From: Rhizophagus irregularis | Taxonomy: Eukaryota; Glomeromycota; Glomeromycetes; Glomerales; Glomeraceae | DNA: 64,000 nucleotides | Direction of reading: 5' to 3' | Assembly: GCF_026210795.1 (NCBI RefSeq) | Contig: NC_089453.1 | Span: 1,366,501 to 1,430,500 of the forward strand | Shown: positions 1-64,000 of the stretch, piece after piece | How the letters are laid out: each line of letters begins with the position of its first letter | Position numbering within the stretch: the first letter of the stretch is position 1 | Notes under the pieces: model-generated | What the model saw: only the letters and a program-made list of their open reading frames with translations | Database searches by the model: none | Told to the model about the DNA's origin: nothing | Translations under genes and position numbers: made by a program

Positions 1-573
1 GTTGAAATAATATTAGAATATAGAGATATATTTGAAAACAGTATGGCTGAAACAAGAGAATTTGGTAAAAATGGAAATGGTTATGATGATAATAGTTTTA
101 AGTATGAAATAAAAAAGATTAAAAAGGATGTGAAAATAAGTTTTTAAAGATGCAAAAAACTAAATTTCTGCAGAATATTGAAGATGAAATAAGAAAACAA
201 AATGAAAAATTATTAGAAAATAAAAAAATTAGATTATTTAAAGAAGAAGTTTCATATGTAAATTATATAGTAGTATCAAAGAAGAGAGGACAGTTACAAA
301 TATGTCATAATTTTCTAAGAGTTAATGATAATACAGTATTGTATAATTACATATTACCAATTATGAAAGAAATATTAGAAAAGATTATTTGATAGAAATA
401 TGTGATTGCATTAAATTTGGTTAATGGATATTTTTATATGAAAATGAAAAATGAATTATCAGAAAAATTATATGCATTTATTACTAAAGAAAAAGCATTT
501 ACACCAATGTTTGGAATTAAAAATGCATCAAAAGTATTTAATAATATCATATATAGAATTTTACCTGATTGGT
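1..573 (+). pseudogene. Ty3/gypsy-type reverse transcriptase fragment (decayed)
   Basis: Translation across several frames gives the start of a Ty3/gypsy polymerase. A YRDIF segment lies just upstream of the RT, as in gypsy polyproteins, followed by a basic region, then QICHNFLRVND (compare the R-x-CIDYRxLN motif), then LPIMKEILE, then a stop, then YVIALNLVNGYFYMKM (the F-S-x-LDLxSGYxQI catalytic block; the usual LDL is NL here, so the first catalytic Asp appears lost) and FTPMFGIKNASKVFNNII (the MPFGLxNAPxTFQ block). Sequence similarity stops near 573 at a MITE remnant, before the YxDD box. The fragment enters from the left window edge, and frame changes occur near 150 and 392. It is non-functional. 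Family membership is from motif order only; the copy is too eroded for finer placement. Confidence 0.7.
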
Positions 574-622
574 AACTGATTGGTAATTGATTAATGCCTG
601 ATTTTTCATTTTTTAACATGTA
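545..622 (+). repeat. Half of a hairpin MITE related to the element at 29,169-30,068
   Basis: The stretch carries repeated CTGATTGGT words followed by ATGCCTGATTTTTCA, nearly identical to the right arm of the TCACAGGTC-ended MITE inside LINE-B. The left arm is absent and the terminal GACCTGTGA is degraded. It interrupts the gypsy RT fragment. Confidence 0.6.
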
Positions 623-2087
623 TTGCTTTTGATCTAGCAAGTTTAACTTCAAATTTAACCAATAAAAAAAGTGCATGTTATAGGATTATTAATCCACTAA
701 AAGGTTCAACTATTAGACACTATTATTCTTATTAAAAATCATGAAATTTAAGTATTTCAAATTTACTGATATTACATATGGCAAATTATTAATTATTGAT
801 GATTGTGAAGATTGTTTTGAGATTGATGTATGAAAACTTAAAATAGATGAACTATTATCTGTAAATACAATCAAACAATTAATTAATAAACATTTTTTTT
901 AAGTATCTTAAAAAAAATAAATGCTTACTATTAATACGTACTGTATATGTTTAGCTGATAGCAATCCTTCTTCAATATCTCATTTATCAAGTATTTATGA
1001 AGTATAATTAGAAAATTGCCAGTATGTTTGTTTAAAAAAAAAAATCTAATACAAAGAAATTAATGATAATAAATTTTTAATTAGGTTTAACATTTTTATT
1101 ATCATTATATTTGAAGATAGAAGATATTTATTTTTTGCAGCACCTTTTATTAAGCAAAATCATTTTTTTACAATATTATAAGAGAGTAATACATGCTAAT
1201 TTTACTTCTGCTTCATTACATAAATTTATTGTAAAAATTTTTACAGTAATATATGCGGAAAACCATAAAATATTAAATAATTCACTTGGAATTAGAACAG
1301 ATAAAATACTTTTAGAACAAATATGGCAAAAAGAATTTAAAGTAAAGAATTTATAAATAGGCAATAGTGATCTTAGAAAAAGGTTTGGATATGGATAAAT
1401 ATAAAAAAAAATTTGAACTATAAATAAAATAGCAATTATTGATATTTGAAATAAATCAAAGAAAGTTTGAAAACTTGAGAAGGGATTTGTACATATATTA
1501 TACTTTAACAATTATAATACATTTAAAATAAAATGCCTTAGCAAAGAAACAGTCTAAATTAAGTTTAATAATATTATATTAGAATAATATGTTGTTTAAA
1601 AATGCGAAGGTATATCTAGTAAATAGTCATTGTTTGTAATTTATATTGTATTCATTTGGAATATATATATATTGTTTTTTATATATTAAATTTGAGCTAC
1701 TTAATAAAATTTAAAAAAATTATTTTTTAATAATATATTAAACTTATACTATTCATTTAGTTTTATATTACAATTAAACTGAACCTTTATATAATGATAT
1801 ATTAGGACATATATGAAATTTTTGGAAAATATCATTATATTAAAGATATATCAATATTTATACAGTATATTCTTATATATAGTGAGAAAATAAAATTTTA
1901 TTAGTATATCAAATTTTTAATAATATATTAATATATCAAATATTGGTATATTGAAGTTAGACTATAATTATATATTTTTAATTATATACTAAATTTGTAT
2001 TAATCAATTAGTTTTATACTCATAATATATTAAATTTGTACTAGTTACTTAGTTTTATACTAGTTTTATATTTATTTTCGTATTACC
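623..2087. other. AT-rich region with no supportable gene
   Basis: About 1.5 kb of AT-rich DNA with short open frames only. An 81-codon frame at 1,111-1,356 has no motif I recognise; it may be further decayed retroelement sequence. From about 1,620 to 2,090 the words TATATTAAA, ATTTGTACTAGTT and TAGTTTTATA recur as diverged direct repeats. The same words (TATACTAAATTTGTACTA) reappear at 36,310-36,430, on the other side of the nested TE block. Confidence 0.5.
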
Positions 2088-2094
2088 ATATATA

Positions 2095-2509
2095 GGGGTC
2101 GTCTAAAACCGTATTCGATCATGTGACTTGACATTTTATAAATAAGCCATTTTTTTATGAACTAAGATTAATGTAAGTATGAAAGTTATACTAGAATAAG
2201 TGTATTTTGACCTGCTTTATAAGTTTACTTAGTGAAAAAAAGCTGGTTTTAAACACTGTTTTTGACTTTACATATGAATGAATAATCTTTGCCGATCATA
2301 TCCAAAAATGGATGACAAAAATGAAAAAATTCAAATAAGTCAAAAATGGTGTTCAAAACCCTATATTGTGCACTAAGTAAACTTGCACAGCAGGCTAAAA
2401 TACATATATTATATGTAATTTGAAAGTTTTATGTATTGGTGAAAAAGTTTTATTTGTAAAAAATAAATTTTTACAAGTCACGTGATTGAACACGGCTTTA
2501 GACAACCTC
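2095..2509. mobile_element. 415-bp foldback MITE, 7-bp TSD ATATATA
   Basis: The left end GGGGTCGTCTAAAACCG mirrors the right end CGGCTTTAGACAACCTC, and complementarity extends inward through the ATGTGACTTG/CAAGTCACGTG words and the TTTACTTAGTG/CACTAAGTAAA pair, so nearly the whole element can fold on itself. It is flanked by ATATATA at 2,088-2,094 and 2,510-2,516, though the AT-rich site makes the exact duplication length uncertain (7-8 bp). It has no coding potential. Superfamily is not assigned; a 7-8 bp duplication would suit a hAT- or MULE-like mobiliser. Confidence 0.75.
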
Positions 2510-2930
2510 ATATATAGCAGGCTACAGTACCCCAAGTATTTTGCAAAAATTGGAGTTTGACCAGGATCCCGGATATCTAATATAAAGGTCATAATGGACT
2601 TTTGACCAAAAACACCCCGTTTTGCTGAAACTCAAAAAAACATTTTTTGTAAATATCTCAACATTCAGTGATTCAATTTTAATGAACATTTTTTTATTTT
2701 GTAGCCCTCATTTAACTCTACAATTTTAAAAAAAGATCATCAAAATTGGACTACTGGATGCTGAGATATTTACAAAAAATGATTTTTTGAACCCCTGAAA
2801 AATGGGCCAATCTGCCGAAAGTGTGACTTGATCCCGATCTGCCAACTCTTTCTTGTAGATTTTTGGTCAAAAATTTCGCGGAAGAAATTTTTACTCTTCG
2901 TATTAACACATCTCTTATTTTACTATTAAT

Positions 2931-5087
2931 ATGCCTCCCAAAGGTAACAAAAAAGCTGGCAATAATCCTAACGGGAGACTTGCCAAGCGACAAGACAAAC
3001 GAAACAAAAATAAAGACTCTGGCTCTGACGTTTCAAACTCTGACAACAAACAAACAAACAATAAAAACAACCCTTCCAAACGTACTCGTACGCTCCCAGA
3101 AAACCCTATGGAAGAAGACTACGTCGCTGACTCAGCGGCTGATGCTGGAGGCAGCAATACTACTCCTCCTCAACAAAATAATACTGACAATTTTTCGTCT
3201 CCTCCTCCCAAAGATACTACTGCGCTTTCTGCGTCTGGTTCTGTCGCGTCTGGTACTGACGCGTCCATGCATGCTCTAAAAGACAAAGAAAATTCCCCTT
3301 AGACGCGTCTCCTAATAAAGATATTATGGATACTAATGATACTTCTCCTCTTCCCCTTGACACGCCCACTATTTCCATTCTTAGGCGTGATTATTAGGCT
3401 GCTGCGGCGCCTAATACTTCTCCTGAATTTGTCAAAAAATATCCTACCAATCGGGCTATGATTGACGCTGTCAATAATCTCCTTTTAGAAACTTATCATT
3501 CTTACACTAGCCGTGCTCGCATGTCTGGTTCTGGTGACCTCAAAAGATTAGTCATTCATTTTAATTCAACCACTGAACGTGATGCCTGCCTTTCTTTCCG
3601 ACATGATGACCTTGCCGATCTCCGATTTTTCCTACATGACCCCAGCAACTCCGAACTGATGAAGATCTCTGGGCTATCCAAGTTACTGATATCCCATTTT
3701 TCATCAAAAAAGATGATATTACCGCTCTTTTCAAAAAGTATGGTAACATACAATCCTGTCATCTACATACACGTGCAAATGCTAAAGTTCAACAAGCTCG
3801 TATCATTTATGATGATGTTTCTTTCATCCAGCATTTTGTTGATAAGCAGTGGGTGATTTATTGCTACTCCACTTGTTTACGCATTACGCCATGTTCCCTC
3901 ACCCTTGATCAAAAGAAATCACGACGTGAATTTGTTGCTGTTTTATCTCAGCTCCCTATTAACACAAAAGATGTGCATTTAGCACCCTTAGTACAAGCAA
4001 TTGGCGCTATGGCCGTTAATATCCCCCTGTCTCTTAATTCTTACAAACCTAAACGATGGGCTTACATCACTTTTAAATCACAACAAATGATGGACACTGC
4101 AATGGAACAATCAATCGCCCTGCAAGGTCACAGACTCCAATGGGAACTACCGGAGAATACAAACAAGCTTTGCCATAGATGCGGCAAACTTGGCTGCGCT
4201 CCTGCCGCATGCCCATTGAACAACTCTTGAGGTCGTTCACACACCCGTAATCCTGTTGCACACTTAAAAGAATGCTTCAATATTGGACAATCGAATAACC
4301 ATAACTCTTCTGCTAATTGCAGTAGATATCGTTCCCGTTCTCAATCCAAAGATCATTCTAATTCTTGATAACGTAATCATTCTGCCAGTAATACTGGACG
4401 GAACAATAATAATACCAATAATACTTCTTCGCCCAATTCTTCTAATTCCAATAATTCTACTCAAACTGCTCAACGATCTCGATCTAATGAGCGTAAAGGC
4501 AAAGACCGTTCAGTTTCCTTTTCCACTTCCCAACGTACTAATAGTACCTCTGCTCACAACTCATTTAGTCACAAACCTCCCTTGGTGGATCCTAATTATT
4601 CCCAAATTCAAGAGATCCTTTCGGTGCTTAAAAACCTTCAAGAAGATATGGCTAATGTACGTGCTAGAATTCATGCTTTTGAATTAGCTGATCAGAGGAT
4701 GTCTCGGCTAGAACTTTATATTTTTGGACATATGCAAAACGATGTTCTCCCACCTGACCCTAATGATTGTTCACATATGCTTGTTAACAACCACCAAAGC
4801 ACCCCCCTTATATAACACAATCTAACCCGCCCACTTCGAACAGGTCCTTTTCCAGTCCGGTTCTCCCTCCCCCAATGGTCCCTGTTTCCCGTTCCATCAT
4901 TTCCTCCTCTCCCATCCCTGAAACTGCTGATGAAGCTACTATTAACAAAGAACGTGCTGAAATTTATTCCTTTCAACGATCTTTAGATAACAAATTCGAT
5001 CACTTATCTGGCTCTATTGAAAGATTTATTAGCTCCATTTCTGGTGGCCCTTCCTCAGACTTAGTCAATAAGACTTCGTCTGATTAA
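2931..5087 (+). pseudogene. LINE-A ORF1 (RRM-like, zinc-knuckle nucleic-acid-binding protein), broken
   Basis: The start at 2,931 (MPPKGNKKAG) is supported by the LINE-B copy, which begins at 23,712 with a similar basic, Asn/Lys-rich sequence. The first frame runs to a frameshift at 3,302; the rest needs at least three frame changes and has stops (for example at 3,396). Segments in order: basic low-complexity N-terminus; a conserved block FVKKYPTNRAMIDAVNNLLL; an RRM-like stretch (VTDIPFFIKKDDITALFKKY) read in another frame near 3,680-3,830; a second RNA-binding-like block KPKRWAYITFKS; a knuckle CHRCGKLGC at about 4,170-4,200; a Ser/Asn-rich linker; and a helical, possibly coiled-coil C-terminus (4,582-5,087). 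Such ORF1 proteins coat LINE RNA in the RNP. The copy is non-functional. Confidence 0.8.
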
Positions 5088-8000
5088 TTTGTTATCCTCC
5101 CCTTTTACCCTTCAAGAAAATAAAGTTCTGCAACAATCTTCAAAAATTAAATCTGCGAATTAATTTAAAATAATTAGTACAAATAATACTTCAATTTTAT
5201 AATACTTCAATTTAACTAATATCAATTAATTTACTTAATTTATTTAATTTAGATATATTTACAAGTAATACTATTTATTAGTAAATGCGCTAACTAATTT
5301 ACTCTTTTCTCTATTTGTTGTTAATGGTTTGAACATTGTTCCAGTTGGTTCGATTCCAACAAACAACTATTTAAATTTGCATTTAAGAAGTGCCCAGGAA
5401 CTTGTAGACCTACAAAAAGTAGAAAAGTAAAAACGTTCAGTTAGTTAGTAACGTTTCGTTAAGAAAAAAAACAAAATTTTAAAGAACTTCAAAGAATACC
5501 TTCAAAGTTCCCTTTAGATATCATCCAAGAAGTCGCAGACCTATAAAAAGAAAATACGTTAGTAAAGTTTCATTAAAAAAACAAAATAATTGAAGTTTCA
5601 AAACTTACTATTCCAAAGGTCCTAACCGATACCTCTGAGAAGTCGCAAACCTATAAAAAAAGTAAAGTTTCATTAAAAAAAAACAAAAAAATTAAAAAAC
5701 TTCGAAGAATACCTTCGAAGTTCTCATCCAAGAAGTCTCCTCCTGCTCTTGCACCAGCACCAGCTCCAGCTCCTGCTGAAGAACCAACCCCCACTGAAGC
5801 CCAGGCTCCCACTGAAGACCAGCACTGAATGATGATAAAAATTGATTTCTGTAACCGGATCAAGCATAAGACGAGGCTGTACTCAGATCTACAAAGAAGT
5901 TCTTATCCAAAAAGTCATGGACCTAAAAAAAGGAAACGTTAATTAGTAACGTTTCGTTAAATAAAAAAAAATAAATTAAAAGAACTTCGAAAAATACCTT
6001 CGAAGTTCTGTCCAAGGAGCTTTCTAGGAACCCGTAAATTTACAACAATAAAAGAACGAAAATGTTAGCAAACGTTTCGTTAAAAAAATTAAAAGAACTT
6101 CAAAGAATACCTTCGAAGTTCTTTCCAGGAACTTTTCTATAAAGCAGTGTTGGCCAATTTTATAAATCCAGTTATTTTAACTGGAAGCCGCAAAACTACA
6201 AAAGAAAGTCGAAATGTTAGTAAACATTTCGTTGGAAAATAAAAAAAAAGAAAAAATTTTGAAGTTTTACTTCAAAATTGTTAAATGGCTTCCTGTACTT
6301 ACAAAAGAAAATAAATGAAGATTTAGTTAAACGTTTCATTTTCATTTAAAGAAAATAATTTTGAAGGTTACCTTCAAAATTTTACTTTTGAAACTCCTTC
6401 AAGGAAAGCTGCGGACCTACAAAAAGAAAGAAACGAAAATGTTAACAAACATTTCGTTAAAAAAAAATAAAATAAAAATTTGAATTTTACTTTCGAATTG
6501 GGATTCCAGTTGAATTCCCGTACCTAAAAAAAAATAAATAAAATAAGAAACAACAAAAATAAAAAACAATAAAATTTCAGTTTTTTTTACCTTCGAAATG
6601 GGAATCCGAAAGATTAGGCGTCCACGATACGAATTGCGGATAAACGGATTGAAACACTAAGTCCAGGAACTGAAGAACCTAGAGAAAATGAACGAAATTA
6701 GCAGAAGGAAATAAGATAAAATGAAAAAAATAAATAAAAATAAAAAAATACAACCCACCCATCGTCTCCAAAGTCCAAAACTGAAGAACCTAAAGAAAAT
6801 GAATGAGATTAGCAGGAGGAAATAAGATAAAATGAAAAAAATAAATAAATATAAAAAAATACAACCCACCTGTCGTCTCCAAAGTCCAAAACTGAAGAAC
6901 TAAAGAAAAATAACGAAATTAACAGAAGGAAACAAAACAAAATGATAAAAAGGAAATAAAAATAAAATAAAACTCACCCTTCTTCTCCAAAGTCCAAAAC
7001 TGAAGAACCTAAAGAAGAAGAAAAACAAAATTAGCGAAAAATAATAAGAACGAAACAATAACAAAAGAAAAGAATAAGAATTAAAAAAAAGTCCCCTACC
7101 AGTTATCTCCAAAGTTCGGAACTGAAGGACCTAAAGAAAAAAAGGATTATCTCCAGAGTCCAGAACTAAAAGCTGGATAATCTCAATCCATTAGTAACAC
7201 AGATAATCTGGATAAAATCCTTCAATCCTTTTTATCCGATCCGTTTACAAAAATTTTATCTGGATAACCGTAAATACACCAGGACCTAAAAAAAGAAATG
7301 ATGAACGTTAGTAACGTTCATTAAATAAAAAATTTAAAAATAAAAATTTGAAGGTTTTTTTACCTTCGAAATAAGAGTTCAGAGCCATTCTTCGGCGTCC
7401 AGGACCTAAAAATTTGAAAAAACAAACGTAAGTAACATTCGTTAAAGTTAAAATATAAAAAAAACGAACATTACTGCTGTTCATTAAATTAAAAATAAAT
7501 TCGAAGGTTTTACCTTCGAAAATAAAGTCCGGAGCCGTTCTTTGGCATCTAGGACCTAAAAAGTCAAAAAAATGAATGTTAATAACGTTTGTTAAACATA
7601 AATAAAAGTCCGGAGCCATTATTTGGCGTCCAGGACCTAAATAAAATATAAAAATGAACGTTTAGCGACGTTCGTTAAATATAAATATAAAAAAATCGAA
7701 GGTAATGTTTTACCTTCGAAATTAACGTCCAGAGCCATTCTAAGGCGTCCAGGACCTATAAAATATAAAAACGAACGTTTAGTAACATTCGTTGAAATAA
7801 TAATTAAAAAAAAATTTGAAGGTAAAGGTTTTACCTTCGAAATTAACGTCCAGAGCCGGAACTTAGTTTCGGCTTCCTTTAACTAAAAAAAAGATGAAAC
7901 GTTAGTTAACGTTCGTCAATATAAATTAATTTTAAAAAAATTAATTTTTTTTTGAAGGTTTGTTTTACCTTCGATATAGGAGCCCGGAACTTAGTTTTGG

Positions 8001-9091
8001 CTTCCTTTAACTAAAAAAAAGACGAAACGTTAGTTAACGTTCATCAATAAATTTAATAAAAAAAAAATTAATTTTTATTTTTCAAAGGTTTGTTTTACCT
8101 TCGATATAGGAGCCCGGAACTCAGTTTCGGCTTCTTTTAACTGAAAAAAAAATGAAACGTTAGTTAATGTTCGTCAATAAATTTAAAATAAAAAAAAAAT
8201 TTATTTTTTTTTTCGAAGGTTTGCTTCACCTTCGATATAGGAGCCCGGAACTCAGTTTTGGCTTCCTTTATCTAAAAAAAATAAGACGAAACGTTAGTTA
8301 ACGTTCGTCAATAAATTTAATAAAAAAAATATTTTTTTTTTTTGAAGGTTTTACCTTCAAAGTAAAGTCCGGAGCTGTTTTTGGCGTCCAGGACTTCGAA
8401 AAAAAAATAAAATGAACAATAATACCGTTCGTTAAATAAAAATATAAAAATAAAAGTCTGTGAGCTGTTTTTCAGCGTCTAGGACTTAAGAAAAAAAATA
8501 AATATTCCTTCAAAATGGAGAGTCCAGAACATAATTTCTTGAAGTCTAACTTCAAAATGTCCAAAAGAAGGTACGAACTTCGTCAACTTCAAAGAAACTC
8601 AAAGCTTAAATAAAAACACTAAAAAATATTGACTAATTTTTTGGTATCTTTATAATAGTTAATTTTCTTTAAAAGATGGTGAAAAAAAAATATTTTCCAA
8701 AGTGTTGTAAGAAAAATTATTTTTTTTTTAAAGTGTTAAAATGTTGCAAAAAAAAAGCTTTGAAAAGTTTGTGTTAAAACAAATGCAAAGTTTATCAAAA
8801 TAAAAACTGAAAGAAAGTTTGTGAAGTTTATCAAATAAAAAAAAGAAAATGTGAAAATCTATTCAAATTTTTGATAAAATCTGCAATTTTGGAGATTATC
8901 GCAGATATTTATACAAAAAATTGTCATAAAAAATCGGAAACTTGCAAAATTGCAGATTATTGCATAACTTTGTAAAAAATAAAAAGCAGAAATCTGCAAA
9001 ATCGCAGACTTCCGCATAAATTCACAAAAAAAATGCGAAGATCTGCTAATTTTACAAATCTCCGCAGTTCTGCATCTTAAAAAATTTCCCG
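5088..9091. repeat. Minisatellite block replacing the LINE-A endonuclease region
   Basis: After ORF1 there is about 300 bp of AT-rich sequence including a tRNA-like T-arm at 5,344-5,360, then a tandem array from about 5,390 to 8,560. Units of roughly 90-130 bp carry a spaced palindrome (AACTTCGAAG...CTTCGAAGTTC), a second inverted motif (AACGTTAGTAACGTTTCGTT) and a conserved GACCTA word. The unit changes gradually along the array: early units have AAGTCGCAGACCTA, middle ones (6,660-7,150) have CCAAAGTCCAAAACTGAAGA, late ones CCAGAGCC...GGCGTCCAGGACC. The right end (8,870-9,080) holds clustered CTGCAAAAT/GCAGA words like those at the ends of the hAT-like element at 41,760. I found no clean TIR or TSD, so whether this is one inserted element is unresolved. 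Confidence 0.6.
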
Positions 9092-12000
9092 ATGCTAATG
9101 ACTTGGATAAGTTATGTCCAATTGATTTACTTGTCTTTGATGCTTGGCCTCTTAATCAGAAGTGTGAATATCTCCATTCCAGAATTATTAAAGTTGGAAA
9201 ATCTAATTTACCCTCAGTTACTATAGGCAATACTTATACTCCAAAGAAGCCTAAGAATCTGGAAAGTTTATGCCAATCTTACCGATTTTTGTCTAAAGTG
9301 GTTAAGACTATCCGTTTGCTTCACAGAAACCCTATTTTATATTCTGTTAGTTTTGAGACCAAATGGTCTTCTTATTATATATGTCTTAATAATCTCCTTT
9401 TTGTTTATAAACAAATCTTTGTTACTTCTATTATTCTTCCTCCTTTTCTTCGTGATGAATGAATTGATGATTTTGCTAATTTACTTCAAATATTAGAGAA
9501 CATGACTTTGCTTTTGCGAAGCCTACTTTTGCTTAAAGAAAAAGAATTCCAAGCTTCCTCTATTCAGGCAAAAATTGATGCTCGGAATGATAACTTTACC
9601 AATGATATCTCCACTTTTATTGAATCTGCCTTGTCACGAACCAGACGACGAATCATTCTTGATCGTGTTTTTATTGATCATCCAACACACTCTACCTTAT
9701 TAACTTCTCCAGATGCCATTGATCAAGAAGTTATTGAACATTTTCAAAACTTTGTTCCAATTACTTCCACCCCTCCTTCTTCCATACAGGATTTGCCTGA
9801 ACGATGGTCTAATGCTTATGCACCACTTGCTGATGTCTCTCCAGCTATTTTTGATTCACTTATAAATCCTCCTACTCTTGATGAATGGTTCTCAACAATT
9901 TCCTCCATGCCTAATGATAAAGCCCAGGACCTTCTATAATCTCGTATGAGATGTTAAAACACCTAGGTCCTTCTGCTTCTGCTCTGCTTTTCAACTTAAT
10001 TTGCGCCTGTTTATCAGACGCAAATATCCCTGATTTATGGAGACAAGCTACTGTCTTTCCTATTCCCAAACCGCACGAATGGAAATGCCAACTTGAAAAT
10101 ACTCGTCTTATTACTTTATTAGAGGTGATTCGTAAGGCCTTGGTTAAGCTCTTTTACAATCGTCTCGCTCCTCTGCTTGCTTCTCACCATGTTCTTCAAG
10201 GAGGTAATTTCGCAGGTTTACCTGGAGGTTTCTGCCATGATCCTATTATTACTCTAGAATCTATTATCCATGACTCAGTAGTCACCAAACAACCCTTATG
10301 GATCCTCTCTCAAGACATTTCAAAAGCGTTTGATTCTATTGATTTATCCATGTTGCGTTTTGCTCTTCAACGCTTACGTCTGCCTCAAAATGCTATTCAA
10401 TTCTTACTTTCTTTATTTATGTCACGTTCCAATCGTGTTATTACTGCACATGGCCCTACTCCACCATATAGAGTTAGAATTGGGATTGACCAAGGTGAAG
10501 TTATCTCCCCGCTCTTATGGGTTATTTATTTAGACCCTCTACTCACAGCTCTCAAAAATGAGATGAAAGACTCTTATTGTTTAGTTTCTCCAATGGCTTC
10601 TGATATTGTTTCATCAAACTCTTGTTCTCTGGATGTTTTAGAAATTAATAATTTGGTGTTTATGGATGATTCTACTTTGATTTCTTCTTCTAAAGAGAGA
10701 ATGGAACATATGTTGTCTATCACTGAAGAATTTTATTGTTTGAACAATACTTCAGCCAACCATAATAAATATGTTTTAGCCACCAATGCAGTTACCGTAT
10801 CTCGAGATTTATCTCCTGTGACCTTTAATTTGAGGACTTCATCACTCAACATTACGTCCAATATTACTGTTACTTTTATCCCTATGTCCTCATTTTTCTG
10901 TTTCTTGGGCGTTTGGTTTAATATTAACGGCTCTAGGAATTTTATCCGATAACAACTTAAACGAGAATGTAATTCTTTCTCTGCAACTCTCCGCCCTGCA
11001 AAATTGACTGTTCGACAAGTGGTATATCTCTATAATACTATTTTGATCTTGAAATTGGATTATCGAATGCAAGTCACGCATTTATCTGAGGTTGAATGTT
11101 CTACTATTACTTTTTCAGTTCGCGCCTTAGTTAAACACAAGGCCAAATTATCACATTCTGTTCCTAATGTGGTGTTATATTTAACACAAACCCTGGGTTT
11201 GATCAATTTATTTTCGTTTCAACAACAAAGTCATTTTACTAATTTATTTTTGTTAGCAAATACTTCTTCTGTTTTTATGAAATCACTTTTTAATTATAGG
11301 GTGCGATTTATTCAATTTTATTGTTTAATTCCTATTTCTCCTTTGATGGTTTTGGATTGGACTTGTTGGTCTTCTCTTATAATTTTTAAACAAGATTATA
11401 TTGCTAATACTTTAGCTTCATTGCTCTCAACCCCCTTCTGTCTGTTACGCACTAATTTATCGCCTGTGCCTGATTTAACTTACCCTAATGGCCATACTCC
11501 CATTTATCAATGTCTTTCTTTGGATGTATTCAAGACCAATTTAACAAGACTTCGAAAACGTGGCCTTTTTTACCTTTCACAACTTTTAACACCTCAGGGA
11601 ACACATTTACTCTCTTGGTCTGTCATATATGCTAACTCTATTCAAAAGCGTGGTAATGCCTGTCTTCCCAATTGGTACAAAAATCTTTCTGCTAACGTCA
11701 CGATTCCAGATAAACCTGGTTTATTGAAAGATCGATTTATGACTGAACAACGACCTGTGAGCCAGATTGCAAAAGAACTTGCTCCTTGTACTCCTCCTTC
11801 TAGTTATAAGAAGAATTGGATTATCACGATGAATGATGATGGCCTCCCTATATTCGGTAAACAGATTCAAATCCAACCCAAGCATTCTACTTGTACTATT
11901 GTACACTGGATTTCAGACTACTTATCTCGTCTGAGCGATTTTATTACTCTACAACCTTGTCCTGGCTGCATTTTAAATTTAAACAAATCCTCTTACATAA

Positions 12001-12421
12001 AGAAATCGGTTGCTACTAGTTCTGTGTCTTGCTCCTATTCGGTCTCTCTTTGTCGGTCATGGATTTTGCCTATGAAGAAATCATCCATTATGAATCACAC
12101 ATCCAGCCTGACTGCTATGGTGTCATGGGCGGAAATCATGGACTTTGTTACTTCAATTTGTAATCCTTCAGTTCGCTCGGTGCTTGCTGCTGATATTCCC
12201 AATATTTCCTATGATACTGTTGACATGGCTTCGCCTACTCCACATTTACTTATGGCTGGCGATGTTGCTGCATCATCATCGGTCGTGCTTTCTCCAGACT
12301 CACATTATACCTTTTACACTGATGGTTCTCTTATTAATTTAGGAACTAGTGATGTTTCTATGGGATGGAGCTGGGTTCAAATTGTCAAAGATTCTGGCTT
12401 TCTTAATTCCATTGCCACTTA
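9092..12421 (+). pseudogene. LINE-A ORF2 part 1: reverse transcriptase, broken
   Basis: Homology to LINE-B resumes at about 9,092. The frame has a stop at 9,460-9,462, a frameshift at about 9,930 (KAQDLL where LINE-B reads KAPGSS) and a stop at 10,951. RT blocks are clear: NDKA; ITLLEVIRKALVKLFYNRLA; LSQDISKAFDSID with the first catalytic Asp; IDQGEVISPLLW; and VFMDDSTLI, the catalytic box with FMDD instead of the common F/YADD. After the RT a long connecting region leads to the RNase H start, FYTDGSLINLGTSD, with its first catalytic Asp near 12,317. The ORF is then cut by the CACTA-like element at 12,421 and resumes at 20,334 in the same frame. Confidence 0.88.
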
Positions 12422-12457
12422 CACTGGTCAAAATTAATACTATCGGGTACCTATCGG

Positions 12458-14207
12458 TAGTGCTCCGAAAAAAATCCGATCTGATCTGGATCCGCAGATT
12501 TGATCCGAGTCAGATCCAGTTCGGTTTTCAAAATTCTGATCCGTAGATCAGATCAGATTTAAAAAAAATCTGATCCGATTAATTTCGGATCGGATCAGAT
12601 CATAACACAAGAAAATCTGATCCGATCTGAATAGATTCGGATCAGATTTTTTTTTAAATAAAAAAAAAAAATTTTTTTTTTTAAAAAACTTTTCCTGAAC
12701 GAACGGACGAAGCCAGACGACCAAGATTTAAAAGAACGAACTAGGTAAGTTCGTTTCTTTTTTTGTTTTTTTACTTGAGGGAACGTAATTAACGGTTCCC
12801 TTCTTTTTTAGTAGGAAGCCTGGACGAACAAAGCCTAACGATACGACCAGGATTTAAAAAAAATGAACGAATTATGGTAAGTTCGTTCCTTTTTTTTATT
12901 TTTTATTTTTTATTTAAGGGAACGTAATTAATGTTCCCTTTCTTTTTTTTTAGGAAACCTGGACGTGAGACGAAGGAACGACCAGGATTTAAGAGAACGA
13001 ACTATGGTAAGTTCGTTTCTTTTATTTTTTTTTATTTTTTTACTTAAGGGAACGTAATTAACGTTCCTTTCTTTTTTTTTTAGGAAACCTGGACGTGAGA
13101 CGAAGGAACAACCAGGATTTTAAGAGAACGAACTATGGTAAGTTCGTTTCTTTTATTTTATTTTATTTTTTTTACTTAAGGGAACGTAATTAACATTCCC
13201 TTTCTTTTTTTTTTAGGAAACCTGGACGTGAGACGAAGGAACAACCAGGATTTAAGAGAACGAACTATGGTAAGTTCGTTTCTTTTTTTTGTTTTTTTTT
13301 TATTTTTACTTAAGGGAATGTACTAATTAACGTTCCCTTTCTTTTTTTTAGGAAACCTGGACGTAAGACGAAGCTGAACGACATTGGCATTCAAAAGAAC
13401 GAACTATGGTAAGTTCATTTTTTTTTTGTTTTTTTTTATTTTTACTTTAAGGGAACGTAATTAACGTTCCCTTTCTTTTTTTTTAGAAAACCTGAACGTG
13501 AGACGAAGCTGAACGACCAGGATTCAAAAAAAAGAACGAACTATGGTAAGTTCGTTTCTTTTTTTGTTTTTTTTTTATTTTTACTTAAGGGAACGTACTA
13601 ATTAACGTTCCCTTTCTTTTTTTAGGAAACCTGGACGTAAGACGAAGCTGAACGACCAGGATTCAAAAAAAGAACGAACTATGGTAAGTTCGTTTCTTTT
13701 TTTTGTTTTTTTGTTTTTACTTAAGGGAACGTAATTAACGTTCCCTTTCTTTTTTTTAGAAACCTGGACGTGAGACGAAGCTGAACGACCAGGATTCAAA
13801 AAAAAGAACGAACTATGGTAAGTTCATTTCTTTTTTTGTTTTTTTTTATTTTTACTTAAGGGAACGTAATTAACGTTCCCTTTCTTTTTTTTTAGGAAAC
13901 CTGGACGTGACGAAGCTGAACGACCAGGATTTAAAAAAGAACGAACTATGGTAAGTTCGTTTCTTTTTTTGTTTTTTTTCTTTTTTACTTGAGGAACGTA
14001 ATTAACGTTCCCTTCCCTTTTAGATAAGGATCAGATCCGAACCAGATTCGGATCAGATTCAAATCGGATTCAAATGGATCCGAACCAGATTCGATCAAAT
14101 TGAACCAGATCCGATCAGATTCGATCAGATCAGATCTATTAAAATAAAAATCAGATCGGATCAGATTTAAGCTGAATCCGGTCTGAATCGATCTGTTAAG
14201 AGCACTA
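12458..14207. mobile_element. hAT-like non-autonomous element carrying a minisatellite
   Basis: The termini TAGTGCTC and GAGCACTA are exact inverted copies, and CCTATCGG (12,450-12,457) is repeated at 14,208-14,215 as an 8-bp target duplication. Both TA-initial short TIRs and 8-bp TSDs are usual for hAT elements. Inside each end lies a 200-bp cluster of overlapping GATCAGATCCGAT-type words, and the centre is the tandem array described separately. No coding region. The element sits inside a subterminal repeat of the CACTA-like host. Confidence 0.85.
12690..14030 (+). repeat. ~132-bp minisatellite with splice-like borders in each unit
   Basis: Ten units spaced 130-139 bp apart (GGTAAGT at 12,744, 12,876, 13,006, 13,137, 13,269, 13,408, 13,545, 13,683, 13,817 and 13,950). 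Each unit reads: T-rich tract ending in TTTAG, then GAAACCTGGACGTGAGACGA, an ACCAGGATT word, AACGAACTATG, then GTAAGTTCGTT, a T-rich stretch, and a palindrome GAACGTAATTAACGTTC. AACGAAC and GTTCGTT also pair around the GTAAGT. Confidence 0.85.
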
Positions 14208-14220
14208 CCTATCGGGTACC

Positions 14221-14841
14221 AGCATAGCGGACATCCCTATTTTATCACAATACTGTTGTTGATCATTTGCTGATCATTTATTCAATTATCACATAATATA
14301 AATACCGTTGCTAAAAAAATTTACATAATAATATATGCTTAAATTTCACAAATAATTTAAATTTAGTTTTAATTTATTGTGTATTAAATTTCGTTAGAAA
14401 CTTTTTAGCTTTTATTATTATTTGGCATATATTTATTCATTTTACGAAATTATTCACTAATTATGTTACTAATAAAAAACCTGCATTATGAATCAGATCA
14501 CTGCATTATTTTTTTTATAGATTCTACATAATATAAAGAATATTTGTGCAAATTCTTAAGTTTCGCACTCACATATTCATTTTCGCACTTTAATTTTTGT
14601 CTGATGATCAGCAATAATTAGTGAATTATCATATACAAATAATATATTTATAATATTATTAAAAATTGTGCTAATAATTATATAATTAAAGTCATATAAT
14701 AATTTAGTGTTTTACTTGGATTCCATTATTTTTTTGCCACATTATTTGAAAAATATTTGTGATTTTGCAATAAGTTTTTAAAATCCAGAATTAGTGATCA
14801 GCAAATGATCGGCAAGGTGATATGAGCATGTTCACTATGCT
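14221..14841. mobile_element. 621-bp element with 9-bp TSD TCGGGTACC
   Basis: The ends AGCATAGCGGACAT and (reverse complement of the right end) AGCATAGTGAACAT are imperfect inverted repeats, with further inverted words GATCATTTGCTGATCA inside. TCGGGTACC occurs at 14,212-14,220 and 14,842-14,850. A 9-bp duplication would suit a MULE-type element, but TCGGGTACC is also part of the host's subterminal repeat, so the duplication could be coincidental. The interior is AT-rich and non-coding. Confidence 0.65.
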
Positions 14842-15958
14842 TCGGGTACCTGATATGTGTACAATATATGTGATATACGTGTATTATATTTAACAATGCT
14901 ACACATATCAGGCACCCTGATATGCGTAAGCAGTAAATATAGAAAAACGGTGACGCATCGTGTACGATATCGCATATACATCTTACACATATCGGGTAGT
15001 TAAATATCGGTCATATATCATAGACTTATTGGGTACCCGATATATTATGATATATATCATATAGATATCATACAGATATCATACAGATATCAGACGGATA
15101 GATATAGGATAATGATTTCGTATTAATACTAGTAGATTTATTATAATTTAATTCAGGTAAAAAAATTATAAAATGCAATCATAATTTATATATTTTTTTA
15201 ATTTTAATTCAAAACTTTATTACAATTTAAATTTATTTACACTTTTTAATTAAAAAAAAACAATTATACTAATTATACTTGAATACTTGAATAAATATAT
15301 ATAATATATAACTTCTACTAAAAGTAGCATAAAAATAAAATCACTTGTTTGCTTATACCTGTTTGATTATTTAAAAGAAGCATTAATGATAAATATATTA
15401 GTAAGAGAAAAGAGAATGTTATTAAAAAATATTAGTATAGATATATAAATATAAAAAATATTAGTAGAAACATTAGCAGAAAGAAAAAGTTAGTAGAATA
15501 AAAAATGTTAGTAGAAAGAGAATGTATATCAGTAGTAATATAATATTAATAGAAAATATTAAATAGTAAAAATGTTAATATAGTAGAAAAAAATAATAAA
15601 AAATATATTAGTAGGAGTATTAGTAAAAGAAAAGAAAGAAACGAAAAAAAAATGATAGAAAAATATTAATAAAGAAAAGAAATATTAGTAATATATACCT
15701 TTTTATGCATTTCTAGATATAACAAATAAAAAAAATATAAAAATATGTATTTCTGGATATATTAAATAGATAAAAAATTGTGTTTTTAAGTAAAAAAAAA
15801 TTGAGAACGAAGAAAAGGTTTTAATAAGATAAACAAAAATGCGAAATGTAAATATTTAAATCATGTGATCACATGATAACAATATTACATAACGTAACTT
15901 ACCATATGTTATTTTATAGCCTAAATACATTTATAATTAAATTTGGTAAAATTACGTC
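14842..15958. other. Subterminal repeats and AT-rich spacer of the CACTA-like element
   Basis: Positions 14,842-15,110 hold about eight copies of CATATCGGGTACC/CCTGATATGTG words in both orientations, and GATATCATACA direct repeats. Positions 15,120-15,950 are AT-rich with many AGTAGAAAATATTAGTA-like words and no gene. Confidence 0.7.
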
Positions 15959-18900
15959 GTAAAACAAAAATTTCTCAATCCAAATGACCCCTTCGATTAA
16001 AAAATTATCAAAAAAAAAATCTTTTCAAATGAACCCTTAGAAAATTTCTCATCAAAAAAATATTTGAAATGACCCCTCTAGTTAAAAAAAACTTTTTTAA
16101 AAAATTTCTTCAAATGAACCCTTAGAAGATTTATTAAAAAAATCTCAAAAAATCTTCCAAATGAATTCTTAGAATTTCTTTATTAAAAATAAAATGTCCT
16201 AAATGATCCTTTTAGTTAAAAAAATCCCAAAAAATAATTTCCCCAAATGAACTCCTAGAAATTTTCTGTCAAAAAATGTCCCAAACGATCCCTTTGGTTA
16301 AAAAATTCTTAAAAATAATCTCCCCAAACGAACTCTTAGAAAATTCTCTATCAAAAATGTTTCAAACGATCCCTTGGTTAAAAAATTCTCAAAATAATCT
16401 CCCCAAATGAATCCTTAGAAAATTCTCTATCAAAAAATGCCCTAAATGATACTTTTAATTAAAAAATTCTCAAAAAACTATTTCCCAAACGAACTCTTAG
16501 AAAATTCTCTATCAAAAATGTTCCAAACGTTCCCTTTAGTTAAAAAATTCTCAAAAATAATCTCTCCAAACGAATCCTTAGAAAATTCTCTATCAAAAAA
16601 TGCCCTAAACGATCTCCTTAATTAAAAAATTCAAAAAATAATTTCCCTAAACGAACTCTTAGAAAATTCTCAATCAAAAAATGCCCTAAATGATCCTTTT
16701 AGTTAAAAAAATTCTCGAAAAACCATTTCCCAAACAAATTCTTAGAAAATTCTCTATCAAAAATGTTCCAAACGTTCCCTTTAATTAAAAAATTCTCAAA
16801 AACAATCTCTCCAAACGAATCATTAGAAAATTCTCTATCAAAAATGCCCTAAGCGATTCCCTTAATTAAAAAATACAAAAAATAATTTTCCTAAACAAAC
16901 TCTTAGAAATTTCTCTATCAAATGATACCTTCAGTTAAAAAATTCTCAAAAAATAATTTTTCCAAACAAACTTTTAGAAAATTCTCTATCAAAAAAATTC
17001 TCTATCAAAAAATGTTCCAACAGTCCCTTTGGTTAAAAAATTCTCAAAAATAATCTCTCCAAATGAATCATTAGAAAATTCTCTATCAAAACATATCCGC
17101 CAATCTGCGGAATTAACAAAATTCGTCTAAATTAAGGAATTTGACAATAATTTAATAAAAATTAGGTAAATTAAGTTTTGCAAAAATGATCACACTTGTG
17201 CTACATGATCATATGACAGATATTAAGAAATTACTTCAACAAAAAGTAGCGTTAAAAAAATTTTTTTCTTTCGTAAACTCCCTATTAAACTCCCCATCAA
17301 CTCCCCCATCAACTTTTCAAACAGTTTTTACATCAAGTAAGTTGAGAATTTTTGCAAGTATATTTATAATTATTTTATATTAGATACAACTTGGAGCTGT
17401 TTTATTATTTTTTTTTTATAGTTTATAGAAAAAATTTATTTAGAAAGCAAAATTATTCAAAAAAAATCTTTTCAATAAATAAATAACTCTAAATATTTAT
17501 AACGATGTTTTAGCGAATTTAGATTATGTATTGATTAGTTGTTTAATTAAAATCTATTTGATATTTATTATTAATTATTTTTCAGTTAATTTTTTTTCAT
17601 TAAATCATTAAATATTCTGAATTTTGTAAAGTTTTTCTTTTGTTTTTTTTAATAAACTAACTTTATAATATTTTTTTCCTTTTTTTTCTAGAAACTCCTT
17701 CTACTGGCTTCGGGTTAAAGAGGTAAATATTTTGGGAGAGGTCTTAAAAGTTTTTTTTATATATTTTTTGACATTTTTTCTTACGTAGGAACGGGTTTTG
17801 ATTGATTTTAATCGGTACTGCGCCACATAACTGATGATCGGCAAATTCCGCAAATCGGCGGATATGAAATGCCCTAAATGATTCTTTTAATTAAAAAATT
17901 TTCGAAAAACTATTTCCCAAACGAACTCTTAGAAAATTCTCTATCAAAAATGTTCCAAACGTTCCCTTTAGTTAAAAAATTCTCAAAAATAATCTCTTCA
18001 AACGAATCCTTAGAAAATTCTCTATCAAAAAATGCCCTAAATGATCCCCTTAATTAAAAAATTTAAAAAATAATTTCCCCAAACGAACTCTTAGAAAATT
18101 CTCTATCAAAAATGCCCTAAATGATCCTTTTAGTTAAAAAAATTCTCGAAAAACCATTTCCCAAACAAATTCTTAGAAAATTCTCTATCAAAAATGTTCC
18201 AAACGTTCCCTTTAGTTAAAAAAATTCTCAAAAACAATCTCTTCAAACGAATCATTAGAAAATTCTCTATCAAAAATGCCCTAAGCGATCCCCTTAATTA
18301 AAAAATACAAAAAATAATTTCCCTAAACGAACTCTTAGAAAATTCTCAATCAAAAATGCCCTAAATGATCCTTTTAGTTAAAAAATTCTCAAAAAACCAT
18401 TTCCCAAACAAATTCTTAGAAAATTCTCTATCAAAAATGTTTCAAACGTTCCCTTTAGTTAAAAAATTCTCAAAAACAATCTCTTCAAACGAATCATTAA
18501 AAAATTCTCTATCAAAAATGCCCTAAGTGATCCCCTTAATTAAAAAATACAAAAAATAATTTCCCTAAACGAACTCTTAGAAAATTCTCAATCAAAAAAT
18601 GCCCTAAACGATCTCCTTAATTAAAAAATTCAAAAAATAATTTCCCTAAACGAACTCTTAGAAAATTCTCAATCAAAAAATGCCCTAAATAATCCTTTTA
18701 GTTAAAAAATTCTCGAAAAACTATTTCCCAAACGAACTCTTAGAAAATTCTCTATCAAAAATGTTCCAAACATTCCCTTTAGTTAAAAAATTCTCAAAAA
18801 CAATCTCTCCAAATGAATCATTAGAAAATTCTTTATCAAAAATGCCCTAAGCGATCCCTTTAATTAAAAAATACAAAAAATAATTTTTCTAAATGAACTT

Positions 18901-20080
18901 TTAGAAATTTCTCTATCAAATGATACCTTCAGTTAAAAAATTCTCAAAAAATAATTTTTCCAAACAAACTCTTAGAAAATTCTCTATCAAAAAAATTCTC
19001 TATTAAAAAATGTTCCAATGGTCCCTTTGGTTAAAAAATTCTCAAAAATAATCTCCCTAAATGAACTCTTAGAAAATTCTCAATCAAAAAATGCCCTAAA
19101 CGATCCCCTTAATTAAAAAATTCAAAAAATAATTTCCCTAAACGAACTCTTAGAAAATTCTCAATCAAAAAATGCCCTAAACGATCCCCTTAATTAAAAA
19201 ATTCAAAAAATAATTTCCCTGAACAAACTCTTAGAAAATTCTCAATCAAAAAATGCCCTAAATGATCCTTTTAGTTAAAAAATTCTTGAAAACCTATTTC
19301 CCAAACAAATTCTTAGAAAATTCTCTATCAAAAATGTTCCAAACGTTCCCTTTAATTAAAAAATTCTCAAAAACAATCTCTCCAAACGAATCATTAGAAA
19401 ATTCTCTATCAAAAATGTCCTAAGCGATCCCCTTAATTAAAAAATACAAAAAATAATTTTCCTAAACGAACTCTTAGAAATTTCTCTATCAAATGATACC
19501 TTCAGTTAAAAAATTCTCAAAAAATAATTTTTCCAAACAAACTCTTAGAAAATTCTCTATCAAAAAAATTCTCTATCAAAAAATGTTCCAACGGTCCCTT
19601 TGGTTAAAAAATTCTCAAAAATAATCTCTCTAAATGAACTCTTAGAAAATTCTCAATCAAAAAATGCCCTAAACGATCCCCTTAATTAAAAAATTCAAAA
19701 AATAATTTCCCTAAACGAACTCTTAGAAAATTCTCAATCAAAAAATGCCCAAATGATCCTTTTAGTTAAAAAATTCTCAAAAAACTATTTCCCAAACGAA
19801 TTCTTAGAAAATTCTCTATTAAAAAATGTTCCAAATATTCCCTTTAGTTAAAAAATTCTCAAAAATAATCTCTCCAAACAAATCTTTAGAAAATTCTCTA
19901 TCAAAAATGCTCTAAATGATCCTCTTAGTTAAAAAAATAATTTTTCCAAACGGACTCTTAAAAAATTTCTCAAAAAAATCTATCTAAAGGTTTCTTAAAT
20001 AAAATCCCTATTAAATATTATTCAAATGGACTTTTAAAATTTCTTAGAAAATTATTTATGAAAATTATCTAAAAAATGAA
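15959..20080. repeat. ~81-bp satellite array, about 40 units, with higher-order pattern
   Basis: The core unit of about 81 bp contains CTTAGAAAATTCTCTATCAA, a variable ATGCCCTAAATGATCC or ATGTTCCAAACGTTCC segment, TTAGTTAAAAAATTCTC and a CCAAACGAA word. Unit types alternate in recurring order (GTTCC type, then GCCCTAAGCGAT type, then GCCCTAAACGAT type), giving multi-unit higher-order repeats. The array is interrupted at 17,092-17,866 by another insertion. Confidence 0.85.
17092..17866. mobile_element. 775-bp insertion with CATATCCGCC inverted ends
   Basis: The left end CATATCCGCCAATCTGCGGA matches the reverse complement of the right end (CATATCCGCCGATTTGCGGA) with two mismatches. It interrupts an 81-bp satellite unit between ATCAAAA and AAATGCCC, so a duplication of two to four A residues is possible but cannot be fixed. 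It holds a T-rich, intron-like centre and a 65-codon frame at 17,186-17,383 with no recognisable domain. Confidence 0.7.
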
Positions 20081-20333
20081 TTTAAATAAAAAATTTTAGT
20101 TGAAACGGATTATATATAATACAGTACGTTATACAAAATAAAAATCTTACGTATTAAAATTTACATATCGGGTACCTGATATGTGTAAGATAAATCAATG
20201 CCCGATATACAATATCAGTGACTAATAGCTTAGCTATCGGTACCCGATATGTAAAAATACCCGATATTTATCCGATTAGCCACCGATATATAGGTACCCG
20301 ATATGTACCCGATAGAATTGATTTTGACCAGTG

Positions 20334-21669
20334 TTATAAGCGGGATATTATTCACGATTGGTCTTCCTCTTCTCGAGCCGAAGCTGCTGCTATTTATGCT
20401 GCCTTATCAGCCTCTCCCGCCAACTCTGTTGTTCATATTTATACAGATTCACAGTCTTCCATCGAGGGTTTGAAACATTGTCTCTTATCTGATTATTCAG
20501 ATTCTCGTCTTTATTATAAGACTACCAATTTTGAACTTTGGGCCATCATTCAACAACTGATTGTGGATAAACAACTTTCGGTTTTGCCTTTTAAAGTTAA
20601 AGCTCACTCTAATTTTTATTGGAATGACTTCGCTGATTCTCTTGCCAATACTGCCCATACATCTGATGACGCTGTTCTCATCTCCCGTCTCGATCTCGCC
20701 GCAGTTTATGATTATATTATGATTTATGATGACGTGATCTGTGAATCCAACCCAAGACATCTTTTTAAACGATATCACCGAATGCTATATATGAAAGACC
20801 TTTTAGCTCTTTTTCGCTTCCATTTTATTTCTCTCTTAACGGATCCATCTCGCTACATGGTTGATTGGGCTCTTACATGGCATACATTAATGTTCCAACC
20901 TAAATTTGATAATTCTTTTACTAAGGAGAATGTCTCTAGACATCACACATTAAAATTTCAACTTTTTCTGGAAGACCTACCCACTTTGGAATTACTGAAA
21001 AGGACACGACCTGATTTATACGTGGAGATTCTAACCTGTCGTTCTTGTGAAGACCACTTAGAAGATTTTATGCACTTATTTTTATGCAAAAAGCGTCGTG
21101 TTAAATTACACCAAATTTTAACATCATACATCCACCACCTTACCCAAAAAATTAAAGAAGCGGGTGATAATGCCAATTGTGATTACTCTCCTCTAGTTGA
21201 TAGAATTACTTCCCTTCCTTGTTGGACTTTCTCATCTAGTAACTGGTCCTCCTATAGTCTGGTCTGTGGCTGTTTGCCTGCCGCCTTTCTGGAAGTTTTT
21301 GAAAGTTTAGGTATTCCTCGCCTCACTGCTATGAATGTGGTTACCGCCATACATAACAATTTTGTCAACAAATTCCGTAAACGAATTTGGAATCCGCGTT
21401 CACATGATAAAGGATTATGGGAACATGCGATGAACATTACTTCAACACTTAAACAATCTTCAAGGCCTAAAGGTTTGTCTAAATCTTTTTATTTACCTTA
21501 CTCGTCTTTACCACCTCTGACCCATGTTGATTCACGTGACTCCGGAACCGATTGGTTAAAAAACTTGATGCAATATGAATTATGTTGGTTTAATCACATT
21601 TTGGGTTTTATGGGTTGTCTAACGGTGCTACTTAATAACTGCTTTTGCAGGATGGAGTGTCGACTTTAA
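20334..21669 (+). pseudogene. LINE-A ORF2 part 2: RNase H and C-terminal domain
   Basis: The reading frame continues from part 1 after the CACTA-like element, with no internal stop to the TAA at 21,667-21,669. It supplies the remaining RNase H residues: SSRAEAAAIYAALS (catalytic Glu), IYTDSQSSIEGL (Asp), and VKAHSNFYWNDFADSLAN (His and Asp). The first Asp is in part 1 (FYTDGS). Downstream is a C-terminal region with a Cys/His-rich segment (ILTCRSCEDHLEDFMHLFLC, near residue 230 of this part), similar to the CCHC-like C-terminal finger of many RNase H LINEs. Without the insertion this part would be intact; the element as a whole is dead because of upstream stops. Confidence 0.88.
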
Positions 21670-21938
21670 TAGTGGGTGCGTCATTCGTTGTTTTGTTAGC
21701 ATAGTTGCTTCTACTTTGGTTGGAATATATCAAGGGGGGAGATCTAGGAAGTGTTAGTATTAGCGAATTTTTTTTTGAACTTTCTTTTAATTTTAATTTC
21801 TTTCTAGGAGACTATATAGCTTTGTTTTTAGTTAGTTTTTATTTTATTTTCTTTTTCTTATATGTAATTTTGTAAAGTTTGATAAATAATTAATAAAGAT
21901 AAAGGCTGCTATGCCATGTTTACTCGAAAGTGTGACTT
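21670..21938 (+). other. LINE-A 3' UTR and downstream target motif
   Basis: The 3' UTR includes GGGGGGAGATCTAGGAAGTG and ends TTAATAAAGATAAAGGCTGC, then ATGCCATGTTTACT. The same sequence closes LINE-B at 35,776-36,030. CGAAAGTGTGACTT follows at 21,925-21,938. Confidence 0.75.
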
Positions 21939-23595
21939 GGTAAAAAGAGCGATTATTGTACTTTCTCTCCCGTTGGACTCTGCCCATTTTTTCCCAAGAA
22001 GACATAGATGAAAAAATATGAGGATTTTTTGCCTTGAGTGATAGTAAAAGGACTTTTCGAGGTTATATGAAGTTATTACTGAGGTCTTTAGTTTTGCCTA
22101 AACTCCTTACAGCTTATATTGAGTTAGGACCGTTATCATGAGTCTTGGAGTTACCAATAATACTGTAAGATGGCAGTTCCATACGAACGTTCCCCTGGGC
22201 TTTCTGAAAGGTTGAAAAGTAGTGCGTCTTGGTTCCTACGCCTTTAAAGTCTAACTGGCCAAGTGGTTTGCAGGCCAGACTGGTATTTCTTGGAAGAAGC
22301 TCTTGCTCAACGTATTTCTTGCTAGTTGATGTTATTAACGGTGAGTTAGTCTTCTAAAATAAGGAGACAGAGTTGAGGTGTATGTTTGGTGATTTTTACT
22401 CAGGTTTTTTTCATTGCACTTCGAGTTTTCCTGAGGTTTATGTTTTTATTTTTTGCTTTTTGTTTTTCTTGGTCACTTTTTTTGGTGTAACCTTATTTTC
22501 TTTGGGAGATGGGAGATACTGGAAAATTTGATCGTCATGGTGGCTTGGTGTTACTAATTTTAAAATTAATGATCACTCGGGTGATAAGGGGGTGACCGGT
22601 TGGGTACCGCAGTTTTTATAGTATGCCGATCATGGTGGTCACATGTTGAACTATCATTGGATTGACTTATCTAGGTAGATCTTAGGCCAAAGGATCGTTC
22701 GCAATGAGGTGGGTATCCTCCGTTAGGAATCATTCGAAATGAGGTGGATGTCCCTGTTGGGATTGCATGACACTAAAAAATTCCCCTAGCAATTGGACTG
22801 CACGATACTAAAAAGTTCCCTGCGGTCTTTGTAAAATAGGTTTGTTATTCATAGTATGTAGTCAAATCCCTATAAAAAATATTTTTGCTAAAATATACTT
22901 AAAATAAACTTAAAATTTTATTTTATACTTAAAATATATTTAAAATTTTATTTTATACTTAAAATATACTGAAATAGGCAAAAATTAAATATTATTTAAG
23001 TATAATTTAAGTATATAATAATGTACTTAAAATATTCTTATTTTAAATATTCTTAAAATATACTGAAATGGGCAAAATTTAAATGTAAATTAAATATATT
23101 TTAAGTATATATTAAATACAATTTAATTCAAATTTTGCGAAAATTCAATTTTCAGTATATTTTAAGTATAAAATAAGAAAATTAAGTATATTTTAAAGAA
23201 AATTAAATATATTTTAAATATATTTTAAGTAAAATTTTTTTTATAGGAAATAGGAGAAATTGAATTTTGTGTATTTTTGATAGCGCTAATGGTATTTGGC
23301 AATGGTATTCTTCGATCTTTAAATGTAGCGGGGGGGTCTCGCTGAGTACGTATAGCATAGTCAATTCTACCGGATTTGAGATATAATTCGGGAGGGGGGA
23401 GTAGCCATAGTTATTTATATAGAGAGGCTGTTGGGTTTATAATCTTGCATTTCTTTTTATGTATTTTTCTAGGAAGATTATTGTTCTTGTATTAGATTAG
23501 TTCTGCACTTTGTTGCAGTTCTTTTTTGAATACCTGGTATTTTCTAAAGTAACTTGTGGCAAAAATTAATAAAATTTAAGCGCAGCTTTGTTAAA
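21939..23595 (+). mobile_element. Element X: third insertion at the same target motif
   Basis: This 1.66-kb segment lies exactly between two copies of the target motif (21,925-21,938 and 23,596-23,610). It is unrelated in sequence to the bodies of LINE-A and LINE-B, but its 3' end has the same architecture: a GGGAGGGGGGAG run, TTATATAGAGAGGCTG, a T-rich stretch, and TTAATAAAATTTAAGCGCAG ending TTTGTTAAA. I find no long ORF. The likeliest reading is a 5'-truncated or SINE-like relative of the LINE family that shares its target; a distinct non-autonomous partner is possible. Repeated words CATTCGAAATGAGGTGG at about 22,700-22,750 and an AT-rich inverted repeat at 22,869-23,247 lie inside. Confidence 0.6.
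22869..23247. repeat. AT-rich inverted-repeat segment (possible MITE)
   Basis: CCTATAAAAAATATTTT at the left faces AAAATTTTTTTTATAGG at the right. Between them ACTTAAAATATA and its complement TATATTTTAAGT recur many times. No clean target duplication was found. Confidence 0.4.
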
Positions 23596-24217
23596 CCGAA
23601 AGTGTGACTTGATCCTGATCTGCCAACTCCTTCTTGTAGATCCTTGGTCAAAAAATTTCGCAGAAGAAATTTTTATCTCTTCATACTAACACAACCTTAT
23701 ATTCTACTACCATGACTAATAAAAGTGCTAATAAAGCTGGCAGCAACCCGAAAGGGGGCCCTGCTAAGCGCAAAGATAAACGAAACAACAATAATAACAG
23801 TCGATGTGCATGTCACAAAATTAGTGGGCAAATTTTTTATACTATGATATCATAATTTAAATTTCATATATAGCATGGTCTTTAGATATATAGTATATAT
23901 GTAAAGTTCTAAACTAGCCAAAGTTTTCTTTTTTGATTAAAATTACCGATCTTTAAATCATAATTTTGGCCAAAATTTTCTTAACTCTGGTCGAATTTAT
24001 AGTGCCGACCTAAAATTTAAAAAATACGCTAACTTCATTTTATGTTTATGTAAAATAAATCTTTTGTACTACAAAATCTGAGTACATTTCCTGATAGATG
24101 AGATCAAAATCTATCATTTTCAAGTATTTTTAATTTTATATATACTTCTTGTCAAAGAAAAGAATCACAGGTACTCAAAACTACCTAATTTCTGTAATAA
24201 ACTTTTACAATCTCAAT

Positions 24218-27200
24218 ATGAATAGCTTTTCAAAGTCTATAGACGATAATAATATTTTATTTGAGCAACTTTTAGGTGATAACAATTCAGAAGAAGAGCT
24301 AGAATATGATGAAACATTTTTAGAACAATTGATAAACCAAAATTCAATATTATTAGACGCTGAATCAAACAAACAATCTAATATTTTTCACATCAAAAAT
24401 TTTTTGCAGGCACATAAAACTGTTCGAAGTGAAGAAATAAATGAATATAATTCAAGTAGTGATGATGAAATTGACGATAATAATGAGCAAAGTTTAAAAA
24501 ATAAATCTGAATCACTTGAAAATGAAATATACATTATGGACGAAATGTCAACTTCCCTTTTACCATGTGCTATTGTTGACATAATTGATGGAAAATTACA
24601 AACATGCGGTAATGATAGTAAAAGATGTATTTCTCAATTAATAGGAACTTGGCAAATAGATACAAGTGTTGCGGCTAAATTTTTGGATGGGAAGGTTAAT
24701 TTAGGAGTGTGTATGTCGCATTTTAATTATGATCAAAAAAATCATATAAGTCATACTAAACAAATAAGAAAAACGGAAAAAAGTATAATATATCGAAGAA
24801 GGTATTTTTTTTGTGAGAAAAATTTCTACTTTTTTAGTCGTGGAATGAATTGCCGCCAACATTCTTGGAACATCTTTAATAGAAATATACAAGTAGCTTG
24901 CAATGGACAATTCAGTTGTAATACACTTGAAGTATGTCCGAAAGGATCCCGGATATCTAATATAAAGGTCATAATGGACTTTTGGCCAAAAACACCCCTT
25001 TTTGCTGAAACTCAAAAAATCGTTTTTTGTAAATATCTCAGCATCTAGTAATTCAATTTTAATGAACTTTTTTTTATTTTGTAGCCCTCATTTAGCTCTA
25101 CAATTTAAAAAAACGTTCATCAAAATTGGACCACTGGATGCCGAGATATTTACAAAAAACGATTTTTTGAGCCCCTGAAAAATGGGCCAATCTGCCGAAA
25201 GTGTGACTTATGACCTGTTTTGGAGATATCCGGGGTCCTTGTCCGAATATATCAAATTTAGCTAATGAGGAATTTTCAGATCCCTGATACATATGTTGCA
25301 GCTGTTTTGAAATCAATGGAGGGCATATTCATCGAAAAAATGGATCAGGAAAACCCAAATTCAATTGTGAAAATGATAAATTGCATGATGAAGATTCTGA
25401 TAAAATACTCATAGCATTAGCGAACTGGCTTCTTTTTGTTGTAAAAAATGAAAGTCAAGATAAAAAAGAAATTATTCTTACACATATGTTAAATCCTGCA
25501 TTACACTTTCTTCAAAATATAACATTGTCCAAAAACACTAAAAAAAATATCGATATGGAATCTATTTGTAATTTTGAAGAAATTCGTAGGTCATCAATAT
25601 CTTCCACCACCTTTACAATATCATCTATCAACACGGTATACATAGGATTAACAAGTTATATTCAATTACCTACTCTTTTCATGCTTCAAATTATTTTAAA
25701 AATGAATAAAATTTCAAATACAATTTCTTCAGAATTGTTTATTTCAGATGAACAATGGCCCGATGTAGGAAATAAATTGGCAGAAAGAATTTGGAAATCA
25801 AGAGAAGAATTGAATAAACAAAAAGCTGAAATTCAAAATCTGGCATCTCTTGAAAATTACTATTCAGCTTTTCCATCATATTTAACTGGATTTTTTGGAA
25901 ATCTATGTGGAGATATTTTAAAAAAAAAATTAGAGATATCAAATAGAAAGTCTAAATCTCGAAATAAACTATTAAAACAATTTGATGAACAGCAATTAAT
26001 AAAAATAGTAACTTTTTTTGTTTCAGTATTAATTGGAATTGCGTTTCCATACTTGCAAGTTTGGTTTACTCAAGTACTTTCGAGTCTTAGTAGAAAACCA
26101 AAACTCAATCAACAATTCCGACGTCTTCTTTCTACTTTGCAAATAAGTGGACATACAGACGGTCAAGAAAGAAAATTAGAAAAGGTTCGAATGAAATCCA
26201 TAAATCCATGTCAACGTCTTAATAAGAGTGAAAATATTTGGAATTTAGGTGTTATAGATAACATAGATTTTAAGGAAGCAACTTTTAGATATGGAAACAT
26301 ATTTGATACGACACGTACCAGTACACATATGACGCTCAGAATGGTTTTTCAACACCAAATGCCTTTTAATTTGTATGAAAATAAGAATGATGAAAACCAA
26401 AATAGTTCTCCACTTGAGTTATTTGGTATGAATCAAATGATAAGTAATACTTTGGATATTTTTGATTCTGTTTTAGATAACCTACTCAATGTTCAAATTA
26501 ACTCTCAAGGCATTGCAATTTATCAGACAAATTTTGACATGGCCATTGTACATGATGAAATCTTGAATCGTGTTGAACATAGATGTAAAGTAGAACCTCC
26601 AAATGTAGTTATTTTAGAACCTGGTGGAGTTCCAAATTCTGACGAGGGTATTTTTGAATCTTTAGAAATGTACAAAAAAGATTTTGAATTAACATCATAA
26701 CAGTATTTAGATGTAGTTGCTGATGAAGCAATATTTCAAAGAATAATTAAATTAACGGATCAATAGCCTTACCTGCGTCCTATTCTTGGGCAATGGCACA
26801 CGTCCAAGGATATGTGCAGTGTTTTGATTGTTCTTTTTTCAAGTTATGGAATTTTTGATCTTGCAAATTCACTTGGAGTTAAATTTTTGGAAAAATTGGA
26901 ATCTGTTGTTGATTATAGGTCCACTGTTCGTGTTCTTGAATTAATATGGACTGCAGTATCTTTAGCAATACGAATCTACATTAAAAAAAAAAATATTAGT
27001 AAGCATGAAATTTGGGAAAATGCAAATTTGGCGCTTCAAATTTGGTACCTTTACTATCAATGGGCCGGAATATTTAAAGCTCATCGTATTAGCATTCGAG
27101 TTGGAAATTATGATTTACAAAAAAATGCTTTAGCTGCATTTGGTGGTTTATTTGCTTCAGCAGCTAAAACTCAGTATGCTAGTTCTGTATGTCATTTTTT

Positions 27201-28094
27201 TGGTATTTTGAAAAAGTTTCCTAAACTAGAAGATAAATTGCGTTATGCAGCTTCTATTAAAATAGATAATAATGAAAAATGAAAAGGACATTTTTTTGCA
27301 TACGACGAAGCTCTGGAGACTTTTGGAGTGAAATTCATAAAACAAAATATAACAGGAAACGTAGTTAATATGGAAAATTTAAAAATGCAAATAAAATCAG
27401 TACAAACGGAACGTGATAGAATTGAAATCTTATTATCTGAATACCTCAATGATCCAACAGCATCTACCGGAAATCATGCAATAAATCAAAGATATGATGC
27501 AATGTGGAATTTAGTCTAAATTCTCCTCCAAGAATTTGACCAAACAAATGAATCATTTTTAAATAGTAATACGTGGAAAAATGTTTACCGATCACAACTG
27601 ACAGTTGAAGGAGTAATTCAACTTAAGAATTGCTTCTCTGATGGAATAGTCCGCATGCAAGCAATTTATTATGAAGATGTTCTTAAAACCAGACCAACTC
27701 AGCCCAGAAGAAGCAAATTGGGCACATCTAGATTAAAAATATTGAATTTTCAAAAAGAACTTAAAGAAGCAAAAGAAATAAAAAAACAATGGAACATTCA
27801 CAAACTATGGAATCACGATCACAGCCTCAAGAAGAATCTTCTGATCAACGTGACATTATAATGCAAGAACAACAAGAAAATGAAACAGGTAATAAACGTA
27901 AGTGAAAAGCTAAAAGGATTCCTAGTTTAGAAGAAGAAACTCTTTTAGAACCTTTAATTCTGAGTCAGAGTGAACCTACGAACGAAGAAATGAGAGAAAA
28001 ATTAAATACCTTATCAGATGAATGGGATTTAAGTCGAATTAAGCAACACGTCCAATACCAAAGAAAGAAAAGAGCAGTTGAAAATGCCCATTAA
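24218..28094 (+). pseudogene. Transposase-like protein of the 4.76-kb element, broken
   Basis: I take the ATG at 24,218 (MNSFSKSIDDNN) as start. Order: acidic N-terminus; a Cys/His-rich segment (SKRCISQLIGTWQ ... LGVCMSHFNYD ... FFCEKNFYFF ... MNCRQHSWNIF ... CNGQFSC ... VCP) that looks zinc-binding; the MITE at 24,943-25,239; a further CCSCF/NC segment after a stop near 25,287; a long helical region (LPTLFMLQ, WPDVGNKLAERIW, SAFPSYLTGFFG); GVIDNIDFKEATF, whose acidic residues could be catalytic; RPILGQWHTSKDM near 26,780; and a charged C-terminus ending at 28,094. Stops fall at about 26,698, 26,765, 27,280, 27,517 and 27,902. The LGQWH block recalls fungal DUF6589-type proteins, but that is a guess. 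A mobility role is inferred from its position within TIRs. Confidence 0.55.
24943..25239. mobile_element. Landing-pad MITE, intact copy, TSD TGTCCGAA
   Basis: Termini AGGATCCCGGATATCT and AGATATCCGGGGTCCT, flanked by TGTCCGAA at 24,935-24,942 and 25,240-25,247. Removing it rejoins the Cys-rich ORF in frame (VCP followed by NISNLANEEF). It contains an unoccupied CCGAAAGTGTGACTT at about 25,195-25,209. Confidence 0.9.
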
Positions 28095-29254
28095 TGCAGT
28101 TTAATATAGCTTTATTAACAATCATTACAAGTTATAATAAAGTTTTTGACAAGTTTAATATATATACATGTATATATATAAAATACAATGCCACTTTTCT
28201 TGAAAACTGTTGTATTAACAACTTTTGAAGAAAACATTTCTGGAAACAGCATAAAATATTACGGATATTTGAATATAAAATTTTTTGTTAGAAGTCGCTA
28301 AAGTAAAGAATCTCTCGAAAATATGTCAAAACGTACTAATCTTTATAGTGTATATAGATGTTATTACAAAGTTTTCACAAATAAAATAATACCTATATTA
28401 GGTTGAATAGGTATTTATTTACCAACTGAGATAATTTTTTTTGTTAGAAGAAGTATAACTTTAATCGTTTACAATACGTCAAAAGAATAGTGATTTACGG
28501 TAGTACAAGAATTTTAATTATAATTGGCATGTAAGTGTGACATGCACATCGACTGATAATAAAGACTCTGGCTCTGATGTTTCGAACTCTGACATCAAAC
28601 AAACAAACAATAAAAACAACCCTTCCAAACGTACTCGTACGTTCTCGCACAACTGGAACGAAAGGATTACGTCACCGACTCAGCGGCTACGTGGAGGCAG
28701 TAATACTACCACTCCTCCTTAACAAAATAATGCTGACAATTTTTCGTCTCCTCCTCCTAAAGATATTGCTGCACCCTCTGCGCCTGGTTCTGTCGCGTCT
28801 GGTACTGACGCGTCCATGCATGCTCTAAAGGACAAAGAAACTTCCCTCTTAGACGCGTCTCCTAATAAGGATATTATGGATACCAATGATACTTCTCCTC
28901 TTTCCCTTGACACGCCCACTATTTCCATTCTTAGGCGTTATTATCAGGCTGCTGCTGCACCTAATGCTTTTCCTGAATTTGTCAAAAAATATCCTACCAA
29001 TCGGGCTATGATTGACGCTGTTAACAACCTCCTTTTAGAAACTTATCACTCTTACACTGGTCGTACCCACATGTCTGGTTCTGGTGACCTTAAAAGATTA
29101 GTTATTCACTTTAATTTGATTAAAGAACGTGATACCTGCTTTTCTCTCCGACATGATGATCTTGCTGATCACAGGTCAAAAAGTGAAAAATTAGGCACCA
29201 ATCGGTCACCAATCAGATACCTGATTGGTGACCGATTGGTGACTGATTGATGCC

Positions 29255-30035
29255 TAGGGATGGTTAGGTCGGTCCTGGTCCGATCCTGGTCCTGGGACTT
29301 ATAAGTCCTATTGAACGGACCTGCGGACCAGGTCCTGACTAAGTTATTTATAGATTTTATGAATTTTAGTAATAATTAAATATAAAAAAAGTGAGTTGCG
29401 ATATCGGGATTCACTTTTTTATATTGATTTTATATAAAAAAAGTGAGTTGCGGTATCGGGATTCACTTTTTTATATTGATTTTATATAAAAAAAGTGAGT
29501 TGCGGTATCGGGATTCACTTTTTTATATTGATTTTATATAAAAAAAGTGAGTTGCGGTATCGGGATTCACTTTTTTATATTGATTTTATATAAAAAAAGT
29601 GAGTTGCGGTATCGCGATTCACTTTTTTATATTGATTTTATATAAAAAAAGTGAGTTGCGGTATCGCGATTCACTTTTTTATATTGATTTTATATAAAAA
29701 AAGTGAGTTGCGGTATCGCGATTCACTTTTTTATATTGATTTTAATATAAAAATGTGAATCGCAATATCGCAACTCATTTTTTATATGATTTTAATAATA
29801 TAAAAATTGTATTGCAATATTGCAGTGCACTTTTTTATAATTTATAATTACTTAAAATCAAATTTACAGCAAATTATACATATATAATTTAAACATATAG
29901 ATCTCTTATAACCTTATTGGCTAGGACTTTTTAGGACCTGGTCCGCTTCTGGTCCAAAATTTGGACCTAAAGATCTGCAGACCAGGTCCTAGGACCAGGT
30001 CTTTAGGTCCAGGACCTAGGACTTTACCATCTCTA
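29255..30035. mobile_element. hAT-like non-autonomous element with tandem hairpin core, TSD TTGATGCC
   Basis: Ends TAGGGATGGT and the inverted TAGAGATGGT, with TTGATGCC at 29,247-29,254 and 30,036-30,043. The subterminal regions are packed with GGTCCTGGTCC and its complement GGACCAGGTCC. The middle is a 52-bp tandem array. No ORF. Confidence 0.88.
29382..29750. repeat. Seven 52-bp hairpin units
   Basis: GTGAGTTGCG recurs at 29,391, 29,443, 29,495, 29,547, 29,599, 29,651 and 29,703. Each unit pairs AAAAAAAGTGA with TCACTTTTTT around a GGTATCG loop. Copies differ mainly by GGGATT versus GCGATT: the first four carry GGGATT, the last three GCGATT. One further unit lies inverted after 29,750. Confidence 0.9.
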
Positions 30036-30138
30036 TTGATGCCTGATTTTTCACTTTTCGACCTGTGATGATCTCTGATTTTTCCTACATGACCCACAGC
30101 AACTCCGAACTGATAAAGATCTTCGTGCTATCCAAGTT

Positions 30139-30434
30139 AGGACCCCGGATATCTAATATAAAGGTCATAATGGACTTTTGGCCAAAAACACCCCTTTTTG
30201 CTGAAACTCAAAAAATCGTTTTTTGTAAATATCTCAGCATCCAGTAATTCAATTTTAATGAATTTTTTTTTATTTTGTAGCCCTCATTTAGCTCTACAAT
30301 TTAAAAAAAAGTTCATCAAAATTGGACCACTGGATGCCGAGATATTTACAAAAACGATTTTTTGAGCCCCTGAAAAATGGGCCAATCTGCCGAAAGTGTG
30401 ACTTATGACCTGTTTTGGAGATATCCGGGGTCCT
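30139..30434. mobile_element. Landing-pad MITE copy with unmatched flanks
   Basis: A full-length copy (AGGACCCCGGATATCT to AGATATCCGGGGTCCT) with an unoccupied CCGAAAGTGTGACTT near 30,390. The flanking 8-mers differ (TCCAAGTT against ATTATACT), and LINE-B jumps across it from mid-ORF1 to mid-endonuclease. Confidence 0.85.
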
Positions 30435-33400
30435 ATTATACTTCTTTTCATTCTGACTTGGATTCTACTAAACACGGCCGTTCTTCTGGTGGTGTTTCTT
30501 TGTTTATACACAACTCTTTAGCTACTCATGTTCAATTTTATTAATCGCATTCTTCACGAATTCTTTCTGTAGACTTATTTTTTAAAGGCAATGTTAAATT
30601 GCATATATTTGTTGTCTATATTTCCCCTACAAATGATCTTATTCTTCGTTATGAAGTTATTGATCAATTAATTTCTCTTATTTCTCAAACTTCTTCACAA
30701 AATTTCATCACGCTATTTGCGGTGATTTTAATATAAATTTGGAGAAATATTACCCTATATTTTTGCATCAACCTCAGATTGCTGCTAAACGTATGCATAA
30801 ATTATTTCATTATTTACTTTCTCATAATTATGAAAACTGCATCCCCCTTAATTTGTCCAGTACCTTATTTAGGTACTTATCATCACTTGGATACTATTAC
30901 CCGAATTGATTTTGTTTGGTCTTGTCCGCTTCTTCGGTAATATATGTTAACTGCTTCCATATTTGACGCTTATGATATGCATATCTTCGACCATAATCCT
31001 ATTATCACTTATTTTGACGCTTCCTTATTATCAGATGCTATTAAATCTGCACGTGTTCGTCAACTTGGTCGTAATACTTGACGTATTTTCAAATTTGATT
31101 CTATCTCTACTGATCAATGGTCTGCTTTTGCTGTTGAGTTGGACAATTTATGTCCAGTTGATTCACTTGGGTTTGATGCTTGGCCCCTCAATCAGAAGTG
31201 TGAATATCATCATTTTAGGATTATCAAAGCTGCTAATTCCACATTATCTTCAGTTACTGTGGGCAATACTTATATTCCGAAGAAGCCTAAAGACTTAGAA
31301 AGTTTATGTCAGTCTTACCGTTTTTTGTCCAAAGTGGCTAAAACTATTCGTTCTCTTCACAAAACCCCTACATCATATTCTGTTCATTATGAAACTAAAT
31401 GGTTTTCATATTATATACGTCTTAATAATCTCCTTTTTTTTTATAAAAATACCTTTGTTACGCCTATTACCCTTCCTTTTTTTCTTTGAGATGAAAGAAT
31501 TGATGACTTTGCTAATTTACTTCAAACGTTAGATAATATGACTTTGCTTTTGCGAAGCCTTCTCTTACTTAAAGAAAAAGAATTCTAAGCTTCTTTTATT
31601 CAGGCTAAAATTGATACTCAGAATGATAATTTCACTAATGATATTTTTACTTTTATTGAATCTGCTTTGTCACGAACTAGACGATGAATTGTTCTTGATC
31701 GTGTTTTTATAGATCATCCATCACACCCTACTTTATTTGACATCTCCAGATGCCATTGATTAGGAAGTTATTGAACACTTCCAAAATTTTGTTCCAATTA
31801 CCTCCACTCCTTCTTCTTCCATATAGGATCTGCCTAAAAGATGGTTTAATGCGTATGCGCCACTCACCGATGTCTCTCCATCTATTTTTGATTCACTTAT
31901 GGATCCTCCTACTCTTGACGAATGGTCTTCAACGATTTCCTCCATGCCCAATGATAAAGCCCCAGGATCTTCTATGATCTCATATGAGATGTTGAAACAC
32001 TTAGGACCTACCGCTTCTGCTCTTCTTTTTAACTTAATCTGCGCATGTTTATCAGACACAAATATTCCTGATTTATGGAAACAAGCTACTGTCTTTCCTA
32101 TTCCCAAACTGCATGAATGGAAATGCCAACTTAAGAATACACGCCCTATTACTTTATTGGAGGTGATTCGTAAGGCCTTGGTTAAGCTTTTTTACAATCG
32201 TCTTGCTCCTCTACTTGCCTTCCACCATGTCTTCCAAGGTGGTAATTTTGCAGGGTTACCTGGAGGATCCTGCCGTGATCCTATTATTACTCTAGAATCC
32301 ATCATCCATGATTCAGTAGTCACTAAACAACCTTTATGGATCCTTTCTTAAGACATCTCAAAAGCATTTGATTTTGTTGATTTATCCATGTTGCGATTTG
32401 CTCTCCTACGCTTACACCTGCCACAAAATGCTATTCAATTCTTACTCTCTTTATTTATGTCACGTTCTAATCATGTTATTACTGCACATGGCCCTACTCT
32501 GCCATATAGAGTTAGAATAGGAATAGACCAAGGTGAAGTTATTTCTCCACTTTTATGGTTATTTATTTAGACCCTCTGCTCACAGTTCTCAAATATGAGA
32601 AGAAAGACCCTTATCGTTTGATTTCTCCAATGGTTTCCTGTACTGTTTCATCGGATTCTCGTTCTCTTGATGTTTTAGACATTAACAATTTAGTGTTTAT
32701 GGATGATTCTACTCTGATCTCTTCTTCTAAAGAAGGAATGGAACATATGTTGTCTATTACTGAAGAATTTTATTGTTTAAACAATACTTCAGCCAACCAT
32801 AACAAATACGTTTTAGCCACCAATGCAGTTGCTGCTTCTCAAGATTTATCTTCTATAGCCTTTACTTTATTGATTTCATCACTCAATACTACACCCAACA
32901 TTACTGTTACTCCTATTCCTATGTCCTCATCTTTCCATTTTCTGGGAGTTTGGTTTAATATTAATGGCTCTAGGAATTTTATTCGACAACAACTCAAACA
33001 AGAATGTAATTCATTCTCTGCAACTCTTCGCCCTGTGAAACTAACTGTTCAACAAGTGGTATACCTTTATAATACTGTTTTGATCCCGAAACTAAATTAT
33101 CAAATGCAAGTTACGCATTTATCTGAGGCCAAATGTTCTACTGTCACTTCTTCAGTTCGTACTTTGGTTAAACACAAGGCTAAATTATTACGCTCTATTC
33201 CTAATGTGGTGTTATATTTGTCTCAAGCTTTGATCAACTTATTTTCGTTTCAACAACAGAGTCATTTTACTAATTTATTTTTATTAGCAAATTCTTCTTT
33301 TTTTATGAAATCTCTTTTTAATTATAAGTTGCGGTTTATTCAATTTTATTGTTTAATTCCTATTTCCCCTTTGATGGTTTTGGATTGGACTTATTGGTCT

Positions 33401-35775
33401 TCTTTTAATATTTTTAAACAAGATTATATCGCTAATACTTTAGCCTCCCTGATCTTCACTCCCTTCTGCTTATCACGCGCTAATTCGTCGCCTGTGCCTG
33501 ATTTAACTTATCCTAACGGCCATACTCCAATATATCATTGCCTTTCTTTGGATGTGTTTAAGGCCAATTTGACACGACTTCGAAGGCATGGCTTATTTTA
33601 TTTGTCACAACTTTTGTCACTCCAGGGAACTCATTTGCTCTCTTGATCTGTTATTTATGCTAACTCTACTCAAAAACGTGGTAATGCCCGTATTCCCAAC
33701 TGGTACAAAAATCTCTCTTCTAATGTTACTATCCAGGATCAAGTTGGTTTATTGCAAGATAGATTTATAACAATACAGCGCCCTCTGAACTAGTTTGCTA
33801 AAGAACTAGTTCTTTGTACTCCTCCTTCTGGTTATAAGAAAAACTGGATTGTCATGTTGAATAATGATGGCCTCCCATTATTTGGTAAACAAATTCAAAT
33901 CCAACCCAAACATTTCACTTGTACTATTGCACATTGGACTTCTGACTGTTCATCTCGACCAAGCGAATTAGTATCCCTTCAACCTTGTCCCGGCTGCAAC
34001 TTGAATATGAATAAATCATCTTACTCAAAGAGATCAGTTGCTATTAGCTCTGTTGCTTGCTCCTACTCGGCTTCTCTTCTTTAGTGCTTGATCTTGCCTA
34101 TGAAGAAGTCATCTATCATAAAACACACATCTCATTTATCTGCTACAGTGTCATAGGCTGAAATTATGGATTACGTAACCTTGTATTGTAATTTATCCAC
34201 TTACTCTGGGTTACCTGTTGATACTTCTTGCCCTTCCCTTGATACTGTTGACGATATTCCGCCACCTTTACTCACGGCTAATGATATTGCTACATCTTCA
34301 TCTGTTGTGCTTTCTTCAGATTCGCTTTATACCTTTTACACTGATGGTTCCTTTATTAATTTAGGAACGAGTGACGTCTTCATAAGTTGAGGTTGGGTTC
34401 AAATTGTCAAAGATTCTGGATTCCTTAATTCCATTGTCACTTATAAACGAGGTATTATCTGCGACTGGCCTTCCTCCTCTCGAGCTGAAGCTGCTGCTAT
34501 TTATGCAGCTTTATCTGCCTCTCCTGCAAATTCTGTTGTTCAGATTTACACAGATTTACAATCTTCTATTGAGGGTTTGAAACATTGTTTCTTATCTGAT
34601 TATTCAAATTCTCAACTTTATTATAAGACAACCAATTTTGAACTTTGGGCTATCATTCAAAAACTGATTGTTGATAAAAATCTTTCAGTTTTGCCTTTCA
34701 AAGTTAAAGCTCACTCTAATTTTTATTGGAATGACTTCGCTGATTCTCTTGCCAATACTGCCTATATATCTAAAAATGCTGTTCTTATCTCTCATCTCAA
34801 TCTCACCGTGGTCATGATTATATTTTGCTCTATGATGACGTGATCTGTGAATCCAATCCAAGATATTTGTTTAAACAATATCATCAAATGTTATATATGA
34901 AAGACCTTTTAGCTCTTTCTCGTTTCCGTTTTACTTCTCTCTTAACGGATTCATCTCAGTACATGGTTGATTGGGCTTTTACCTGACATACATTAATGTT
35001 CCAACCTAAATCTGACAATTCTTTCACTAATGAGAATGTTTCTAGACACCATACATTGAAATTTCAACTTTTCCTGGAAGATTTACTCACTTTAGAATTA
35101 CTGAAAAGAACATGACCTGATTTATACGTGGAAATTCTAACCTGTCGCTCTTGTGAAGATCATTTAGAAGATTTTATGCACTTATTTTTGTGCAAAAAGC
35201 GTCATGCTAAATTACATCAACTTTTGACATCATATCTCCATCACCTTACCCTAAAAATTAAAGAAGTGGGTAATAATGCCAATTGTGATTACTCTTCTTA
35301 AATTGATAGAATTACTTTCCTCCCTTGTTGGACTTTCTCGTCTAGTAACTGGTCCTACTATAGTCTAGTTCGTGGCTGTTTGCCTGCTGCCTTTCTGGAA
35401 GTTTTCAAAAGCTTAGGTATTCCTCGCCTCACTGCTATGAATGTGGTTGCTGCCATACATAACAATTTTGTTAACAAATTCCATAAATGAATTTGAAATC
35501 TGCGTTCGTATGATAAAGGTTTATGGGAACATGCGATAAACATTACTTCAAAACTTAAACAATCTTCAAGATCTAAAGGTTTGTCCAATTCTTCTTATTT
35601 ACCTTATTCGTCTTTACCACCTCTGACCCATGTTGATTCACATGACTCCAGAACCGATTGGTTAAAAAACTTGATGCAATATGAATTATCTTGGTTTAAT
35701 TACATTTCGGGTTTTATGGGTCGTCTAACGGTGCTACTTAATAACCGCTTTTGCAAGATGGAGTGTCAATTTTAA
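30435..35775 (+). pseudogene. LINE-B ORF2: APE endonuclease, reverse transcriptase, RNase H, broken
   Basis: The endonuclease lacks its N-terminus. RSSGGVSLFIHN, then CGDFNINLE (catalytic Asp/Asn motif) near 30,725, then RIDFVWS near 30,910 and FDHNPIITYFD near 30,990 (the SDH-type box with the catalytic His) identify an APE-type nuclease. RT blocks: NDKAPGSSMISYEML, ITLLEVIRKALVKLFYNRLA, the active-site block DISKAFDFVD just after a stop at 32,350, IDQGEVISPLL and VFMDDSTLI near 32,695. RNase H: FYTDGSFINLG near 34,337, SSRAEAAAIYAALS and VKAHSNFYWNDFADSLAN. The C-terminal Cys/His segment ILTCRSCEDHLEDFMHLFLC is present. More than ten stops and frameshifts are visible, so it is inactive. Confidence 0.88.
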
Positions 35776-36083
35776 TAGTGGGCACGTTATTTGTTATTAT
35801 GTTAGTATAGTTGCTTCTACTTTGGTTGGAATATATCAAGGGGTGAGATCTAGGAAGTGTTAGTATTAGCGATTTTTCTTATGAATTTTCTTTTAATTTT
35901 AATTTCTTCTTAAAAGACTATATAGCTTTGTTTTTAGTTAGTTTTTATTTTATTTTCTTTTTTCTTATATGTAAATTTGTAAAGTTTGATAAATAATTAA
36001 TAAAGATAATGGCTGCTATGCCATGTTTGACCGAAAGTATGACTTATGACCTGTTTTGAAGATATCCGAGGTCCTGTTTGACC

Positions 36084-36469
36084 CGTACCTCCAAATACTA
36101 AATAAAACCTAAAAATTCCATTTTTTACAAATATCTCACAATCTACCAGTTCAATTTGAATGATTTTTTTTATTTTAAAGAACTCAATGAGAGTTATCAA
36201 ATAAAAAAAATGGCTCAATTCTGATTACTAGATCATGAGATAATTGTAAAATATTCCCCTAGGTATTATACAATTCTATGAAATTTTTAAGAGAATTACT
36301 ATGCGTAGAGGTACTTATGGCCGTGATATATAGTAATTATATATTTTTAAATTTTTTTTGAATCATATACTAAATTTGTACCAGTTTTGATTTTTTTTAA
36401 TTATATACTAAATTTGTACTAATTTCACAGTAGTTATATATTTCTTTATGTAATACTTAATATTTGAAG
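36084..36469. other. Flank of the nested block, no gene
   Basis: Positions 36,110-36,200 resemble the inside of the landing-pad MITE (ACAAATATCTCACAATC and TGATTTTTTTTATTTT), perhaps an old diverged relative. Positions 36,310-36,430 carry the TATACTAAATTTGTACTA repeats also seen at 1,980-2,060. Confidence 0.45.
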
Positions 36470-36758
36470 TAATGTTTGGAATCATGTAACAGTTATTCGA
36501 ATAACTCGAATATATTTGAGTATTCAAATAAGCTTAGTGGTTATTCGAGTATTCATTTAGCCAGATATAGTATAGTTAAAATTCTAATTGGGCATTAAAT
36601 CCTTAAATTTAACTGAGTTAAAATCATAATTCAGGCTAAAAATTATGTAAATTATTACTATAAAAGGAAATTTAACTTATTCGAATATTATTCGAATACA
36701 CTTTATAAATTTAAATGAATACTTGAGTATATTCGAATATATTCGATTTCAAACACTA
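36470..36758. mobile_element. 289-bp hAT-like MITE
   Basis: Left end TAATGTTTGGAATC and inverted right end TAGTGTTTGAAATC; flanks ATTTGAAG (36,462-36,469) and ATTTGAAA (36,759-36,766) match at 7 of 8. The subterminal regions are filled with TATTCGAATA-type palindromes. Confidence 0.7.
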
Positions 36759-37506
36759 ATTTGAAATATATAAGTGACTATTATCTGGATTATTGACCTT
36801 TTAATTAATAATATAGTAAAAATTTACTACTTCTACATCAAACATTTTTAAATTACATGTCATATATATTATATGAAATATTATTTATATTAATCTCTGA
36901 TTTCTCTTTTTAAGCTTTTTTTTTCTTTTTTTTTAATAAAACTTTTTTTTCATTTTTTCTCTTTCCTCTCTTCTTTTTTTCTTTTTTTCATACTTTTCTT
37001 TTATTAATTTTAAAAATACAAAATTCCAAGAAAATGATTTTTCAAGAAGAAAAAAAAATAAAAGTTTACTAAAATATAGAAAATTACAAATTTTTCAAAC
37101 TGGAAATGGCTAGATAAGTATTTATTTTTCTTTTTTTTTCTGTTTTTTACTGTTATTATTAACATCATTTTTTTTTAGATTTTATTTTCATTTTGGAGAT
37201 TCTCTTATAAAAGTGAAGGTAATACTTTTTTTTTTTATTATATTATTATATTTTTTTTTTGTTTATATATTAATTTTTTTTTTAGATCTTTTCTTTATTT
37301 TAACTTTTTTTTTTTTTTTTTTTTAATGATCTATATATACTTTATTGATATTAAGTTCATATACCATATAAACAAATTATTATAAGCTATATCCATCTAA
37401 TATTTTATTTTAACTTTCAAACATGTTAGATTTTGATAAGGAGAGAGATTTTTTTTTAATATTTTTTTTAATAAAACATTTTCTAATATTTTATTAAGTG
37501 AATTTA
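36759..37506. other. T-rich region, no gene
   Basis: Long T tracts alternate with short segments bounded by TTTAG and GTAA (for example 37,178-37,220), reminiscent of intron borders, but I cannot assemble a coding exon chain. Confidence 0.4.
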
Positions 37507-37646
37507 TTTACCGCATCCTGCGTTATAACGCATTCTTCCTTTTTTGTAAATTGCTTATGTCGATCTTTAGTTTATACACCGCACCCCCTTAAAATAGCAA
37601 ATGATAAACATAAAAATATATATAAATTTGTAACGCAAGGTGCGGT

Positions 37647-39060
37647 TAAAGCTCACGCATGAGCTGCATTGAGCCACCACAGTCTGGCTCGGCTCAGCTC
37701 AAAAAAAAAATTCTGGCCTGAGCCAGAATAAGCCGAGCCATAAAAATTTCAGCTCAAGCTAAAGTGAGCTGAGCCATGATTTTCATGGCTCGAGCCAAGC
37801 CAGGCTCGAGCTTTATCTTCAGAAAAACGTTTCACAACGTTTTTTTATTAAAGAATTAAAAAAATGTTGCGAAACATTTTTTTCTAAAATAATATTGTGA
37901 ATAAAATGTTTTCGCAACGTTTTTTTATTAAAGAACTTAAAAAAATGTTGCAAAACGTTTTTTTCTAATATAATATTGTGAAAAAATGTTTTCGCAATGT
38001 TTTTTTACTAAAGAATTTAAAAAAACGTTGCGAAAACGTTTTTTTCTAAAATAATATAGTGAAAAAAATGTTTTCGCAACGTTTTTTTACTAAAGAATTT
38101 AAAAAAACGTTGCAAAAACATTTTTTTCTAAAATAATATAGTGAAAAAAACGTTTTTGCAATGTTTTTTACTAAAGAATTAAAAAAAACGTTGTGAAACA
38201 TTTTTTTCCAATATAATATAGTGAAAAAAACGTTTTCGCAACATTTTTTTATTAAAGAACTTAAAAAAATGTTGTGAAACATTTTTTTCTAAAATAATAT
38301 AGTGAAAAAAATGTTTTCGCAACGTTTTTTTTATTAAAGAACTTAAAAAAATGTTGCGAAACGTTTTTTTCTAATATAATATAGTGAAAAAAACGTTTTC
38401 GCAACATTTTTTTATTAAAGAATTTAAAAAAACGCTGTTAAACGCTTTTTTCTAAAATAATATAGTGAAAAAAACATTTTCGCAACGTTTTTTACTAAAG
38501 AATTAAAAAAACGTTGCGAAACGTTTTTTTCCAATATAATATAGTGAAAAAAACGTTTTCGCAATGTTTTTTTATTAAAGAACTTAAAAAAATGTTGCGG
38601 AAACGTTTTTCTAATATAATATAGTGAAAAAACGTTTTCGCAATGTTTTTTTATTAAAGAATTTAGAAAAATGTTGCGAAACGTTTTTTTCTAATATTAG
38701 ATAATGAAAAAAACGGTTTCGCAATGTTTTTTTACTAAAAAATTTAAAAAAACGTTGCGAAATGTTTTTTTCTAAAATAATATAGTGAAAAAAATGTTTT
38801 CGCAACGTTTTTTACTAAAGAATTAAAAAAAATGTTGTGAAACGTTTTTTTAATATAATATTATACAAAAAACGTTTTCGCAACGTTTTTTGTATGATAA
38901 CTCAAGCCAGCTCGAGCTTTTTGAGCCGAGCCTATCACTGGCTCGAACTCATTTCAAGCTGGCTCGCGAGCCACTGAGCCAATTTAATCGTGACTCAGCT
39001 CGGCTCAGATTGAAAAGCTCGAGCCAGCTCGTGAGCCAGCTCGGCTCATGCGGAGCTTTA
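37647..39060. mobile_element. hAT-like non-autonomous element with tandem hairpin core, TSD GGTGCGGT
   Basis: Left end TAAAGCTCACGCATGAGC and inverted right end TAAAGCTCCGCATGAGCC, with exact 8-bp duplications GGTGCGGT at 37,639-37,646 and 39,061-39,068. Both subterminal zones are dense in GAGCCAGCTCG/CGAGCTGGCTC words, far more GC-rich than the surroundings. The core is an 82-bp repeat array. No ORF of note. Confidence 0.9.
37830..38890. repeat. About thirteen ~82-bp hairpin units
   Basis: Each unit pairs an AACGTTTTCGCAACGTTTTT arm with an AAAAAACGTTGCGAAACG arm around ATTAAAGAATT, then a TCTAATATAATATAGTG spacer. Frequent C-to-T/G-to-A differences between units (CG to TG/CA) look like cytosine-deamination decay. 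Confidence 0.88.
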
Positions 39061-39071
39061 GGTGCGGTAAA

Positions 39072-39920
39072 TACATTATTTCTATTTTATTTATTCTTTT
39101 TTTTTTAGATAAAACAGAGTGTAAAATTTAAAATTTAGCAATTTTGATTTAGGAATTTATTTTCTGTAGGTTTTTAATAGACTTTTTTTTAATCATTATT
39201 TTAATAAAAAAAGCAAGACAATTTAGATAAAAAAAAATTTTATTTATATTTTGTTATTTTTTTTCTTTTTTTTTAGAAAATTAGCTCTTCTAATTTTTAA
39301 ATATTTTGAATTTTGCATGTAGATTTTTTCTTTAAGTCTTTATATTAATAAAATGTTTATTAATTAACATTTTGGTTCATCCTTTCTTTTTTGGGCTTTT
39401 TATAGGAATTTAGCTTTAAACTTTGAAGAAACTAAATATTTTGGTACTAAGTTATTATGTTAATAACTTCTTATTTTTATAAAAAATTCAATTATTTGTT
39501 TTCTATTTCATGAATTTAAAATATATTTAAATATATGTAATACAAATAGATTAAAACTGCATAATACAAATATAAATTTGCTAATATATATACAAATTTA
39601 TATTCAAAATAGCTCATAATTAAAATATATTTAATATAACTACATATAAAAAAGTGGCTTATATACAGACTTATTTGGCATAAATTTAAATATAAAAATG
39701 GTATAAATTTATATATAAAAATAGATTAAAGCTGAACTACAACTTGAGTAAGCTTAAAATAAATACAATACGCCAAATGGGCTCACTATATAATGCTAAT
39801 TTATGGATATAAATTTGGTATAAATTAATGCAAAAACTTTTTATTGGGATAGTTTAAAATAAATAATATTATATATAAAGTTAACTTATTATATTTTCTT
39901 TTTGAATTTATACTATTGTA
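39072..39920. other. AT-rich region, no gene
   Basis: T-rich tracts with TTTAG/GTAG-bounded segments, then AT-rich words TATAAATTTGGTATAAATT. Nothing supportable. Confidence 0.4.
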
Positions 39921-41634
39921 TGGTCCGATGCGAAAAGATTTGTACCTCACCAAAAAAGGGATGGATTTACGCCAATAAAAATATCGTACGACTTAAATAA
40001 GGTGGGCTGATATTCAAGAATTTGTTAGAACATATCCAAACACACATTCTCTCAAAAATTTTTTTCCATACCATGTATTCTCATTTCCTGAAACGAAATG
40101 GTGCACCATTAACAGATAACGAAAAATCAATGATAATTAACATTCACAACTATCTTTTGGGGGATAGCTCTACAAGTAATGATCATCATAAGCTAACATT
40201 ACGCAAGCATATTGCTGAGATATTGGGTGTAGCTGAGGGTACAGTTGGAAGTATGGTGTCGGACTGGTACAACCGCAGTGACGATACTTTTACACCACAT
40301 AAAGTCCTCGGAAGACCTAAATTTCAACCCGATGAAAATGTTTCAGAACTTTTGCGTACAAAAATTTTGGATGCCAACAAAAAGGCTGAGCAACTTTCCA
40401 CAGTTATCCTACGACAGTATCTTCTAGAACAAGGATATAATTTTTCTAAATGGAAGCTTCTTCGAGTATTACATCGCTTGGGTTATTATTTTGGCAAGGC
40501 TAAGAACGTAGAAACATTCTCCATGAGTCACCAAATAATGTTGCATACCGTTGCCGTTATCTTCAATTTCGTTTTGCTAATTTAGAAGGAAAAAATGATG
40601 TTCCACGTCGTCCAGAAGTCTTTCTTGATGAGTCTTACTGTCATTTACATCATACTTCACGCAATACATGGGTTCCCCATCAAGGTGTTGTTTTAGCACC
40701 TGGACATGGGTCCCATTATTAGTAATTTTTGGAGCAATTATTGTATTCTGAAATGGATCTTCCAACAAACTACATGGTGAACTTGTTCCCAACTCGTTCA
40801 CATTTGGGCCCAACAATTAAACCTCCTAAAACCTAAAGATTTGAAAAAGAAACAATGTCCATAATGGGATAACATTCCGCGTTGTCAAAGATGCAAATAT
40901 TATGCCAAATCAAGTAGATTATCATGGAAATTTTAATGCAGAAATTTTTGAAGACCTTTTTTCAACTCTTTGTAAAGCACTTTATGAAAAATATGGACCT
41001 GTAAATATTCATATGGATGGAGCAAGTTATCATAAACGGCGGGTTGAAAATATTCCAACTTCAAATACAAAAAAGCAGGAAATAATTGATTGGCTAAATG
41101 CTCACAATATTGTTTTTTCTAATGAATTAAGAAGACCAGAACTTTTGGAGCTGGTTCAAATGAACAAAGAAAAAGGTGACATTTGCTTATGTTAAAATTG
41201 CAAAACAGTATGAACATGAAGTTTCATTTACCCCTCCATATCATTGCGAACTTCAGCCAATTGAAGGTATTTGGTCAGTTGTGAAGGGTGAAGTTGCACA
41301 TTCAGGCCCACATCCAAACCTTTTATCTGTTCGAAATACACTTTTAAATGCTTTTAAAAAAAAAATTACATCACAGGTAATCATTGGGTTCTGGAGAAGA
41401 GCACTTAAAAATGCTAAGAAATACTTAGAATTTGATGATAACGCACAATTAATGGATGAAGATTTTTGACGAATATGATAATTCTGATGAAGATTGCGTT
41501 ATTTAATCTAATATTCATATTTTGATTTTCCCAACATGTTATTGATATAATTAAATAAATAAAAAAAATTTACATAATAAAAAATTTTTTTTTCGGTTCT
41601 CTGTTTAAGGTACAAATCTTTTTGCACCGGACCA
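39921..41634 (+). mobile_element. Tc1/mariner element, full length, degenerate; TSD TA
   Basis: Inverted ends TGGTCCGATGCGAAAAGATT and (right, complemented) TGGTCCGGTGCAAAAAGATT, both continuing TGTACCT, flanked by TA at 39,919-39,920 and 41,635-41,636. The 1.7-kb interior encodes one transposase, now broken. Tc1/mariner elements duplicate TA, which fits. Confidence 0.92.
40073..41469 (+). pseudogene. Tc1/mariner transposase with long D-E spacing, broken
   Basis: Start ATG at 40,073 (MYSHFLKRNGAPLTDNEKSM). The N-terminal half has helix-turn-helix-like segments (LRKHIAEILGVAEGTVGSMV; WKLLRVLHRLGYYFGKA). First catalytic Asp in VFLDESYCHLHH (codon 40,627), second in IHMDGASYHKRR (codon 41,016), Glu in LQPIEGIWSVVKGEV (codon 41,263). 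The second Asp and the Glu are 244 nt apart, about 81-82 residues after correcting one frameshift near 41,190, against 34-41 in most of the superfamily. Breaks: frameshift about 40,570, stop 40,720, frameshift 41,190. The C-terminus ends at 41,469. Confidence 0.88.
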
Positions 41635-41759
41635 TATCATAGTAAAAAATAATCTTAAAATTTGAAGTAAAGATTTTTATTATAATATATAAGAATAAAC
41701 TAACCAACCAAATAAAATAATTTTAAGAAAGGAATTTGCTAAACCTTAACTTATATGAT

Positions 41760-42721
41760 TAAGGATGAGTCCGCAAATGATTTTCAAATTCTGCAATATT
41801 GCAGATTTTGGAGTTGAATTGCGGTTAGTAGTCTGCAATTATGCAATTCTAATTGCTGCCCATAACTGTCAGTTTTGTATATTTATAAAAATGCCAGAAC
41901 TATGAGTTCTGGCATTTTCTTTTGATTTTTTTTAATTTTTATTATATAAAAATGCCAGAACTATGGGTTCTGGCATTTTTTTTAATTATTTTTTACATAA
42001 AACGCTGGGACAATAAGTTCCAGCATTTTTTTTAAATTTTTTTTATATAAAAATACCAGAACTACGAGTCTCAACATTTTTATAAATTTTTTATATAAAA
42101 ATGCTGGAACTATAGGTTCTGGCATTTTTTTTTGACTTTTTTTTTATTAAAAATACCAGAACTATTAGTTCTGGCATTTCAATTTTTATTTTTATTTATA
42201 TAAAAATGCCAGAACTATTGATTTTAGTGTTTTTTTTTACTTTTTATAAAAATGCCGGAATTATTATTTCTGGCATTTTTTTAATTTTTTTTTATTAAAA
42301 TTGCCAGAACTATTAGTTTTGGCATTTTTTTTGCAGTTATAATAAGAGAAAATGCTGTTTCTGGCAGTTTTCCCAATTACTGATCCATTTTTTTCTAAAA
42401 AATAAAATCATTTTTTTTTTAAATTTTGTTAATGAAAAATGTAAGAGGAAATATATTTTTTAGTAGTTAAATTAAAAAATTATATTTCATTAAAAAAACA
42501 ATTAGTTTTTTTTGCGAACATTCCGCAAATCTGCAATTATTCGCAATCCCGCAAATATTCCGCAATTGAATTGCGGTAACTTGGATATTTGCGAATTTGC
42601 AGAATATTTGCGGGATTGCAGATAATTGCAGATTTGCAGATCTGCAGATTTTAGATTTAATGTTCTGCAATACCATAAATCGCAATTATTCTGCAATTAC
42701 ATATTTGTGGCACCATCCTTA
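41760..42721. mobile_element. hAT-like non-autonomous element with tandem hairpin core, TSD TATATGAT
   Basis: Ends TAAGGATGAGTCCGCAAAT and inverted TAAGGATGGTGCCACAAAT, flanked by exact TATATGAT at 41,752-41,759 and 42,722-42,729. Subterminal clusters of CTGCAATATTGCAGATT words on both sides; the core is a ~55-60 bp hairpin array. Confidence 0.92.
41885..42330. repeat. About nine ~55-60 bp hairpin units
   Basis: Each unit is AAAATGCCAGAACTA, three to five bases, TAGTTCTGGCATTTTT, plus a T-rich spacer and TTATATA. The loop base varies (GAG, GGG, TTA, TTG), while paired arms often change together only partly. Confidence 0.88.
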
Positions 42722-42729
42722 TATATGAT

Positions 42730-43399
42730 GGCAGTTCCTTTTTTGCTACTTAGTGATATTATTTAAACTACCAGTATTTTCTTTACTATTTACCAATATA
42801 TTGTTATTTTAAACTTTGGATTTTTTACATTTCTTTCCAAATCTTATAGTTTCAAATGCATATCCTATTCTTCCTCAAAAACTCACTTAAAACAATTCCT
42901 ATTTTCTTCAAAAAATGAATTGGATGAACTGGATGATGTATTCAGCTGATCAAATTTGACTTAAAGTCTTTAGGCAATTGTATAAATTTGGATCATTTTA
43001 TTTAGAGAGCTTCAATAGAAGTTTTGATCAAAGTGAATTCATATAAAATGCCAAAATCATTATGGTGGGCTTTTTTGATATTATTAAGTCTTGTGATCAC
43101 ATTATTAACTATCAATAAAATTCTCTGCACCTTAGAGGTTTAGCATTCTGATCTCCGCAGTGGATTCATCACTAATTTCTGATACACATGAGAAAAGTTC
43201 ATTGGCTAATTTAGTATTAATTTCTGCGGTATGATTTCATACTAAGTGTAGAATTTATTGAAAAAAAAAATAAATCTAATTCGCCAAGTCACGTTACCGA
43301 AATTTTTTTTTGGTGGATACCCTAATATTAATAGTAAAAATTTCTAGCGGGTGACCTTTATAAATCACAAAATCAAATTCATAATAAAAAAGTTTAAAA
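42730..43399. other. Intergenic region upstream of the PET100-like gene
   Basis: AT-rich, no ORF or repeat of note. It must hold the promoter of the downstream gene, but I see no defined element. Confidence 0.5.
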
Positions 43400-43860
43400 A
43401 TGGGTGGAGCAAATTTAGAACTCTTTAAGGTATATAATTAAGCAAAAATTATTTATTCTCAAGTTTAAAACTAATCTCTTTTTTTCTTTTATCAAAGTTT
43501 AGTGTCTATATCTTTTTCCCAATAGCTACGATGTATTATTTTGGTGCTCCTGAATTTTATGATAGCCATGTAAAACAGGTAATAACTTTTTGTAATTATT
43601 CATTTTCGCATTCTTTCAATTTAATTTATCGGTTTATCTCTTTTTTTTTTAATTTTACGAAGATCAAATTCTGGCCAGAAAAAACAAATGTAATATATTT
43701 TATATTCTTGAATTTATTTATACTTTGTCATGAAAATAATTTTATTTTTTTTATCTAGCGTCCCCCTACTACTCGAGATGAGATTTTAATTGAAATAGAA
43801 AAATTAAAGGCAAAGAAAAAGATACGTGAAACTCGTGTAGAAAATTCAAACATCGTGTAG
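43400..43860 (+). CDS. PET100: PET100-like cytochrome c oxidase assembly factor, three exons
   Basis: Exons 43,400-43,429, 43,498-43,578 and 43,759-43,860 (in phase, GT-AG introns of 68 and 180 bp) give a 70-residue protein. It starts MGGANLELFK, then FSVYIFFPIATMYYFGAPEF, then a charged tail RPPTTRDEILIEIEKLKAKK. The pattern of an N-terminal NLE-x-F motif, one short hydrophobic segment with FP-I-x-MYxFGxPE, and a basic helical C-terminus is that of Pet100, a small inner-membrane protein of mitochondria that helps assemble complex IV. Family length is about 70-110 residues, so this is near the lower end. The first exon encodes only ten residues, making the gene easy to miss. It converges on the TRAPPC8-like gene with 77 bp between stop codons. 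Confidence 0.85.
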
Positions 43861-43937
43861 TAACTGTACGATTAATGTAAATATTTTAATGCAACGCGTA
43901 CTAAAATATAAATACAAGAATTATCCTTATTTCCCGA

Positions 43938-46900
43938 TTATTTCCTAACATCAATTATAGTTAAAAGATGTGGTGTATTGGGCATTTGTACATATCCTTT
44001 CATTCCCCCACTACTTTCATTTCTTCCTCCTGAAGCATTTTGATCATCATACTTTACTGTTAAACGCCATCGATTTATATCATATACCCCAGATCTATTA
44101 AAACATGCTTTAACCACGAACGTTTGTTCTTCATTAGCTGATAATGTAGCATATTTAAGTGTGGATCCCATCCAATGAAATATCATCGGTGTTATAACTT
44201 TGTGAAATGCATTGCTAAGGGAGAGAAAGCCTATATTAATAAATTTTTATTTAGCATTCGGTTGATACTCTTTATTACCTTCTGTTTGTTTCATGTTGAT
44301 CAGGTGAAATCATCTCTAGTGTAAATCCAATTTTTTTATTCCAAGAACAATTTTTTATAGATATTGTAATAGGAACAATGCAAAAACTATCAAAAGAATA
44401 AATATTAAATAAAATTAGATTTAAAATTTTTAAGTTATAAATTATTTACCTTTGAAGTTCAAAATCGTGCTCATATATGTCCATGCATTGTATAACAAGC
44501 TTCAAAGGACTATCATCCTTAAAATTCTTATTTTTAGACAAACTGTTTAAAAGTAAAGCTCGCTCTCTGATAGTTTGTTCAAATAATGCTCTATTAGGAG
44601 CTGAGTATATACTTAAACCTTGAAAGGGATTTTGTTGAACTCCAAGGTTTATACCAACAATGTAATGATGTCCTTGGCGTTGTAATGGGGTCGAAGATAC
44701 GTCTGAGGATACAGAAGATATGTTCCAATATAATGCTAAGTCGACATCGTTTGTATTATATAGTGTGAAAATATTATGATACTTATTTGAGGATATGAAG
44801 GGGAACTGATTTAATAAAGTGTTAGATCTCCATTGAACACGCGAATTCATTGAAAATCCTTCTAACGGTTTTGCCGAATTATTAATCGTACGGTCTCTCT
44901 GTTAAATGATTTTTTTTTGTTATAAAAAATTTTAAAAGAAAAATTATTGATTGATTAAATACTTACAAAGGGAATATTTGTTATAGTAAGATTTATTGGA
45001 GATGGCTCTGATTGTAAGTTCTTTTCGCCTATTAATAATCGTTCTAATGCATTAGACGTGAATGCTTCTGGAGTTATATCAGTTGTATCGTTACTTTCTG
45101 AGTTAGTCTCATTAACATTATCATTTGTGGAATGCTTTTCAATTCTATTTATTCTATAATAAATAAATATAGTCTGCCGTGGAATTATTGAAGATTTAGA
45201 ATCCGCATCTTCGCTATAAATATTATATTGTATTAATTTATAATTCATAAATAAAACAAACCATATTGATTAATACCTTGATTCGTTATTTATGGGTGAT
45301 ATTATCCAAGAAGGGCTAATTGAAGAAAGCTGAACCAACTGAAATTTCTCATCACTTTGCAAATTTTCGATCTTTATTCATATTTATATAAAGTGAATCA
45401 ATAGAAATTGTGGAAGACATGAAATAATAAACAATAAATTACCTCTACACCCAAAATAAATTCGTTTAAACCTCGAGTGCTTGGTCTGGTAAAAGCATTA
45501 ATTTTAAGCGAAGGTAAAACTTGTGTTGTTTTAAAATAACGAAGGCTTCTATATTTCATAGCCATATTATTGTCCTAGAATTACGAAATAAATGTTGAAA
45601 TAAATAAAATTTGCAATAATAAATCATAATATTAAAAGCATTTCCAATCAGGCTATACATAAGTGAAGTTCTGTGTAAAATCTAAAACCTTTTTATAGAA
45701 TTTTTTTACAAATAGTAATTTCCTTACTTTAACCATAACCCTTATTATATTAATTCATAATTCAAAATATTTAAACACATATAATACCTCTGATTCATAA
45801 GTAAATAAAAATCGGAACATATGTTTTCCAATGCGGTCTCCACGAATCCAAATTGGTATTAAGGTTGTTTTACCAGGTGCAAGTGAAAACGATGTTGAAT
45901 CTGGATTTATACATTCTTTTTGTGGTAATGGAATATTCTTTATGTTGGAATTAAAAATCGAATTTTTTATTTTTAATTTCTCGGTTTTCAGCGAACCATT
46001 ATCTGAAAAATAACATACATCGTTAATCTTATATGAAACTATTAGAAAACTTTAACTACTTAAAAATTTACCATAAATTTTTTGTTCCAACATCTCAGCA
46101 TCACCAATACAAAAAAAGCTGGGATGGCTCATTTTCACTCGTAGGTCAGTAAGGCCTTTTTGTCCTTTGTTGTTTATTTCCAATACAACCTGAGTTACTT
46201 CTCCAGAAAATAATAATTCTGGAAAAGAATGAAAAGCAACTTCAAGCAATGGCATTGGAGATGTCACCATTAGGTCTAATGATCGATCTGTAGCGTAAAC
46301 TACACTCATACGTTGCTCTTTTGTGTCGTTTAAGCGTTTTCCGTGTCTCAAGAACTTTTTTATTCCATGAACAAGAGAATTTAGAGTATATTGAAGTCCA
46401 AGGACTTTAAGTGTACCTTGTTTCTTAGGTAATACGCGTAAAGATATCTAAAGAATTAAATAAAAAATATATTCTATAATTCTTCAAAATGTTTATTAAT
46501 AACAAATTCGCACTGTTTACCGTTTTCTCTTCCAACCCTTGTAAGCACACTTCTGGAAGGATTTCCAAGTCAAATGCTTCAAATTTAATAAACTTTATAT
46601 CTGCATTATCTATATTCTCATTTTTCTGTGACAGTTCTTTGTTATTTACTTCATATGGACTACTGGAATCCTCTAAAGGAATATATTCACATTCTAAAAT
46701 CAAATCATTGATATTTATTTGAATGTGCATTGGGTTGTGAACATTGAGTTGGACAAAAAACGGTTCTAAATTTTCAATAATATAAAGAATAGTTAAGATT
46801 ATTAAACGCCATGTTTTAAGGAAGAAATTTCATACATACCTCCTACAGCACAGACGGTTCTATGTAAATCACTACCTAACAGAGATGGCTTTTTTCTTGG

Positions 46901-49900
46901 TTTTCCATAAATATCTAATCCAGTGAAACCCTCTTCTAGAAATTCTTTTTCCATTATCCCCCAAATTTCGTCATAATCGTTAGATTGGTGGTTGGATAAC
47001 ACAACCTTAACAGAAGAACTATCAATTATCGGAATGGGTAGTTCTTGTGGTTTTAAATTGAAATCTTTATCATTCTTTAAGGAATATTGCTTTGAAAGGA
47101 AAAAAAAAATTAACCGTTATCAGAATATATAGAAATTCACATTAAGAGTCGGCATTACCTTATAAATAAATAAGAATTCTTTCAAATATGCACTCTGTTG
47201 TGTAGCTGGCTGACGACTTGCTCTTAATAACTTCAAGAAAAACTTAAGAGACGTATCAAGGTCACCTAAATGAAATGATTGTCGACCGAGAGTGAAATGA
47301 ATATGATCTTCAACTAATGACCAAGAATGATTTTCAAAAACTTTTGAAGCGGCGAGATAACACCTATACGCATGCTCACGCTGAAGAATATTAAGGTAAG
47401 AGTAAATAAATATAAACGAAATTCGTTGTAAGATTCTAATAAAACGATTCGTCATATTCATCCTTAACCTGGTTACATTTCCCATATCTATGACCAGCCA
47501 TAATCATATGAAATGCGTATTTTCGAATCATTGGTCTGGGACATCTCAGAAAAGCGAGCGCAGCTTGCTCCAAAAAAAATGCACTACTCAAATCAGAGTC
47601 CTAATAAAAACGTAAACATACATTTAATAAATAAATAAATTTTATCTATCTATTTTGTTTTAAATTAACCTACATCACTGGTCATTCTAACTAATGCTGC
47701 TGGCGCATCTTTATACAAATTCCTAAATTTTAACATTTCATAATATAACAAAGTTGCTTTTGTTGCATAAAATGGTGCTTTAGCACGGTTAAGAAAGGCA
47801 TTTACAGATTGCTCAAAATAATGATCGATATCTTTTCCAATATTTGTTGAGGCCATCAGAAGACAGATACCAATCATTTCCTTTATTATAATCATAAATA
47901 ATAATCAATTAATGTTGCAAATATCATATTTATTAAATAAATGCTTACTTGAGCACCAGCATAAAACTTCCATGCTTTATCTGCCGAAAAATCTTTTTTA
48001 ACCGTATCATACACGGAATGCGCGAATTTATAATCTCGTAACATAAATGCATAATCCGCTAATTTACGCATTTGAGCTTCAGGCGTATTATATGCATATA
48101 TTGGAGTAACCAGATTATTATTATGAGGATTAGATACGTAAGGAGATTGTGCTGATTGTGAATTCATTGTTATTGATTTTGACCCTGTACTAAAATAACG
48201 TCTACCGGCACTAAAAAGACGACCAGTAATTCCGCGTCGTGATGATGCCACCTATAAGTAGTATTACTTGTGAATTTACTATTGTGGAAAACCCTTAAAA
48301 TTAAAAAAATATTTTATTATGTAAAATCCACCTGTTCATTCCACTGTCGAATATTTCTTTCCATATAAGGTATTAAACTTTTCCTGACTAATTCACCTAT
48401 AAAAGTATGAATGCCAACAATGTCCTCCTCACTTAAGTATTGACCATATATAACAGGTGGTGGTGCAATATTTCCTACAAGATTAAAATCAATAGCATTT
48501 TGTAGATCAGCTCCAAGGTTCTCTTTACTGAAAATCATTTCCTCGTTAAAAGATGATGTCGGAGAACTTAAGGTTGACATGGTAGGAGATAATGGAAGAG
48601 AATAACTTGAAAGTGAAGTTAATGAACTCTGACGAGAGTGATGTTCAGAAGAAGTTGATTGCGAAGAAGATGGAGTAGAAAGAAGAGCCTGAAGGATTTT
48701 ATTTTCATTGATACAAGATGTCCATATATCTGTCACAAAATTACTAGATTTAATAGGGGAAGTTGGCACAGAAAAAGGATCATTCTTCTCGGATGGAACC
48801 GTTAAAGATATAGAATTTAGTTTCAATAAATGACAATCAAGCTTATAAGTTCGTTTCATTTTTTCAAAAACTTCCTCAGAGCTAATTTAATAGTAAATAC
48901 ATTAAAATAAACTTAGTTAGTAAATTAAAATTCTAAAAAAAATGGAAATAGAAAATGAAATGAAATCAAAATACACACTGCTCCAGGGACACTTTGTGAT
49001 TATCGTGTAAAAGTACATAATATTTTAGAATATTCGGATCCATAAAACCTTTTTCAAAAATAGGTGCTGGCGGCGTTGTATTGCTAAGTTGATGCAAAGT
49101 GTTATCGATATCAGGGTCGGATGAACTTACTGCGATTATGCCTAAAGTTTGTCATAGCACAAAAATGTGTTAAGGCCTAATATTCTAATGATTGAAGTTC
49201 AATATATTATTTATTCTAGGTATTAAAGGATACACGCAACAGGATGATCGAAGGTGTCATGCTCAGATACGCCAATAAATGCAAAAAATAGTCGCCGATA
49301 CTCAGAATACCATGGTGTTATATCATCCTGATTTACTAATAATATTTACCAACAGAATAAGTCAAAAAATTTAGAATAATTTAAATATCAATAATCAATA
49401 ATAAAATTTCATTGCAATAATCTAAAATTAAAATTATGGAAATACCTGCCAAATACTTTTCGTTTACATCTGATTTCTTAGAAATCGGTGGTAAATCATC
49501 TAAAATGGTAGGTTTACCGATCGATTTTACTTTTTCGGCAATAATCTGAGAAGTAAGTCGAACATCGGGTTGCTCTAGATTCATCAAATGAGCAAAACGA
49601 ACCGTAAAGTTCTCTACTGGGTTCTTTAAACCTTGTGAATCTTCAACATTGACTAATTAAATGGAAAAAATAAATGAAAAGATAGCTTAAGTGAAAGTGA
49701 TTATTGAATAAAAGAAGGTAAAACTTCTCAAAGTACCTAATCTATGTCGAATTTTAGTTATCATACTTGTACTTTACTGTAAGGCGCCAAACTCATTCTA
49801 TTACGAACCTCTTCCTTCAATTAGATCCCCAAAAGGTTTAATTAGAGAAAGGAAATCAGGAAAATTGTTAACTTGACAAACTTGATCTGCATCTTGTGAA

Positions 49901-50034
49901 GATATAACGGCAATCCTTGGACTTAAAACTCGCGTAACGAAATCCTTGGGAGCTTGAGAATTAGATTGTTGTATAGTCGGGGTTGCCGAGCGAGATAGAG
50001 TTGAGCCAGAATTCGAACGACTCAGGGATTCCAT
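43938..50034 (-). CDS. TRAPPC8: TRAPPC8/Trs85-like subunit of the TRAPP complex, 19 exons
   Basis: Exons, 5' to 3' on the minus strand: 50034-49809, 49652-49446, 49335-49234, 49141-48979, 48881-48332, 48251-47949, 47880-47674, 47600-47469, 47380-47159, 47089-46840, 46765-46521, 46447-46072, 46002-45788, 45574-45443, 45371-45277, 45213-44967, 44898-44450, 44386-44279, 44214-43938. All phases agree and sum to 1,501 residues (animal TRAPPC8 is about 1,435). Family landmarks: LSPRIAVISSQDADQVC near residue 37, the IIAVSSSDPD and LKYYVLLHD segments, the Ser-rich insert in exon 5, GITGRLFSAGRRYFS, RPMIRKYAFHMIMAGHRYGKC, RLNDTKEQRMSVVYATDRSLD and the C-terminal FHWMGSTLKYATL. Trs85/TRAPPC8 defines TRAPPIII, which activates Rab1/Ypt1 in secretion and autophagy. 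Cytosolic and Golgi/pre-autophagosomal. Exon borders are predicted by eye. Confidence 0.9.
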
Positions 50035-50980
50035 CGGCTTTAATTTACGTTCAATTTACCTTTCTTTTTGTGAACTCTGATTATCTTATGATGACGATGA
50101 TCATCATCATCTGGTGGTATCCAATTTATGATGAATATCCCTTTATAATAGAATTTCTAGTCACAATAATTTCTATTCTTATCAAGATCTTGTGACAAGC
50201 TCCTTTATAGTATAAGAAGAAACAATTTGAGATAATTGTAAAAATGCTTAATTCTTGTATTTTTTTGTTATTGATGTATTCTTATTTTAGAAGAGCCGAT
50301 TTATCGCTTAATTTGAATATTCCAAGTCGGTCAATGCCAAAATATGAACTGGTTTACGAGTAGCACTAGAACTATTGCCGCAGTCTTCTGCTTACATAAT
50401 CTCCGACAATCGCCGATCATATTTGCATTTTTGTGATCAATTTACGCACATTGTTGTCAATGCATTCTGCACACCCACAAAAAAACTTTTTTCTTTCCAG
50501 ACTTAAAATTATTGTATACTTTACCGATTTTTATTACTTTTTGAATTCAAAATCGTTAGTTTTTTCCCTTTTAGGTTTAGACTTAATGAACTTGAAAATC
50601 ATTTCGCCTTGCAAAAAAAGCACTTTTGTTTTTTCTAAAATAGTAAGTGTAGGATATACAAATACTAAATACAAAATATTTATTTTACAAATGTAAAAAT
50701 TTCAATATTCCCACAACCTTCGTTTAGTAACTATAAAGAGAGACGAAATAAACTGTTTAGAGTACGTTAAACCTTTCTGTATATCTATTATCTTCTCGTA
50801 ATTCGGATATCTATCCAATTTTGTTTTTCGTTGATCTTGCTCCTAGTTCAACTTTCTTTTGTATAACTTAGAGCGAAAGGTGAGGAGTTTACTTACATAT
50901 GTATACAATTTTGAATAAAATATTATCTCTTTTTCAGACATAATTTAAGAACTGACTTATACGCCTTTACTTTTTAGGTT
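50035..50980. promoter_or_regulatory. Divergent intergenic region between TRAPPC8-like and DDT/WHIM genes
   Basis: 946 bp separate the two divergent start codons, so both promoters lie here. AT-rich with no motif I can name. A TTTTTAG acceptor-like site lies 3 bp before the plus-strand ATG, so a 5' UTR intron is possible. Confidence 0.4.
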
Positions 50981-53146
50981 ATGTCGGAAATACAAACAAA
51001 TTCTCCAATTGTTCAGGAGAAGTGTTTTATTCATGAACAGGACACGACAATAGTTCCACTTAGCAAGGAAGACGTTTTGGTACCGGGTATTGCTGACAAA
51101 CATCCGAGGGATATGCCGGAAATGGCATTTGTTATCGCTTTTTGCATCCAATACAACGAAGCGGTGGGAAACCTCAACTTCCTCCCAGAGGTAATATCTT
51201 ATTCAAATGATGAACAGGACTTTTTTTTTAAGTTTCAATGAACGTGACTTCAACATGTCTGTGCTTTTTTAATAGGAGCTAGAAGATGCAATTGTGCGCC
51301 GCGAGCCTGTCGATCTAGTGGAGCGTATTCATCGCTACTTTTTACGGAACGTTTTAAACTTTCCAAAGATAATCGAGTAAGTGTTAGATAATTATTTGCT
51401 TAAATGTCTTTACATTTGCTAAATAGTTTTAAATAACAATATAGCAAGCGATATTGGATCAGAAAATTGCGCGAGCACTTGCACGAAAGAATTGAGAAGA
51501 AAGAATTCATTTTCTCTTACAATCCTTTTGATAGGATTAAAAAAAATAAGTACCATGAGCTCTCGAATTTTGAGAAGGTAAGTTATGGAGTTAACTCACT
51601 TTGTATTAAATTTTACATTATGCTTCATCTCTGTTTTAATTTCAGGTTATGATTTTGAAGGACCTGGTGATGTGGCAGTTTAAGGGATCTGAAAAGATCA
51701 AAGCTATGTGGCAGTTTAAAGAATCTGAAAAGGCTCAGACTCTCCGCCCAGTTGAGATAGAAGTTCTAGGTGTCGACAGCAGGGAGTCGACCTACTTCTA
51801 TTTAGGTGGTAAGTATCTTTGGCCAATGTTAAATTTTCACATAACGTCCTATTCTAGCATTGTATTTCTCCATTTACAGTTGGAGCACGAATATATAGAG
51901 AGATCCCATCTGCTGATGATACTCAGCAATGCGTTTGGGAGGCACTAACAACAACATTACAAGATCTTAAGGAACTAGTTTCTGATCGAGTTGAAATAGA
52001 CCCTGATCGATCCGAGGAGGATCGCCTCTTGTACAAAAGAATTTCCAAGGAGTTGATCCCAGATGTAGAAGTAGGGTTGATTTTAATTTCTTATCAAAAA
52101 AAACAAAATTATTTTTTACTAATTAAATTAAGTTTTGTCGGTTTTTTTATTTATAGTATCAGTTTGAAATCAAAAGAGCAGCCGAAGAAGCGGCTAGAAG
52201 AAAGAAGCGCGGCAAAAAGCCTGCGAAAAATAAGGTTCGATACAACAAATCACCGAGAAAGGTGCTTTCGGTTGAAGAAACTGACGATGAAAATAATATT
52301 CAAGCTGACGTTACTGCGTCTGATGTTGGCCCAGCGCTTTCGGTTTCGATGTGGTCAGTGACGCATCCTTCCACAAATTTGCAGCCGGTACAGATGGCTC
52401 ATGATGTCAGACGCTTTTCTGCTAATCAAATGGCGAATTCGGATTTAAACGGCGTAACTACTTCCACAACAACCGTAAATTCCGCCTCTCAATATGATGA
52501 TGATGATGATGATGATGCTTCCACAACCACTTCATCGAGCATCCATGAAAAAAATCAATTGATTTATCAAAGCAGCTTTACGGAAAGACATACTGAGACC
52601 AGCACACCAAAAAATGTGATCTTTCATAAACGTCGAATGGAAGAAGAAACTTCTGATGATAATGACTCAAATGATTCTGATTATTATTTGGATTCTAACA
52701 AGCGCGTAAAGTTCGGACTTAATAACGATGATGTTATGATTCATAAATCTTATTACGATGATACCACCAAACGATCCAACCATGTGAAGGGAAAAGGAGT
52801 TCTTCGTAATGAACTGCATGGTAATTTAGAATTTGAGAATGCCGACATTGTTAATAAGGATGCGTCTAAGAATAAGGGCAAAAATGTCCTCCGTGATGAA
52901 GGACCAAGTCAAATAGTTGGTAGTTACATGAATCATTGCTACAACACCGCCAATGTCACCAATTTATCAGAAGTGGTTGACCGGGAAATTTTCAGGCCGG
53001 GACCAGAAGAACTTGATAAATTGGAGTGGTCCCTAAACCACGTGTTCTTCGAGGAGTTAGAAATCTTCGGCGAAGACAGTGATTCTGAGCTGTCTGAATG
53101 TTGTGATGCTTGTATAATGGAAGTTGATCAACTCTTAGCGCATTGA
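50981..53146 (+). CDS. DDT/WHIM-domain chromatin-remodelling accessory protein (RSF1/CECR2-like), six exons
   Basis: Exons 50,981-51,190, 51,276-51,376, 51,445-51,577, 51,646-51,808, 51,880-52,070 and 52,157-53,146, all in phase, give 595 residues. Residues ~44-105 resemble a DDT domain (MAFVIAFCIQYNEAV ... LPEELEDAIVRREP ... VERIHRYFLRNVLN). RYWIRKLREHLHERIE and FEKVMILKDLVMWQF fit WHIM1; LRPVEIEVLGVDSRESTYFY followed by ARIYRE fits the WSD/WHIM2 segment (RSF1 and CECR2 have LRxxPIGxDxxxxxYWY and xRxYRE). These domains bind ISWI-type ATPases and linker DNA, so a nuclear role beside a remodeller is inferred. The C-terminal half is low-complexity, with a basic KKRGKKPAKNK patch (possible NLS) and a GAT-repeat Asp run near 52,496. 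No PHD finger or bromodomain is visible. Confidence 0.78.
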
Positions 53147-53452
53147 TTTCCTCTTTTAAAGGAATCTTAATGTATATGGTATAATTATATTATTATGGAC
53201 AATATTGAAGGGATCTAAATTAATTGATAATGATTACGAATGAGTATAGAAAAGATAAAAATGTACATTAGCAAAACAAACTTGTATTTTAATATTTAAT
53301 TGAATGTAAATAATTAAATTTGCTAAATAATTTATGTAGAATTATTAATTTATACACGTCAAAACCGCCTAATCACGTGATTATGCGTCATTGATGGATT
53401 TTTTTCTTTTGGTTTTTTAAAATTTTTCTTCAATTGGTGTAAGAAAAAAAAA
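53147..53452. promoter_or_regulatory. Short intergenic region before the purine gene
   Basis: 306 bp, AT-rich. Contains CACGTGATTATGCGTCA about 80 bp before the ATG: a CACGTGA (E-box/Cbf1- or Pho4-like) and a TGCGTCA (bZIP-like) word side by side. In yeasts purine genes use TGACTC/Bas1-type sites, so a regulatory role is only a suggestion. Confidence 0.35.
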
Positions 53453-56400
53453 ATGTTAATTTTGCCAGGTAACCCCGCGCTTTCAGACTTCAAAAAAAAA
53501 ACATTATTAAAAAATATTCAAGCATATGTTCCAATAGATACAATTACGGCAATATATGTTCATTTTATACAGCCTCGTAATGAAGAATCATTAAAAATAT
53601 TAAAAGATTCGAAGTCAATAGAAAGAAAAATTTTAGATAATCTGCTTAATTATGGAATTATTAATACAACCAATGACTCGATTAATAAAATAAAAGAATA
53701 TATAACATCCCCAAAACCAATCGCTGATCCACACATTTTAATTGTTATACCAAGACCAGGTACAATTTCGCCTTGGTCTTCTAAAGCGACAAATATATCT
53801 TATATGTGTAATTTAGAACAACATGTAGAAAGAATTGAACGCGGTGTAGCATATTTATTTGGCACAAAATTAACGGTCGATATGAGACATATTATTTCAG
53901 AAAAACTTGTTATGCTGGATCATTTATTATATGATCGAATGACTCAAATTATTGTTAATCATCTACCATCATCTGAAACTATTTTTAAACACGGTAAACC
54001 CGCACCTTTAAGAATTATCGAATTATCAAGTGATAGTAATGAAAAATCTTTAGATCATAAATTAGTAGCGAAAAAAAAGCTGATTAATGGAAATAAACAG
54101 CTTGGATTGGCGTTAACAGATGATGAAATTGATTATCTAGTTGACGTTTTTGTTGGTGATTCCGAAAATAGTTTGGATAGAAATCCAACGGATGTAGAAT
54201 TATTTATGTTTGCTCAAGTTAATTCGGAACATTGTCGGCATAAAATATTTAGAGCTGATTGGATAATTGATAATGAAAAAAAATCGTATTCATTATTTGA
54301 CATGATTAAAAATACTCACAAATTAAATCCTCAATTCACTATATCGGCTTATTCTGATAATGCCGCGGTACTAGAAGGATTTAGAGCCACAAGATTTTCT
54401 CCCAATAGTGATTTTAAGTATAATTTATTTGAAGAAGATGTACATATTGTTGCAAAAGTTGAAACTCATAATCATCCAACAGCAGTTTCACCTTTTCCTG
54501 GTGCTGCAACGGGCTCTGGCGGTGAAATTCGTGATGAAGGATCTGTTGGTCAAGGATCTAAACCAAAAGCTGGGTTGACTGGATTTAGTGTTTCAAATCT
54601 TTTAATTCCCGGTTACGTTCAACCTTGGGAAATTGATTTTGGAAAACCTTCACATATTGCTTCCTCATTTGACATCATGATTGAAGCGCCGTTAGGTGGC
54701 GCTGCTTATAATAACGAATTTGGTCGGCCTAATATTACGGGTTATTTTCGTACCTTTGCTCAGGAAGTTCCTATGACTAATGAGACAAATGAAATTCGAG
54801 GATATCATAAGCCTATAATGATCGCTGGTGGATTAGGCACAATTAGGCCCCATCATGTGTTTAAGAAACAAATAACGCCAGGAGCTCATTTATTTGTATT
54901 AGGCGGACCTGCTATGTTAATTGGACTTGGTGGTGGTGCGGCTTCTTCCATGACAAGCGGTGCTAGTGATGCTCGTTTAGATTTTGGATCAGTTCAACGT
55001 GAAAATCCAGAAATGCAACGTAGATGTCAACAAGTTATTGATGTTTGTACAGCATTGGGCGATAAAAATCCTATTCAATCCATTCATGATGTTGGTGCTG
55101 GTGGATTATCTAATGCTTTTCCCGAAATTGTACATGATAGTGGATTAGGATGCATAATTCAATTACGCGCTATTCCAAATGATGACCCTGGAATGTCACC
55201 CATGGAAATATGGTGTAATGAAGCACAAGAGAGATACGTTTTGGCTGTAGCACAGGATAATATCGAATTATTTGAGAATATTTGTAAGCGTGAAAAATGC
55301 CTTTTTGCAGATGTTGGGGTTGCTACAGAAAAGCAAGAGTTGATCTTACAAGATAGTTTGTTAAAAGCTACTCCGATAAATCTTCCGATGTCAATTTTAT
55401 TTGGAAAACCGCCAAAGATGTTACGTGAAACGACTACTTTAAAACCACATCGTATACCTTTTGACATATCTCTAAAGAGATATTTAGTTGATGTTGCAGA
55501 TCAAGGTGAAATTTTAAAAGATGCAATAAACCGCGTTCTTCGACTTCCATCAGTAGCTTCCAAATCTTTTCTAATCAATATTGGTGATAGGACTATCACT
55601 GGATTGGTTGCACGAGACCAAATGGTTGGACCGTGGCAAATACCTGTAGCAGATGTTGCTGTTACAATATCATCGTATGGTGTTGGAATTAACGCGGGAG
55701 AAGCAATGGCGATAGGTGAACGTGCACCAATTTCTTTAATCTCACATGGAGCGTCAGCACGTATTGCTGTAGCCGAAGCAATTACAAATCTTGCAGCTGC
55801 AAATATTAAATCTATTTCTCGTATACGTCTGAGTGCTAACTGGATGTGTGCGGCGAATCATGATGGTGAAGGTTCAGGTTTATATGAAGCTGTACAGACA
55901 ATTAGTTTGGAGCTTTGCCCAGCTTTAGGAATTAGCATTCCAGTTGGAAAAGATTCAATGTCAATGAAAATGAAATGGAAAGATGAAAATGATAACCGGA
56001 AAGAGATCATTTCTCCATTGAGTTTGGTTATTACGGGATTTGCAACTGTGGTTAATACTCATAAAACTTTGACACCTCAATTAAGAACTGATATAATAGA
56101 AAACACAATTCTTGTGTTTTTGGATTTGGCGAATGGTAAGCAAAGGATGGGCGGATCAGCTATTGCACAAGTCTATAAGCAGATAGGCAATGAAGTTCCA
56201 GATGTGGAAAGTCCTAAGTTAATTAAGTCCTTTTTTAATGCTATCCAGGATGTTCGTCAGGGTGAATATGAAAGTATTTTGGCATATCATGACAGGTCTG
56301 ATGGCGGATTATTTGTTACTATTATTGAAATGGCTTTCGCTGGTCATGTTGGAATTAGTGTAAATATTTCATGTATTTTACAAAATAATGATGTTATTGG

Positions 56401-57589
56401 AGCTTTGTTTAATGAAGAACTTGGTGCTGTTATTCAACTTAGACAAAATGATTTTGAAAATGTTACCAATGCATTTGTTAATTTGGGTTTCCCAAAGGAA
56501 AATATTTATCATATTGGCGATGTGTCTCCTGATAAAAGTCAAGATATTCTGATAAAAAAAGATGAACAAATTTTATTTAAATCGTCACGTGTTGAACTAC
56601 AACGTACTTGGTCCGAAACTTCTTATCAAATGCAGTCAATAAGAGATAATAGTATATGTGCAAAAGAAGAATTTGATAACATATTAGATGTTAATAATCC
56701 AGGTCTACATTTTCAATTAACATTTGATCCATCACATGACGTTACTCTACCTTTTATTAAGTGTCCTGAAGAAATAAAGCCAAAGGTAGCAATTCTTCGA
56801 GAACAAGGAATAAATGGACAAATCGAAATGGCATACGCTTTTCATCTGGCAGGTTTTAAAACAATAGATGTACATATGTCAGATATTTTATCGGGTAAAG
56901 TTACACTTAAAGAATTTAGAGGTATAGCAGCGTGCGGTGGATTCTCATATGGTGATGTTCTTGGAGCAGGTTCTGGATGGGCAAAATCTATATTATTACA
57001 TTCTAATGCAAGAGAAGAATTTGAGGATTTCTTTAAAAATCGGCAAGATACATTTGCATTAGGAATATGCAATGGATGTCAATTTATGAGCCAATTAAAA
57101 GAGTTAATACCCGGTACGGAAAATTGGCCTGTATTTAAAAGAAATAAAAGTGAACAATTTGAAGCAAGATTTAGTCTCGTTAAAATAATTAAATCCGAGG
57201 AAAAGTCCCCAAAGGTTACACCTTCAATATTTTTAAAGGATATGACAGGTTCAAGACTCCCTATAGCAGTTGCACATGGTGAAGGTAAAGCTGAATTTTC
57301 TAGTGAAGAACAGATGAAAAATTTAATTCAACAGGGATTGGTTGTAATCCAATTTATAGATAACTATGGTAATGTTACAGAAAAATATCCATTTAATCCG
57401 AATGGAAGTCCAATGGGAATTACAGGTTTACAAACTCCAAATGGTAGAGTATTAATTATGATGCCTCATCCTGAAAGAGTTATTATGAAAGAAGCAAATT
57501 CTTGGTATCCTATTGAGGAGGGAAAGAAATGGGGTGAGGTTGGTCCCTGGTTAAGAATTTTTAGAAATGCTAGAATTTGGGTTGGTTAA
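53453..57589 (+). CDS. ADE6: Phosphoribosylformylglycinamidine synthase (FGAM synthase), intronless
   Basis: One uninterrupted frame of 1,378 residues; yeast Ade6 and animal PFAS are about 1,340-1,360. The enzyme converts FGAR, glutamine and ATP to FGAM, the fourth step of de novo purine synthesis, in the cytosol. Layout is the large single-chain PurL: N-terminal PurS-like domain (1 to ~200), linker, two AIR-synthase-like halves and a C-terminal class I glutamine amidotransferase. Motifs: [11 protein letters not shown] at residues 256-266, [20 protein letters not shown] at about 335, [23 protein letters not shown], and in the amidotransferase GICNGCQ with nucleophile Cys1206 and MPHPERV with His1339 and Glu1341. 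Start chosen as the first ATG, giving [13 protein letters not shown]. Neighbours flank in the same orientation but are unrelated in pathway. Confidence 0.97.
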   Translation: [1378 protein letters not shown]

Positions 57590-57616
57590 AATAGTAAATT
57601 TGTAAAATACTATATA

Positions 57617-58371
57617 CAGTCGATCCCCTTTATAGGCACCTTCCATATAAGAACGTGATTTAATGAAATAAGTGATAAAATACGCGCTATGCAGTATGCG
57701 CACTGATCTAGGTGTTAAGAGAGAAAAATATTTTTTCCATCCAAAATTTTTTGAAATATGCAATTTTACAAATTGCACAATAAAAAGTTTAGAAGGTTAA
57801 AATAACCATAATTCAATCAGATTATCATGTATTTACCACCTGAAAATCCAATCACTAGAACAAACTTTTTAAATTGTAATTATCTGTTATGTACTAAATA
57901 ATGATCTCACAAATGTAAAATTATTATCATTTGAATCTTCTCAATGAGACGAATGTAATGAATCTAAAATCATAAAAATCCAATCACTAGGTAACGAATA
58001 CACAAATTTTAAATTTTAAATTATGTGAACTTATATATTTATGTTTGCATAGCATAGTTATATGCAATATTATACCTGTTACATCTTATTAAATTTCATA
58101 ATAAAAGTACTTGAAAAAAATACATCGAGGATGCATGAAAAAATATTATGAAATATTATAAAAAAATTAGAATTGAAGGAGTTAAGAGGATAGAATTTAT
58201 TATTAAATTTTTATTTAGATTGATAAATAAAAACATATTTAACTCTAATTTTTATATTCAATATATTATATGTATATAAATTTTCTACTGTATTTTCAAT
58301 TAGACCCTCACCAATAGGCACACCTCATTATAATCACACCATAGGGGTGTGATTATAGAGGGGGTTGACTG
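57617..58371. mobile_element. pogo-like MITE, TSD TA, next to the PHB2 start
   Basis: The left end CAGTCGATCCCCTTTATAGG and the complemented right end CAGTCAACCCCCTCTATAAT share the CAGTC...CCCC...TATA pattern of pogo/Tigger ends, with TA at 57,615-57,616 and 58,372-58,373. 755 bp, no transposase; the right end has an extra inverted pair around AATCACACCATAGGGGTGTGATT-type sequence. It ends 40 bp before the PHB2 ATG. Confidence 0.8.
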
Positions 58372-58411
58372 TACAAATTTGATCGATAAAAAAAAAATTT
58401 CATATCATAGA

Positions 58412-59654
58412 ATGGCTTCACAAGGAAGACAAGCTATTAACAGATTGGGTGGAATGCTGCCCAAAGGTGGCGGAAAGGGTTTATTTACTGGCGCAGGAAC
58501 TTTAATTATCTTAGGTGCTGCCGGTCTTGGAATAAATGCCAGTTTGTTTAACGGTATTTGAATATTTATGTTCTCGAAGTTTAGTGTTTGAAAAATTGAA
58601 AGACCAGAATGCAAATTTTGGTATTAAAATTTGATAAAAATTTAAATTGTATAATTATCATATAGGAAATAATTAAATAAAGAATTATTGTATTGTGATT
58701 TTAAAAATTCTTTCCGTTATAAATTTATGATAAATTACAAGTTCATTTATTATAATTTATAGTTGATGGTGGTCATCGCGCGATAAAATACACCAGGCTT
58801 TTCGGAGTCAAAAAAGACATCTATAATGAAGGTACACACTTTATGATTCCATGGTTTGAAACACCGGTCATTTATGATGTGAGAGCAAAACCAAGAAATA
58901 TTGCGTCTTTGACTGGCACAAAAGGTAATTAATTGATTAATTTATATATATGTTATTTCATATTCTTAAAAATATTATTTTTATTCATATAGATCTTCAA
59001 ATGGTCAATATTACATGTCGTGTTTTGTCCAAACCAAAAATTGATTCTTTACCTACAATCTACCGAAATCTTGGAACTGATTATGATGAAAGAGTTCTTC
59101 CGTCTATTGTTAATGAAGTACTCAAATCTGTTGTAGCACAATTTAATGCATCGCAATTAATCACTCAACGCGAACGAGTTTCGCGTCTTGTGAGAGAAAA
59201 TTTGACACGCCGTGCACTAAGGTTTAATATCATCCTGGATGATGTTTCCATTACGCATGTTGCATTTTCCCCTGAATTCACTCACGCAGTTGAAGCTAAG
59301 CAAATTGCCCAGCAAGAAGCTCAGCGTGCATTTTTTGTGGTGGAAAGCGCTAAACAGGAAAAGCAGTCTATCATTATTAGAGCAGAAGGAGAAGCTGTAT
59401 CGGCAGAGTTAATTGGTGAGGCAATTAAAAACAAGCCTGGATTTATTGAGTTGAGAAAAATCGAAACGGCTAGAGATATTGCTGCGATTATAGCGAAATC
59501 TCAGAATCGCGTATTATTGGATTCCGAAGCTTTATTGTTAAATGTTGCTGATCCGGAAAGGTAATTATTTTTGGGGGTTTCTTTCTTCTTTGGAAATTAG
59601 ATTCATTTATTATTTATGTTTTGTAGGCACAAGAAGGATTCAAATCGAAAATAA
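58412..59654 (+). CDS. PHB2: Prohibitin-2, four exons
   Basis: Exons 58,412-58,553, 58,763-58,924, 58,993-59,560 and 59,627-59,654 (GT-AG, in phase) give 299 residues, the same as human PHB2. An N-terminal Gly/basic stretch precedes a hydrophobic anchor at about residues 24-45 ([20 protein letters not shown]), as in PHB2. The SPFH/PHB domain follows: [84 protein letters not shown] and [20 protein letters not shown], then the coiled-coil [11 protein letters not shown] onward. It forms rings with PHB1 in the mitochondrial inner membrane that hold proteases and scaffolds. Exon 4 encodes only the last few residues (HKKDSNRK). PHB1 is not in the window. Confidence 0.95.
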
Positions 59655-60084
59655 GCGTTTGAATTTCATTTGGAATAAAAACCAATTAAACTAATAAATT
59701 CATCTTAAATATTGAATAAAAAAAGTAATTTTAGTGGAAGGCCTTTCAGTTATATATCGAAAAGAATTTAATTACCTTAAATTCTGACGCGTCATAAGAC
59801 CAAATAAATGAATCTTTAATTTTTGTTTGATTAAAAAAATCTTAGATGTAATATAATATGACTACTCTTGTATGGAAAAACAAATACACAGTGAAATTCG
59901 ATAAACCGGATCTATCGGTTCCACTAAAAATATCCGGTTTATCGGGATATCCGGTATAGCGAAAAAATTTCGATATATTGGAAATCTATTATACTGAATT
60001 CATGCTAATAAAATTAATATACACTATATTTTAATTTTTTCATCTTAGTTTAAGTCATAGAGGCCATGAAAAATAGGTAAATAG
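59655..60084. other. Downstream of PHB2, palindrome cluster, no gene
   Basis: At 59,895-59,960 the words GATAAACCGGATCTATCGG and ATCCGGTTTATCGGGATATC form a dense CCGGAT palindromic cluster like the subterminal zones of the hAT-like elements, but I could not find matching termini. Confidence 0.4.
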
Positions 60085-60212
60085 CTAAACTGTACTGTAC
60101 GAAAATATTTTAGCCAATCATAACTCATTGTATACTTTTCAAATTTTTTCAGTTTATTTATCGTACAATAAAATCTGATTGGTGAATTCTCACTTCGTAC
60201 AGTACAGTTTAG
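60085..60212. mobile_element. 128-bp hairpin MITE
   Basis: CTAAACTGTACTGTACGA at the left is the exact complement of TCGTACAGTACAGTTTAG at the right, with a further AGCCAATCA/TGATTGGTG pair inside. A third copy of the CGTACAGTACAGTTT end follows at 60,218-60,232. Target duplication not resolved. Confidence 0.65.
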
Positions 60213-60835
60213 CCAACCGTACAGTACAGTTTATATGTATACTCCATTGATAGATAGCAAAAGGGTTGTTATATAAAAGGTTATCGAAATTGCAGAATTT
60301 CAACCTTATCAGAGCAGATTAGATATAGTATTGTAGTAAGTGTTTAAAAATTAGCACCAGTTTCAAAACGAAAGTTTAAACCAGTATAAAAGGATTTGTT
60401 AGAACTCATAAGCTGAGTTTTTTATTTCTGAAAATAGCCTCGAAAGTATCTTCCAGTCTTTAAATTTGATTATATTATTTTCTATTTCTACTCCCTTTTC
60501 AGTGATTTGAAACATTTGATGATTTGCTTCTTTTTCTAATTGTTTATTATTTTTGAAGTTGGCATAATTTCCTGGCAGTTAAATACTTATCAAAATGAAA
60601 GTGTCACTTTTTGAGTTAAATACCTTTTTTAAGGAAATGTATTTTGGACTAATTAAATTATAATCACATGATAAGTGCATTTTTTAATACTTTATCTTTT
60701 GGTTCTTTCCATATAAATAGTTTTATATTATAATTGTTATGTAAAAATATTATAATACTGCCTTATAGAGAAATTAATGAGAAAAGTGATTTTTTTTAAA
60801 TTATCCTTACTAGAAGTAGTTAAAAAATGATTTTA

Positions 60836-61198
60836 CTTTACTAAAAATGGCCAATTTTTTGAAATATTTTTATAGACCTAGATACAATGGCTTTCAAAAC
60901 AATTGTGCAATTATTTTGTAAAATTTTTAAAATATATCAAGATATATTTAAGGTATTTTTGAGATTAAAATATTAAAATAATATCAAAGTTAATTATATT
61001 ATAATAATAAAATAATAACAAAAACATTAAAAAATTATTGTGATATTATTTTGAATTATTTTTATAGACTTAGATACAATATAATTACAAAATAATAGCA
61101 AAAGTATAATAAAAACATTTTGATGTATTAAATGTATTTTTGTAGTATTTTAAAATTATTACAAAATCATTTCAAAAAATTGGCTATTTTTAGTAAAG
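60836..61198. mobile_element. 363-bp MITE, TSD TA
   Basis: Left end CTTTACTAAAAATGGCCAAT and complemented right end CTTTACTAAAAATAGCCAAT continue through TTTTTTGAAAT; TA on both sides (60,834-60,835; 61,199-61,200). Interior is AT-rich with a TTTTTATAGAC-TTAGATACAAT repeat. A Tc1/mariner-type source is likely from the TA duplication. Confidence 0.8.
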
Positions 61199-61543
61199 TA
61201 TGTATGCATAAAACATTTCTGGAATTAATTATTATCAATTTAATAGAAATAGTAAAAGCCAAATGAAGAAATATTAGTATAATAACTATTAATACAAATT
61301 AAAATCAATATCTATTTAGCAGGTTATAATAAAATTTAATATGTTTATTAATATTTGAATATTTAATATATATCAGATATATTTTGATAAATATAGAAGC
61401 TTATTTTACATCAGTGGATTTGTTTTATCACATATTATTTGCTATAACAAGTTTATTATAGAAATAGAAAAACCCAATTCTTTAATTAATTTATTATGTT
61501 TGGCTGACATATGATGAAACAAATTCACTGATATGTATTACTG

Positions 61544-62091
61544 TTTTCAAATTAGTGTAATATATATATTATCTATTTAAGATAATTATTTTTTGGATAA
61601 CTATATAAAGAAGAATCAATTATTAGCAATTTCTGAAGGAATTTATGCAAAAATCTCAATTATTTAAGTAGTTTTTCTATAAGGAAGAATTAAAACAGGA
61701 TTTTACTTATAAAATTAGTTATCTTCAGACATAAGGTAAAAATTATATATAAAATTCTTTGTAAATCTTATTATAAAAGGAAATTTTGTATTACATTATT
61801 ATGATTTTTCTTCTTTAGCCAATTAACTAATAAATTTAAAAAAAAAGTAAGGCAAAAATCATTAATAATAAACCAATTTCTATAATAATATTTATTATAA
61901 GTAAGTAAAGTCCTGTTAAAATTTTGTATAATACTACTATATTTTCAAGAAAAACTACTTAAATAACTGAAAAGTTTTAAGATTTTCTTGGTAATTATTA
62001 ATAATTGACCTTTTTTTACATAGTTATTTTAAAAAAATCTGAGTTTTTCAGATTTTTTTAAAAGATTTACAGAATTACACTAATTTGAAAA
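61544..62091. repeat. Inverted repeat pair, possible 548-bp MITE
   Basis: TTTTCAAATTAGTGTAAT at 61,544 and its complement ATTACACTAATTTGAAAA ending at 62,091 are exact over 18 bp. No target duplication found; AT-rich interior with TATTAATAATTG words. Confidence 0.45.
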
Positions 62092-62096
62092 TGGTA

Positions 62097-62277
62097 CCGT
62101 AAAATCGCAAAAACAAGCACCCCTTTTTTGCAAGGGTTCTGGATGAAAAGTTTGGGGAGGTGCTTATTTTTGCGATATTTTTTTATATATATTCTTATGT
62201 TTTATTGCTGCATGAGATTGTGCAAAATAGGGGGAGGTGCTTATTTTCGAGGGGTGCTTATTTTTGCGATTTTACGG
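62097..62277. mobile_element. 181-bp MITE, TSD TA
   Basis: CCGTAAAATCGCAAAAACAA and complemented right end CCGTAAAATCGCAAAAATAA, both continuing GCACCCC, with TA at 62,095-62,096 and 62,278-62,279. Internal AGGTGCTTATTTT copies extend the structure. Tc1/mariner-type duplication. Confidence 0.88.
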
Positions 62278-64000
62278 TAATAATAAATATTTGATATGTA
62301 ATTAATAATTAAAATATTTATAAACTTATTAAATAACTGTTTTTTTATACCATACTTAATAATTACAAAATTTTAAATATATATAAAACAAGTTATAATT
62401 TGACTTTACTAATAAAAAAAAGCAAATTTAGCCAAATTTGAAAGTTTAAAAATCAGTTTTTTGCAATTATTTTAATTATTTTATTATTTAGTAATTTAAT
62501 TTATCCATATTTTTTATTAATAGGCTTTATAAAACAAAAAAGTTTATTCATATCTAATTACTAGATTTTAAAATAATTACCAAAAATTATAAGAATAAAA
62601 AATATCAATTTTAATGCAAATTAATTTTAATTTATATATAATTTATTTTTTAAATTTACTAGTAATTTTATTTACTAGTGATTCTATTGGTTAATTGATC
62701 TAAAAAGGAAAAAAATCATAATAATTTGGTGTAACATTTACTTTTAGATGTATAAATTTATTTATATATAGTAAGATTTTTAAAAATTCTTAATTATGAA
62801 TTTTACTTTAGATTTTTGGTGATTTATTTTAAGTGGTGTTTTATTCCATTAATAAAAAATTAATTTAATTATATATTAAATTTATAAATTTATATATACA
62901 GAAAACTTTAAATATTACTTTAAAAGTACTAGATTATTAATAAAAAACATAATTATTTGTTTAAATATTTTAATTATTTTAAAAATTTTAAAAACATTTT
63001 ATTTTAATTTTTTAATTATTTTTAAACTTATAAAAATTTATTTTATATTTTTATTCTATATTATAACTTTATAGAAAATAGAAATTATTTAAATTTCTTG
63101 AATTTTTACAAGAATTATAAATAAAATTTTTTTACAGAATTCAGTTATTTTAAGTTTAAGTTTAAGCTTAATATTTTAAACTAAAGTTGCCTGTTAAAAT
63201 TAGGTATTTTTGAACATTGAAAGCTATTGAATTCTGCCATTTATTAGTTAGATATATATGCAAAAATTTGAATTAAATTATATTCTTTTTTCTTATGGTG
63301 GTTTTTATTAGTATATGAATAATAATTTGATTTGGAAAATAATTAAAATAAGTATTATTAGAATAATTTACTTGAGAACTTCAAGATGTACAGCCCATTT
63401 TATATACAGCTAGACTTTTATAAAACAAATTTCATTAAGAAATATTAATAAAATTTATTTTGTTACTTTTATATTTTTTAAATTTCAACATATCTATATT
63501 TATAATTTAAGAAATTACGTATTAATGCACCATGTTCCAATGTCCTTACCCTCGTAGGGACGATCCGGGAACCCCTGTAGGACTAATGCTTTTTTTATTT
63601 TTTTGAATTCTTATGCGACTTCATACTTAACTTTACTCGTGATATTCTCTTGGCACACATATACATATTAAATACTGTATATGGAGACTAGTCGTACAGG
63701 TTAAGAAGGATACATTTTCGCGCTGGTCAAGAAGTTATTTAGCATTTATTTAATTTGGACGGAAAAATAAAGAAATATAAATACGTAATAATGACAACAG
63801 TTGAATGTTGTCAGAAGTAATACCAATAGATTTATAACGTAAATAAGTTCGGTAATGAACCAATATGGTATAATCTTATAAATATATTCTTCAGGTGTGT
63901 TCAAGGTATAAATGGAAAGAAAACGCGTCTTTTTGTGTTCTAGATGTACTAAATCCGCAGCATGTATGGAATACCTAGCATTGTAGCACGTAAATCGGTC
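62278..64000. other. AT-rich end of window, no supportable gene
   Basis: Positions 62,280-63,500 are extremely AT-rich with no structure I can name. At 63,530-63,595 there is an abrupt GC-richer island (TACCCTCGTAGGGACGATCC region) containing a short open frame that opens MFQCPYPRRDDPG; without a family match or partner exon I do not call a gene. The last 400 bp are more mixed in composition and may be the approach to a gene outside the window. Confidence 0.4.

Follow-up and report, generated by a model that had tools for sequence, protein, structure and literature searches.

How two LINEs and a short element, X, came to lie end to end inside a single MITE is the question raised by a 33.5-kb array in the window, the whole 64,000-nucleotide stretch of Rhizophagus irregularis DNA that was analysed. 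A sequence-only reading had proposed that the LINE uses the MITE as a dedicated landing site, and that each insertion regenerates the site through a duplication of 14-15 bp, so that elements stack in tandem. The evidence presented below makes it very probable that the array was built up, as a stack, by target-primed insertions into one defined site of a MITE that is present in many copies.

Structure of the array

The ends proposed for LINE-A, X and LINE-B were borne out, and the 8-bp duplication of the MITE, claimed for the outer ends of the array, is present at both (Table 1). The 14-bp motif had been placed at the four element boundaries and was found at each of them (2816-2829, 21925-21938, 23597-23610 and, with one mismatch, 36032-36045). 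The motif also occurs exactly at 25196 and 30391, in each case within an uninterrupted MITE nested in LINE-B, and a seventh match, at 60596, has two mismatches. Allowing up to two mismatches, the window contains seven matches versus 0.31 expected from shuffled sequences, and none of 100 shuffles reached seven. No matching 8-bp flanks were seen around the MITE at 30139-30434.

Table 1. Features of the array, with positions in the window
Feature	Position	Strand	Basis
Left copy of the MITE 8-bp target duplication GTTTGACC	2555..2562	+	Sequence; counterpart at 36076-36083
Alpha-target MITE, left part, ending in the LINE target CCGAAAGTGTGACTT (2815-2829)	2563..2829	+	93.6% identical to the uninterrupted MITE 24946-25241
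LINE-A (subfamily alpha), decayed	2830..21924	+	88-93% to full-length alpha copy L188
Target duplication CGAAAGTGTGACTT separating LINE-A from X	21925..21938	+	Motif match
Element X, interrupted at ~22868-23247	21939..23595	+	91-95% to X copy L194
Target duplication CCGAAAGTGTGACTT separating X from LINE-B	23596..23610	+	Motif match
LINE-B (subfamily alpha), decayed	23611..36030	+	84-94% to L188
Uninterrupted MITE, same family, empty LINE target 25195-25209	24946..25241	+	TGTCCGAA on either flank; within an insertion inside LINE-B
Second uninterrupted MITE, empty LINE target 30390-30404, inside LINE-B	30139..30434	+	Sequence comparison
Target duplication CCGAAAGTATGACTT (one change), end of LINE-B	36031..36045	+	Motif match
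Right end of the same MITE as the left part, with terminal inverted repeat	36046..36075	+	36031-36075 93% to the uninterrupted MITE
Right copy of the MITE 8-bp duplication GTTTGACC	36076..36083	+	Counterpart of 2555-2562

The full-length relative of LINE-A and LINE-B measures 8.15 kb, and much of their 19 and 12 kb consists of nested insertions. By blastn, LINE sequence is confined to blocks 2831-3331, 3393-5110, 9093-12421 and 20334-21921 in LINE-A, and to 23612-23794, 28558-28881, 28943-29174, 30070-30139 and 30435-36029 in LINE-B; the remainder of each is not LINE-alpha. LINE-A retains RVT_1 within 9951-10949 and RNase_H within 20218-21669. The same window also contains a full-length reading frame for a purine-synthesis enzyme, approximately 17 kb from the stack.

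Element X is short and has its own 5' and 3' ends, and no ORF of 200 aa was present for it in the ORF list. Blastn gave no match between X and the three LINEs (see below) at E 1e-3, so the idea of X as the 3' end of the same LINE found no support. X occurs mostly at the same sites as the LINEs; however, unrelated sequence surrounds three of its 15 copies, so that X is less strict in its targeting. Lacking a long reading frame, X may be moved in trans by these LINEs.

Insertion of the alpha subfamily into the MITE

The element interrupted by the array is 296 bp long when intact, with the ends AGGATCCCGGATATCT and AGATATCCGGGGTCCT, 8-bp duplications and many copies, as expected of a MITE. The 14-mer occurs exactly 352 times in the genome, versus once for the reversed control pattern. 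Genome-wide, 341 uninterrupted (empty) MITE sites were counted with up to two mismatches, and left junctions numbered 390. Because these uninterrupted sites exist, the motif is part of the MITE and not of the LINE. The opposite possibility, raised by the sequence-only reading as grounds for rejection, also fails on an off-target alpha copy (L022/L053), which lacks the motif and is flanked by its own duplication, TAAAGCTATTTTAA.

The 5' ends of alpha were read at 30 loci, the best-scoring among 40 found. Twenty-eight of them start at the MITE site or at a site regenerated by an earlier insertion: the left neighbour is (i) the left part of the MITE in 25 cases (one of which, L026, is in a rearranged MITE), (ii) a LINE end in two, and (iii) an X end in one. 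Of the remaining two, one lies in the opposite arm of a MITE and one in unrelated sequence. Among the 30 best-scoring 3'-end loci fetched, inspection by eye placed L053 alone in plainly unrelated sequence. Most of the copies read thus do not lie in unrelated sequence, which the sequence-only reading had named as a second ground for rejection, and its proposal of the MITE as a dedicated landing site is supported.

The junctions themselves reveal the form of the insertion. The alpha 3' end (...CATGTTTGCC) joins the MITE at CGAAAGTGTGACTT/ATGACCTG, the slash marking the joint in the MITE, while the 5' end joins the other copy of the same stretch of ~14 bp, so that two copies of the site remain after insertion. 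Such regenerated sites hold further alpha LINEs or X elements. At the 3' junction, a predicted APE-type endonuclease would nick the bottom strand and so prime reverse transcription; the top strand would be cut about 14-16 bp away. Of 13 pairs that allowed the comparison, 12 have matching copies of the MITE 8-bp duplication on the two sides of the insertion (11 identical, one with one mismatch; the single failing pair is L030/L043), versus none of 156 mismatched control pairs.

The alpha insertions also look independent, because (i) their 5' junctions vary among copies, with an extra G, A, AT or AAAA and starts at query base 7, 12 or 15, (ii) the off-target copy has its own duplication, and (iii) in one MITE each arm holds a LINE, the two pointing in opposite directions, and TCAGAGAT is present on each outer side.

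Three subfamilies at three DNA elements

The proposed picture of a LINE on a MITE holds for alpha but was too narrow, since the family comprises three subfamilies (alpha, beta and gamma; 66-74% DNA identity in aligned blocks) with three DNA-element targets, and X uses the sites as well. Each subfamily has one target: for alpha the MITE, for beta a repeat in a Maverick/Polinton-like element, and for gamma the terminus of a CACTA-like MITE. The target duplications are about 14-16 bp long. Of 223 LINE 3' ends, 100 were assigned, a non-random draw made up of the 91 exact matches and the first nine with one mismatch; 33 were at the alpha, 37 at the beta and 26 at the gamma target, and four elsewhere (L053, L081, L100 and L128). 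The 3' flanks of L081 and L100 resemble the beta site for their first few bases.

The earlier description of an APE-type LINE with RNase H was confirmed by the domains of the family. RVT_1 and RNase_H (E = 5.7e-12 and 6.3e-10) were detected in alpha and beta copies, Exo_endo_phos_2, the APE-like endonuclease, in the sister beta copy, and RRM in ORF1; the target duplications likewise fit an APE-type LINE. In the full-length copies fetched, ORF2 is broken in alpha and gamma, and the beta ORF2 contains a frame change. The alpha and beta copies fall into separate clades of an RT tree (SH-aLRT 99 and 100). For the gamma copy, fragments have their best matches in a third clade, and a fourth clade contains P0035 and its relatives. 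Nearly all of the 120 relatives listed are Rhizophagus proteins. No solved structure similar in sequence to the gamma-clade endonuclease (P0037) was found at E 0.1, nor was one found for the beta endonuclease piece.

Maverick/Polinton elements have a DNA polymerase B, a packaging ATPase, an integrase, terminal inverted repeats and a 6-bp duplication. The beta target is a repeat upstream of a gene in a many-copy, Maverick/Polinton-like element of more than 12 kb, in which Pox_A32 and DNA_pol_B_2 scored above cut-off and rve and 2C_adapt below it; the comparison spanned 12 kb, with the element ends lying beyond, and 40 copies were scored of 107 candidates. One of the five beta 5' flanks read (L148) is outside the Maverick-like array.

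CACTA/EnSpm elements have CACT... termini and a 3-bp target duplication. The gamma target, the last ~16 bp of its MITE, belongs to an element with CACTGGTCAAAAACC ends and 3-bp duplications (TTT, TAT, TGA and TAA) in all four empty copies, and in one LINE-carrying copy TAT is present on either side. The gamma site precedes all 20 of the gamma 5' ends fetched (67 candidates). Twelve of these were placed by eye in the MITE, five after a LINE and three after X, while a looser script gave 13, four and three. Beta and gamma thus do as alpha does, at other DNA elements.

The stacks might instead have arisen by unequal crossing-over, either between LINEs or between the duplicated motifs. In keeping with this, some LINEs follow one another in tandem every 8.2 kb (e.g. 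C23:3202411, 3210604 and 3218801), and some arrays may have grown in this way. However, the stack junctions (10 beta and five gamma) are unlike one another, except for two nearly identical beta ones, and LINE and X elements are mixed within stacks, which makes crossing-over an improbable source of the stacks as a whole.

Less probable still is composite transposition, in which the LINE entered one MITE once and a DNA transposase then copied MITE and LINE together. The MITE ends are present and an 8-bp duplication around each composite would be expected here too, but the 5' junctions differ between copies, so that a host element shows several types of LINE junction. The copy in the opposite arm shares its MITE with a second LINE at the usual site, and another copy lies outside any MITE. 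A comparison of 24 of the 25 copies showed no correlation between the divergence of the MITE arm and that of the LINE start (Mantel r 0.08, p 0.31; low power). Moreover, beta and gamma behave alike in unrelated host elements, and the 5'-truncated gamma LINEs L215 and L218 begin exactly at the gamma site, as judged by eye.

Least probable of all is survival bias, with LINEs landing widely and only copies in MITEs or other junk being kept: about half of the R. irregularis genome is repeats according to PMC11075540, so that random insertions would often fall in them, but the insertions occupy one position to within a few bases instead of being scattered across the MITE, and one such motif is found in each of three different host elements. 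All three processes are unlikely as main causes, and repeated target-primed insertion remains the preferred explanation.

Relation to known systems and significance

Tx1L of Xenopus laevis (Tx1 clade) is an APE-type LINE specific for the DNA transposon Tx1D; its endonuclease is said to be the subject of Christensen et al. 2000. The Rhizophagus LINEs share with Tx1L the APE-type machinery and a dedicated site in a DNA transposon. Compared by domains and targets, they differ in the fungal host, the RNase H domain, the stacking, the non-autonomous follower and the division into three sister subfamilies, whose DNA-element targets are unrelated to one another. To our knowledge, the Tx1 clade has no RNase H domain after the RT, where the Rhizophagus LINE has one.

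In the R1 clade, related families differ in target, and the targets known to us are rDNA, telomeric repeats and the like, not DNA transposons. By domains and targets, the Rhizophagus LINEs resemble this clade, described in part of PMC4640811 as combining an APE-type endonuclease with site specificity, but differ from it in their DNA-transposon targets. Dada DNA transposons, as outlined in a portion of PMC8869645, also form one lineage in which each family has its own multicopy target and the sequences surrounding the insertion sites are similar; unlike the LINEs, Dada is a DDE DNA transposon that targets RNA genes.

Passages of reviews (PMC5035012, PMC4640811, PMC8869645) give as targets of site-specific LINEs rRNA, tRNA and snRNA genes, spliced leader exons, telomeres, microsatellites and transposons, so that transposons or other TEs are already among LINE targets. 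For R. irregularis, sections of PMC11075540 list CR1-Zenon, L1-Tx1, L1-R1, R2-Hero, RTE-BovB and I, and alpha, beta and gamma are probably among these families. These sections do not mention LINE target sites, and 'target site', 'site-specific', 'nested' and 'tandem' are absent from the main text of that paper. In the accessible parts of the open-licence literature on Rhizophagus, arbuscular mycorrhizal fungi or target-specific LINEs we found no report of these target sites, nor, in such literature, of a single LINE clade whose targets are DNA elements of three kinds.

Within one genome, a single clade thus provides three natural target specificities, more than a hundred junctions that can be read, and insertions off target and in the opposite arm, and how an APE-type endonuclease changes its target is therefore directly testable; the switch among subfamilies may have come about through changes in the endonuclease or nearby parts. 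The mobile elements form an explicit hierarchy, X and LINE on MITE or Maverick. The LINE family mostly uses exact sites inside other mobile elements, and insertions therefore pile up there. We consider it probable that a LINE lineage of Glomeromycotina, with its own non-autonomous followers, diversified by moving between DNA transposons as dedicated homes, among them the repeats on the promoter side of a virus-like Maverick. Each subfamily would thereby be a parasite of a parasite, and may also brake its hosts by splitting their termini, subterminal sequence or promoters.

The MITE stack and its target site

The motif CGAAAGTGTGACTT, the alpha-LINE target stretch, was present at all four places claimed by the sequence-only reading, and two further copies were found at 25196 and 30391; in total, seven matches with up to two mismatches occur in the window, against 0.31 expected. 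Because the additional copies sit within uninterrupted MITEs (24946-25241 and 30139-30434), the motif is MITE sequence. The proposed single split MITE was likewise recovered: it runs from 2563 to 36075, is flanked on both sides by GTTTGACC, and encloses two decayed alpha copies (LINE-A and LINE-B) and the short non-autonomous element X, each followed by the motif. The window's own 8-bp MITE duplication pair brackets the entire stack. Block by block, LINE-A and LINE-B match their full-length relative L188 (8.15 kb) at 84-94% identity, and both contain nested insertions. Beyond the stack, at 60596-60609, TGAAAGTGTCACTT matches the motif with two mismatches.

Features in and near the window stack
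Feature	Position	Details
Insertion in LINE-A, 7.9 kb	12422-20333	81-bp tandem units ~16177-19960; 130-bp units 12746-14023
Two ORFs, unclassified insertion in LINE-B	24149-26700	Intact MITE with 8-bp duplication TGTCCGAA between them
52-bp tandem repeat	29312-29883	Within ~890-bp insertion in LINE-B edged by ATCACAGGTCAAAAAGTGAAAAATTAGGC inverted repeats
FGAR amidotransferase (purine synthesis), likely host gene near stack	53453-57586	
Band 7 protein, likely host gene near stack	58950-59561	

The edges of the large LINE-A insertion are ACACTGGTCAAAATTAATACTATCGGG-like inverted repeats, similar to the gamma-type terminus. A Pfam search gave nothing above the cut-off for the two ORFs in LINE-B.

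Genome-wide counts covered 146.7 Mb in 32 contigs. The alpha ends examined were the best-scoring copies, with a possible bias toward young elements: 30 of the 40 5' ends found were fetched and their junctions classed by eye, and for the 3' ends, 40 among 254 candidates were scored, with sequence fetched for 30 loci. The left part of the MITE, cut after CCRAAAGTGTGACTT or a close variant, precedes 25 of the 30 5' ends, one of them (L026) in a rearranged MITE. Two ends follow a LINE 3' end plus motif, one follows X plus motif, one (L018) lies in the opposite MITE arm, at the junction of AAAAGTCCATT and ATGACC, and one (L022) is in unrelated sequence. The majority of the 3' ends pass directly into the MITE right end (ATGACCTG...GGGGTCCT); in the rest, X or a LINE follows the motif. 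For the L022 copy, the 3' end (L053) is in unrelated sequence with the duplication TAAAGCTATTTTAA. Two loci have rearranged MITE-LINE junctions: L026, where the MITE end is followed by a second partial target, and L060, whose 3' junction is altered and still in the MITE. Approximately 341 empty MITE sites were counted, compared to 390 left junctions (both with up to two mismatches, genome-wide), and therefore the majority of MITEs are still unoccupied.

Evidence for independent alpha insertions

Both ends were recovered for 19 alpha copies, 15 of which entered an 8-bp duplication test; four were excluded, L018/L040 for its place in the opposite arm, L022/L053 for lack of a MITE, and L034/L048 and L036/L042 because X follows them. 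The 8 bp flanking the two MITE ends were the same in 11 of 13 readable pairs and differed by one base in another, L030/L043 being the sole failing pair. None of 156 mismatched control combinations agreed to within one base. A further MITE, on contig 1, is occupied by two LINEs (L018/L040 and L020/L050), one per arm and in opposite directions, with TCAGAGAT on both outer sides.

A single MITE-LINE composite might instead have been spread by a DNA transposase, without repeated LINE insertion. Against this, the alpha 5' junctions vary between copies, and the pairwise divergences of MITE arm and LINE start are uncorrelated (r 0.08, p 0.31), although this is a weak test, performed on 24 copies after removal of L012, in which the downstream sequence was not LINE-like. 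The earlier observation and its core interpretation, LINE stacking at a MITE target, both stand.

Three LINE subfamilies and their targets

A search with the final 30 bp of the LINE gave 223 genomic matches (up to two mismatches), and the reversed control gave none. Of the 100 3' ends read, namely the 91 exact matches plus the first nine that had a single mismatch, 33 were assigned by target to alpha, 37 to beta, 26 to gamma and 4 to 'other'. The set comprises 78 ends in short stretches, classed by script (alpha 12, beta 37, gamma 26, other 3), and 22 in earlier loci, classed by eye (alpha 21, one of them in the left arm; other 1).

Beta 3' ends join TTGAYAAGGACTGAT to GACSATGTCACTTGG, and the sequence downstream of this junction was scored in 40 of 107 candidate copies. 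Among 15 beta-site copies that were not previously known LINE neighbours, only L139 had a LINE end; in the other 14 the site is free of a LINE and forms the final unit of a repeat array lying upstream of the start of an ORF, the ORF being seen in three longer stretches and translated in one. The five beta 5' ends read lie in the array (two), after a LINE (one), after X (one) and elsewhere (L148). Two beta-target places share 95% identity over 12 kb, within which the element end was not reached. From its protein matches, Pox_A32 (E 2.7e-10) and DNA_pol_B_2 (1.3e-6), with rve and 2C_adapt below the cut-off, the target appears to be a Maverick/Polinton-like element; gag- and protease-like frames in the same region may come from another nested element. 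A gene downstream of the target (L141:470-973) has a weak, below-cut-off match to a virus-like 2-cysteine adaptor and is nearly identical across the three copies read; its host element is many-copy, in a fungal genome.

Of 67 candidate gamma 5' ends, 20 were read, and TTGGTTTTTGACCAGT or a close variant precedes every one. By eye, 12 of these follow the palindromic element end, five a LINE and three X (13, 4 and 3 with a looser script). Gamma 3' ends read TGGTTTTTGACYAGTG, and varying sequence comes after most of them. Empty copies of the target, a CACTA-like MITE, have the form CACTGGTCAAAAACC...GGTTTTTGACYAGTG; the two that were measured are 295 bp long, and 3-bp duplications are present in four of four. 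In one copy, a gamma LINE occupies the left terminus and a short LINE 3' end the right; this copy is flanked by TAT on each outer side. At two more gamma sites (L215 and L218), ORF2 sequence follows directly, as read by eye, which marks 5'-truncated LINEs.

The full-length beta (L186), gamma (L187) and alpha LINEs are mutually 66-74% identical in aligned DNA blocks, with a common block order. Across representative proteins of the subfamilies (P0059, P0006 and P0037), the endonuclease is less alike (64-72% identity) than the RT (73-81%). R. irregularis proteins match the RT of L186 at up to 98% identity. In an RT tree of 99 rows, built by a quick method with many forks open and the broken gamma copy left out, alpha and beta copies fall into separate clades (SH-aLRT 99 and 100). 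Fragments of the gamma copy have their best matches in a third clade (support 99), which lies next to a clade of 22 R. clarus proteins; five rows make up a fourth R. irregularis clade.

Element X, stacking and the three-target system

Element X starts with GATCATCGTACTTTCTC, has its own tail at the 3' end and has no similarity to the LINEs detectable by blastn. Forty of 83 candidate copies were scored; the 15 5' ends read by eye lie at the alpha site (nine), the beta site (one), the gamma site (two) and elsewhere (three), and L197, one of the three elsewhere, carries a duplication of its own. X is probably mobilised in trans.

Growth of the stacks by unequal crossing-over, rather than by repeated insertion, is opposed by the LINE-LINE junctions of the beta (10) and gamma (5) stacks, which differ from one another, apart from two nearly alike beta junctions; repeated insertion is therefore favoured. 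After insertion the downstream target half is retained by the right-hand copy. The end of the LINE itself, TTTGCC, is similar to the MITE upstream half, TCTGCC, a likeness that may aid re-use of the site.

LINE targets named in reviews include transposons or other TEs (PMC5035012, PMC4640811, PMC8869645). The consulted portion of an R. irregularis transposable-element survey (PMC11075540) lists LINE families, MITEs and Maverick, and gives no LINE target sites. No report of a three-target LINE system was found in open-licence papers on target-specific LINEs or Rhizophagus. Of wider importance, a single genome holds a LINE clade whose three subfamilies each have a dedicated DNA-element target.
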